Source: Selaginella tamariscina (Eukaryota > Streptophyta > Lycopodiopsida > Selaginellales > Selaginellaceae). From it: 64,000 nucleotides of DNA. The stretch lies in contig PUQB01000035.1 of the NCBI GenBank assembly GCA_003024785.1, forward strand, positions 806,001 through 870,000, written 5' to 3'. Below, piece by piece: positions 1 to 64,000 of the stretch; within the stretch, counting starts at the first letter, position 1; every line of letters starts with the position of its first letter. Under the pieces are notes generated by a model. That model saw only the letters and a list, made by a program, of their open reading frames with translations, did no database searches and had not been told where the DNA came from. A program made the position numbers and the translations under genes.

Positions 1-36
1 AGATCAATAAAAAAAAATTTACAGATACTGGTACAC

Positions 37-39
<3 letters not shown>

Positions 40-87
<48 letters not shown>

Positions 88-400
88 GCAGTGTGCGTGT
101 GTGTGGGAGAGATAGATCAATAAAAAAAAATTTACAGATACTGGTACACATAATATATGTATGTATATATGTATATAGGTATATATATATGTGTATATGT
201 ATATCGTGTGTATGCGTGTGTGAGCGAAACAAATAAAATCATACAGATAAACAAACACACACCCACACACACATATACATACACAGGAGTGTGCGTGTGT
301 GTGCGAGAGATAAAACTAATAAATAAATTTATACGCACACTCCTATACATATATACATACATACACACACACACACACACAGATCTCACCTGTGTGCACA
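40..400. repeat. CA/TG and TA microsatellite tracts
   Basis: Runs of (AT)n, (TG)n, (CA)n and the recurring short phrase around ATACAGATACTGGTACACAT. Matching tracts occur at 35985-36760 in another copy and at 56940-57330. They open long reading frames rich in H, T, Y, I, V and C that are artefacts of the repeats. Confidence 0.9.
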
Positions 401-440
401 GCCGCCGCCGCCGATTTCAAGCCGCCGCCTCTTGAAACCC

Positions 441-600
441 TAAGAATATACCTAAACCCTAAAGGAATTAAATATATATATTAACCCTAATAGAATATTC
501 CTTCTGAGAATATACTTAAACCCTAAAAAGAATAAAATATAGATTCGCCCTAAACGAATATTCTTTCATTATATTATTAGCGCGTGCGTGTGCGTGGGTG
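441..600. repeat. AACCCTAA-containing AT-rich spacer
   Basis: Repeated short phrases AACCCTAA and GAATATTC/GAATATAC, also present at 36840-36990. No coding potential seen. Just upstream (about 400-430) is a CCGCCG-rich patch shared with 36820-36840. Confidence 0.6.
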
Positions 601-779
601 TATCACATACACCTCAAAAATATAAATCATGCAGGGATTTAACATGTGTGTGTCCATGAGAGTGTTAAAGTTTCATGTGTATCAATACATACATACACAT
701 TGCATATATTAATACACATAATATATACATACACACGTGTATACACACAGACATACACACATATTAGTACATAATATTA

Positions 780-960
780 GAGAGACCGAGTACATATTAT
801 AGATCATGCATGGTGTATATGTTTGAGAGAAGAGAGACAGTACATATTAACATGGATCATGCATGGTGTGTATGTATGAGAGAAGACAGAAAGTACACAT
901 ATATACATACAGAGTACACATATATACATGCACACGTGTATACACACAGACATACATACA
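780..960. repeat. Tandem-like units containing GATCATGCATGG
   Basis: Imperfect units of roughly 50-60 bp built on GATCATGCATGGTGTGTATG and GAGAGAAGAGA. The same unit is expanded at 37150-37740 and occurs in reverse complement at 63780-63990, so it is an element-internal repeat whose copy number differs between copies. Confidence 0.75.
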
Positions 961-991
961 TATTACATGAGTAAATTCATTGTGTTACATA

Positions 992-1021
992 TTAGGGTTT
1001 AGGGTTTAGGGTTTAGGGTTT
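992..1021 (+). repeat. Interstitial plant-type telomere repeat (TTTAGGG)4
   Basis: Four consecutive TTTAGGG units with no interruption. Degenerate counterparts are at 37481-37495 and, in reverse, at 63566-63588 and 63654-63678, at the same relative place in the other transposon copies. Confidence 0.9.
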
Positions 1022-1229
1022 GCTCCCAACAAGCTTAATATAAATATTACACATGTAAATTCAATGTGTTACATACAGTCACACAGATTGAGTACATATA
1101 TCATACATGCGTTGAACATGATGTTTTCAATAAAGAAGCAACCTATTTCTTCAGTTTGGTTTAGGGTTGTGCATGTGTGTGCATATGTGTTTTTGTAAGT
1201 TCTTGTAATGCGTGTGTAAATTTATGATT

Positions 1230-2300
1230 GTGTTTATATATGTGTGCAAAACAAACATCGAATAATTAAGAAAATAATATTAATAAACACACTAGGAACA
1301 TATTTTAAATTATACATAATAATATATGATTTTATCTAATATATAGCCATATATAGTTTTAATAATATATATTAATTTAATATTGATAAAAAGGTTTAAC
1401 ATTGAAATATTCTTGAAATAATAAGAAATTAATTGAGAAAATCCCATTAATATATACAAATGTAAATTAAGTACTCAAATAATTAACTAAATTAATTATC
1501 ATAATCATGTTTAATATTGGAATATTCTTGGAATAATAAGAAAATAATAAAGAATATCCCATTAATATAAAGAAGATTAATTACTCAAGTAATTAAGGAA
1601 ATGATATTAATATATATATTATTAAAACTATATATGACTATATATTAGATAAAATGATGTATTATTATGTATAATTTAAAATATGTTCATAGTGTGTATT
1701 AATTTAATATTGATAATAAGGTTTAACACATGAATATTCTTGAAATAATAACAAATTAATTGAGAAAATCCCATTAATATATACAAATGTAGAATAATTA
1801 CTGCAATAATTAAGAACAAGACTAATTTAATTATGATAATCAGGTTTAATATTAGAATATTCTTCAAATATTAATAAAATATTAAAGAATATCCCATTGA
1901 TACTAGGAAATGAAAACTAAATACTCGAGTAATTAAGAAAATAATAATAATAAACAGACTATGAATATATTTTAAATGATACATAATAATATATCAATTT
2001 ATTTATTGTATAAGTATATATTTATATATATATATAATATAAATATACTTGAATACTAAGAATGTAGAATATAGTCTAAAATTTCGTAATATTAAACAGC
2101 TTGAATCACTTGAATAACATTAAATGCAATTTTAAAATACTCATTGGAACTGGAGAGTATATATGTCAGAGTGTCGGATATTTGTGTCAACTCATCTTAA
2201 ATTTTATTTTCTGTTCTTTTTAAAAAATTTGAATTTCTGACATATGTATTGTCGGTCTGACATGTAAATTTGAAAATGCATTTAATTTCCCACTCAAATT
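1230..2300. repeat. AT-rich internal block of the transposon
   Basis: Very AT-rich sequence with three related sub-blocks containing TTTAAATTATACATAATAAT and GGTTTAAxATT. The counterparts are 38030-39060 and 62350-63350 (reverse). There is no gene. The sub-block at about 1611-1698 is inverted relative to 38030-39060 (see findings). Confidence 0.75.
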
Positions 2301-2388
2301 CAGATCTGGTTCTTTCTCCGGCAAGGGTTTCTTCATTTCTGTTTTTCACTCTTTAGATCTTCTTTTTTCTTCATAGTGATCATCTCAG

Positions 2389-2452
2389 GGGCGAGATTAA
2401 ATTGGGTGCTATTCTTTATAGGAAAGCACGGCGCCTTCAGTGCTGTTTACAA
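2389..2452 (+). other. Exon-like segment with canonical splice donor
   Basis: A CAG acceptor-like site precedes 2389 and GTAAGT starts at 2453. The segment is kept in every copy (about 8593-8662, about 39178-39239, and 62162-62230 in reverse). One frame reads GKHGAFSAVYK just before the donor, which resembles a protein-kinase glycine-loop motif, but the match is only about 11 residues. It could be a 5' leader exon spliced to the acceptor at 3500 or a captured exon fragment. Confidence 0.4.
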
Positions 2453-2630
2453 GTAAGTATTATAAACAAATTTAAAAATACTTATAAAGATTCACTCTCT
2501 TACATTCTCTCTTAAAATTACAATTTAGGGGTTTAGGAATGCATTAGGATTATAATATATTCCGTTAGGGATTTATCCCGTTTAAATATCCTTTTAACTT
2601 AATATTCTAGGTTAACCGGGCCGGCGGGAT

Positions 2631-3354
2631 TAATCCGGCCATTTCTTTTTGGCCTCTTCGAAGAGGTGGCGGGATTAATCCCGCCACCATCTCCCGGGCA
2701 ATGCTTCTCCGCCACTGAAAAAGAGTGGCGGGATTAATCCCGTCGATAACCTTCTCAACTGATGAAGAGTTACCAGAATTTATTAGAAAGAGTTGTCGGC
2801 GGGATTAATCCCGCCAACCATTTTAGGAGGCAGGGAAGGGGTGGCGGGATTAATCTCGCCACCACTTCCCTGTTTTAAAGATTTGGGGACAGGATTTATC
2901 CCGAGATCTCTTTGAAATCATAGTTTTGGAGAGAGTTATGTGCGGGTTTAATCCCGCCACCCATTCCCCGTCGTAAGAATTGTGGGCGGGATTAATCCCG
3001 CCTTGGACTCCCTCCGACAAGGAAGAGCCGGCGGGATTAATCCCGCCGCCTCTTCCTCCTCGGGGGAGTCCGGCGGGATTATTCCCGCCGACTCTCTCCG
3101 GCGAGGATGAGTCGGCGGGATTAATCCCGCCGGACTCCCTTCCTCGTCGGAGAGAGTCGGCGGGATTAATCCCGCCGGACTCCCCCCGAGGAGGAAGAGG
3201 CGGCGGGATTAATCCCGCCGGCTCTTCCTTGTCGGAGGGAGTCCAAGGCGGGATTAATCCCGCCGACTCTCTCCGAAGGGGTTGAGTCGGCGGCGGGATT
3301 AATCCCGCCGACCGTTCCTCGTCGGAGGGATTCGTGGGCGGGATTAATCCCGCC
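2631..3354. repeat. Palindrome array (copy 1): about 15 sites of GGCGGGATTAATCCCGCC
   Basis: The core is an 18-bp perfect palindrome. The first six sites are looser and 35-100 bp apart. The last nine sit at intervals of about 42-46 bp, separated by GA/CT-rich spacers such as GACTCTCTCCGG..GGATGAGTC that are themselves near-palindromic. The array ends about 150 bp before the transposase gene. It is not a coding region: the frames read meaningless GGINPA/AGLIPP repeats. Confidence 0.9.
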
Positions 3355-3497
3355 CATCAGTTGTATTAATCAAACATGAGATATTATCTCTAAACATAAT
3401 TATGTATTATTGCATATGCATATTATTAAGTAACCGTAATTCAGATTTCTTAGAAATATTGCATAAACAGATATCAAATAATACAATTATTTATGTG

Positions 3498-3500
3498 CAG
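3498..3500 (+). promoter_or_regulatory. Probable 3' splice acceptor before the transposase start
   Basis: TTATGTGCAG precedes the first conserved coding base; TTATTTATGTGCAG is conserved at 9567-9580 and in reverse at 60939-60952. It could pair with the GTAAGT donor at 2453, making the palindrome array intronic. This pairing is an inference. Confidence 0.45.
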
Positions 3501-3506
3501 GACAAT

Positions 3507-6500
3507 ATGTTTAATACTGGAGATAAAGTATGTCTTCTTCGGAACAACGAGATAGTTGGCACTGGAACTGTGGAAGTTCGAGATAATAATGCATCATGTC
3601 ACAATATTGCCCAAGGATCTTGTGTGTACGTATGGGTGAACACCATTTACAAGTATGTTGAGGTTCTGGGAATGGAATTTGAGGAGGGTTCTCCTGTATT
3701 GTGGAATTTGGATGAAGTCAAGGCTGACACAGAATATGCAGAGTCACAAACAAATAGTAGCACGAGTTTACCAGATGATGGCTTGCCTGCTGTAATGGAT
3801 GAGGTGATTCTCTTTCTTCGTGAGATTGAAGTCGGAAGAGGCATCATCACAGCTATAAATCCAATGGAAGCAGTGTCAGAAGAGAAACTAGGGTCCGACT
3901 TCGTGGGTGTAGTTGTGACAGAGGTTTCACCTAATGGCACATTGTATCCTGGATCCCTCGTGAGGTGGCGAACATCTGAATTAAGACGGCAAGATGGTTC
4001 AACATATTCTGGGTTGGATTTCAATAATAACAACCCGGAAGAACAACTCATATTTGAAGAGGTTCCTTGCATTGGTCCTATTGTAAGAAAAAGGCGATTC
4101 ATGGGTTGTAGATCTTCCCCTGCAAGTTTCAGCAAGAGGGTAAAGATGGATCCTACATCTTCGAAAGTGTTACGAGCATTTCCACGATTGACTGTTGCAA
4201 GAAGAAGTGTTGTCAGATGGCAGACCGGAATGAAATTACCCAATGTAGACATGTCTTTCGTATGCTCACCCAAAAGCAAAGGCATGAGTTTGTATATGCT
4301 GCACTAACTGGGTGTATTGATGGAATGGCCTCGGACACAGGTTATCAGAGTACATCCATGGTATTTAATAAGGTGGCCATCTGCTTCAAAGCTTGGTACA
4401 GTATATACGGGATCCCAAAGACCACGTTCTACCGTCGGAGGGATGAGTGGCTAGATGGAGCGCGAACCTCAGTTCATGGGAACACTGGCTTGGTCAAAAC
4501 CCGCTCTCACATCATGGCAGCCATAGAGATACTCAAGGCTTTTGTGGAAGCAAATGCAGACAGGATGCCTCACAAATGCCGAACCACAAATGCAGGGGTC
4601 AGGGAAAATCTCAAGGTTTTACCTTCAATCTACACTCAATTGAAACTGTGTGAACATGTGAACAAGTGCCTCAGTTTGATGGGGCTCCAAGCAATCTGCA
4701 CTGGTACCTTCAACAACATATGGAATACTCATTTTAAGGATGTGGAGATTGCAAAACACTCTAGCTTTTCTAAGTGTGACACTTGTACATCATTGAAGGC
4801 TGCAGAGGCTTGTGCAAAAACCTTGGTGGAGATCACTACCATTCAAAGGAAGATGGAGGCCCACATGATTGCACAACAAACTTGCCGGTCTCAGTACTAT
4901 GCACACCGCATGCTTTCTGTGTCACGCCCATCAGAGTACCTGTGCTTGATCCATGACAAGATGGATCATTCAAAGACCAGCATTCCAAAGCTCTTTGCAA
5001 CACCAAAGTGCCTTGGAAATGTCATGAAACTTCCGATTTCATTGACAGGTGTGCTAACACATGGACACGGTTGTGAGTCATATGGACACTTTTCACTTCC
5101 ACATTGGTCTAGCGACTCCAATTTCACTATTGGGTCGTTAGCCATGTGTTTCAGAAACCTTGAAGCCCACTCACAGACAAGTCCTATCAGTGATCTCAAA
5201 GTGAAGAAACAACACCTTCAACCTTTACATAATGCTCTCATGAACACATCTGCACTTGAGGCTACTTGGGAATATGAGAGGCATTGTCAGCAACCTGCAC
5301 AAAAAACAGATGGCCCTGTTGAGAGTTCAGGTTCAGTGGAGGGATCTAGCTCAAATAGTGTACATGTGTCCTCAACATCAAATAAGCTTCCTCGTCATTT
5401 GCTTTTACAGATGGATAATTGTGCAGGCGAGAACAAAAATAGGTAAATCATTTTACTTAAGGGTTTCTCAAGCTCATACTTACTTTTATTTTCTAGATAT
5501 GTGCTAGCATACTTGTCAATGCTTGTTGCCAAAGGTGTGTTTGAAACAATCACGCTCAGTTTCCTTATGGTTGGTCACACTCATGAAGATATTGATGCGT
5601 TCTTCAGCAAGGTCTCCAACTCTACAAAAAGGACAAGTGCACTTACCTTACCGCATATGATGAATCTTTTTGAAAATTGCATCTCCAAAAAAAGTTGTGC
5701 TTTGCTTGTGACTGAGGTGCCAGACTTCAAAAAATTTCTCAAGGAGTATATAAAAGAAGGGAGTGATTCTTTAGTTGGTCACCTTGTGCCGCTACAATTC
5801 TTTTTCTCCATACGAGATGGTATACCTATTATGCAGTACAAGTTACGGCCATCAGAGCAGGAGTGGTTACCGAAAGAGGGCTTAATGCTCTTCAAAAGTG
5901 GAGAGGATGGAAAGCCACTTCTCCCAGAAGGACAACCAGACCCTATTCCATTGAGTGCCCAGCTCAAGGAACAAGAGGTTATTATTGATGGCATCAAAAA
6001 ATATGTGGCATGGGTTCAAAAATCGATGCCAAAGAATTCTGATAAGGCAACTGGTTACTCAGAACTATATAAGCATGTGGTCAACTATTGGGAGACTGTT
6101 GTTCGAGAGTTGGAAGGGCCTACTGTCACAAGTACAGAATTGCAACACCCTTTTTGGCCTAAAACAAGGTGGCGAGAGGAGATTGAAATGACATCACTGA
6201 GCACAGACGACATAGAAGCCAGTAGTGATGTGGAAGTGCAAACCCCACATTTTGTTGGACAAAGGAACCAAAAACCTAAAGCATACTTTGATTGCTGCAA
6301 GGATCTTCAAAAACTAATGATGGTTCTCATTACTCCAGATGCGTCATATAATCAGCCTATTTGGATGGGTCAAATTATCGACACACCTGAAGTAATCACA
6401 AAAAATAGTATTGTTAAGGTTGCATGGTTCAAACCACAAAAAAGGCGACACGAAAGGAGAGCGAAAGATATAATGGATGCCTAGAGAAAACATGGTCTCC

Positions 6501-6624
6501 CAATCAAAAAGACCCAGCATGTTTTATAAATGTTAAATCCATTCGATATGGGTGGATGTCAAGAAGCGTTGATAAAGTCACGATTAACAAAACTGCAAGG
6601 GAATGTATGTTTTCTGAAGCTTAA
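3507..6624 (+). pseudogene. DUF7869-type transposase-like gene, best copy, two single-base frameshifts
   Basis: Two exons (3507-5442 and 5497-6624) with a 54-bp GT-AG intron at 5443-5496; joining them restores the phase of ENKNRY. About 1,020 codons. The N-terminal third (MFNTGDKVCLL... to about codon 220) resembles small plant transposon-associated domains. The middle has a CDTC pair and helical sequence. The C-terminal half has QMDNCAGENKNRY at the intron and HTHEDIDAFF at 5576-5605, as expected for an RNase-H-like catalytic core of DUF7869 proteins. One base is missing near 4160 and another near 6452. The copy at 57839-60932 keeps the base at both places and the copy at 40440 keeps the second, so both are private lesions. 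The family name is my recognition; DNA cleavage or transposition is inferred from context. ATG 3507 is chosen because the next conserved ATG is within the domain. Confidence 0.75.
5443..5496 (+). other. 54-bp intron of the transposase gene
   Basis: The donor is AG|GTAAAT and the acceptor TTTTCTAG|A. The split arginine codon links ENKN to YVLAYLSML. The decayed copy at 8176-13167 retains a recognisable version near 11410-11453. Confidence 0.9.
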
Positions 6625-7103
6625 AGCAATTACAAAATTATAAAATATCATATATTTAATATTCATAATTATTATAAACTCTTTAATAATAGTACCAAAT
6701 TGTATACTTAACTATATAAATTTAAAAAATGATATGGAAGATTGACTATATTATTATAGGATTTATATATATATTATTACTACTACAAATTTTTAATTAA
6801 TAATGTTATATTTAAATATTAATATTTTAATAACAACATCAATATTTATATAATGTACCTCTTATGCTCTTCCTTAATTGTTATATTAGGCAATATATTA
6901 TATAATTTAATACATTCTACTTTTATAATGTTATTAATTTTTGTTCAATGAATGCTATAATTTATTAAAGGGTAGAATACAAAATAGAATATTCTAAAGA
7001 ATATTCTCTTTTCAAACATATATTCTAAAGAATATTCCTTTAATATTAGAAAATGCTAATTAAATAGCTAAAATTGCTAATTATTAGGAAATGGGACTAT
7101 AGC
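6625..7103 (+). other. AT-rich 3' tail of the transposon
   Basis: Non-coding and strongly AT-rich, with repeated GAATATTC. It is nearly identical at 40621-41109 and in reverse at 57363-57838, so it is part of the element rather than host flank. Confidence 0.8.
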
Positions 7104-7128
7104 CATGCCCATTTTAGTTACAACTGCA
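7104..7128 (-). repeat. Right terminal inverted repeat, copy 1
   Basis: Reads CATGCCCATTTTAGTTAC then AACTGCA. It matches the terminus at 41107-41132 except that one base before TGCA is missing. The flank begins TACA. Confidence 0.8.
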
Positions 7129-7540
7129 TACATATGATCACCATCATATATCATTTTTTTAATATTTGTATAAAAAGTTTATTATTCTTGTAAAAATACA
7201 CAAGAAAACATGCATAAAGAATTGTTTATAGTCAAGTAGTTATTAATATCACAAATCATTCTAATGATTTATAAATTATTTTTAAAAAATTAATTTAAAA
7301 ATGCAAAATATAATTTTCTTATACATTAAAATTGTATACATATATTTAAATTTTACCCTATTGTAATTTAAAATGATATAGTGATTTAAAACATATTTTA
7401 AAGTAATCGTAGCACATAATATATATAATGTATATTATATAATCTTTAAGACATAGAAATTAAATCCGTGCATATTTTAACAAATACATTTTAAAATAAC
7501 AAATTTATACTCTCATCTTGGTAAACCTTAAACACTAAGC
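7129..7540. other. AT-rich sequence between elements
   Basis: No gene or clear repeat seen; generic AT-rich DNA between the end of copy 1 and a block of tandem repeats. Confidence 0.5.
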
Positions 7541-8175
7541 CCCACAACTAGATGTTTTTAACACGTGTGTTGAATTTAAAATATTTCGTGTGTGTATATG
7601 TAAGTCCCAATGTCTAACGATAAATGCTTGGTTTGGGGTTTAAACCCTAAACCCTAAACACAAAACTAGATGCTAGACCCCTAAACATTATTTATATCAT
7701 AATCCACTCATCGACGTGTGTATGTGTGTGCATATGTGTATCTTTGGGTGCATTTAATGTGTACTTGTGGGATGTTTTTAACGCTTGTGTTGTGTGCATG
7801 TGCTAGTCTAAAAATATTTCATGTGTGTATATGTAAGCCCCAATGTGTAACGATAAATGCTTGGTTTGGAATTTTAACCCTAAACCCTAAACACAAAGCT
7901 ATATGCTATATCCTTAAACATTATGTATATCGTGACCCACTCATTGGCGTGTGTATTTGTGTGCATATGTGTCTCTATGGGTGCATTTAATACGTATTGT
8001 GGGATGTTTTTAATGCATGTGTTGTGTGCATGTGGAAATCTATAAATATTGTGTGTGTATATTTAAGCCCTAGTGTAAAGTGTATAACTATAAATGCTTG
8101 GTTTGAGGTTTAAACCCTAAACACAAAGCTAGATGCTAGACCCCTAAACATTATTTATATCGTGATCCACTCATT
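7540..8175. repeat. About 235-bp tandem repeat, nearly three copies, with AAACCCTAAACCC
   Basis: The marker TAAATGCTTGGTTTG occurs at 7621, 7854 and 8091, giving periods of 233 and 237 bp. Each unit carries AAACCCTAAAC.. (two telomere-like units in the first two repeats, one in the third), AGATGCTAGACCCCTAAACA and a TGTGTG-rich part. No coding function is apparent. Confidence 0.85.
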
Positions 8176-8835
8176 GTATAATTATATATAGTTATAATAA
8201 TATATACTAATTTAATATTAATAATAAGGTTTAATATTGAAACATTCTTAAATTAATAAGAAAATAACCCCATTATAAACAAATATAGAATAGTTATTTG
8301 AATTTCATATAAATATATACTTGTTAATGTTAAATGCATTAAATATAATTTTAAATAGCATTGGAATCGTGTACAATATTGTTAAAAAGTTGGTCACTTA
8401 TGTTAATTCAATTTAAATTTCTTTATCATATTAAAATATCAGAAATTTTAAATTCTGACATAATTATTGTCAGTATGATATGTAAATTTAAAAACACTTT
8501 GAATTTCCCATTTAAATTCAGATTTGTATCTTTCACAAGGATTTCTTTATATGTGTTTTTTCTCTTTAGATCCTCTTTCTTAAATAGTGTTTACATCAAG
8601 AGAGACATTAAATTGGGTGCTATTATTTATAAAAAATCACGGCACCCTCTATGATATTTACAAGTAAGTGTTATTAATAAATTTAAAACTACTTATAAAA
8701 ACTCATTCTCTTACACTCTTTATTAAAATAAAAATTTAGGGTTTACATAAACAAATTTACATTTTTTCTAGAAATGCATAGTACTTATACGGTTTAGGAA
8801 TTCATTAAAATTGCATTAGAATCAATTAAGGATTT

Positions 8836-9430
8836 CTCCCGGACGGGATTAATCCCGTCCACAACTTTTTACAACGATTAAGAGGTGGCGGGATTAATCT
8901 CAGAGGGTTGTGAGCAAGATTAATCCCATCTACCATTGTAGGAGGCGAGGAAGGGGTGGTGGAAATAATTCTACCACATGTTCCCTGTTTCAGAAAATTA
9001 TGGGCAGGATTAATCCCGTTCACCATTTTAGGAGGCGAGGAAGAGGTGGTGGGATTAATCTCCCCACTGCTACCTCATTTCAAAAAGTTGTCGGCGGGAG
9101 TTATCTTGCCCACCATTTTAGGAGGCAAAGAAACATTCCCGCCACCTAATCGAAAACTCTCTGAAATCTCGGCTAATTGAGAAATTTAGATAAAGGGGAT
9201 GTGTGAACGAAATAAATCCTTAATTGATTCTAGTGCAATCATAATGGATTCCTAGACTTTTGAAGTAGTTTCACCAAATAGCACATTGCAACAAGCCAAT
9301 ATTTAATCATGCCCACTATAAGAGGTGATAGGATTAATCCCGCCACCCCTTCCCATTAAAGAGAATTGTGGGTGGGATTAATCCCACCCACCATTTTAGG
9401 AGGCAGGAAAGGTGTGGCGAAATTAATCTC
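8836..9430. repeat. Decayed palindrome array (copy 2)
   Basis: At least nine degenerate versions of GGCGGGATTAATCCCGCC, most with one to four changes in one arm (for example GGTGGGATTAATCTCCCC near 9047). Spacers contain ACCATTTTAGGAGGC. The loss of symmetry suggests no selection on this old copy. Confidence 0.8.
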
Positions 9431-9584
9431 GCCACCACTTGTATTAATTAAGCATGAGAATCTATCCTAATATAATTATATGTCATTGCGCATGTATATA
9501 TATTAAGCACCATCGATTCAAAAAATTTTGTATATTGCATAAACAAATATCATAAATGAGACAATTATTTATGTGCAGGATAAC

Positions 9585-12530
9585 ATGTTTAATACTGGAG
9601 ATAAAGTATATCTTCTTCGGAATAACGAGATAGTTAGCACTGGAACCGTGGAAGTTCGAGATGATAATGCATCATGTTACAATATTGTCCAAGGGTCTTG
9701 TGTATATGTATGGGTGAACACCATTTACAAACACATTAAGGTTCCTATAACAGAATTTGAAGAGGGTTCTCATGTATTGTGGAATGTGAATAAAGTCAAA
9801 GCTAACACATAAAATATAAAGTCACAAACAAATATTAATACGAGCTCACAAGATGATGGCTTACCTACTGTGATGGATGAGGTAAATCTCTTTCTTCATG
9901 AGATCGAGGTTGGGAAGGGCATCATCTCAGCTGTTAATCCAATGAAAGCCGTATCAAATAAGAAACTAGGGGCTTACTATGTAGCTGTAGTTGTGATAAA
10001 GGTTTCACCAAATGGCACATTGCATCTTAGATCCCTTGTGAAGTGGCGAATATTTGAATTAAAACGGCTAGATGGTTCAACATATTTAGGGTTGAATTTC
10101 AATAATAACAATCCGGAAAGGCAACCCATGTTTAAAGGGGTTCCTTGCATTGGTCTTATAATAAGGAAAAGGAGATTCATGGGTTGCAAATCAACCACAG
10201 CAAGTTTCGGCAAGAGGGTCAAGATGGATTCCACATCTTCAGCAAGTGTTGTTAGCATCTCCATGATTAACTGCTGCAAGAAGAAGTGTTGTCAGATGGC
10301 AAACCGGAATGAAATTACCCAGTGTACACATGCCTTTCGTAAGCTTACTCAAAAGCAAAGGCATGATTTGTATATGCTACACTAACTAGGTGTATTGATG
10401 GAATGGCCTTGGACATAGGTACATTCAGCTTCAAAGCTTGGTATACTATATAGGGATCATGAAGACCACGTTCTACTACTGAAGGGATGGGTGGCTAGAT
10501 GGAGCATGCACCTCAGTACATGGGAATACTTGCTTGGTCAAAACTCGCTCTCACATTATGACAGCCATAGAAATACTCAAGGCTTTTGTGAAGGCAAATG
10601 CAGATAAGATGCCTCATAAATGCTGTGCCACAAATGCAAGGGTCAGGAAAAATCTTAAGATTTTGCCTTCAATCTATACTCAATTGAAGCTATGTGAACA
10701 TGTGAATACTCATTTTAAGGATGTAGAGATTGCAAAACACTCTAGCTTTTCCAAGTGTGACACTTGTACATCACTAAAGGCTGTAGAGGCTTGTGCAAAA
10801 ATCTTGGTGGAGATCACTAGCATTCAAAAGAAGATGGAGGCCCACATGATTGCACAACAAACTTGTTGGTCTCAGTACTATGCACACCACATGTTTTTTG
10901 TGTCCCGCCCATGAGAACACATGTGCTTAATCCACAAAAAGATGGATCATTCAAAGACCAGCATTCCAAAGCTAATTACAACACTAAAGTGCCTTGGAAA
11001 TGTTATGAAACTTCAGATTTCATTGACATGTGTGTTAACATATGAACACGGTTGTGAATCATATGAACAATTTTCATTTCCACACTGGTCTAGCGACTCC
11101 AATTTTACTATTGGGTCGTTGGCCATGTGTTTCAGAAACCTTAAAGCCCACTCACATACAAGTCCTATGGGTGATTTCAAAGTGAAGAAATAACACCTCC
11201 AACTTTTACACAATGTTCTCATGAACACATTTGCACTTGAGGCTACTTGGGAATAGGAGAGGCACTCACAAAAAATAGATCGCCTTGTTGAGAGTTTCGG
11301 TTTAGTGGAGGTATCTAGCTTAGATAGTGTATAAGTGTCATCAACATCAAATAAGCTTCCTCATCATTTACTTTTATAAATGGATAATTGTGCATGCGAG
11401 AACAAAATAGATAAATCATTTTAATTAAGGGTTTTTGAAGCTTTTATTTTCTAGAAACGTACTAGCATACTTATCAATGCTTGTTGCCAAATGTGTGTTT
11501 GAGATACAGTTTCCTTATGGTTTGTCACACTCATGAAGATATCAATGCATTCTTTAGTAAAATCTCTAACTCTATAAAAAGGGCAAGTGCACTTACCTTA
11601 TCACATATGATGGATCTTTTGAAAATTGCATCTTCAAAAAAAGTTGTGTTTTATTTATGATTAAAGTGCCAAATTTTAAAAAGTTTCTCAAGGAATATAT
11701 CAAAGAGGGGAGCGATTCTTTAACTGGTCATTTTGTGCCACTACAATGTTTCTTCTCCACAATAAATGATATACCTATTATGCAGTACAAGTTACGGCCA
11801 TCAAACATGAGTGGTTATTAAAAAGGGGTTTAATGCTTTTCAAAAGTGGAGAGGATGGAAAGCCACTTTCCCAAAAGGAAAACAAGTGAGTGCCCCAACT
11901 TAAGGAACAAGAGCTTATTGTTGATGGCATCAAAAAGTATGTGACATTGGTTCAAAAATCGACGTTAAAAGAATTTCGATAAAATGACTAGTTATTCAGA
12001 ACTATATAAGTGGTCGACTATTGAGAAAATGTTATCAAGAGTTAAAACGGCATGTTGTCACAAGTACAGAATTACAACACCCTTTTGGCATAAAAAGGTA
12101 GCGGAAGAAAATTGAAACAACATTAATGAGTGCAGATGAAATATAAACCAATAGTGATGTGGAAGTGCAAATCCCACACTTTGTTAAATAAAAGAACCAG
12201 AAATTTAAACCATACTTTAATTGATGCAAAGATTTTCAAAAACTGATGATCGTCTTCATTACTCTAGATTTATTATATAACCAATTTATTTGGATGGGTC
12301 AAATTATTGACATATTAAAGTCATTACAAAAATAATATAGTAAAGGTTGTATGATTCAAACCGCAAAAAAAGCGACATGAGAAGGAGAGCAAAATAATGG
12401 ATGCCTAGAGAAAACATGGTCTTATAATTATAAAGACCCAACATATTTTATAAATGTTAAATCCATTCGATATAAGTGAATATCAAAAAGCATTAATAAA
12501 GTCATAATCAACAAAATTGCATGTCTTTTA
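9585..12530 (+). pseudogene. DUF7869-type transposase pseudogene, copy 2
   Basis: Homologous along its length to the gene at 3507-6624, including MFNTGDKV at the start and CDTCTSLK in the middle. In-frame stops appear near 9810, 10383 and 10912, with many small deletions in the second half. The HTHEDID block survives only as HTHEDINAF near 11526-11552. It retains the reading phase across the place where copy 1 lost a base (TSSASVVSISMINCC), which supports that call. Confidence 0.85.
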
Positions 12531-13142
12531 AGCTTAAAGTAATTATAAAAATAGTATATTTAATATTCATTATTATAATCAATTCTTTATTAATAGTACC
12601 AAATTATTTCTTAACTATATAAATTTATAAAAAGCTATAGAAGATTAGATTTTGTATATAATTACTAGTACAAAGTTTTAATTAATGTTATATTAAAAAC
12701 AACATAAATATTTATATAATAAACATGTCACACCTTATGCCAATTAGGCAAGGGCCAATCGGTGTTTATGAGAGGCCCCTAGTTATAATGACCCAGTTAC
12801 GCTTGAGTCTTTTACCCACATATCCCACAATCTTTACCTAAGTACCTCTCATGCTATTATAAACATTTATATTAGGGCCATGCAATCAAAATTATAATAT
12901 ATTATATAACTTAATACCTTCTACTTTTATAATTTTATTAATGTTTTCTCCACCAATGCTATAATTTATTAAAGGGTTAATTACAAAAATATAATGTTCT
13001 AAAAGATATTCTATCTTTAAACATATATTCTAAGAATATTCTTTATTTGAACATATATTATTTAAAGAATAATCTTTTAATATTAAAAATTACTAATTGA
13101 ATAATTAAAATTGCTAATTATTAAGAAATGAGACTATAGACA

Positions 13143-13167
13143 TAGTCCATTTTAGTTACAAAGTGCA
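13143..13167 (-). repeat. Right terminal inverted repeat, copy 2
   Basis: TAGTCCATTTTAGTTACAAA then GTGCA: a diverged version of the terminus at 7104-7128, at the outer edge of homology with copy 1. The flank starts TACA. Confidence 0.7.
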
Positions 13168-13570
13168 TACAAGATAGTAATAACTAATACGTATTTTAAA
13201 CTTTAATCTTCTAAAGTATATTTGAATTAAAGTGATACATTATGAAATTCCAAATATTACAAAGCCTTGATTTCATAACTTTTATAATTTAGAAAAACTT
13301 GAAGTTAATACCAATAGTTTTTTTCTGTTTTAAATAACTAAATATATTCCTGAACTTATGAGGATATGTGAACTCTTTAAGTGTTATTTATAAGTAGCTT
13401 TAAAATTATTGTTAAATTCGCCCATGTTAGTTAGATATATAATTTGAAATTTTCTTAACAAAATAATATTCTTAAACTTACGTGCTTTAAACTTGCACTC
13501 TAGCAGATTGCCATAATCAAACCATTCATATACCAGATTTTCAGTCAAATCTATTTCAAACGCCACTTAA
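13168..13570. other. AT-rich intergenic sequence
   Basis: No feature seen. This is the left edge of the only stretch that looks like ordinary genic DNA. Confidence 0.4.
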
Positions 13571-13757
13571 CTACCCTACACTTCAAACACTGTAGCATTT
13601 GAGGCCGTGACTGACTGCAGCTGGAAGGCGACTCTCGACCAAAGAAATGAATTCAATTGCCACTTCAACTACCCTACTGTAGCATTTGAGGCCGTGACTG
13701 ACTTGCAGCTGGAAGGCGACTCCGACCGAAAGAATGCATTCAATCGTGATGGACTTT
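13571..13757. repeat. 87-bp tandem duplication upstream of a small gene
   Basis: Two copies of a unit containing CTACCCTAC, TGTAGCATTTGAGGCCGTGA and AGCTGGAAGGCGACTC, offset by 87 bp (13591 versus 13678). It lies within 350 bp of the TATA box at 13833, so it could be a duplicated promoter element; that role is only an inference. Confidence 0.85.
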
Positions 13758-13832
13758 TTCATTTTGCTTGTTTTGAACTGGACAACTTGGATTCACATTG
13801 TTCAAGTTACTGTTCACATTGCTGAAGTTGAG

Positions 13833-13839
13833 TATAAAA
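13833..13839 (+). promoter_or_regulatory. TATA box
   Basis: GAGTATAAAAGG, 68 bp upstream of the ATG at 13901, leaving room for a start site about 30 bp downstream and a short leader. Confidence 0.7.
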
Positions 13840-13900
13840 GGAAAGACAGGAACACCATAAGCAGTCTGTTTAGTGTTTCATTCTTTTTATTTCTTTCAAC

Positions 13901-14339
13901 ATGTCTTTGAGTGTTAATGTCTTGGTAGTTCGTGGTCAAACCCCTCCACCTCAAGGAGCTGATAAACTCCGTGTAGGAGATGTGCTTTTTGCTGAGCCGA
14001 AGGGATACATGGTTCTCCAAAAATCATTTCCATCTCCTCCACATCCGCCCACTCGTGCAGGTTTGGGGCCACAGCTTCAGCTGTACCCTCGGTATCCGCC
14101 GCCAGTGCAGGTCGACCACACGGCGCTTATCCAGCTGAACAAAATGGAACAGTGTCGATCTTCGAGAACGGTCGACAGGTTGCTGTCAAAGGCAACCCTT
14201 TGGATGAAAACGACAACTATCAGCTGAAGCTTGTCAAAGTTAAGGACTATTATTTCGAACTTCAGGAATCAACGGGCCGGTGAAGTCAAGAGCAACGGCA
14301 CCATATATATTGATGAAATAGTGCATTAATCTGTCACAG
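13901..14339 (+). pseudogene. Small unrecognised gene, apparently frameshifted
   Basis: From ATG 13901 the protein begins MSLSVNVLVVRGQTPPPQG and stays open to 14227. From about 14030 a different frame looks more protein-like (GTVSIFENGRQVAVKGNP, then DYYFELQES) to a TGA near 14280. One base further along a third frame ends EVKSNGTIYIDEIVH at 14339. This suggests a compact protein of about 140 residues broken by two indels, or a gene with a very short intron. A TATA box lies upstream and AATAAA at 14413-14418 downstream. I do not recognise the family. The alternating polar/hydrophobic pattern suggests beta strands. Confidence 0.45.
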
Positions 14340-14412
14340 CCATCTTACACAGTGGCTTTGAGCTTTGTCATCTCTACTGTCTACGTCCTTGAAATGCCGA
14401 AGTCTTTCCGTT

Positions 14413-14418
14413 AATAAA
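14413..14418 (+). terminator. Polyadenylation-signal-like AATAAA
   Basis: AATAAA 74 bp after the last stop of the small gene, followed by T-rich sequence. Confidence 0.5.
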
Positions 14419-14621
14419 TGAATTATGTTTTTTAAATTTGTCTTTCTGCCTAAACTTATAAATGTAAAGATAATAAATTTACACGCTCTTCAACATCATC
14501 CGTGTTCTTCCGCAACAGGACGCCGGCTGCATGTCTCAAACACAAGCATAAATAATAGTTTTTATTTCATCCTGAGATATTAGCTCCACAAACCGAGTCT
14601 GTTGGCAAATCAGCTGGGGTG

Positions 14622-14987
14622 TTAACTTTTCTTGTGCAACAAATACTTACTTACTATTTCCAAAGTCTTTGTGCGGCTTGGACAACCAGATTTGCCAGAG
14701 GTAGTTCCAAGCTCGTGTCTTCTATCTCTTTCTTTCAGCTTTGTTTCAAGTGGGACTGCACAGCTATTACACAGGTTGAGCGTCTTTAGGGGCGCCACAA
14801 ATCCGTAGTTGAAAATACTACAGAAATATTTAATTACTAATTTAATTATTTCCGGAATGCTTCTTTGCAAATTTTGCATGCGGCCGGAATGCTTCTTTAC
14901 ATGCAGTGACACGCGGCACATTACTGATACTAAGTGATAATCATGCAGATGCCTTACAGCAACAGTGTTTGATGAATTTGATGGCAA
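14622..14987 (-). CDS. Hypothetical protein, 121 codons
   Basis: Starts MPSNSSNTVAVRHLHDY and ends ..KYLLHKKS. It contains CSIFNYGFVAPL and a basic segment KLKERDRRHE. I recognise no domain. Composition is less AT-biased than the surroundings, which mildly favours a real exon, but I see neither an obvious promoter nor splice sites that decide its limits. It is convergent with the small gene at 13901. It may be one exon of a longer gene or chance. Confidence 0.3.
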   Translation of the reverse strand: MPSNSSNTVAVRHLHDYHLVSVMCRVSLHVKKHSGRMQNLQRSIPEIIKLVIKYFCSIFNYGFVAPLKTLNLCNSCAVPLETKLKERDRRHELGTTSGKSGCPSRTKTLEIVSKYLLHKKS

Positions 14988-14999
14988 ATTACAAAATGT

Positions 15000-15504
15000 T
15001 TATTTACATACACATGGGTAGTTGGTAAGCTAGTCACCATGCAGATCATCAGCATTGATAGCACTGATCATAGCAGCAAGAGCATTATTTATATAGTTGA
15101 TTTTACTATATACATTTTTCTTTTATAAAAATGTACGTTTTCTAGAGAGATGGACGAACTGTACACGTAACAAGGTCGAACTAAGACTTGTGGCCAGTGA
15201 TATATGCCGTAGTTAAAAAATGCTACGGATTAGTAATTAAAGTAGATTAATAATTAATAAATTAGATAAAAGCTTATCGAACCGCTGGTTGACCTATGTT
15301 GAAACACCATGACCAGAATTGATGTTAGTCATAACTAGATGTTAAGAAACTTAATTTTGGGGCTAGCTATACGAATGGCTCACATAAATCTATTTATATA
15401 TATATTTATTTATTTATAAAGCCACCACGTTAATCAGGGAGTTCTTCTTTAGTGCAAGGTATTCCCGGCCAGCATATTTCCTTTATTTAATTTGTTTTTA
15501 CTTC
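15000..15504. other. Intergenic sequence without recognised features
   Basis: No coding potential or repeat recognised. Confidence 0.4.
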
Positions 15505-16512
15505 TTGATTTTTAAAATATTCTATTATGTGTCTAATTTTTATACTTTCACATACATTATTATGTGGAATATTCTTCTTGCTTACATTAATACTTACTTT
15601 GAATATTGTAAAACACTTTTGTATTGTAGAAATTATTTCATTTATTTACATATTATATTTACATAGTTATGGTGGGTGAATCTCATTTTGATTAATAAAG
15701 TTAGAACTAATTAGAACTAAATCCAATTATTATTTAACCATTTGAATTTTGTAAGTCTATTTAAATTAAATTTGAAATAATCATTAAATAAAATTTAAGA
15801 TAACTAACTAATGGAATTTATAATGGCGGTTCAATACGATTAAGAATGGTCATTGAAATTTATGTATGACATATATGCTATCATGCCATGCATAGTCTAG
15901 TGGTTAGGATGGTGCCATGCATGTTTAGAAATTTAAGATGGCTATTGACTAGGATTAGGATTTAAGATGGTTGTTAATATGTATTAATGATAAACATGTA
16001 AGATTTAATATGGCCGTAGGATAGGATTTAAGATGGTTATTAACGACGCAATTTAGAATGGCCGTTAGATAAAATTTAAGAAACAGATACCATACATAGA
16101 GACACACATAATGTATATAGTCATTTCTCTCTCAGTACACATAATACGTGCAAACTTTATTTGTAATGAATAAGAACTTATATTGCAATAATATTTTTTT
16201 AACATGCTTTTTAAGTTTCGAAGTTATTAAATACCATTGCATTCTTAAAATCGGAGCATTTGAACATTTTTAAAATGAGAGAATTCTTATGAGAATTTTT
16301 CATTTTACTTCTAGACTCATTCCATGTCTTCTCATAAAATTGTCTTTACATTTAAGTTGAAGTTACCACTATTAACTTTTAGCATACCTCAAATTTAGTT
16401 TCCAACGATACATCCACATTATACCTTCTTGTATTTAAGTCCTCCCTAAACATTAAGGTTCAATAATTGTTTTTAAAGTAATAACATGATATCGTTTGTG
16501 GATCGGTAATAA
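15505..16512 (+). repeat. Near-empty target locus (blocks C and A contiguous)
   Basis: Bases 15505-16190 match 41133-41845 in reverse complement, and 16195-16512 match 19757-20073 in reverse complement. Here the two blocks are joined through GCAATAATATTTTTTTAACA, whereas the other pair is separated by the 21-kb element at 20078-41132. Block C contains a degenerate repeat of TTTAAGATGGCCGTTA. Homology was judged by eye. Confidence 0.8.
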
Positions 16513-16532
16513 TATAGCTTCAAAAGATAAGT

Positions 16533-17460
16533 GTGAAAGGGACCAAACAAGTGAATTACAAACCATTCAAGAGACAACGATGCCCCTTGTTACCCATAAC
16601 CATATTGTGTTGTTGTGTGTTCTACTTTATTGACAAAGGCTTGAGGACAGAGGAAGAGAAATCAAATAGGGAATTTTCATTTATTATCATGATAAATTTT
16701 GACATGATATTATTTTCCGTCCAGGGTTAGATCGTCTCTTTCAAAAGCTCAAGGACATGGATGCACTTGTGAAAATTTGGTCATGCATGTAGTTTTACAA
16801 CTTGAAACCGTTGCTGAATTTGTTCAATAAACACTATAATGTTGTAAAAGAAGTGATTCGTAAAGTTTGGATTTTTGACCAGTGAGTGTGTTATAAACCT
16901 CTCAAATATTATGATATAAGAAAGAAAAACAAGCTATACTTCTTCAATAATTTGGCTTTATTGGGAAATTAATCAATTAAGGATAATGAAAAACGTACAT
17001 ATTTTAGTGGTAGATGACTCTCCTCAAAAGGCTATGCTTAACCAAAACATTGTTTATATTCATCCAATCACTTTCGACCCATATTATAATATTAATACCA
17101 TAGATGAGCTAATGAATTACTTGGATACGTGCCTCAGAAAGAAGAATCTTAAAACTTTTGCGAGTAATATCCACCATATAAAATACCTTAACGCTTTTCT
17201 TTTTAGTAATTTTGAATTTTAAATTAAAGAAGAGTAACTAGGCGCTCTACAATATTATTATCAAAGAATTTCATTTTTAAATAAGCCTTTATGCATTCCT
17301 GGTCTTATCACAAATTACATATTAACAAGGATGGCAATTCTTAACTGCATTCATAAGAGTGTTAGGTAGTGGCAACAACATAAGAATTGATCAGAATGAT
17401 TTGATTAATTAAGAGGGTGACTTAGACAAAATGAGAAAATTTCATTACAAATAAATTGGT
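16533..17460 (+). pseudogene. NIF/FCP1-like HAD phosphatase remnant (second copy)
   Basis: Pieces in two frames. 16533-16727 covers the segment after motif I (FSFIIMINFDMILFS). 16986-17222 carries VVDDSPQKAMLNQNIVYIHP, the DDSP motif with the following N-rich loop typical of NLI-interacting-factor-type phosphatases. 17290-17460 holds the C-terminal tail with stops. It is nearly co-linear with 20365-21500 but carries independent lesions. The catalytic DxNG motif is not in this copy. Confidence 0.7.
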
Positions 17461-17904
17461 AGGTTCAAAAGGAAATGATTTCATTTATAATTATGTTTGA
17501 TTATGTTTAATAATATTTTTAATTATTATAAAATATTTTTACACTCAAGAATAATATGAATATTCAAAGATATTTTAGGAATATTCTTTACTTTATGGAT
17601 ATCTTGTTAGAATATATAATTGTTTTATTATATAAATATTCTGTCTATGTATTTTAAGTTGTAATGTTTATTAAGTGTATATTGACATGAAGATTGTATT
17701 TTTATTCATTTCTTTGTCGCATATTAGTGCAAAAAAATAAAGATATATTTTTAGTAACAATAAAATTGATTTTATTTACACTAAGTAAGGTTAATTAATA
17801 ATTAATAATAATTAAGACTTAAATATATATTTATTAAATAATTAATTATTAATTAGAACTTAAATATTAATTAGTAATATTTTATATTCCCATTTTCATG
17901 TATC

Positions 17905-17929
17905 ATACCCAATTTAGTTACAACGTGCA
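17905..17929 (-). repeat. Terminal inverted repeat beside the NIF remnant
   Basis: CATACCCAATTTAGTTACAA then CGTGCA. It differs from 20078-20103 (reverse) at a few positions. The flank is TTTATTC, so no TATA duplication is visible here. Confidence 0.75.
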
Positions 17930-19756
17930 TTTATTCAGTTGTTTAACATTAAAATAATGAAGATTAATATACAAATCTTATAAAATTCATGAAAATTGTA
18001 TATAGACTTTATATTAAATTGTTTCGTTACGATAGAACCATATATTTATTAATTTGACATTTTCATAGTCTCGTATTTATAAATAAAATATTTAATTAAT
18101 ATCAATAATGTTTAAAAAGGTAGAATATAGTTGAAAATATAATAATCAATTTAGCCATTGCTCTTAATGTATTAATTGAAAATGGTTTTCTAAGTTGAAT
18201 CTAATTTGAAACTACTAACTAAATAGCTATAATTATAAACTTCTAACAGAATAGTTAAGTTAATTGCTACTAAATAGCTAAGTTCATCTCTAACTAAACT
18301 CGTTTAACTAAACTCTAGTTAAATTTTAACTAAAAATGCTTAGGAATCATATTAAATTTTCAATTTAAACATTTAACTTTGTTATAAAATTGGCCTTAAC
18401 CATTTCATTTGTGTTTTAGTTTATACTAACAAATTTAGTACAAGGATTCCTTTTCCATGCCCAAATGACACTTTCAACATCAATGATATCATGGCCGTCG
18501 TGTGGGCTTTCGTGCAACTTCTTTATCCACTACTTAAAATATTAATCACTTGCGGTAATGTATGAATCCATTGCTTTATACCATTGAACTCACACTTGTT
18601 GGTTCTTTGGGGATTAATCTAGCTTACATACCTCATTAGCTTTTATTTAAATTATAATAAGCATGAGATTTATTTAATACACTATAGTGCCAATTGTCAA
18701 CTTTGGATAATTATTGAAAAGAAATGTTATTGAAAGAGTTGTCACATTGTTTCACATGTTGTGTGTTATTAATTATAAATTAGATTTTTAATATAACACG
18801 AGTAATTAGTGATAATTTCACATTTTCATTCGAATACTTGGTACAATGATGAGTGTCATATGGCTATAGCTATGATATATAGTTGACAAGAGGTGTTGGA
18901 GTGGACAATGTCGATATCCGCAGCTTGACAAGGTATAAGAGATGGTGGTATATAGGTAAGAAGAGATATGTTTACTGAGTTACTTAAAAAACACCCTAAT
19001 AAGTTTTGAACAACGCAATATAATGTTATAAAGTTAAATATCATATGAGTGAAAGCAATATTTAAAGCAATTATATTTTACAGTCATTTTTGCAATTAAA
19101 GATATTAACATATATTCAAATGAAGAATGTTTAGTGATTAAGGAATATGAATTAATTTATACATTGCATAAATTAAATAATGCTAAAAAAGAAACTTGGA
19201 TGGGTTACAAACAGAGTTATGTAAATGGGCAATGCCTAAAGTATTATTAATAATAAATTATTACCATGTAATTATAAAACATTGACGATATTCTCTTTAT
19301 TTAAAGTTATTAGTTATAGTTATAAAAATATGGCTTATTCAAAGAAGAGATTGGAGCACATGTGACAAATCAAGTTGGACTTCATCAAAAATTCTACTAT
19401 TGATCAATATAATAACATTGCATATTCTTGTGGACGAGGAAAAAAAAAAAAATCAAATTTCATTTGTTATTTCATAAATTTTTAAAAGACATGATATAAT
19501 TCCATGTGGAAAACTATGTAAGGTAATGAAATATAAGAGTACCATATGCTTTACAATATGCAACAGTGAAATTGTGTTAGCAAGCCTTATCTCATATCAT
19601 TAGTTGAGAACAATTTTTAAATATGTAAGAGTTCACCCATTCTCCAACTTTATTTGGCTTGTATATTAATGAATTGAGGAGTTGATTAATGTAAAAAAGT
19701 GTGGTGGTCCTCATGTAAAAATATGTGATTTATAATATATCGTATTAAAGTTTAGT
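17930..19756. other. AT-rich sequence with no recognised gene
   Basis: About 1.8 kb with no convincing reading frame on either strand. Short TTAATTAA-type runs only. Possibly host flank or very old repeat. Confidence 0.4.
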
Positions 19757-20073
19757 GATTATGTTCATAAACGATATCATGTTATTACTTTAGAAGTAAT
19801 TATTGAACCCTAACGTTTAAGGAGGACTTAAATACAAGAAGGTGTAATGTGGATGTATCATTGGAAACTTAAATTTGAGGTATGTTCAAAGTTAATAGTG
19901 GTAACTTCAACTTAAATGTAAAAACAATTTTGTGAGAAGACATGGAATGAGTCTAGAAGTAAAATGAAAAATTCCATAAGAATTCTCTCATTTTAAAAAT
20001 GTTCAAGATGCTCCGATTTTAAAAATGCAATGGTATTTAATAACTTCAAAACTTAAAAAGCATGTTAGAAAAA
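19757..20073 (-). repeat. Left flank of the 21-kb element (block A, inverted copy)
   Basis: Reverse complement of 16195-16512. It ends GTTAGAAAAA directly before the TATA duplication. Confidence 0.8.
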
Positions 20074-20077
20074 TATA

Positions 20078-20103
20078 TGCATGTTGTAACTAAAGTGGGC
20101 ATG
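20078..20103 (+). repeat. Left terminal inverted repeat of the 21-kb element
   Basis: 26 bp, pairs with 41107-41132 with two mismatches. The preceding TATA at 20074-20077 is the candidate target-site duplication. Confidence 0.85.
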
Positions 20104-20364
20104 ATACGTGAAAATGGGAATATAAAATAAATTACTAATTAATACTTAAGTTTTAATTATTAATTAATTATTTAATTAATATGTAATTAAGCCTTAAATA
20201 TTAATTAATTATTAATTAATCCTTCAATAACCTTACTTAGTAAGGAATATTCCTAAAATATCTTAGAATATTCATATTATTTTAAAAATAGTTTATAATA
20301 ATTAAGAAATACTATCAAACATAATTATAAATGAAATCATTTTCTTATCAACATGTTAATTTTT

Positions 20365-21500
20365 TTATAAATACTTTCTTCCTATCATACAGAGAAATCT
20401 TCTCATTTTGTCTAAATCATCACTCTTCGGATTAATTAAATCATTTTGGTCAATATCTTGATGTTGTTGCCACCACCTAACACTCTCACGAATGCAATTG
20501 GGAGTTGCCATCCTTGTTAATACATAAGATGTGATAATAGAAGGTCTACATAAAGACTCATCTAAAAACTGACGTTTCTTAAGAATAATATTATAAAGTA
20601 CCCGGTTGCTATTCTTCATTTTATAAAATTCAAAATCACGAGAAAGAAAAGCTTTAGGAATGTTTGATACGGTGGATACTGCTCACAAAAGTTTTCGAGA
20701 TTCTCTTTCTGAGGCACGTATCCAAGTAGTTTACTAGCTTATCCATCATATCGGTATCAGAATATGAGTCGAAAGTGATTGGATGAATACAAGCAATGTT
20801 TTGGTTGAGCATAGCCTTCTGAGGAGAGTCGTCTACCATTAACATCTGTGCGTTCTTCATTATCCTTAAGCGACTGATCTCCCATGAGTCCCAATTATTC
20901 TCTCATTCTTGAAGAAGTATGGTTTGCTTTCTTTTTTTATATTGTAAAATTCGAGAGGTTTATAACATATTCGTTGGTCAAAAATCCAATCTTTACGAAT
21001 CATCTATTCTGCAACACTACAATGTTTCTTAAGCAAATTCAACAGCGATGTTAAGTTATGAATCTGCATGCATAACCAAATCCCCACAAGCGCACCCATC
21101 TCCTTAAGCTTTTGAAAGAAACGATCCAATCCTGGACGAAAATAATATCATATCAAAATTTATCATGACAATGAATGAAATCTCCTTGTTTGATTTCTTT
21201 TTTCCTATCCTCGGGCCTTTGTCGATGAAGCAGAACACCATTGACATCCAACAACACAATATAGCCATGAGTAACATAGGATAGCGTTGCCTCTTGAATA
21301 CTTTGCAAATCACTTGTTTGCTCCCTTTCACATTTACTGTTGACACTATCTCGTTGCCTATCCCTTTCATTTAATTGTACATCGTCCTTACAAGATTCAG
21401 ATATTGCAGGCGCTGAAGAAATTAATTTCGGAACTGAAGCCAATAAAAAGATGATGAAAAACTGAAGTGGCCCCCATAATAACAATGTTTTGAGCTGCAT
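20365..21500 (-). pseudogene. NIF/FCP1-like HAD phosphatase gene, cargo of the transposon
   Basis: Begins MQLKTLLLWGPLQFFIIFLL, a hydrophobic start that could be a signal anchor, then a polar linker. IVLLDVNGVLLHRQRP near 21230-21265 is HAD motif I of the plant NLI-interacting-factor type (D-x-N-G). IRKDWIF..KPLEF follows, then LMVDDSPQKAMLNQNIACIH at about 20770-20835, the DDSP motif of the same family, and a tail with WWQQHQDID ending near 20365. Frames change and stops occur between about 21160 and 20860, and some breaks may be short introns. Family members remove phosphate from Ser/Thr in proteins; here the activity is only inferred from motifs. It lies 260 bp inside the TIR and on the same strand as gene U. 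A second, truncated copy is at 16533-17460. Confidence 0.7.
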
Positions 21501-21824
21501 TATTATCTATTTCCTACATGAACTCTGTCATTCTGACATGTGGCACAAGAAATTGTCGCCAAACCCCTCTCTTACCTCAAGGCAATGCTGAAAATCCATG
21601 TTCTCAACTGTTTCATTACATTTGCAAAATGGTAGTTAGCTGACCTTAAAATTATCAAGGTATATTATTTACCTTGTTTAATGTGCGACCCATGTTTGAA
21701 CTAAAAGCTTCATTAATCCTTGAGAATTTATTTTATGTACAAATATAAACAAAATATACAAAAATGCCTTATGTTACACTCATTTACAACTATTCGTCAC
21801 TCTAAGAACTCATTAACAATTCTT

Positions 21825-21892
21825 CTTCGCTATTACCTTCTGAGTGAGGCGAAGAAGGTCTAGGCCGCTTGTGAGAGAAGGTAATAGCGAAG
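21825..21892. repeat. 17-bp perfect inverted repeat at the 3' end of gene U
   Basis: CTTCGCTATTACCTTCT at 21825-21841 and its complement AGAAGGTAATAGCGAAG at 21876-21892, loop of 34 bp, overlapping the last codons and stop of gene U. It may result from an inverted duplication of the coding tail; a terminator role is speculative. Confidence 0.75.
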
Positions 21893-22079
21893 AGGTCTAT
21901 GCCACTTGTGAGATGGTTCAAGATCTTCCGTATCTTTTATTAATGTTTCCATGGGTAATGGAGTGTGTGAATGTTCTGTACTCCTCGAGATAACTTCGTC
22001 TTCAGAGCTATCACACTTATCGGGAGGGAACTTTCTCAAATACTCATGTATGGTTTGTTGGGGTAGTCAGTTGAGAACA

Positions 22080-23100
22080 TCTCTATCCACTTGTTCAGGT
22101 CCTCAACCATGGTCTTATCCTTTTCAACGGCAAACACACATGTATCCCAAAGGTAACACTCCTTCAAGACGGATGGTCTTATTCTTTTCAACGGCAAAAC
22201 ACACATGTATCCCTATCCACTTGTTCAGGTCCTCAACCATGGTCTTATCCTTTTTCAAACTTTCTCAAATACTCCTGTATGGGTTTGTTGGGGTAGTCAG
22301 TTGAGAACATCTCTATTCACTTGTTCAGGTCCTCAACCATGGTCTTATCCTTTTCAACGGCAAACACACATGTATCCCAAAGGTAACACTCCTTCAAGAC
22401 GGATGGTCTTATCCTTTTCAACGGCAAACACACATGTATCCCTATCCACTTGTTCAGGTCCTCAACCATGGTCTTATATCCTTTTCAAACTTTCTCAAAT
22501 ACTCCGTATGGGTTTGGGGGTAGCAGTTGAGAACATCTCTATCCACCCATGGTCTTATCCTTTTCAACGGCAAACACACATGTATCCCAAAGGTAACACT
22601 CCTTCAAGACGGATGGTCTTATCCTTTTCAAGGGCAAACACACATGTATCCCTATCCACTTGTTCAGGTCCTCAACCATGGTCTTATCCTTTTCAAACTT
22701 TCTCAAATACTCCTGTATGGGTTTGTTGGGGTAGTCAGTTGAGAACATCTCTATCCACTTGTTCAGGTCCTCAACCATGGTCTTATCCACTTGTTCAGGT
22801 CCTCAACCATGGTCTTATCCTTTTCAACGGCAAACACACATGTATCCCTATCCACTTGTTCAGGTCCTCAACCATGGTCTTATCCTTTTCAACGGCAAAC
22901 ACACATGTATCCCTATCCACTTGTTCAGGTCCTCAACCATGGTCTTATCCACTTGTTCAGGTCCTCAACCATGGTCTTATGCCGTTGAAAACACACATGT
23001 ATCCCAAAGGTAACACTCCTTCAAGACGGATGGTCTTATCCTTTTCAAGGGCAAACACACATGTATCCCAAAGGTAACACTCCTTGAAGGAAGATGGTCT
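22080..23100 (-). repeat. Tandemly shuffled fragments of the gene U coding tail
   Basis: Repeats of three modules: CAGGTCCTCAACCATGGTCT, ATCCTTTTCAACGGCAAACA and GGTAACACTCCTTCAAGACG, in varying order. On the minus strand they read DKTMVEDLNKWI, LKECYLWDTCVFAVEK and YPNKPIQEYLRKF over and over. The single-copy order is seen at 44278-44420. Long plus-strand frames here are artefacts. Confidence 0.85.
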
Positions 23101-23112
23101 TATCCTTTTCAA

Positions 23113-23467
23113 TGGGTCATTTTTTGCCTTTCATAAGACTTGAACCCGAGACCTTTTGGCTAACACACACATATGTTAACCAACTGGTCCGTATGATCCT
23201 GGATACTGAACTACACCATCAACAGCAAGGCATATATTCATACGCATGTTCCAGACCAGTGTGGACCACACATTCCAGACCAGTTGTAAATCACACATTC
23301 CAGACCAGTTGTGGACCATACATTTAGATATATAAATAGGGTTCCAGTTCCAGGTTTCTTAGAATCATTCAACACCAGTCTTCGGCCTTGTGTTTCATTT
23401 TGTATTCATTTCTTTCTTGAATACAATCTCCTTCTTTCTTGAATACAATCTCTTTCTTTCAAGGTTC
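23113..23467 (+). repeat. 5' LTR remnant of the deleted Ty3/gypsy element
   Basis: Matches 25953-26290: CTTGAACCCGAGACCTTTTG, repeated CACACATTCCAGACCAGTTG and a TATATAAATAGGG promoter-like box near 23331. A short duplication of TTTCTTGAATACAATCTC is present near the end. Confidence 0.8.
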
Positions 23468-25019
23468 CACCTCGAAACCTGTTCTTATCCATCCTGACCC
23501 TGTGAAGCCATATTTCGTGGAAGCTGATGCCTCTGACTTCGCCATTGGTGGAGTGTTGCCCCAGGAAGGTCTAGATCATCTTCTCCATCCCATTGCTTTC
23601 CATTCCCGCAAGTTCACTGCACCTGAGATCAACTACGATGTCTATAACAAGGAGCTACTGGCGATCGTCGATGCCTTTGAGGAGTGGCGCAGATTCCTTG
23701 AAGGTTTCCCGCATGTGGTTAAGGTGTATTGTGATCACAAGAACCTCCAGTACTGGGCAACAGCACAAGTTCTCAATCGACGTCAACCGCGATGGGCACA
23801 GTCTTTGTCCTGGTTCCGATACGAGATTATTCATCGTCCCGGTCATCTAAATGGCAAAGCAGATGCCTTATCTCGTCGCAGTTACCTAGCTCCAGTACCA
23901 GGTGAAATCCGATTTGATCAACAAGAACAAGTCATTCTGAGCTCCGACCAGTTGTTGATGAACGCGCTTTCCCGTTCTTCTGCTCCAGTTGACACTTCCT
24001 TTTTGGATCTAATTCGAGAAAATCTCCCTCAAGACGTTTGCTCGTGATGTCCTTGCAGATGTTCGATGAGTTCAGCCATTATTTTCAGGGTCACAACTAC
24101 GAGATTATGCTGCTTTCCATCTTCATAATAGGTTGCTGTACCACCACATCCAAATCTATGTTCCGGACGGAGAATTGAGGTTGCGAGCTGTCCAACATTG
24201 CCATGACAACACAGCTGCAGAACATTTTGGCATTCGAAAGACGATCGAGCTAGTACAACGGGTGTTCTTGTGGCCTCGACTTCGCGTGTATGTTGAGAGA
24301 TTTGTGCGATCTTGTGACACGTGCCAGCGTACAAAGCTTCCTCGTCATTGACCGGTTGGACTACTACAGCCTCTTCTTATTGCTCAGCGGCCATAGTCAT
24401 CCATCACCATGGATTTCCTCACAGATTTACCGCCTTCTAAAGGGTTTGATGCTGTCCTAGTCATTGTTGACCGGTTCTCTAAGATGGCACACTTTGTTCC
24501 CTGCAACAAGACATGTTCGGTCCTGATGCTGCAGATTTGGTGTATCGGGAAGTGTTCCGCCTTCATGGTCTTCCTGGTGAACTTGTCACTGATCGAGGTC
24601 CCCAGTTCACTTCGGCATTCTGGCGGAGATTCCTAGATCAGCTACGTATCACCGGGAAGCTGTTTACTGCATCATCCTGAAACAGATGGACAATCGGAGC
24701 GCACAATTCAGACTCTGGAACAATATCTTCGGTGTTTCATTTCTCATCTGCAAGATGATTGGGTCGATCTCCTTCCTGCTGCCGAGTTCGCGTACAGCAA
24801 CACGGCACACTCATCTATAGGTGTGTCGCCATTTTTCTCGTTCTCTGGTGTTCATCCTCGCTGGTCCTACAGCTTGCCGTGGTTCCTGGCCTCACCACTT
24901 GCCGATGATCGTGTTGAGCATCTCCGACATGTCCATAAGGAAGTGCAACATCATCTTCAACGCGCTCGGGATTTGCAACAACAAGCTGCTAATCGTTCCC
25001 GTTCTTCTCCTCCAGCATT

Positions 25020-25430
25020 CACAATTGGTGACCAAGTGTGGCTCCTCCGACGTCATTGGCCAACCACATGTCCCTGTGACAAGCTAGACTATCAACAATT
25101 GGTGACCAAGTGTGGCTCCTCCGACATCATTGGCCAACCACACGTCCCTGTGACAAGCTGGACTATCAACGCTTGGGGCCATTTCGCATCATCGACAAAC
25201 TCTCTAATGTGACGTTTCGTCTCGAGCTTCCGCATTCACAATTGGTGACCAAGTGTGGCTCCTCCGACGTCATTGGCCAACCACACGTCCCTGTGACAAG
25301 CTGGACTATCAACAATTGGTGACCAAGTGTGGCTCCTCCGATGTCATTGGCCAACCACACATCCCTGTGACAAGCTGGACTATCAACGCTTGGGGCCATT
25401 TCGCATCATCGACAAACTCTCTAATGTGAC
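25020..25430 (+). repeat. Tandem duplications inside the integrase tail
   Basis: About 75-bp unit with ACCAAGTGTGGCTCCTCCGA and CCTGTGACAAGCTGGACTAT repeated four times, some carrying an extra segment to CGCATCATCGACAAACTCTC. Confidence 0.85.
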
Positions 25431-25689
25431 ATTTCGTCTCGAGCTTCCGCCAACCATCCGGATCCATCCCGTGTTCCATGTTTCTTTGTTGGAGCCTTAT
25501 CATGCTCCTTTTGAACCTGGCCGACTTCTTCCACCACCTCCTCCAGTTATAGTTGTTGGTGAACCTGAGTTTGAGGTTGCTGCAATTCTTGACTCCAAAC
25601 TTGTTCGTGGTCAACTTCACTATTTCATGGACTGGATCGGTTATCCACCTGGCGAACGCACTTGGGAGCCTGCTGCTCATCTTGTTCAT

Positions 25690-25890
25690 GCTCCTGGGAG
25701 CTTGCTGCTCATCTTGTTCATGCTCCTGATCTTGTTGCCGAGTTCCATCAACGATATCCTCATCTTGTTCATGCTCCTGATCTTGTTGCCGAGTTCATGC
25801 TCCTGATCTTGTTGCCGAGTTCCATCAACGATATCCTCATCTTGTTCATGCTCCTGATCTTGTTGCCGAGTTCCATCAACGATATCCTGC
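25690..25890 (+). repeat. Tandem duplications at the chromodomain end
   Basis: Units of CATGCTCCTGATCTTGTTGC and CGAGTTCCATCAACGATATC alternate four to five times. Confidence 0.85.
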
Positions 25891-25939
25891 AAAACCTGGA
25901 CCAGTGACGCGCGGTGCTCGTCATTAAAGGGGGAGATAG

Positions 25940-26318
25940 TGTAAGGATCATGGATCATTTTTTGCCTTTCACAGGACTTGAACCTGAGACCTTTTGGCTA
26001 ACACACACATATGTTAACCAACTGGTCCGTATGATCCTGGATATTGAACTACACCATCAATAGCAAGGCGTATATTCATACGCATGTTTCATACCAATGT
26101 GGACCACACATTCCAGACCAGTTGTGGATCACACATTCCAGACCAGTTGTGAACCATACAATCCTTAGGACCTCAGATATATAAACAGGGTTCCAGTTCC
26201 AGGTTTCTCAGAATCATTCAACACCAGTCTTCGACCTTGTGTTTCATTTTGTATTCATTTCTTTCTTGAATACAATCTCCTCCTTTCAAGGTTTCGCCCT
26301 TTGCACAAGGTCGTGACA
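25940..26318 (+). repeat. 3' LTR of the deleted Ty3/gypsy element
   Basis: Begins TGTAAGGATCATGG after the polypurine tract and ends GGTCGTGACA. Gene U coding sequence resumes at 26319. Confidence 0.8.
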
Positions 26319-27559
26319 GTCAAAAACCCACGCATCACTGTGAGGACCCCTGATCAAGTTGACGATGCTTCGTGCTGCTTGACTTGTAATGTTTGGATAA
26401 CGTACATTGCCGAATACGTCACTCTCAGTTATCGGTGTATCGGATGGAGGTTCAGGGCCGTTGGAGTGCAAACAGATGCTTGTCCAATCATTTGGAAGTT
26501 TGAAATTGTTTGGCGCATTCCTAACAACCAAGTGAACAACCGAATCAATGCACTTTGGATCAACATCATTCATATAAAATCCTATCCAACGAAGTTTATT
26601 CCTCTTGGAAAAGGTGAAGGCAAAGGTATCGATGACATGAGCAAGAATCAAGAAATAAATACCTAAAAACGTAGATATCAGTCAAGAGTGCAAGTATGAA
26701 TTCAATAATCAATACCTTCTTTGTACATGCTTGCACGGCTAAGTTTCTCCACCAAATCCTCTAGTGTCCTGTCTGTTGAAGGATTTTTTGACACCCGCCG
26801 ATCCATCACGAACAATTGAAACGGTTTCCTACAAGCAGTGATGGTACCCCATAAAGTCTCCGAATCCAACAACAAACATCTGTAGGGCTTGTCGTGATTT
26901 GTAGCATCCTCCTTTATAAGGTTCAACTCGGTTCTCCGATGCTGAAGGATTACCATAAGAGAATGCGTCATCACAATGTTCTCCTTCTTAGCGTTGGCGT
27001 GCAATAGATTCTTGCCCAGATCTTCCGATTGATTCATCCATTCGACAAGCATATCATCGTTTGTCACATGCAAATATTTCCTGACCTCTTCGTATGTTGA
27101 AGCCGAGGTCCAACCCAGTTTGTGGCAGTGTATTCCCAACCACTCCTTGAAGTGCCTGACCGTCTTCAACTCCATTGCCTTGAGATGAAAAGGAGAGGTG
27201 GGGATGCTGTTGTTAATCTGTAATTTGCCATCAATCACCAAATCAGCTAAGACTTCCATCTCCTCCATCGTTGTTTCATTTAAAGGCTTCAACCATTTGA
27301 GCTTAAAATCGTTATATACATCCTTTATAGATTGAACAGACTTAGACTTCGGCATCTTATTGGGTTTCTTTGAAGACTTCTCTGAGGGCTCCACTTCACT
27401 TGTCTGCTTCTTTTTCAATGTTCCTTTTGCAAAGGATTCCATAATCCCCAACCATTTCGCAAAGATCCTATCCTCGGGACAAGAAATCAACATCATCAAA
27501 AAGGATGTTTCCTTCCCACCCACCTGGGCAAAATCAACTGCTACAATTTCTTCAACTCT

Positions 27560-27623
27560 CTGGAAAAAAAAAAGAGAGATTAATATACCGGCGAGATAAA
27601 TCCCGCCCAAACAATTTGCTTAC
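27560..27623 (-). other. 64-bp intron in gene U containing the transposon palindrome
   Basis: Donor CAG|GTAAGC, acceptor TTTTTTTCCAG|AG. Inside it is GGGCGGGATTTATCTCGCCG (27589-27608, minus strand), a two-mismatch version of the 18-bp palindrome that forms the arrays. Confidence 0.75.
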
Positions 27624-27995
27624 CTGATAGTCCGCAGATTGTGTATTTCCTGCGGTAGCTCTTTGTGGTCGCTGAAGAGATTCCCACATGGCTCGCGTGT
27701 GTTTGAACTTCTCTCATATTTTGTTGTTGTAGTGGTTGGTGTCTGCAGCGTCCCATTCTGCCGATAACTTATGGTACTGCTCGATTGTGAGATTCGGCTT
27801 CGCTAAAAACACCGATCTTTTCGTCAGCTTCTCACGGGTATGCTCGGAAAGTTTTGTTGCCATCGTTCCTTTGTTGTGTTTGTCGAGAAGTCGTTGGGCT
27901 GCCGTTATTGTGTGCTGGCCACTAATGATGTAGTACTTAATTGATTTTTTATTCTCCATCTGAACCTTCCTCATTTGTTCCGGTGTTGTGATCCA

Positions 27996-28408
27996 TGTCA
28001 CAACCCGATACAGGATACAGGATACAGGATACGAGTTACAGGATATGCCTATAGAATATACTTACAGGATATGTCTACAGGATATTCCTACAGGATATAC
28101 CTACAGGATATGCCTGCATGATATTCTTACAGGATATACCTACAGGATATGCCTATAGGATATACTACAAGATATGCCTAAAGGATAAGGGTCACTATTT
28201 TTAACTCATGACCATATTAGACTCATGACCAGATTAGGTTGGAGTTGTGAGTATAAAAGCTCCGACCTAATTGTTGTACAATCAGTTACTATCAACACCA
28301 GTCATTCTACGATCATTCTTGTCTTGTTCCTTTTCTTGTCTTGTTCTTTGCTCTTACCTTATTCTTGAGTCAAGCCTTCTTGTTGTTATCTTGCTCTTGA
28401 TAGTTTGA
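27996..28408 (+). repeat. 5' LTR with ACAGGATAT tandem repeats
   Basis: The first 200 bp is a tandem array of about 14-16 bp units ACAGGATATNCCT. A TATAAAAGC box follows near 28252. The end is placed by comparison with the 3' LTR and is uncertain by some 20 bp because the last bases differ. Confidence 0.8.
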
Positions 28409-28505
28409 TAGTAACTCCTTTCATAGCTTTTCGATTTTCAGCTACTTTTTTTTTTTCTTGATTCTTCTCCTTCGTTTTTCTCCTTTTTTTTTTCTTTCAT
28501 ATATC

Positions 28506-29477
28506 ATGGCCGATTTTGAGCAATTTTTCAACGCGAGCACCAAATATTGCTTCATGAGCTAGCCACTTTGCGCCAAGTGGTCACAGATCTGCAAGGTTCC
28601 ACCAATGCGGCGCATGCAGCTGCTGATGCATCCTCCAAGGCTGCTGCACAGGCTCTCTCTCAAGCATCCGTGATTTCCTTTACATCGAACACTTCTTCGA
28701 AGCCGAAGATTAGCATGCCAAAAAGTTCAATGGCAATCGTGCCATTTCCAAGGGTTCCTGAATCAGATTAGGCTTTTGATCCGCATGCAATCACGCCGCT
28801 ACTCGACTGATGCACAAAAGGTTGCCTTTTCATCCCTACTAGTTGGATCTCCACGGGCTTGGGTTGCCCCTTTGCTGGAATGTGACGACCCATTGATGGA
28901 AGACTTTGAAGGTTTCGTGGCTGCCTTTAAAGCTTGCTTTGGAGATCCCGATAAGTACCATTCCCATGCATGAAGTTACGAAAGCTCACACAAGGACTCG
29001 ACCAACTTCTGTTTATGCATCCGAATTCAGCAACTTTGCACGAACATTCCATGGGACGAGACTGCATTGATTGAACACTTCCGTTTTGGGTTGAGGGATG
29101 ATGTGAAGGACCTTCTCCTTTCGTTACCGGATGCCCAAACATTAGCGGAGATCATGCAACAGGCCGTTCGCTGCGACAACCGCTTGTTCGAGCGTCGTCA
29201 GGAAAAATCCCGTCAGCAGTTCCTGCAAACCAATCCTGCAGCTGTGGTACATACTTCTGCGACACCTTCTGGAGTAGTTCCTATGGAGGTTGAGAAATAC
29301 AAGCGTGGCCCACTTTCCGCTGCTGAGAAGCAACGTCGCCGCAGTGAGAATCTATGTTTGTATTGTGGTGAAGCAGGACACAAGGCGGCGGAATGTCCTA
29401 TTAAAGCCAGGAAGTTCAAGACGCGTGAAGTTGAAGCTGAAGTTCAGTCGGAAAACTTCAATGTTCACTTCGTTTAG
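28506..29477 (+). pseudogene. Ty3/gypsy gag, frameshifted
   Basis: Starts MADFEQFFNASTKYC and is broken within 20 codons, with further shifts near 28770 and 28970. A capsid-like region AFKACFGDP follows, then LIEHFRFGLRDDVKDLLLSL, and a CCHC zinc knuckle CLYCGEAGHKAAEC at about 29355-29397. The zinc knuckle binds element RNA during packaging in this family. Confidence 0.8.
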
Positions 29478-29488
29478 GAGCCACGAAG

Positions 29489-30247
29489 TTGGACGTAGGT
29501 GCAGGCTCCATTGGTGCTGCTCATACCATTCCATCACTCAAGTTTCCTATACACATTCATCTCAATAATCGAGAGCTCAAGGAGTTTGCCCTGTTAGACA
29601 CTGGTGCAAATGCATGCTTCATGGATGACACTTTTGCAACTCAACATGGCATTCCGATGGTGAAGTTGAAGCGTGCAGTTCCTGTAGAGGTGGCCGATGG
29701 TCGTCTGATTGCTTCTGGCGCAGTTACCCATGCTACCAAACCTCTCTCTTGCAGTCATGGCGCATTCAACTGTTCAATTTCCTTCAACTTGATCAAGACT
29801 CGGTCGACTCCCATCATTTTGGGCATGCCATGGTTCGTTGTTGCAAATCCTCAGATCAACTGGAGGTCTAGGACGTTCACGTTTTCCTCTCCGGCAACCA
29901 GGACCAATCCTGTACCTTCCTGTGTGCAGAATACATCCTTAGTGTCTGAGGCAGTACAAGCTACAGGATTGACCGTGCCTGTTCCTGTATCAGTGTTGAA
30001 GACTCCTTCGACAGGATCCACCTCCTATTGGTTCGTCAGCACACTCACAAGTTCTCCTCACTCCTGTGCATCCACGGACTTCTGTACAGGATTCTTCCAA
30101 TCCTGTACACTTGTCAACATCCACACATGTTTCTCCCAATCCTGCCTCTTTTCATTACTCTTCTTCTGTTCCACCCCCAAGATCCTTCCTCTTTTTCAAT
30201 CACAGCTCCCTCCTTCTCCTTTGAGTTCTTACCACTACCATGCATGA
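29489..30247 (+). pseudogene. Ty3/gypsy aspartic protease region plus proline/serine-rich linker
   Basis: ALLDTGANACFMD at about 29589-29627 has the DTGA catalytic triad of retropepsins, and IILGMPWF follows the expected distance later. After about 29900 the frame becomes a low-complexity T/S/P linker with many TCCTGT repeats, and the frame is lost before the reverse transcriptase. Confidence 0.8.
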
Positions 30248-30417
30248 ACTTGCCACTGATCCTGCTCCTTTTCATCTTTTTGCCTTCCAAGTAACTCCTA
30301 CGTCCTCTTCTACCTTTCCTGTATCTGATTCCCCTGTTTTTCAATCTCCTTCTCCTGTTCCTTCTTCTTCTCCTCCTTCTTCCCTGCCATCCAAGTATCA
30401 CTCCTTTCAGAACGTTT

Positions 30418-31740
30418 TTGACAAGCACAAGGCTGCAGTTCTTCCTGTTCACAGGTCCTGACTGTCCTATCGATCTTGTGGAAGGAAAGACTCCACCGTT
30501 CGGACCGATTTATGCACTGTCACCTACAGAATTGGAGGTTCTTCGTCAGTACATCGAGGAAAACTTGGCATCCGGCTTCATTCGTCACTCAAAGTCCCCT
30601 GCAGGAGCACCTATCTTCTTTGTCAAGAAGAAAGATGGGAGTTTACGTTTGGTTGTGGACTACAGAGGTTTGAATCAAGTCACCATTCGGAACCGGTACC
30701 CGTTGCCATTGATCCCGGAACTTCTCGATCGGCTGCAAGGAGCAAAAGTGTTCACGAAGATTGACTTACGAGGGGCTTACAATCTTGTACGGATTCGTCC
30801 AGGCGATGAGTGGAAGACTGCCTTTCGTACAAGGTATGGACACTTCGAGTATACGGTGATGCCTTTCGGACTTACCAATGCCCCAGCCGTGTTCCAACAC
30901 ATGGTGAACGACATCTTTCGTGACTTCTTGGACCAGTTTGTGGTAATCTACCTCGATGACATTTTGATTTTCTCCAAGGACCAGGCGGCTCATGACAAGC
31001 ATGTACGACTAGTCTTACAGAGGCTTCGCGAGCATGGCCTGTATGCGAAGTTGGAGAAGTGTTTCTTCGACAGGGATACTGTAGAGTTCTTGGGCTACAT
31101 CGTCTCTCCTGCTGGCGTTTCCATGGACATGCACAAGGTGAAGACTATCGCGGAGTGGGAGAGGCCCAAGTCTGTACGAGATGTACAATGTTTCCTTGGC
31201 TTTGCAAACTTCTACAGGCGTTTCATACAGGACTTCTCCAAGCGTGTACTTCCACTCACGGAACTCACCAAGCGCACAGGAGTGTTCTCTTGGTCCGACA
31301 AGGCAGAACATGCATTCACAACACTCAAGAACATCTTCACGACAGCTCCGATTTTAGCACATCCTGATCCTTCTCGTCCCTTCTTCGTTGAAGCAGATGC
31401 CTCGGATTTTGCAGTAGGATCTGTTCTATCACAAGTTGGAGAAGATAAGTTGCTTCATCCTGTAGCTTTTCACTCTCGTAAGTTCCTTTCGGGAGATCAA
31501 TTACGAGATTCATGACAAGGAACTCAAGGCCATTGTGGATTCGTTCGAGGAGTGGCGGCATTTCCTGGAAGGTGCTGCGCATCCTGTACAAGTTCTTACG
31601 GATCACAAGAACCTGGAGTATTTTCAAACGGCTCGAGTTCTCAGTCGGCGACAGGCTAGGTGGGCGGAGTTCCTATCACGTTTTGATTTTCGTCTACAGG
31701 CCTGGTTTTCGAAATGGCAAGGCGGATGCATTGTCTAGGC
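30418..31740 (+). pseudogene. Ty3/gypsy reverse transcriptase and RNase H
   Basis: Open to 31515 and continued in another frame to about 31735. RT motifs: SPAGAPIFFVKKKDGSLR, VVDYRGLN, FTKIDLRGAYN, FGLTNAPAVFQ, and the YLDD active site at 30949-30960. RNase H: FFVEADASDFAVGSVLSQ, then after a frameshift near 31500, [14 protein letters not shown]. This is the best preserved part of the element. It resembles the Tf1/sushi-like branch of chromoviruses; that placement is an impression. Confidence 0.85.
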
Positions 31741-33322
31741 GCTCTTACCTTGCACCGACCCCGGGCGATCCTGCATATGACTGTCAAAAGCAAGTGTTGT
31801 TGGGTCCTGATCGACTTCGGCTTGCAGCACTACAAGTTCATCAGGCTCCAGCAGATTCCACACTCCTACAGGACATCCGTTTGCAGTTGGCTACAGACGA
31901 CTTGGCAAGGAATGTGTTTTCACACATTAGTCCTGACATCGCAAGTTCCTCTTCCTCCAGTTCCCGTACAGACTACAAGTTGTTTACCATACAGGACGGA
32001 CTCCTGTATCGGGAAGGTCTCCTGTATGTTCCTGTTGGTGTTTGCTCGTGTGGTACAGGATTGTCATGATACCCCGGCTACAGGACATTTTGGTGTGGCC
32101 AAGACAGTTGAGTTGGTGACTCGCAACTATTGGTGGCCTGGGTTGCGAGGTTTTGTGGACAAGTTTGTACGGAGTTGTGACACCTGCAATAGGTCGAAGA
32201 TGCCTCCACTCTGGTCTTCTTCGTCCTCTTCCTGTTCCTTCTGCTCCTTGGAGATCCATTTCTATGGATTTCCTCACAGATCTTCCTCCTTCTCGTGGAT
32301 TTGATGCAGTTCTTGTTGGTTGACCGTTTCACCAAACAAGCTCATTTCCTACCATGTCACAAGACTGCTACAGGCCAGACAACTGCTGAGTTGGTGATCC
32401 GCGAAGTATTCCGACATCATGGTCTTCCTGAGAGCATTGTTTCTGATCGAGGCCCAATTCATGTCCAAGTTTTGGCGAGAACTTCTCCGGAGTCTACAGG
32501 TTAAAGCGGACCTTTCTTCAGGATACCATCCACAAACTGATGGGCAGTCAGAACGCACGATTCAGACCTTGGAGCAATATCTTCGCTGCTTCATCAGTTA
32601 CCAACAGGACAACTGGTTGGACCTTCTTCCAATGGCGGAGTTTGCCTACAACAACTCCGTTCACGCATCTACAGGCCAGACACCTTTCTTTGCTCTTACA
32701 GGCTACCATCCACGTTTTGACTTTGCTTCCTCTTCTCCTTCTTCTGCTCCTGCAGTACAATCGTCTCCAGCATCTTCGTCAGGTACATGAGGATCTCCGG
32801 GTTCATCTTCAGCAGGCACAGGAACGGTACAAGCATTATGCTGATGCTCATCGTCAACCGGCACCTACATACAAGATTGGTGATCTCGTGTGGCTTCTTC
32901 GTCGGCATATTCGCACCAACAGGCCTTCTTCTAAGTTGGATTTTCAACGATTGGGCCCTTACAGGATTGCGGCTAGGTCAATCCTGTAGCTTTCCGACTC
33001 GAGTTACCATCTACGGTGAAACTTCATCCTGTGTTTCACACTTCTTTGTTGGAGCCGTATCATCCTTCTTCTCTTCTTGGTCGTGCTTCTTCTCCTCCCC
33101 CTCCTGTGGTCATTGACGGTGAACCTGAGTATGAAGTTGCAGCCATCCTTGATTCTCGTCTTCATCGCCCAACTTCAATACTTGGTGGATTGGAAAGGTT
33201 ATTTGCCTACCGATCGCACTTGGGAACCTGCATCCAACTTACTCCATGCTTCTTCCAAAGTTGCTGCTTTCCATCGGCATCCTGCTAAACCAGGTCCCAA
33301 GACTCGTGGAACTCGTCCTTAG
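31740..33322 (+). pseudogene. Ty3/gypsy integrase with C-terminal chromodomain
   Basis: HHCC zinc region ([22 protein letters not shown]) near 32080-32205. Core: [15 protein letters not shown] near 32320, VSDRG near 32440, GQSERTIQTLEQYL near 32545. Then the GPYRI fold near 32955, and the chromodomain at about 33120-33270 ([12 protein letters not shown], then [18 protein letters not shown] in the next frame). At least four frameshifts separate these parts, so no active integrase is made. Confidence 0.85.
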
Positions 33323-33330
33323 GGAGGTGC

Positions 33331-33722
33331 TGTCACGACCGATACAGGATACGAGTTATAGGATATGCCTATAGGATATACTTACAGGATATGCCTGCAG
33401 GATATTCCTACAGGATATGCCTATAGGATATACCTACAGGATATGCTCAGATATTCCTACAGGATATTCCTACAGGATATGCCTATAGATACTACAGGAT
33501 ATGCCTAAAGGATAAGGGTCACTATTTTTAGCTCATGACCATATTAGACTCATGACCAGATTAGCTTGGAGTTGTGAGTATAAAAGCTCCGGCCTAATTG
33601 TTGTATAATCAGTTATATCAACACCAGTCATTCTACGATCATTCTTGTCTTGTTCCTTGTCTTGTCTTGTTCTTGAGTCAAGCCTTCTTGTTGTTATCTT
33701 GCTCTTGGGTCGTGACTTGACA
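33331..33722 (+). repeat. 3' LTR of the full-length Ty3/gypsy element
   Basis: Starts TGTCACGACC after a purine tract AGGGAGG. It has the same ACAGGATAT array, shorter than in the 5' LTR, then TATAAAAGC near 33579. Confidence 0.85.
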
Positions 33723-34894
33723 ATCCACACTTTGTCAGCGCCTTTGTTTCTCTCGTAGTATGCGCACAAAATAGCATTATGTGGAATGGTGTAAGAATTG
33801 TCGTCCTTCATCTTCTCCATGAGCTCAGCTACACGTTCCTGGTTGAGTGGCCTGTAATTGAAGTTTGGGCTGACGCTACAATACTTAACCCTACACTCGT
33901 AAATCCTATCATCCAACATCATTTCCTTGTGGCTTATTGCAGCATGGGATGCCACAGGTGCAGCTGACAAAACGATCGAGGGTTTTCTTCTACGATCCGA
34001 ATCAACATGTGTGATCCCCAATTGATGTTCTCGACACACTCTTCAACTCCCAAAATTTTCTAAGCAAATTGAATGTGATCTGTAAAGAACTGAGACCAAG
34101 CCACCCTCTCAATCTCCCTTATGATGTCGCTGTGTTCTTCTTCAATGTGAAGAGGGACGATTGCTCCACTTGTGGATTTTCTGTATTATGAAGCAATCTC
34201 TGCTGAGAATACACCTACTCGATGAGTCTGAAGATCTTCGAAGTAGACATCCAGTTGGATCCCCTCCATAGATGGGCTTTCGTTGAGTTGAAGAAGAACT
34301 CTACGATCAACATCATTAGTGAACACGTGAACGTCATTATCCACAAGTCGACAAGACCACCCCAAATTAATGTTGTAACTGGCGACCTTTGGATCCGAGA
34401 ACGTGAAATTGGATGGAACAAGGCATATGTGTCGAGCATCATTCAATCTGGGTTCGTAGCATGCTTTCGGATGCTTGACTAGCACACCCACTTTTCATTG
34501 TTTTACTTATCCATGCGATGTGACAGAGGTTAGTTTAACAGCAACCATGGTTGTTCCAATGCGCTTCCCATTTAGTTTGAAATATGGCCAAGTTGATTCC
34601 AGAATCCCCATGCCCATCTCTTCTCCTGCTCTCGTCTTCAATGTCACCTCAATTCCACATCTGAATACAAAAATGATTAATTCTTCAAACACATATCCGA
34701 GTATAACAGATTTTATTTTAATTTTCACCCAGAATTTGACGACGACTCCATACTAATGACTTGATCTCCTTGTTTAATTAAATCGTCCTTCTGCAAAATG
34801 ATACACTATGAATACAAATCATATAAAAACGCACACACACTTGTATAAACCCAAATATATAAAATAATACACAGAGAGAAGTGGACGGAATTAA

Positions 34895-34977
34895 CTGTCC
34901 AAAGCTCACATTTGTGCTAGTGCAAAAGAAAAATAACATTTCGTTTTAGAACCACCACAAATGTGAGCTCTGGACAG
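34895..34977. repeat. Hairpin with 22-bp arms left of the palindrome array
   Basis: Arms CTGTCCAAAGCTCACATTTG (continuing TG) at 34895-34916 and its complement at 34956-34977, one mismatch, 39-bp loop. A second version at 56629-56697 keeps a 16-bp perfect stem with a diverged loop. Both lie between gene U and a palindrome array. Confidence 0.85.
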
Positions 34978-35093
34978 TTTTACATAAATTCCTAGCTTTT
35001 ACTCGAAATATTATGATAAGATGATAAAAGTAAATAAAATGAGATATGCAACTTATATATACTAATACACATATATATTCACATGGAAGGTGC

Positions 35094-35986
35094 ATCGGGA
35101 TTAATCTCGCCACCCCTTCAATGCCTCCTGAAAGAGTGGGCGGATTAATCTCACCACCTTTCTGGAGGCCCTGAACGGGAGTGCGGGATTAATCCTGCCA
35201 CCCTTCTCGGTCTCAGAGAGAACTTGGCAGGATTTATTTGGCACACCCCTTCAGTGGCTCTAGAAAGGCGGCGGGATTAATCTCGCCCACCATGTAAGGG
35301 ATGGTGAAATGAATCTCACCACCCTTCCCAGTCCCCTCCATTGGTATGTTGTAAACCTTCTACATCTTAAACAAAAACGTTTGGGATTGGTCCGAATCAC
35401 CAATAGAGAAAAAAGGGAAGGGTGGCGGATTTATCCCTCCAACAGGCATTGAAGGCTCGGCGAGATTAATCTCGCCACCTAGGCCCTTCACTCGGGCCCT
35501 AGGTGGCGAGATTAATCCCGCCGGACGCCAATGCCCTACGCGGAATCGGGCGAGATTAATCCCGCCGCCTAGGCCCTTCAGGCAGGCCTTTGGCGGCGGG
35601 ATAAATCCCACCCGATTCCGCGCAGGGCATGCATACGCGGCGGGATTAATCCTGCCACCCAAGCCCTTCACTCGGGCACTAGGCGACGGGATTAATCCCG
35701 CCGGACGCCAATGCCCTGTGCGGAATCCAGCGGGATTAATCCCGCCACCTAGACCCTTCAGACATGCCAATGGCAGCGGGATAAATCCCACCGGATTTCG
35801 TGCAAGGCATGCGTAGGCGGCAGGATTAATCCAGCCGCTCATGAGGTTAACCGAATAACCTACCTGAAATGGCAGCGGGATTAATCCCGCCGCTCATGAG
35901 GCTAACCGAATAGCCTGCCTAAAGGGCGGCGGGATTAATCCTGCCGCCAAGGGTCTAACCATATAGCGGCGAGATTAATCCCGCCG

Positions 35987-35987
<1 letters not shown>
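35094..35987. repeat. First (outer) palindrome array of the 21-kb element
   Basis: About 20 versions of GGCGGGATTAATCCCGCC at roughly 40-46 bp spacing. Spacers here are a different set, rich in AGGCCCTTCA and GCCAATGCCCT, from the GACTCTCTCC spacers of the array before the transposase. The outer part is decayed and the inner part (35460-35987) well preserved, with a higher-order repeat of about 180 bp. It runs straight into the CA microsatellite. Confidence 0.9.
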
Positions 35988-36032
<45 letters not shown>

Positions 36033-36489
36033 GTATATATATATGTATATGTGTGTGTAGGAGAGTGCGTGTGTGTGCCAGAGATAGACAAATCAGATAA
36101 AATTATACTGATACACACACACATATGTATATGTATATGTATATCATATGTGTGTGCTAAATAAATCAAATTATACAGATACACACACACACACACATAT
36201 GTATATGTATATGTATATACAGGAGTGTGCGGGTGTGTGCGAGAGATAGATAAATAAATAAAATTATACAGATACTGGTACACATAATATATGTATGTAT
36301 ATATGTACATAGGTATATATAGTGTGTGTGTATATGTATATTGTGTGTATCCGTGTGTGAAACAAATAAAATCATACAAATAAACAAACACACACACACA
36401 CACACACATATATACAGGAGTGTGCGTGTGTGTGCGAGAGATACAATTAACAAATCAATAAAATTATACAGATACACACACACACACAC

Positions 36490-36542
<53 letters not shown>

Positions 36543-36770
36543 GATGTATATGGGTGTGTGTGCGTGTGCAAGAGATAAAATTAATAAATTAATATAATTA
36601 TACAGATACACAAACACAAACACACACAGATATATATATATATATCTGTGTGTGCGTGTGTGTGCGAGAGATAGAGATCTAAATTATATTATTAAGATAC
36701 ACACACATATAAATATATATGTGAATAAAAATAAATAAATAAACTCAGGAGTGTGCGTGTGAGAAAGAGA
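35985..36770. repeat. CA/TG and TA microsatellites
   Basis: Alternating (CA)n, (TG)n and (TA)n tracts joined by GAGAGATA and ATTATACAGATAC phrases. Same relative position as 1-400. Confidence 0.9.
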
Positions 36771-37149
36771 AAGAGAGATCTCACCTGTGTGTGAGAGAGA
36801 GAAGGAGATTTCATAGCCGCCGCCTCCGCCGCCTTACTTCTTGAAACCCTAAGAATATACTAAAACCCTAAAAAGAATAGAATATATATTAACCCTAATC
36901 GAATATTCCTTCTAAGAATATACTTAAACCCTAAAAAGAATAAACTAAAGATTTGCCCTAAATGAATATTCTTTCATTATATTATCAGCGTGTGCGTGTG
37001 CGTGGGTGTATCACATACACCCCAAGAATAAAAATCATGCAGGGGTTTAACATGTGTGTGTCCATGAGAATGTTAAAGTTTCACGTGCAGCAATACATAT
37101 ATACACACATAGTATTATACACATAGACATACATACATATTAGTACATA

Positions 37150-37740
37150 TTAATATTAGAGAGACAGAGTACAGGATCATGCATGGTGTGTATGTATGAG
37201 AGAAGAGTGACAATACATATTATGGATCATGCATGGTGTGTATGTATGAGAGAAGAGTGACAATACATATTATGGATTATGCATGGTGTGTATGTTTGAG
37301 AGAAGAGAGATAGTACATATTAATATGGATCATGCATGGTATGTATGTATGAGAGAAGAGAAAAAGTGTTAACAAATTAAATTCATACACATTGCATATA
37401 TTAATACACACATATACAAACACACGTGTATACACACAGACATACATACATATTACAAGTGTAAATTCAATGTGTTGCATAGGGTTTAGGGTTAGGATGG
37501 ATCATGCATGGTGTTTATGTATGAGAGGAGTGAGTGTTAATATACACAGATATACATTATACATATTACATAATATTGTAACATCAGTACATATTATGGA
37601 TCATGCATAGTGTGTATGTATCAGAGAAGAGACAGGCTACATATTATGGATCATGATCATGCATGGTGTGTATGTATGAGAGAAGGGATTATGCATGGTG
37701 ACACTGTATATGTATGAGAGAAGAGATAGAATGTTAACAA
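37150..37740. repeat. Expanded GATCATGCATGG repeats
   Basis: About eight imperfect units of GGATCATGCATGGTGTGTAT plus GAGAGAAGAG. A degenerate TTTAGGG tract at 37481-37495 lies among them. Confidence 0.8.
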
Positions 37741-38029
37741 ATGAAAACCGTACACATTGCATATATTAGTACACATATATACATACACACGTATATACAC
37801 AGACATACATATATATTACATGTGTAAATTCAATGTGTTACATACACACAGATTGAGTATATATAGATCATACATGCGTTGAACATGATGTTTTTCAATA
37901 AAGAAGCAACATATAATTTCTCAAGTTTGGTTTAGGGCAATGTGCATGTGTGTGCATAGGTGTCTTTGTAAGTGCTTCTAATGCATGTGCACGTGTATAT
38001 ATAAATTTATGATTGTGTTTATATATATG

Positions 38030-39360
38030 TGCAAAACAAACATCGAATAATTAAGAAAATAATATTAATAAACACACTATGAACATATTTTAAATTATAC
38101 ATAATAATATATGATTTTATTTAATATATAGCCATATATAGTTTTAATAATATATATTAATTTAATATTGATAATAAGGTTTAACATTAGAATATTCTTG
38201 AAATAATAAGAAATTAATTGAGAAAATCTCATTAATATATACAAATGTAGATCAAGTACTGAAATAATTAACTAAATTAATTATGATAATCATGTTTAAT
38301 ATTGAAATATTCTTGGAATAATAAGAAAATAATAAAGAATATGGCATTAATATAAAGAAGATTAATTACTCAAGTAATTAAGAAAATGATATTAATACAC
38401 ATTATGAACATATTTTAAATTATACATAATAATACATTATTTTATTTAATATATAGTCATATATAGTTTTAATAATATATATTAATTTAATATTGATAAT
38501 AAGGTTTAATATAAGAATATTCTTGAAATAATAAGAAATTAATTGAGAAAATCCCATTAATATATACAAATGTAGAATGATTACTGAGATAATTAAGAAT
38601 AAGACTAATTTAACTATGATAATCAGGTTTAATATTGGAATATTCTTTGAATATTAAGAAAATAATAAAGAATATCTCATTAATATTAGGAAATGTAAAT
38701 TAATTACTCGAGTAATTAAGAAAAATAATAAAATAAACAGACTATGAATATATTTTAAATGATACATAATAATATATCAATTTATTTATTGTATTAGTGT
38801 ATATATATATATAATATAAACTTAATAATATATACTTGAATATTAAGAATGTAAAATAATTACAAAAATTTCATAATATTAAACAGCTTGAATCACTTGA
38901 ATGACATTAAATGCAATATTAAAACACTCATTGGAATTGGAGAGTATATATGTCAGACTGTCGGTTATTTGTTTCAACTCATCTTAAATTTTTTTTTCTG
39001 TTATTTCAAAAATTTTGAATTTCTGACATAAGTATTGTCAGTCTGACATGTAAATTTGAAAATGCATTTAATTTCCCACTCAAATTCAGATCTGGTTCTT
39101 TCTTTGGCAAGGGTTTCTTTATTTCTTTATTTTTCACTCTTCAGATTTTCTTTTTTCTTCTTAGTGATCAGCTCAGGAGCGACATTAAATTAAATGCGCT
39201 ATTGTTTATAAGAACACGGCGCCTTCAATGCTATTTATAAGTAAGTATTATAAACAAATTTAGATATATTTATAAAGATTCACTCTATTACATTCTCTCT
39301 TAAATTTTAGAATTTAAGGATTTAGGAATGCATTAGGATTACAATATGCTGTTAGGGATT
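38030..39360. repeat. AT-rich internal block (copy 3)
   Basis: Counterpart of 1230-2560, with the middle sub-block in the opposite orientation to copy 1. It contains the exon-like segment and donor near 39178-39243 and no gene. Confidence 0.75.
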
Positions 39361-39404
39361 TATCCCGTTTAAATATACTTCTAACTTAATATTCTCGGTT
39401 AGTT

Positions 39405-39960
39405 GGGGCGGCGGGATTAATCCGGCCATTTTTTTTTTGCCTCTTCGAAGAGGTGGCGGGATTAATCCCACCACCATCTCTTTAATAGCTATGACAGAAT
39501 TAGTCCGGATAATGCTTCTCTGTCTCTTAAAAAGAGTGGCGGGATTAATCCCGTCGATAACTCTCTCAATTGATAAAGAATTACTTGAATTTATTAGAAA
39601 GAATTATTTACGGGATTAATCTCGCCAACCATTTTAGGAGGCAGAGAAGGGGTGGCAGGATTAATCTCGTCACCACTTTCCTGTTTTAAATATTTGTGGG
39701 CAGGATTCATCCCGAATCTCTTTGAAATCATAGTTTCGGAGAGAGTTGTGGGCGGGATTAATCCCGCCGCTTATTCCCCGTCGTCAGAGTTGTGGGCGGG
39801 ATTAATCCCGCCGCCTATTCTCCATCGTCAGTGTTGTGGACAGGACTAATCCCGCTGCCTATTCTCGATCGTCAATGTTGTGAGCAGGATTAATCCCGCC
39901 CCCTCTTCCTCGTCGGAGGGATTTGCGGCGGGATTAATCCCGCCAACTCTCACCGACGAG
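39405..39960. repeat. Second palindrome array (copy 3)
   Basis: About 12 sites, with moderate decay. It ends at the deletion junction. Confidence 0.85.
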
Positions 39961-39972
39961 GAGATTGAAATG

Positions 39973-40620
39973 AGGTTATTATTGATGGCATCAAAAAATA
40001 TGTGGCATGGGTTCAAAAATCGATGCCAAAGAATTCTGATAAGGCAACTGGTTACTCAGAACTATATAAGCATGTGGTTGACTATTGGGAGACTGTTGTT
40101 CGAGAGTTGGAAGGGCCTACTGTCACAAGTACAGAATTGCAACACCCTTTTTGGCCTAAAACAAGGTGGCGAGAGGAGATTGAAATGACATCACTGAGCA
40201 CATACGACATAAAAGCCAGTAGTGATGTGGAAGTGCAAACCCCACACTTTGTTAAACAAAGGAACCAAAAACCTAAAGCATACTTTTTGTTGCCAGGATC
40301 TTCAAAAACTAATGATGCTTCTCATTACTCCAGATGCGTCATATAATCAGCCTATTTGGATGGGTCAAATTATCGACACATCTGAAGTAATCACAAAAAA
40401 TAGTATTGTTAAGGTTGCATGGTTCAAACCACAAAAAAGGCGACACGAGAAGGAGAGTGAAAGATATAATGGATGCCTAGAGAAAACATGGTCTCCCAAT
40501 CAAAAAGACCCAGCATGTTTTATAAATGTTAAATCCATTCGATATGGGTGGATGTCAAGAAGCGTTGATAAAGTCACAATTAACAAAACTGCAAGGGAAT
40601 GTATGTTTTCTGAAGCTTAA
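39973..40620 (+). pseudogene. C-terminal remnant of the DUF7869-type transposase
   Basis: Reads from VIIDGIKKYVAWVQKSM through LQHPFWPKTRWREEIEMTS to WMSRSVDKVTIN..FSEA. One shift occurs near 40288. It lacks QMDNC and HTHEDID, so it cannot be catalytic. It preserves the base missing at 6452 in copy 1 and therefore shows the natural C-terminus. Confidence 0.85.
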
Positions 40621-41106
40621 AGCAATTACAAAATTATAAAATATCATATATTTAATATTCATAATTATTATAAACTCTTTAATAATAGTACCAAATTGTT
40701 TACTTAACTATATAAATTTAAAAAACAATATGGAAGATTGACTATATTATTATAGGATTTTGTATATTATATATATATTATTACTACTATTAATTTTTAA
40801 TTAATAATGTTATATTTAAATATTAATATTTTAATAACAACATCAATATTTATATAATGTACCTCTTATGCTCTTCCTTAATTGTTATATTAAGCAATAT
40901 ATTATATAATTTAATACTTTCTACTTTTATAATGTTATTAATTTTTGTTCAATGAATGTTATAATTTATTAAAGGGTCAAATACAAAATAGATATTCTAA
41001 AGAATATTCTGTTTTCAAATATATATTCTAAAGAATATTCTTTTAATATTAGAAAATGCTAATTAAATAGCTAAAATTGCTAATTATTAGGAAATGGGAC
41101 TATAGC

Positions 41107-41132
41107 CATGCCCATTTTAGTTACAACTTGCA
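41107..41132 (-). repeat. Right terminal inverted repeat of the 21-kb element
   Basis: Pairs with 20078-20103. It is followed by TATA at 41133-41136, then TTATTGCAAT of block C. Confidence 0.85.
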
Positions 41133-41845
41133 TATATTATTGCAATGCATATAAGTTCTTATTCATTACAAATAAAGTTTGGACGTATTATTAATGTACT
41201 GAGAGAGAAACGACTATATATATTATGTGTGTCTCTATGTATGGTATCTATTTCTTAAATTTTATCTAACGGCCATTCTAAATTGCCTCGTTAACAACCA
41301 TCTTAAATCCTATCGTACAGCCATCTTAAATCGTACATGTGTATCATTAATATATATTAACAACCATCTTAAATTCTAAACATGCATGGCACCATCCTAA
41401 CTACTAGACCATGCATGGCATGATATATATGTCATACATAAATTTTAAATGTGTGTTAATGACCATTCTTAATCGTATTGAATTGCCATTGTAAATTCCA
41501 TTAGTTAGTTATCTTAAATTTTATTTAACGATTATTTTAAATTTAATTTAATTATTATCTTAGACTTACGAAATTAAAATGGACTAAGGGTCTAACTTGG
41601 AAAAAACTTAAATAATAACTGGAATTAGTTCTAATTAGTTCTAACTTTATTAACCAAAACGAGATTCACCCACCATAACTATGTAAATATAATATGTAAA
41701 TAAATAAAATAATTTCCACAATACAAAAGTGTTTTGCAATATTAAAAGTAAGTATTAATGTAAGGAAGAAGAATATTCCACATAATAATGTATGTGAAAG
41801 TATAAAAATTAGATACATAATAGAATATTTATAACTCAAGAAAAT
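41133..41845 (-). repeat. Right flank of the 21-kb element (block C, inverted copy)
   Basis: Reverse complement of about 15505-16190, including the degenerate CCATCTTAAAT repeats and ACCATGCATGG. An extra GCAT is present just inside (41146-41149) relative to 16180. Confidence 0.8.
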
Positions 41846-41849
41846 TTAT

Positions 41850-44278
41850 ATTTCATATGCACTCATTAATGTTGTTTCAATTTTCTCCCGCTACCTTGTT
41901 TTATGCCAAAAAGGGTGTTGTAATTTTGTACTTGTCACAACATGCCGTTTTAACTTTTGAACAACATTCTCTCAATAGTCGACCATATACTTATATAGTT
42001 CTGAATAACCAATCGCTTTATCGGAATTCTTTAATGTCGATTTTTGAACCCATATCACATACTTTTTAATACCATCAACAATAAACTTTTGTTCTTTGAG
42101 TTGGGCACTCACTTGTTGTCCTTTTGGGAAAAGTGGTTTTCCATCCTCTTCACTTTTGAAAAACATTAAACCCCCTTTTAGTAACCACTGATGTTCTGAT
42201 GGCCGTAACTTGTACTGCATAATAGGTATATCATTTATTGTGGAGAAGAAACATTGTAGTGGCACAAGATGACCAGTTAAAGAATCGCTTCCTTCTTTGA
42301 TATACTCCTTGAGAAACTTTTTGAAATCTGGCACCTCAATCACAAACAAAGCACAACTTTTTTTGAAGATGCAATTTTCAAAAAGATCCATCATATGTGG
42401 TAAGGTAAGTGCACTTGCCCTTTTTATAGAGTTGGAGATCTTACTAAAGAATCTAAAAAATAAAAGCTTTAAAAGCCCTTAATTAAAATAATTTATCTAT
42501 TTTGTTCTTGCCTACACAATTATTCATTTATAAAAGCAAATGATGAGGAAGCTTATTTGATGTTGATAACACTTATACACTATCTAAGCTAGATCCCTTC
42601 ACTAAACCAAAACTCTCAACAAGGCCATTTGTTTTTTGTGTAGGCTGCTGACAGTGCCTCTCATATTCCCAAGTAGCCTCAAGTGCAAACGTGTTTATGA
42701 GAGCATTGTGTAAAGGTTGGAGGTGTTGTTTCTTCACTTTAAAATCACCCATAGGACTTGTATGTGAGTGAGCTTCAAGGTTTCTGAAACACATAGCCAA
42801 CGACCCAATAGTGAAATTGGAGTCGCTAGACCAGTGTGGAAATTAAAATTGTCCATATGATTCACAACCGTGTTCATATATTAACACACATGTCAATGAA
42901 ATCTGAAGTTTCATGACATTTCCAAGGCACTTTAGTGTTGCAATTAGCTTTGGAATGCTGGTCTTTGAATGATCCATCTTTTTGTGGATTAAGCACATGT
43001 ATTCTGATGGGCGGGACACAAAAAACATGCGGTGTGCATAGTATTGAGACTAATAAGTTTGTTGTGCAATCATGTGGGCCTCCATCTTCTTTTGAATGCT
43101 AGTGATCTCCACCAAGATTTTTTGCACAAGCCTCTGCAGCCTTTAGTGATGTACAAGTGTCACACTTGGAAAAGCTAGAGTGTTTTGCAATCTCCACATT
43201 CTTAAAATGAGTATTCCATATGTTATTGAAGACACCAATGCAGATTGTTTGGAACCCCATCAAACTGAGGCACTTGTTCACATGTTCACATAGTTAATTG
43301 AGTGTAGATTAAAGGCAAAATCTTAAGATTTTTCCTGACCCCTGCATTTGTGGCACGGCATTTGTGAGGCATCTTATCTGCATTTACCTCCACAAAAGCC
43401 TTGAGTATCTCTATGGCTGTCATAATGTGAGAGCGAGTTTTGACCAAGCGAGTGTTCCCATGTATTGAGGTGCATGCTCCATCTAGCCACCCATCCCTTC
43501 GGCGGCAGAACGTGGTCTTCATGATCCCGTATATAGTATCCAAGCTTTGAAGCTAGATGTACCTATGTCCAAGGCCATTCCATCAATACACCTAGTTAAT
43601 GTAGCATATACAAACTCATGCCTTTGCTTTTTGAGTAAGCTTACGAAAGGCATGTGTACACTGGGTAATTTCATTCCGCTTTGCCATCTGACAACACTTC
43701 TTCTTGTAGTAGTTAATCATGGAGATGCTAGCAACGCTTGCTGAAGATGTGGAATCCATCTTGACCCTCTTGCCGAAACTTGCTGCGGTCAATTTGCAAC
43801 CCATGAATCTCCTTTTCCTTATTATAAGACCAATGCAAGGAACCTCTTCAAACATGGGTTGCCCTTCCGGGTTGTTATTATTGAAATTCAACCCTAGATA
43901 TGTTGAACCATCTAGCCGTTTTAATTCAAATATTCGCCACTTCACAAGGGATCCAAGATGCAATGTGCCATTTGGTGAAACCTTTATCACAACTACACCT
44001 ACAAAGTAAGCCCCTAGTTTCTTATTTGATACGGCTTTCATTGGATTAATAGTTGAAATGATGCCCCTCCCAACCTCGATCTCATAAAGAAAGAGAATTA
44101 CCTCATCCATCACAGTAGGTAAGCCATTATCTTGTGAGCTCGTATTAATATTTATTTGTGACTTTACATTCTATGTGTCAGCCTTGACTTCATCCACATT
44201 CCACAATACATGAGAACCCTCTTCAAATTCTGTATAGGAACCTTAATGTGCTTGTAAATGGTGTTCACCCATACGTAT
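41850..44278 (-). pseudogene. DUF7869-type transposase fragment, copy 4 (decayed, minus strand)
   Basis: Closest to the decayed copy at 9585-12530, sharing its substitutions (for example KLAAVNLQPMN, IFELKRLDGSTY). It runs from the C-terminal third at 41850 to the N-terminal GSCVYVW at 44278, where it joins gene U sequence. Several stops; part of exon 2 including the HTHEDID region is missing near 42440. Confidence 0.8.
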
Positions 44279-45268
44279 ACACAAGAAATACTCATGTATG
44301 GATTTATTGGGGTATTCAGTTAAGAACCTCTCTATCGACTTGTTCAAGTCCTTGACCATGGTCTTATCTTTTTTAACAGTAAACACACATATATCCCGAA
44401 GGTAACACTCCTTCAAGACGGAACCCTTAGTGCAGTAGTAAAAAACCCATGCATCACTATGATGACCCCTAATTAAGTTGACAATGCTTCGTGCAGCTTG
44501 ACTTGTAATGTTTGGATAATGCATATTGCTAAATACATCCCTCTTATCTATCAGTGTATCAGATGGAGGTTCAGGCCCATTGGAGCAAAAAGATGCCTGG
44601 CTAGTCGTTTAGAAGTTTGAAATTGCTTAGCGAATTCCTAACAACCAAGTGAATAACCATATCAATACACTTGGGTCAACATCATTCATGTAAAATCCAA
44701 TCCAGTGATGTCTGTTCTTCTTGGCGAAGACAAAGGCAAAGGTATCGGTGACATGAGCAAAAATCAAGAATAAATACCTGAAGACGTAGATATCAGATAG
44801 GTGTGTAAAAATTATAATAAATACCTTCTCTATACATGCTTGCACGGCTAAGCTTTTCTACCAAATATTTTAGTGCCTTATCTGAGGAGTTTTTGACACC
44901 ACTAATCCATAACGACATTTGAAATGGTTTCCTGTAGGCAATGATGTTACCCCATAAAGTCTTTGAATCCAATAGCAAACATTTGTAAGGCTTATCATAA
45001 TTCGTAGCGTCCTTTTATCATGTTCAACTTAATTTTCTATTGTGAAAGAACTGCCATAAGAGAAGGATCATCGCAATGTTCTCTTTTATAACAATGGCAT
45101 GCAATAAATCTTGCCTAAATCTTCCGATTGGTTTACTCATTGAACAAGCATATCATCGTTTGTCACTTACAAATATTTTTGACCTCCTCATATGCTAGAG
45201 CCAAGGTCCAACCCAATTTATGGCAATGTATTCCCAACCACTCCTTAAAGTGTTTGATCATCTTTAGC
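44278..45268 (-). pseudogene. Gene U, second copy, C-terminal part
   Basis: Carries single-copy versions of the modules expanded at 22080-23100 (LKECYLRDICVFTVKK, DKTMVKDLNKSI, YPNKSIHEYF), then SDAWVFY, WIGFYMNDVD and LVEKLSRASMY. Intron equivalents are visible near 44770-44825. Interrupted at 45268 by the LTR element; continues at 55156. Confidence 0.75.
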
Positions 45269-45273
45269 TCCAC

Positions 45274-46990
45274 TGTCATAATTTTTACTATGACTTGACC
45301 ATTTACTTTGGACGTTGACTGTTGTTACCTACCGTACTATGTTGATGGACCCTAGATGTAGTAGAAAACAGGCTCGTTTAGTGCACTTGGGTATCTGGCG
45401 ATGGTCTGACTGGGTGTCATTAGGTATTTGCAGCAAACTCTAGGTGAAGCTAGAACTTACTTTCTAGAAACTCTCCTCCATTTTGACGTTCCAGGTTAGG
45501 GTTCTTCACAAAGTATAGGGTTAGGGACACCCTTAGGGTTGACCTAACCCTAGAGTTGCCCTAACCCATGCTCTAATTAGGTTTAAGGTTAGGTTAGGAC
45601 AACTCATTTTCTCTAAGGGCTGGCATTTCCGTGCCAGCCCACTTACTCAGGAAAATAGGAGGGGAGGGGGAGGGGGAGGGGGGGGGAGGGGGGGGGGGGG
45701 GGGGGGTCCATCACATAAATAAGGTAGAGTATGTAGGAGTGACAGTTCCTGGTTCATGACTGAACTCGTTACTCTTCTCCTTGTGCAAGCTCTAGCTTGT
45801 GTCGTCAAGGCACAACCCTCTGTTGTGTTGCCCTAACTTCTAGATAACAGGGGTACGTTCCACCTTTGGGGTAGCTTACCCTTAACATTGGCGAATCCAT
45901 GTCTGGAAGGTCTTGTCGGATTGCACGTTCCAAGTGGCAAAGGTAGAGGCTTGTCTCCAGCTCCTCCTCCACTTCAAGCTAGGTGTAGCACTCATGACTA
46001 AGCAAGGCACATATGTGTAACTGTGGGCGTGGGATCTTGTTTGACAGGTTCACGTTACCTAGTTCCTGAGGGTTCATTGAGGGGTTATAAAGTTGGCATT
46101 TAGGAGTCACGTTTGTGGCACTTGGTGCAACTCTCGAATCTAAGGGCTATGGTAGGATAACCCACATCGGGGAAGGCAGTGTCACATGGAGATGTGACAT
46201 TGGGCTAAACATCACGATACAACGCCCGAGGCACGCCCTTTGGGGTTATGTCATGGGCTTATCGCCAAGGGGTTGGATATTCTAACAAACAGGCATGCTT
46301 GTGCTCGCGCTAGGGTGCTAAGCCTTGGGCATTTGCTCAAGGGAGGTTAGGTCTCATAACTAGGTGTGCTTAAGCACACTTGGCTAGGGGAGTGTTCTCC
46401 TTGGAATCCAGGGGTTGAACAACCTAAGCTTGTCAGTAGGAGCCTTTTCGTGAAGCACTCGCAAGGTCATGTATTTAGGGTTTTCCAAACCTAGCCTTAG
46501 GGAGTTTGCTTAGTAAACACTCATGTCCGTCTACGGCGCACACTCGTGTCCTCATTAAGTACTAGCTCTAGGTCTAGGGTACGACTTGGCCACTCAAACT
46601 CTTAGGGGTTAGTCGTGGTTCAAGGTACCCTTGTCGCCTAAAGGGGTTGTACTCCGAATGAGGGTGATTCCTCAAGGGTAAGTGACGATGCTTAGCTCTG
46701 TCATGGGGGTATGTGTGAAACACATCTTCTTTATGGGGTTAGGGCATGAGCATGTCTAGGTCTACTGGAACAGGATCCTAAAGTCTACTTGGGTTATCCT
46801 TTAGGGTTCAAGGTGATCATTCTAGGGGATTTAGGATAGGACCCTAAGTCTTTTGCCTATTTGGGCCTCTGAATTAGACTCTTAGGGCTATCTTAGAAGA
46901 CTTAGCGTTGCTCACATGGTGATGACACTAGATGGCCACTTGGAAGCCCCGTGTTGCCACGTGTTGGCCCTTTGGGTTAAAACTCTGACA
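45274..46990 (+). repeat. 5' LTR (1.7 kb) with long poly-G tract
   Basis: Contains a G-only/GA tract at about 45658-45707, collapsed to nine Gs in the other LTR (53866-53874), and a CATAAATAAGG box just after it. Confidence 0.85.
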
Positions 46991-48990
46991 ATTGGTATCG
47001 AAGCCTATTCTCTACGGTTAATAGGACTACCTAAAGTTGTAGGGTGTTTTAGGGTTTAGTTAGTTCTAAATTCTTGAAGTACTCTATCACTTTTGGCTAA
47101 TGTCTGAATTCTGCATGGAGAGTTGGTCCTGAGACCTATAACTTTTCAGAGTACACCTACTTCATAAATGGGTGTGGGTTATGGACTCGAATATCAAAGA
47201 TAACACTTGGAAGTCAACTTCCAAGTTGTATGCCATGTTATTTTACCTTGTGGTCATCTTGGTTACTTTACCATATACTCCTATAAGACATGACATGTTA
47301 GTTTGTTTTGGTTTACAAACTAAGTCTTGTGAGGTGGGTCTTGTGATATCCTAAGTCTACACATTATTGAAAATTTTTCTTTTTCTTTAAGGTGTTTGAA
47401 TTTGGGATAATACATAATTTGAGAACGTGACTATGTCGATTGAGTTTTGGCTTAGGTCAAGATTCAATATTGGTCCAACATAGTGTTTAAATGGGGAAAG
47501 ACTTATGTTCAAATGTGCATCTTTGACTTCGGAAGAAGGGCATATTCAAACATAAGAGTGAACACTACATTTTGACAAAGTTATAAAAGCTCTCATTATA
47601 ATGCATGTTTCTGAGAGTGTAACTCCAGAAGCAGACTATGGTGTTGAACTTGTAATACAACAGAATGTCGGATATTAACATATGATGAATATGTTAAGCA
47701 GTTGGTTCGAAGATCCAATATAATCAAAGTATTGTCCGATGTTCGTAATATTTTGATGACGCTAGCTACAAGTAACATTAGGTAAAATAGTTTATTAAGT
47801 TCAAGTTACCTAATTTGAACAAAGTACAACTTGAAACCTTAGTTGGTTATAAGCGCACACTTTGTATTTAAGTTAGCTAGCTCGACTAACTTGATTATGA
47901 AGTTATCTCATGTGAGATCATAATAATGAGATAGAATAATAGATTTTGGCAGTAGACAGATTTAATGTTGCATCCCTATCAATGCAACTTTTGGATGGAT
48001 GGCATGATCTATTACAAAGAGTAATGTTGGAAACATACGTTTACATTTTCAATTTACTGAGTAATGAAGGACTTGCATAGTGAAGGCGTTCGGCGCACAC
48101 TTGTGTATTTCATTGCTAACTTTTTAACCTTGGAATCTGTAACATTATTTGCAATGTGTGGATAAGCTCTTGAATAAGGGTGATTCCTTGGTTAAGAAGA
48201 GCATGATTTGGGATTCTCCACTTTGTTTATCAGCTAAGTAAGGAAACTTGCTAAGTTTGATAACTTATGTTGAGAATTACCAATGAGCTAATAACAGTCA
48301 GATTTCCATTAGAAATTTAAGTGCATATACCTCCTCAGAGAGTCGGTATTCGATGAGAATCAAAAGTTGATATTGTTTTTCAATAACGATTTCATTTTGG
48401 AGTTGAATACAATTATTTAAAAAATGGTTTTTTGACTTTGCATCATGGTCGCAAATGTGGGCACTCAAAGAATTTATAAAATAAGTATCTTTAGTTCTTT
48501 GGAATATCGAAAAAAATAGAACTATTATTGACTCAAGGTTTAATTGTATTCATTGGGTTAGTTGTTAGTTCTATCTCAAGGTTTGATGGTGTTCCTTAGT
48601 TGGTTCAATATTCTTGTAAGTATGATATTGAATTGCGGGATTAGCTCAAGAAGACGGTGTCCCTTCTTGATGATCATAGTTTATAGTTCCTAGCGTATCA
48701 CCGGAAAATGTAAACCCCTAGTTTTATCATTTTTAGGGTAAAAAACATCTCTAGAAAACAGCCTTTGTTTTTGTAAAAAACAGTTAACATACTAGGGATC
48801 GAACATTGGTTTGTTTTTCTACATAGTTAATATACTTTGTAATATTATTTTATTTTTTACCCTTGTTTATACAGTAATAATTTCTGTTTGTTTTCTATAT
48901 GATTTATTTATTTTATTTTGAATTTATTTATTAATTTTAATTGTACTTAATAAAAACTCTTTTAACTTTCATTAATTAAATTAAAAATAA
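46991..48990. other. Interior of the LTR element, left part
   Basis: No supported gene; short frames only. Probably a decayed internal region or non-coding leader. Confidence 0.5.
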
Positions 48991-49039
48991 TAAACATTAT
49001 TGATTTCTGGTGATCTCTCTGTGAATCCCCTCTCTCTCT

Positions 49040-50175
49040 CTCACACAGTCCACCTTTCGGAAGCGTTTCTTCATGCGTGAGGTTCTGCATTTCAAAGCGG
49101 CCCAAGTAAGACGTATCAAGCATGTACATTTGTGTATATAAGTATATACACGTACATACTTAAGAATAAATACATAATGAAATAAGAAATGCAATACTTA
49201 CACATAGGCTTTGGTTAACATCTTCTCGGACTCCTCTCTGTTCTTCTCTTCGTAAATAGGGCCGATCGCATGAATCACACGCGAGGCCTGTAGATTAAAC
49301 CCTCTGCAAAGAAAAATATATTAAGTAAAATTAATAAACATAAGACTACAATCTAAATAGAAACGTAAACTTTCAAATTAAGTATGTGTGTATATGTAAT
49401 AATAATAATAATTAATGAATCGATAAACAAACAGACATTGTTTACCTTGTGATGACAGCTTGCCCAACCTCACATTTGATACCTTGAGGAGCTACATCAA
49501 GCAGCTTTTGAGAAGTATCAAGTAATCTAGGACCGGCAAAACGATGAATAGCTGCAAAAATATTAATCAAATATTTATGAGGATGACTTACATAATCTTT
49601 AATAAATAAAAAACTTATTTCCATCAACACCATAGCCTGCATTGCATCTTTTATTTGCTGGAGCCACCTGCATATGACAAATCAATAGCATGTAGAACAA
49701 CAATAAAGTGATACAAAGCCACACACACACACACACAAGTGTACAAGTGCACATGCACGTGTACGTCCGTATGCTCTCTCTCTCTCTCTAAAAGCTGTTG
49801 TGTATTACATACAGATGTGCAAAACACAAAAAACAAGTATATATGCATGTCACTTAGATACCATATTCATCCTGTCTTTTTTTTCTAATTTTTTAGACTT
49901 ATAAACGTGTATGTCTGTCTGTGTCTGCATGTATAAATGCATATATAGACTTAGATGATAATTTGCTTATATGTATAGACAGGAATTATAACTGTCTGAA
50001 CTGTCCATACATATAGTGTGTGTGGGTGTGTGTGTGAAGAACAAAAAACTTACGACTGCATATGTTTGTCCATCGATGCTTTCCAGATAACAAGAGTGCT
50101 GGACTCGGACAGCTTGTACTTGACCGCTCTAGTGAGTGGCTCCGAGGCGGAGGTGGGGGAGGGGTCGATTTCTCC
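49040..50175 (-). pseudogene. Macro-domain (ADP-ribose-binding) gene fragment with introns, antisense inside the LTR element
   Basis: Exon 1 (about 50175-50054) ends AVKYKLSESSTLVIWK, donor GTAAGT. Exon 2 from 49667: APANKRCNAGYGVDG. Exon 3 49551-49446: IHRFAGPRLLDTSQKLLDVA, then CEVGQAVIT. Exon 4 49303-49202: GFNLQASRVIHAIGPIYEEK. Exon 5 from 49084 is not recognisable beyond a few codons. The order and the VDGxIHRxAGP, xGxAVIT and RVIHxxGPIY motifs fit macro-domain proteins that bind ADP-ribose or remove it. The GDIT aspartate is replaced, exon 2 has a stop without a good donor, and an upstream stop lacks a start, so it is dead. Splice phases between exons 3 and 4 agree. Confidence 0.75.
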
Positions 50176-50399
50176 GGCTCAAGCTGTGCAATGGGTGGTC
50201 CACGGTCCATGGACAGGCCCCAGAGAATACCCAATTTCGATCGTCCAGTGGCGAAGTGTGAATGGTAGTGTATAACCATGAATCCACTCAGATTGAGTGG
50301 CCACCGTTGATATTGCACAGCGCCATATCTTAGAGGCTAAACCCATGCCGCCGGATCTGCGGAGCACGCTCCGCCGCTTCACAAAAGAACCCTAAAGCA

Positions 50400-53300
50400 T
50401 ATTCTAGGATCCCTGTTTAGGTTAGCTTACGTGTATTACATGTAATATTTTATATAATATTCTATAAATAAGTAGCAAAGAACAATAACTGTATAATGTA
50501 TATATATATTAAGAGTTTCATAAATATCTATTATAATTTAAATATGTGAGTCTATAAATCTTACAGACGTTATTTATATATATGTGTGTAGAGAGGGACA
50601 AAGAGAGATGAATTTATGCATGCACACATGCTTGTATATATATACACACGTGTTTACGTTCAACACATGCTTACTGTCCATGCACATAGTCACAAATTTT
50701 TAATTAAAATATTAAATCACTAAACCACATTATAAAACTCAGAGACAAAAAACCAACATGGGCACATCATATACACATCCACATACACATACACGCACAT
50801 ATATGGAATTAAACATTCATAGCACACCATTTCAATAGATTGCAGAATTTATAATGCATCTCTCCTCTTTTGTCTCTCTCTCTCACACACACATACCACA
50901 TAAGTTAAACATTATGTAATTCAAATGAAATATCTTTTGTTAAGCCATAATTATCAAGTTTGCATGGAGGATGTATGTGTGTGTGTATAATATAATATAT
51001 AGGTGTGCGTTTTTGATATAATTCAAAACTAAAATAAATTTTATTATAATATATTAAACTAAATAAATCTTTTCTTTTTATCCTTATTTACAAAGTAGAA
51101 AACTATCTTAATTTAATTATAGAGTATAACTTATTATCAAATTACATATGCCATGGTGAAATAAATATAATCTAAATAAGAAGTAAATAAATATTTTTTC
51201 ATTGTATTTTAATGAATTATAACATAATTTTATACATGTTACAAACCCAAAAACCAACCTTGTTCTTGGACCCTTAGCACTTCCCCTAGTATGTTAGTCA
51301 AAATTTTTTTACCCTAGTATTTATAAAATTAGACATAGTTTTTTTGCTTTGTTTATTTTACATTTTCCAGTGTATAGTCCAATATCCGATACAAAAATAT
51401 GAGGTATCCTATCACCTCATTCATTGAGATATTCATATCTTAGACTTTGAAAGTATTTATGACTTTTAAGATTAATTATAAATGACTTGTCAAAGTATAG
51501 TATGGTATCTCTTGAATATTGAGTTTGGAGCACTCAATATTAACACTTGGTTATGATCATACGAGGTGGCCGTAATCATATAATATAAAGACTCAAACAG
51601 ACTTAAGTTCGACACTTTGGTAAAGCACTACCTTAGTGTTATAACTTGAAACATGTCTTCAAGTTAATTGAGAAATGAGGAGTTTCTCAATACATTGCTT
51701 GAGGAACAATGTGGTACTTTGATGATTGCTAGGTGTCTACAATGAATAATGGATCTTAATTCGATGTACTAGATATCTTATTCATGTTTGGGGAGATCTA
51801 TTAAATTATAAGGTATGACTAAAACATGAAGTTAGTATGACACTTTAGTGTTATGATAACATTTATGTGGGAGTTGATATTTACTAAATCAATTAGATAA
51901 ACCAGACACTAATTCATGATTCCTTTAGTCTCTGAACAAAGTTCCTCGGAATACTGTTATGACATTATATTTCCGTTTCAAAACTGAATTTTGGTTCATG
52001 TAAACTAAGACTATATTTATATTATAGTTGTAGCATTTCGATAAATTGATATGATTGTAAGGTTATATCGCTAGTGTAACAACTAGTTGGTAAACTTAGG
52101 ATTTGAACGTTAAGAGGATCATTATCCGTTCAAGAGTATCAATATCGAAATTGCAGTTATTTATAGATTAAGAATTAGGTTGAACTTGCTTGTCAAAAAC
52201 ACTAATTGCTTGAATTAGAGGAAATGCTATACTTTGGTATAGTGTTGAGGAACATTTATTTAATCATTTTGAGAGTTGAAAATAAATATAATGTTATACG
52301 GCATGAAGTATTACGAGTTTAGGGAGACTCTTATCAAGGAATCTAAATTTTGAAATTGGTATTTTTAAACTTAGTGAGATAAGAGTTAGAAAGTATTGAA
52401 CGGCATCTAGTATGATGTGCTCTTTGAGGAATGAGTACAATGAGAGTGTCAATTAAGAGGTGTTATCTAAAGGTCGTCGATCAAGGCACTAGAGATGGGT
52501 TGAATTTCTTGGTTTCCACATTAGTTTGTAAGGAAGGTGTTAGCTTGTCTAGTCCCTGAACTGATCGGTGTTATGAAACAGTACAAGCTAGTTGCGAAAA
52601 GTGAATATTGGTGCTATTACACTTGGTAATAGATTTGACCTGAATTTAAATCCCATTGGGAATAAAGTTATGTCAATGACACATCAAGTGGATGGGCTTA
52701 ATTTCAGGCTGGCATGACCTTGTTGTATACATGTGTACAGCCATGCACCTCTGTGATCGCCTTTGGTCAGATTGACATGTCTACAAAGAATAGGGTTTTG
52801 AGAGAAGTACTCTAGCATCGGAAAAGAGCTTGGTTCCGATAAAAGTCTCATACCTAGTCTGGCATAGCTATATACTACCAAGGGATAGGTATAGTAGCAG
52901 ACCCTTATGAAAAGGGGTAATGAGAAACACCGAGGGATGCAAAAATGTAAAGTTATAATATCGTAACATGTGGAGATGTGGGACCATTGGAAAATCAAAG
53001 AAATGCAAAGGTGTTTGATCAAGCATTTGGGAAGTGCTTGTTATGTGCTAGATGATAAAGGTTGTTAACAGCATTTAATATTAAGGAATAAAGCAAGTCT
53101 TTTTTATTAATTAAGGGGTCGGCAACAACACTAATTAGAGGCCTCCAATATAAATTCTAGTTAAGTAAAGAAATTAACCAGTGTTGTGTGTGTCGGGTAA
53201 CAGACTTTGCAGACGTGTAAAAGGTCTCCAAGTGACTTCATGTCGCAGGTGGTGCCTCTGGCAATTGGGTTAACAACTCAGTGAACAACGATTCTGAAGT

Positions 53301-53461
53301 ACTTGGTTTCGCGTAATGCAAAAGGGGTAATAAAACTTATGTGAACTTTTGACTGACTCCACATAGAGTGATATGTTAGTTTTGGTTAATTTTTTCTAAT
53401 ATTATCTAGTCTTGGAGTTAGACGTTAACGACAACGTTGACATTTTAAAAGGCGGGGAGTG
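50400..53461. other. Interior of the LTR element, right part
   Basis: AT-rich with microsatellite patches (50570-51010); no supported gene on either strand. The purine tract lies at the right edge. Confidence 0.5.
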
Positions 53462-55155
53462 TGTCATAGTTTTTACTATGACTCGACCCTTTACTTTGGA
53501 CGTTGACTGTTGTTACCTACTGTACTATGTTGATGGACCTTAGATGTAGTAGGAAACAGGCCCGTTTAATGCACTTGGGTATATGGTGATGGTCCGACCG
53601 GGTGTCATTAAGTATTTACAGGAAACTCTAGGCGAAGCTAGAACTTACCTTCTAGAAACTCTCCCCTGTTTTGACGTTCCAGGTTAGGGTTCTTCACAAA
53701 GTATAGGGTTAGGGACACCCCTAGGGTTGACCCAACTCTAGAGTTGCCCTAACCCCATGTCCTAAACCCCCCTAGGGGTTAGGTTTAGGATTAGGTTAGG
53801 ACAACTCATTTTCTCTAAGGGCTGGCATTTCTGTGCCAGCCCACTTACTCACTTAGGAAAACATGGGGGGGGGGCTCCATCACATAAATAAGGTAGAGTA
53901 TGTAGGAGTGAGGGTTCTTGGGTTCATGACTGAGCTCGTTACTCTTCTCTTGGTGCAAGCTCTAGCTTGTGTCGTCAAGGCACAACCCTTTGTTGTGCCG
54001 CCCTAACTTTCAGATGATAGGGGTATGTCCCACCTTTGGGGTAGCTTACCTTTAACGTTGGCAAATCCATGTCTGGGAGGTCTTTTGTCAGATTGCACGT
54101 TCCAAGTGGCACAGGTAGAGGCTTGTCTCCAGCCTCCTCCTCCACGTCAAGCTAGGTGTAGCACTCATGACTAAGCAAGGCACATATGTGTAACTGTGGG
54201 CATGGGATCTTGTTTGACAGGTTCACGTTACCTAGTTCCTAAGGGTTCACTAAGGGGTTCTAGAGTTGGCCACGTTTGTGGCACTTGGTGCAACTCTCGA
54301 ATCTAAGGGCTATGGTAGGATAGCCCACATCGGGGAAGGCAGTGTCATATGGAGATGTGACACTAAACTAAACGTCACACGATACAACGCCTGAGGCACA
54401 CCCTTTGGGGTTGTGTCATGGGCTTATCGCCAAGGGGTTGGATATTCTAACAAACAGGCATGCTTGTGCTTGCACTAGGGTGCTAAGCCTTGGACATTTG
54501 CTCAAAGGAGGTTAGGTCTCATAACTAGGTGTGCTTAGGCACACTTGGCTAGGGGAGTGTTCTCCTTGGAATCCAGGGGTTGAACAACTTAAGCTTGTCA
54601 GCAAGAGCCTTTTCGTGAAGCACTCGCAAGGTCATGTACTTAGGATTTTCCAAACCTAGCCTTAAGGAGTTTGCTTAGTAGAACACTCATGTCCGCCTAT
54701 GGCGCACACTCGTGTCCTCACTAAGTACTAGCCCTAGGTCTAGGGTACGACTTGGCCACTCAAACCCTTAAGGGTTAGTTGTGGTTCAGGGTACCCCTTG
54801 TCACCCTAAAGGGGTTGTACTCTTGGATGAGGGTGATTCCTCAAGGGGTAAGTGACGATGCCTTAGCTCTATCATGGGGGTATGTGTGAGACACATCTCC
54901 TTTGTGGGGTTAGGGCATGAGCCTGTCTAGGTCTACTAGAACAGGATTCTAAAGTCTACTCGGGTTATTCTCTAGGGTTAAGGGGAGGGTCATTCTAGGG
55001 GACTTAGGGTAGGACCCTAAGTCTTTTGCCTAATTGGGCCTCTGAGTTAGACTCTTAGGGCTATCTTGGAAGACTTAGCGTTGCTCACACAGGGTGATGA
55101 CGCCGGATGGCCACTTGGCAGCCACGTGTTGGCCCTTTGGGTTAAAACTCTGACA
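53462..55155 (+). repeat. 3' LTR (1.7 kb)
   Basis: Co-linear with 45274-46990 with scattered substitutions and small indels; ends AAAACTCTGACA. Confidence 0.85.
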
Positions 55156-56570
55156 TCCATTGCCTTGAGATGAAAAGGAGAGAAGAGGCTATTGTTGTTA
55201 ATATGTAATTTGCCATCAGCCACCAAATCAGCTAACACATCCATCCTCCACTGTTGTTCCGTTCAAAGGCTTCAACCATGTGAGCTTGAAATTGTTGTTT
55301 ACATCTTTCATAAGTTGGACAGACTTAGCCTTGTGCATCTTACTCGGTTTCTTTGCAGACTTCTCCGAGGGCTCCCCTTCACCCATTTGTTTCTTCTTCA
55401 GTGTTAATTTCGTGAATGATTTCATGATTCCCACCCATTTGTCGAAGATCTTATCCTCGAGGCAAGAAATCAGCATCATCAGAAAGGATGTTTTCTCCCA
55501 CCCACCTAAGCAAATTAACTGCAGCAATTCCTCGGCTCTCCAAATGACCCACAAGTTTAATATATATTTTAAAATTTTAATACTTAAAGTGACATTTCTC
55601 ACATAGAATAAATCTTTAAATTAAATTTTGTAAATTAAGTGATACATATTTAAGAAGTCATTAACATTTAATATGATTTAAAGATTTTAATACATTTATT
55701 GAGGTGGGATATATATTAAATATGTGGTTATCATTTTTATATAGAGATTGTTAATAAAATTTGTGTTCAAGATTGTTGCATAAAAAACAATTTCATGTGA
55801 TTACAACATTGTAAATAAAAATTAATATTAAATTTCATGATGTTATATAAACAGATTTACAATAATTAAATTATATCTTTTATATTTTGTACTATATAAA
55901 TATAAATGTGATGCATATAAAGAAAACTACTTATTTATATGCATTTAAAATTTTAGACATGTATTTTATATTAATATTAATTTTCAGGCCGGTTTTCGTC
56001 AAGAGTGGTTAAGAGATACTCTTTGGATAGTGACTTTTGGGGGATATTTAATATCACTTGGAGCTAATATACTGCAGAACCTATTTGCCCACTGGCAAAT
56101 ATAAGCCAGGTTGACGTATATGTTTTGAAGAAGTTAAAAAAACATAAAATCTAAATATTAATGATTGTATTATAATTGTTGCGTTTGTTAAAGTAATTAA
56201 CAGCGGAGTGGCGCAGCGGAAGCGTGGAGGGCCTCTACAAATGGAATAATTAGAAAATTATTATGTTGGCATGAAAATTCCGCTAAGAATTTTTTTACAT
56301 GGTATTCCGCACTTTGTTCTCTCTCTGTAGTAGCTCTTTATGGCCGCCCAAGAGTTATCCCCATGGATCATGTGTTTTAAACTTCTTTTCATATTTTGCT
56401 GTTGTAGTGATTGGTATTGGCAGCGTCCCACTCTGCAGATAGCTTATGGTATTGGTTGATTGTGAGATTCGACTTAATTAAAAAAGCCGATCTTTTTGTC
56501 AGCTTCTCACGAGTATGTTCGAAAAGTTTCGTTGCCATCGTTCCCTTATTGTGTTCATTGTGTTAAATAA
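55156..56570 (-). pseudogene. Gene U, second copy, central part
   Basis: 55600-55160 matches 27559-27170 (FLMMLISC.EDKIFDKWVGIM, Lys/Ser-rich segment, LKWLKPLN-like). 56560-56340 matches the segment just after SGQHTITAAQ. Between them, where the first copy has a 64-bp intron, there is about 740 bp of unrelated AT-rich sequence (55600-56340) that holds the tRNA-like fragment. Confidence 0.7.
56202..56232 (+). pseudogene. 5' half of a plant-like initiator tRNA-Met
   Basis: AGAGTGGCGCAGCGGAAGCG-like: here GCGGAGTGGCGCAGCGGAAG then CGTGGAGGGCC, matching the acceptor and D-arm portion of plant initiator tRNA-Met as I remember it. The anticodon and T-arm do not follow. It could be the head of a tRNA-derived SINE or a reverse-transcribed primer fragment. 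Confidence 0.6.
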
Positions 56571-56628
56571 GATACTACATTAAACATTCACATACACCCT
56601 TCTTTTTCTCAGATATAAGTGGGTGTCT

Positions 56629-56697
56629 AAAGCTCACATTTGTGATAGTGCAGAAAACGCACATCATTCGGTTCTAGCCACCACAAATGTGAGCTTT
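56629..56697. repeat. Hairpin, second copy
   Basis: AAAGCTCACATTTGTG and CACAAATGTGAGCTTT, 16-bp perfect stem, 37-bp loop. Same place relative to gene U and array as 34895-34977. Confidence 0.85.
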
Positions 56698-56814
56698 GAA
56701 CAGTTTTACAGGGTTTACTAGCTTTCACTTAAAAATATTATGATAAGATTTAAGAAGTAAATAGAAGAAGATAAAGAACTTATATATACGAATACACATG
56801 TACACTCACATACA

Positions 56815-57260
56815 AGGTGGCAGGATTAATCCCGCCACCCTTCTTCGTTTTATAAAGAAGTGGGCAGAATTAATCTCGCCCACCATTCTAGGAGGCAGAG
56901 AAGGAGTGGCAGGATTAATCCCACCACCACTTCCTTGCCTGCTAGAATTTGTGTGTGTGAAAGAGAGATATATAGAATTATAATATATAAATACACACAT
57001 ATATAAATACTTATGTGTGAGAGAGAGATAAAGGAATTATAATATACTGATACACATGTACATATAAATACAGGTGTTTGTGTAAGAGAGATAAAGAATT
57101 TATATATACATATACACATGTACATTCACATACAGGGTGGCAGGATTATTCCCACCACCCTTTTCTGTCTCGGAAAGAAATGGGCAGGATTAATCTCGCC
57201 CACCATTCTAGGAGGCAGGGAAGGGGTGACAGGATTAATCTCGCCACCACTTCCCTACCT
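56815..57260. repeat. Short, decayed palindrome array
   Basis: Six degenerate sites in two groups (56817-56935 and 57137-57250) separated by microsatellite. It matches the outer, decayed part of 35094-35987 in position. Confidence 0.8.
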
Positions 57261-57838
57261 CCTAGAATGTATATGTGTGAGCGAGAGATAAAGAATTTAT
57301 ATATACTAATATGCAGGTACATTCACACATAGTGTGATGCAAGTTGTAACTAAAATGGGCATGGCTATAGTCCCATTTCCTAATAATTAGCAATTTTAGC
57401 TATTTAATTAGCATTTTCTAATATTAAAGGAATATTCTTTAGAATATATGTTTGAAAAGAGAATATTCTTTAGAATATTCTATTTTGTATTCTACCCTTT
57501 AATAAATTATAGCATTCATTGAACAAAAATTAATAACATTATAAAAGTAGAATGTATTAAATTATATAATATATTGCCTAATATAACAATTAAGGAAGAG
57601 CATAAGAGGTACATTATATAAATATTGATGTTGTTATTAAAATATTAATATTTAAATATAACATTATTAATTAAAAATTTGTAGTAGTAATAATATATAT
57701 AAAATCCTATAATATATAGTCAATCTTCCATATCATTTTTTAAATTTATATAGTTAAGTATACAATTTGGTACTATTATTAAAGAGTTTATAATAATTAT
57801 GAATATTAAATATATGATATTTATATTTTGTAATTGCT

Positions 57839-60800
57839 TTAAGCTTCAGAAAACATACATTCCCTTGCAGTTTTGTTAATCGTGACTTTATCAACGCTTC
57901 TTGACATCCACCCATATCGAATGGATTTAACATTTATAAAACATGCTGGGTCTTTTTGATTGGGAGACCATGTTTTCTCTAGGCATCCATTATATCTTTC
58001 GCTCTCCTTCTCGTGTCGCCTTTTTTATGGTTTGAACCATGCAACCTTAACAATACTTTTTTTGTGATTACTTCAGGTGTGTCGATAATTTGACCCCATC
58101 CAAATAGGCTGATTATATGACGCATCTGGAGTAATGAGAACCATCATTAGTTTTTGAAGATCTTGCAGCAATCAAAGTATGCTTTAGGTTTTTGGTTCCT
58201 TGTCCAACAAAGTGTGGGTTTGCACTTCCACATCACTACTGGCTTCTATGTCGTCTGGCTCAGTGATGTCATTTCAATCTCCTCTCGCCACCTTGTTTTA
58301 GGCCAGAAAGGGTGTTGCAATTCTGTACTTGTGACAGTAGGCCCTTCCAACTCTCGAACAACAGTCTCCCAATAGTTGACCACATGCTTATATAGTTCTG
58401 AGTAACCAGGCCTTATCAGAATTCTTGGCATCGATTTTTGAACCCATGCCACATATTTTTGATGCCATCAATAATAACCTCTTGTTCCTTGAGCTGGGCA
58501 CTCAATGGAATAGGGTCGGTTGTCCTTCTGGGAGAAGTGGCTTTCCATCCTCTCCACTTTTGAAGAGCATTAAGCCCTCTTTCGGTAACCACTCCTGCTC
58601 TGATGGCCGTAACTTGTACTGCATAATAGGTATACCATCTCGTATGGAGAAAAGAATTGTAGCGGCACAAGATGACCAATTAAAGAATCCTCCCCTCTTT
58701 GATATACTCCTTGAGAAATTTTTTGAAGTCTGGCACCTCAGTCACAAGCAAAGCACAACTTTTTTTGGAGATGCAATTTTCAAAAAGATTCATCATATGC
58801 GGTAAGGTAAGTGCACTTGTCCTTTTTGTAGAGTTGGAGACCTTGCTGAAGAACGCATCAATATCTTCATGAGTGTGACCAACCATAAGGAAACTGAGCG
58901 TGATTGTTTCAAACACACCTTTGGCAACAAGCATTGACAAGTATGCTAGCACATATCTAGAAAATAAAAGTAAGTATGAGCTTGAGAAACCCTTAAGTAA
59001 AATGATTTACCTATTTTTGTTCTCGCCTGCACAATTATCCATCTGTAAAAGCAAATGACGAGGAAGCTTATTTGATGTTGAGGACACATGTACACTATTT
59101 GAGCTAGATCCCTCCACTGAACCTGAACTCTCAACAGGGCCATCTGTTTTTTTGTGCAGGTTGCTGACAATGCCTCTCATATTCCCAAGTAGCCTCAAGT
59201 GCAGACGTGTTCATGAGAGCATTATGTAAAGGTTGAAGGTGTTGTTTCTTCACTTTGAGATCACTGATAGATTTGTCTGTGAGTGGGCTTCAAGGTTTCT
59301 GAAACACATGGCTAACGACCCAATAGTGAAATTGGAGTCGCTAGACAATGTGGAAGTGAAAAGTGTCCATATGACTCACAACCGTGTCCATGTGTTAGCA
59401 CACCTGTTTAAAGAAATCGGAAGTTTCATGACATTTCCAAGGCACTTTGGTGTTGCAAAGAGCTTTGGAATGCTGGTCTTTGAATGATCCATCTTGTCAT
59501 GGATCAAGCACAGGTACTCTGATGGGCTTGACACAGAAAGCATGCGGTGTGCATAGTACTGAGACCGACAAGTTTGTTGTGCAATCATGTGGGCCTCATC
59601 TTCCTTTGAATGGTAGTGATCTCCACCAAGGTTTTGCACAAGCCTCTGCAGCCTTCAATGATGTACAAGTGTCACACTTAGAAAAGCTAGAGTGTTTGCA
59701 ATCTCCACATCCTAAAATGAGTATTCCATATGTTGTTGAAGGTACCAGTGCAGATTGCTTGGAGCCCCATCAAACTGAGGCACTTGTTCACATGTTCACA
59801 CAGTTTCAATTGAGTGTAGATTGAAGGTAAACCTTGAGATTTTCCCTGACCCTGCATTTGTGGTTCGGCATTTGTGAGGCATCCTGTCTGCATTTGCTTA
59901 CACAAAGCCTTGAGTACTCTATGGCGCCATGTGAGAGCGGGTTTTGACCAAGCCAGTGTTCCCATGAATTGAGGTTCGCGCTCCATCTAGCCACTCATCC
60001 TCCGACGGTAGAACGTGGTCTTTGGGATCCGTATATACTGTACCAAGCTTTTGAAGCAGATGGCCACCTTTTAAAATACCATGGATGTACTCTGATAACC
60101 TGTGTCCGAGGCCATTCCATCAATACACCCAGTTAGTGCAGCATATACAAACTCATGCCTTTGCTTTTGGGTGAGCATACGAAAGACATGTCTACATTGG
60201 GTAATTCATTCCGGTCTGCCATCTGACAACACTTCTTCTTGCAACAGTCAATCGTGGAAATGCTCGTAACACTTTCGGAAGATGTAGGATCCATCTTTAC
60301 CCTCTTGCTGAAACTTGCAGGGGAAGATCTACAACCCATGAATCGCCTTTTTCTTACAATAGGACCAATGCAGGAACCTCTTCAAATATGAGTTGTTTCT
60401 TCCGGGTTGTTATTATTGAAATCCAACCCAGAATATGTTGAACCATCTTGCCGTCTTAATTCAGATGTTCGCCACCTCACGAGGGATCCAGGATACAATG
60501 TGCCATTAGGTGAAACCTCTGTCACAACTACACCCACGAAGTCGGACCCTAGTTTCTCTTCTGACACTGCTTCCATTGGATTTATAGCTGTGATGATGCC
60601 TCTTCCGACTTCAATCTCACGAAGAAAGAGAATCACCTCATCCATCACAGCAGGCAAGCCATCATCTGGTAAACTCGTGCTACTATTTGTTTGTGACTCT
60701 GCATATTCTGTGTCAGCCTTGACTTCATCCAAATTCCACAATACAGGAGAACCCTCCTCAAATTCCATTCCCAGAACCTCAACATGCTTTAAATGGTGTT

Positions 60801-60932
60801 CACCCATACGTACACACAAGATCCTTGGGCAATATTGTGACATGATGCATTATTATCTCGAACTTCCACAGTTCCAGTGCCAACTATCTCGTTGTTCCGA
60901 AGAAGACATACTTTATCTCCAGTATTAAACAT
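57839..60932 (-). pseudogene. DUF7869-type transposase gene, copy 5, multiple small indels
   Basis: Near-identical to 3507-6624 but with many one- to few-base indels (for example near 58240, 58415, 58500, 58690, 59150, 59360, 59620, 59900, 60060, 60370). It keeps QMDNCAGENKNR, the intron, and GHTHEDIDAFF, and keeps the bases missing in copy 1. The clustering of indels on so similar a copy could reflect sequencing error or recent decay. Confidence 0.8.
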
Positions 60933-61078
60933 ATTGTCCTGCACATAAATAATTGTATTATTTATGATATCTGTTTATGCAATATTTTTAAGAAATCTGA
61001 ATTGTTACTTAATAATATGCATATGCAATAATACATAATTATGTTTAGAGATAATCTCATGTTTGATTAATACAACTG

Positions 61079-62005
61079 ATGGCGGGATTAATCCCGCCCA
61101 ACGAATCCCTCCGACGAGGAACGGTCGGCGGGATTAATCCCGCCGCCGACTCAACCCCTTCGGAGAGAGTCGGGATTAATCCCGCCTTGGACTCCCTCCG
61201 ACAAGGAAGAGCCGGCGGGATTAATCCCGCCGCCTCTTCCTCCTCGGGGGAGTCCGGCGGGATTAATCCCGCCGACTCTCTCCGACGAGGAAGGGAGTCC
61301 GGCGGGATTAATCCCGCCGACCCTCCCCTTCGGAGAGAGTCGGCGGATTAATCGCCCTCTTCCTCCTCGGGAGACGGCGGATTAATCCCGCCGCCTCTCT
61401 CCCTCGGGGAGTCCGGCGGGATTAATCCCGCCGCCTCTTCTCCCGGGGGGAGTCCGGCGGGATTAATCCCGCCGCTCTCTCCGACGAGGAGGGAGTCGGC
61501 GGGATTAATCCCGCCGACTCATCCTCGCCGGAGAGAGTCGGCGGGATTAATCCCGCCGGACTCCCCCCGGAGGAAGAGGCGGCGGGATTAATCCCGCCGG
61601 CTCTTCCTTGTCGGAGGGAGTCCAAGGCGGGATTAATCCCGCCCACAATTCTTACGACGGGGAATGGGTGGCGGGATTAAACCCGCACATAACTCTCTCC
61701 AAAACTATGATTTCAAAGAGATCTCGGGATAAATCCTGTCCCCAAATCCTTAAAACAGGGATGTGGTGGCGAGATTAATCCCGCCACCCCTTCCCTGCCT
61801 CCTAAAATGGTTGGCGGGATTAATCCCGCCGACAACTCTTTCTAATAAATTCTGGTAACTCTTCATCAGTTGAGAAGGTTATCGCGGGATTAATCCCGCC
61901 ACTCTTTTTCAGTGGCGGAGAAGCATTGCCCGAGAGATGGTGGCGGGATTAATCCCGCCACTCTTCGAAGAGGCGAAAAAGAAATGGCCGGATTAATCCC
62001 GCCGC
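61079..62005. repeat. Palindrome array, copy 5, about 21 sites
   Basis: Same spacers as 2631-3354 but longer by several units; many sites are perfect GGCGGGATTAATCCCGCC. Some of the middle units (61330-61400) have lost one to three bases. Confidence 0.9.
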
Positions 62006-62161
62006 CCCGGTTAACCTAAATATTAAGTTAAAAGGATATTTAAAGGGATAAATCCCTAACGGAATATATTATAATCCTAATGCATTCCTAAACCCTAAAT
62101 TGTAATTTTAAGAGAGAATGTAAGAGAGTGAATCTTATAAGTATTTTTAAATTTGTTTATA

Positions 62162-62230
62162 ATACTTACTTGTAAACAGCACTGAAGGCGCCGTGCTTTC
62201 CTATAAAGAATAGCACCCAATTTAATCTCG
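62162..62230 (-). other. Exon-like segment with donor, copy 5
   Basis: Reverse complement of 2389-2456 with the same GTAAGT donor; reads IGKHGAFSAVYK in one frame. Confidence 0.4.
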
Positions 62231-63565
62231 CTCCTGAGATGATCACTATGAAGAAAAAAGAAGATCTAAAGAGTGAAAAATACAGAAATGAAGAAACCCT
62301 TGCCGGAGAAAGAACCAGATCTGAATTTGAGTGGGAAATTAAATGCATTTTCAAATTTACATGTCAGACCGACAATACATATGTCAGAAATTCAAATTTT
62401 TTAAAAAGAACAGAAAATAAAATTTAAGATGAGTTGACACAAATATCCGACACTCTGACATATATACTCTCCAGTTCCAATGAGTATTTAAAATTGCATT
62501 TAATGTTATTCAAGTGATTCAAGCTGTTTAATATTACGAAATTTTAGACTATATTCTACATTCTTAGTATTCAAGTATATTTATATTATATATATATATA
62601 TAATATATACTTATACAATAAATAAATTGATATATATTATGTATCATTTAAAATATATTCATAGTCTGTTTATTATTATTATTTTCTTAAGTTTTCATTT
62701 CCTAGTATCAATGGGATATTCTTTAATATTTTATTAATATTTGAAGAATATTCTAATATTAAACCTGATTATCATAATTAAATTAGTCTTGTTCTTAATT
62801 ATTGCAGTAATTATTCTACATTTGTATATATTAATGGGATTTTCTCAATTAATTTGTTATTATTTCAAGAATATTCATGTGTTAAACCTTATTATCATAT
62901 TAAATTAATACACACTATGAACATATTTTAAATTATACATAATAATACATCATTTTATCTATATAGTCATATAGTTTTAATAATATATATATTAATATCA
63001 TTTCCAATTACTTGAGTAATTAATCTTTTATTAATGGGATATTCTTTATTATTTCTTATTATTCCAAGAATATTCCAATATTAAACATGATTATGATAAT
63101 TAATTTAGTTAATTATTTGAGTACTTAATTTACATTTGTATATATTAATGGGATTTTCTCAATTAATTTCTTATTATTTCAAGAATATTTCAATGTTAAA
63201 CCTTTTTATCAATATTAAATTAATATATATATTAAAACTATATATGGCTATATATTAGATAAAATCATATATTATTATGTATAATTTAAATATGTTCCTA
63301 GTGTGTTTATTAATATTATTTTCTTAATTATTCGATGTTTGTTTTGCACACATATATAAACACAATCATAAATTTACACACGCATTACAAGAACTTACAA
63401 AAACACATATGCACACACATGCACAACCCTAAACCAAACTGAAGAAATATGTTGCTTCTTTATTGAAAACATCATGTTCAACGCATGTATATATGTACTC
63501 AATCTGTGTGTATGTAACACATTGAATTTACATGTGTAATATTTATATTAAGCTTGTTGGGAGCA

Positions 63566-63678
63566 ACCCTAAACCCTACCCTAACCCTGTGTATACATGT
63601 GTGTACAAAAATAATTTTTCAACACTCTCTCTTCACACCATGCATGATCCATCCTAAACCCTAACCCTAAACCCTAAT
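63566..63678 (-). repeat. Telomere-like tracts, copy 5
   Basis: CCCTAAACCCTACCCTAACC at 63566-63588 and CTAAACCCTAACCCTAAACC at 63654-63678, the counterpart of 992-1021 split by about 65 bp. Confidence 0.85.
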
Positions 63679-64000
63679 ATGTAACACAATGAATTTACTC
63701 ATGTAATATGTATGTATGTCTGTGTGTATACACGTGTGCATGTATATATGTGTACTCTGTATGATATATGTGTACTTTCTGTCTTCTCTCATACATACCA
63801 CCATGCATGATCCATGTTAAATTGTACTGTCTCTCTTCTCTCAAACATACACACCATGCATGATCTATAATATGTACTCGGTCTCTCAAATATTATGTAC
63901 TAATATGTATGTATGTCTGTGTGTATAATACACACCATGCATGATCCATAATATGTACTGTCTCTCTTCTCTCATATATTATGTATATCTGTGTATATAT

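Follow-up and report, generated by a model that had tools for sequence, protein, structure and literature searches.

A probable damaged copy of an abundant, giant TA-duplicating DNA transposon family in Selaginella tamariscina

Among the closest described systems is Sola1-1_Ec32 of Ectocarpus, a 21.5-kb DNA transposon for which ParB-like and N4C/N6A methylase domains are reported in the excerpt concerned with that element, which also describes nested transposable elements as usual in giant DNA transposon families (PMC12477816). A target duplication of 4 bp is given for Sola2 in the corresponding extract of PMC3627910. Lanisha is, as far as its extract goes, a proposed cut-and-paste superfamily (Maumus, McDaniel and Carey, Repbase Report 2020), and partial accounts of the CMCT clade report a C(2)C motif between the second D and the last acidic residue.

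In the window, that is the whole 64,000-nucleotide stretch of S. tamariscina DNA that was analysed, element D (20076-41134) is probably a damaged copy of an abundant family of giant cut-and-paste DNA transposons measuring ~15 kb when complete. The original prediction had described 26-bp ends matching at 24 positions with TATA on both sides; the ends at 20074 and 41136 agree with this, and alignment of the ends gives 28-bp terminal inverted repeats with 26 of 28 positions matching. The boundary features are as follows.

20074-20075, no strand: TA target-site duplication, left copy; one TA remains in the empty-site comparison
20076-20103, plus strand: 28-bp terminal inverted repeat of the left end, which begins TATGCA, 26/28 against the right end
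41107-41134, minus strand: right terminal inverted repeat, 28 bp, pairing with the left end
41135-41136, no strand: right copy of the TA duplication, from the empty-site comparison
15502-16500, minus strand: empty site, an uninterrupted paralogue of D's target repeat, from flank alignment

The ends of D and the adjoining TATA prove little by themselves, because inverted copies abound and TATA reads the same on both strands. The window contains 1923 non-low-complexity 26-bp inverted pairs (≤2 mismatches), against none in each of 10 order-2 Markov shuffles; its long inverted family copies yield many such TIR-like pairs. Decisive for a mobile unit are the empty sites and the co-occurrence of both ends in the genome. 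The flanks of D, described in the original prediction as contiguous at 15505-16512, do form a single unbroken repeat when aligned to the minus strand at 16500-15502 (one flank 94% across 312 bp, the other 84% across 735 bp). This empty site falls 2 bp short of one holding a single TATA, and the duplication is therefore taken to be TA.

Across the 300.7-Mb genome there are 2127 occurrences of the left-end pattern and 1878 of the right-end pattern (control 0). The original prediction had proposed a genome-wide search for both ends within 30 kb of each other, and among the exact ends in the matches listed, 46 of 81 right ends have a convergent left end at ≤30 kb, compared with 7 in the same-strand control; the end-to-end distance is 13.6-15.3 kb for 32 of these 46 listed pairs, which centre near 14.8 kb. 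The sample took in 100 left ends and 81 right ends from the lists; of 100 right ends listed, the 19 that lie past contig C172 were omitted because the list of left ends stops there, and the use of exact matches only biases it to young ends. Genome searches scored part of their candidates, 40 of 648 (right ends), 40 of 2696 (joined flanks) and 150 of 4249 candidates, and every fetched right end was picked by a query beginning TATA. Of 40 right-end stretches listed, 20 were fetched, and all of these match the transposase side of copy A, another family copy in the window, and left ends are present at 9 of 15 predicted places and were not found at the other 6. The complete copy C471 measures 14,955 bp, with terminal inverted repeats matching at 26 of 28 bp. 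TA is found on both sides in seven of nine paired copies; C530 and C444 are without matching TA flanks, as are C453 and the left tip of a second C453 copy (outside the nine paired copies).

Comparison of flanks with empty sites, likewise proposed at the outset, succeeded for three insertions, namely D within the window, C462 against one C36 site and C528 against 5 places fetched from 39 listed; when the joined flanks of nine copies were searched, contiguous matches were obtained for C462 and C528 alone among the matches listed, which are dominated by the repeat of C528. In each of the three insertions whose empty site is known the duplication is TA, 2 bp long, which rules out the 4-bp TATA duplication originally predicted. 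That the family represents a mobile unit with TA duplication is almost certain.

Members of the family have 28-bp terminal inverted repeats that begin TATGCA, with TA on either side. The transposase gene is read towards the right end; a NIF-like phosphatase gene and gene X are read towards the left end on the opposite strand. The transposase gene and gene X each have palindrome arrays upstream. The interior of D, and the equivalent parts of copy A, contain the following.

20368-21506, minus strand: NIF/FCP1-like HAD phosphatase gene (PF03031), disrupted in D, with an open frame of 403 aa in C471
22029-23112, minus strand: tandem repeats, a putative expanded 3' part of gene X (TRF; BLAST to 44286-44422)
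23112-26318, plus strand: nested gypsy-like retrotransposon 1 (RT_RNaseH domain, LTR match), LTRs 23112-23438 and 25950-26287, 91.7% alike, 5' limit approximate
26319-27995, minus strand: middle part of gene X, with a 305-codon open frame and a GT-AG intron placed by eye
27996-33722, plus strand: nested gypsy-like retrotransposon 2, ATCCA on both sides, within a gene X exon that is uninterrupted there in C471 and C453
33723-34760, minus strand: 5' part of gene X, ParB-like by eye, without a significant profile match
35094-35985, no strand: first palindrome array, lying upstream of gene X and holding 16 copies of GGCGGGATTAATCCCGCC with ≤4 mismatches
39410-39944, no strand: second palindrome array, upstream of where the transposase gene would stand, holding 11 copies of GGCGGGATTAATCCCGCC with ≤4 mismatches
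39972-40620, plus strand: 3' remnant of a DUF7869 transposase gene (tblastn 39969-40175), the remainder missing relative to copy A
2623-3354, no strand: copy A palindrome array upstream of its transposase gene, 15 copies with ≤4 mismatches
3507-6484, plus strand: copy A DUF7869 transposase gene, GT-AG intron 5443-5496, not open throughout, HDKMD, LQMDN and GHTHEDID motifs kept

The two nested retrotransposons account for ~8.9 kb of D. The reverse-transcriptase genes of D belong to these insertions, both lacking in the complete C471 and the collinear C453, and the candidate reading of the whole interior as its own cargo is ruled out. A 21-kb cargo-carrying transposon had been predicted; the TIR-bounded DNA transposon with accessory genes stands, and the retrotransposon portion of its length does not. 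The non-transposase genes and palindrome arrays expected inside D are both present, and the expected transposase-like gene is there in part, as the 3' remnant only, with open frames in C471. D would have moved using transposase supplied by its relatives.

Positions 5975-7130 of copy A match 39972-41134 of D at 96.7%, and the 3' limit of the remnant was set by the frame 40213-40620, which ends like the C471 protein. The right end of D is 97% like copy A and the adjoining part 88%; the copy therefore looks mosaic, and dating from the right end was abandoned. In C471 there are two open transposase frames, for which a Pfam profile search at E≤10 reported DUF7869 as the sole family. The N-terminal part of the transposase is weakly like Transposase_23 (TNP1/En/Spm) at E 0.1 and 0.019, short of the cut-off. 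HDKMD is present in 54 of 54 homologous proteins, and the second and third D are 40 positions apart (39 residues between) in all 31 proteins holding all three motifs. Judged from these sequences, DUF7869 is very probably a DDE/D-type transposase with a D-D-D pattern and a putative RNase H fold, which would cut at TATGCA and insert at TA, and an uncharacterised domain thereby gains a concrete likely role. A literature search for the word DUF7869 found no paper, the exact TIR pattern had no match in viral contigs, and a single pattern scan there yielded no relative of DUF7869 that could be confirmed.

In C471 gene X does not run in a single frame, and among the copies seen none is intact. Its ParB-like character is reasonably likely, and a further part looks methylase-like by eye. 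Searches of Pfam, PHROGs, NCBIfam, PDB, phage and plasmid sequences gave no significant ParB or methylase match, so that assignment by profile or BLAST was set aside as without any supporting match, and the search for relatives of gene X found none; the phage MM1 methyltransferase tried as a methylase yardstick turned out to be a C5 enzyme and was hence unusable. The phosphatase domain PF03031 scores 44.3 bits (E=2e-11) in C471, with a Pfam cut-off of 21.8, and 25.6 bits in a D composite with X at the breaks.

The palindrome GGCGGGATTAATCCCGCC is 18 bp long, and all 76 occurrences in the window fall within family copies; at least 10 palindromes are present in 19 of 20 fetched right-end stretches, and in viral contigs one contig matched. 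Palindromes are hardly better kept than spacers in A versus D (0.92 vs 0.87) and are worse kept in F versus B (0.81 vs 0.91); conservation of the 18-bp core was measured on 71 of the 76 matches, selected for palindrome likeness, and is partly true by construction. A role of the arrays as CACTA-type subterminal transposase sites is disfavoured by their position ~3.8 kb from the right end (A, C471) and beside gene starts. Binding of the arrays by gene X is possible, though somewhat doubtful.

It is advanced tentatively, as a reading whose chances are modest, that DUF7869 elements form an unnamed superfamily of giant TA-targeting transposons with their own segregation- or silencing-like device, in which a ParB-type protein with a methylase-like part would bind the arrays upstream of both divergent gene sets and, together with the phosphatase, let the element mark and regulate its own DNA. 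On the main reading, gene X would bind the arrays in the manner of ParB and parS and may modify DNA or regulate both gene sets, and the phosphatase would help expression or host interaction. If gene X does bind and mark the arrays, the family would have an encoded means of controlling its own chromatin.

A giant relative of IS630-Tc1-mariner with a D-D-D transposase and TA targets is rather unlikely. It agrees with the TA duplication and with the spacing of 39 residues that separates the second D from the third in all 31 proteins, plant mariner elements being DD39D; against it, no homology to DDE domains appeared, DUF7869 alone being reported by Pfam at E≤10 for the two C471 frames, and ~1,000 aa in two frames, a length of 15 kb and two extra genes are atypical of this group. 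Target duplication is 4 bp in Sola1 as in Sola2, whereas the three insertions here show 2 bp, which speaks against the Sola hint that the original prediction drew from a 4-bp duplication and makes a giant Sola1 element quite improbable. Such an element would resemble Sola1-1_Ec32, whose ParB-methylase gene lies opposite the transposase in the part of its description that covers it (PMC12477816), and Sola1 is also reported from the moss Physcomitrella in an extract of PMC9033089. Membership of the CMCT clade (EnSpm, Transib, Plavaka, ESTA, Lanisha), for instance as Lanisha or as ESTA, which according to a partial account duplicates TA, has a low probability: the weak Transposase_23 likeness, below cut-off as it is, points towards it, and the absence of the C(2)C motif from all 31 proteins, given the inferred triad assignment, together with ends that read TATGCA and not CA, points away. 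The Lanisha authors, Maumus, McDaniel and Carey, work on a moss.

There is little probability that gene X and the phosphatase are passively copied hitchhiking cargo. Neither gene is intact in D, and gene X is split between frames in C471, and shuffled nulls for the phosphatase were not significant for D versus E (201/1000) or C471 versus D (101/1000); on the other side, Ka/Ks for the phosphatase is 0.38 in C471 versus E (null reached in 1/1000), and for gene X it is 0.16-0.24, with nulls of 0/1000 in each of three comparisons, including 0.24 for its pieces in D versus F. For the transposase, Ka/Ks of A versus B is 0.35 (0/1000), and in A versus F the null was reached in 39/1000. Taken together, the selection tests on these sequences favour constraint. 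A chance composite of separate elements between unrelated ends, suggested by the inverted copies that fill the window and make TIR-like pairs common, has virtually no probability given the empty sites, the paired ends near 14.8 kb and the collinear complete copy. Of the outcomes named in advance as fatal, ends that never co-occur did not arise, and empty sites were found, with TA duplicated and not TATA.

With its length of 15 kb, ~2,000 recognisable left ends and about as many right ends in a genome of 300 Mb, and two constrained-looking genes beside the transposase, this cut-and-paste family stands apart from ordinary transposase-only elements. It is plausible that this is a little-described transposon lineage; of the original placement, the TIR transposon with accessory genes, co-occurring ends and empty sites is kept and the Sola link is not supported.

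The same domain (DUF7869, PF25273) is found in proteins of the liverwort Riccia sorocarpa, named merely hypothetical or uncharacterised, at 31-35% identity over 60-96% of the query among the matches listed, and the homologues share HDKMD, LQLDN and GHTHxDxD motifs. In the available extract Lanisha is said to have, beyond its second D, the motifs C(2)C and H(3-4)H; of these, C(2)C was not found here. Fungal KDZ, EnSpm, Plavaka and other elements with TET/JBP genes likewise carry a possible DNA-modification gene and, as far as the excerpt describes them, differ in transposases, termini and duplication lengths, ESTA and PHISTA excepted in the last respect (PMC12730594). The Selaginella family also carries a phosphatase gene and palindrome arrays. 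Unlike Sola1-1_Ec32, the family has a TA duplication, and its ParB and methylase labels are without profile support; like it, in the portion of the description concerned (PMC12477816), the family combines giant size with an accessory gene opposite the transposase.

The two 26-bp ends of copy D, a damaged giant transposon at 20076-41134 of the window, agree at 24 of 26 positions, as in the original prediction, and at 26 of 28 once the TA at each tip is included. Since TATA reads the same on both strands and inverted copies abound in the window (1923 non-low-complexity inverted pairs, and none in each of 10 shuffles), the ends alone are insufficient proof of an element. The boundary is real, because 30-bp flanks differ among the right ends of family copies A, B, C and D and among the left ends of D and E. 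The expectation that the flanks of D are contiguous elsewhere in the window is also confirmed, as the left (19766-20077) and right (41137-41842) flanks are adjacent in an inverted paralogue at 16500-15502. This 1-kb target repeat (15502-16500; 41842-41137 plus 20077-19766) borders family fragments in both places, transposase sequence at 41845 in one and phosphatase sequence at 16518 in the other, and D therefore seems to be nested in an older relative.

A 4-bp TATA duplication, as initially proposed, predicts an empty site with a single TATA. However, the junction is 2 bp shorter than this in the empty sites of D (within the window), of the copy on contig C462 (a single site, on C36) and of the copy on C528 (five sites, fetched from 39 listed). 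This is most simply explained by duplication of TA, the element ends then being TATGCA...TGCATA. A search with the joined flanks of nine copies gave no contiguous match for the other seven among the matches listed. TA is present at both sides in seven of nine copies, the exceptions being C530 and C444; C453, whose left tip is altered, is also without TA on both sides. The C528 copy sits inside the interior of other family copies, its empty sites including a place within a paired copy on C91.

The copy on C471 (fetched stretches L024, L031 and L032) is 14,955 bp long with TA at both sides. Pieces of D are collinear with it at 82-97% identity, and D differs by a transposase deletion and two added elements that appear gypsy-like on our reading of their domains (protease, RT, RNase H and Tf2-1-like SH3). 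The second has ATCCA at both sides and interrupts an exon of gene X; a relative of it follows transposase sequence in the copy on C523 (L018). The right end of D (39972-41134) is 97% like A and the adjoining region 88%, apparently a mosaic by recombination or conversion. Copies A (1-7129) and C (57338-64000) are inverted, ∼96-97% alike over long stretches, and both run past the window edge. Copy F is rearranged, with a same-strand DUF7869 fragment abutting its gene X at 44286, and a third LTR retrotransposon (45274-55155; LTRs ∼1.7 kb, ∼90% alike) splits gene X of this copy.

In the 300.7-Mb assembly (1391 contigs), the left- and right-end patterns have 2127 and 1878 matches, respectively, at ≤3 mismatches, and the reversed-pattern control none. 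Left and right ends co-occur genome-wide, contrary to the outcome by which the original prediction would have been refuted: for 46 of the 81 exact right ends listed, a listed left end lies in convergent orientation no more than 30 kb away (same-strand control, 7), at a spacing of 13.6-15.3 kb for 32 of the 81, and the left end was found at nine of 15 predicted places, with an altered tip in one. Taking 32/81 of the 1878 right ends as near-complete copies of 14.7 kb each, such copies would roughly amount to ∼11 Mb, probably too high a figure since it is built on exact, hence young, ends. At least 300 matches to DUF7869 were scored in this assembly; none of 14 control genomes was positive. All 20 fetched right-end stretches (9.6-9.8 kb each) match the transposase side of copy A, and 13 reach the 5′ part of gene X. 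The right-end flanks of L020 and L029 (contigs C504 and C444) are identical, representing duplicate or haplotype contigs.

The putative DUF7869 (PF25273) transposase gene is open in C471, with frames of 660 and 392 aa on either side of an intron. Copy A is not open throughout, although its stop at 5443-5496 is intronic, as the intron spans these positions. Among 54 homologues, many of them shorter than the full protein, HDKMD occurs in 54, an LQLDN-type motif in 44 and a GHTHxDxD-type motif in 31; the spacing from second to third D is 40 positions in all 31 with the three motifs. In a midpoint-rooted tree, A (with C) falls among environmental proteins, with Riccia proteins plus P0043 as sister group. 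Against nulls that redistribute the same substitutions at random, ignoring relatedness and gene conversion, Ka/Ks is 0.35 for A versus B (nulls 0/1000; shifted frames 0.57 and 0.73), 0.39 for C471 versus B (0/1000) and 0.43 for A versus F (39/1000; shifted frames 0.51 and 0.63).

Arrays of the 18-bp palindrome GGCGGGATTAATCCCGCC are located upstream of the transposase in A, B and C; in D and F it is gene X that has an array upstream. All 76 matches in the window at ≤4 mismatches (10 shuffles, 0) lie inside family copies (A 15, B 8, C 19, D 28, F 6), with none in the three retrotransposons or flanks, and most neighbours are spaced 40-46 bp apart. Per-position conservation in 71 hits (≤3 mismatches) is 82-100% in the core and 32-68% in neighbouring positions, partly since the core served to select the hits; when family copies are compared, conservation of the core does not clearly exceed that of the spacers. 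Nineteen of 20 fetched stretches hold 10 to 43 copies (≤2 mismatches) and L018, split by a retrotransposon, none. One IMG/VR contig has a single exact copy (L002:146-163).

The phosphatase-like gene (PF03031) is open in C471 (403 aa), with Ka/Ks under the same nulls of 0.48 for D versus E (201/1000; shifted frames 0.90 and 0.51), 0.44 for C471 versus D (101/1000) and 0.38 for C471 versus E (1/1000). Gene X runs leftward, with introns placed by eye, and in C471 is scattered across several frames; its Ka/Ks is 0.24 for D versus F (453 codons; 0/1000; shifted frames 0.97 and 0.72), 0.16 for C471 versus F and 0.19 for C471 versus D (0/1000 in both).

The resemblance to Sola elements suggested by the original prediction is not upheld, as the TA duplication argues against it. 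A Pfam search gave no close Tc1/mariner homology, and membership of the CMCT clade is disfavoured by the absence of C(2)C. A literature search on the word DUF7869 found no paper. The family may already stand in Repbase under another name, Lanisha included; PMC12730594, which contains that word, is the only title on transposons among the Lanisha matches listed. By eye, one gene X stretch (PLNQERVAELMEKM ... IISGQHTITAAQRL) looks ParB-like and another (VFD.C.KGSVLKEC...CVFAVEKD) methylase-like, and profile library searches with gene X supported neither label. Both are nevertheless taken seriously because Sola1-1_Ec32 of Ectocarpus is described, in PMC12477816, with an accessory ParB-methylase gene opposite its transposase, the orientation that gene X likewise has here.
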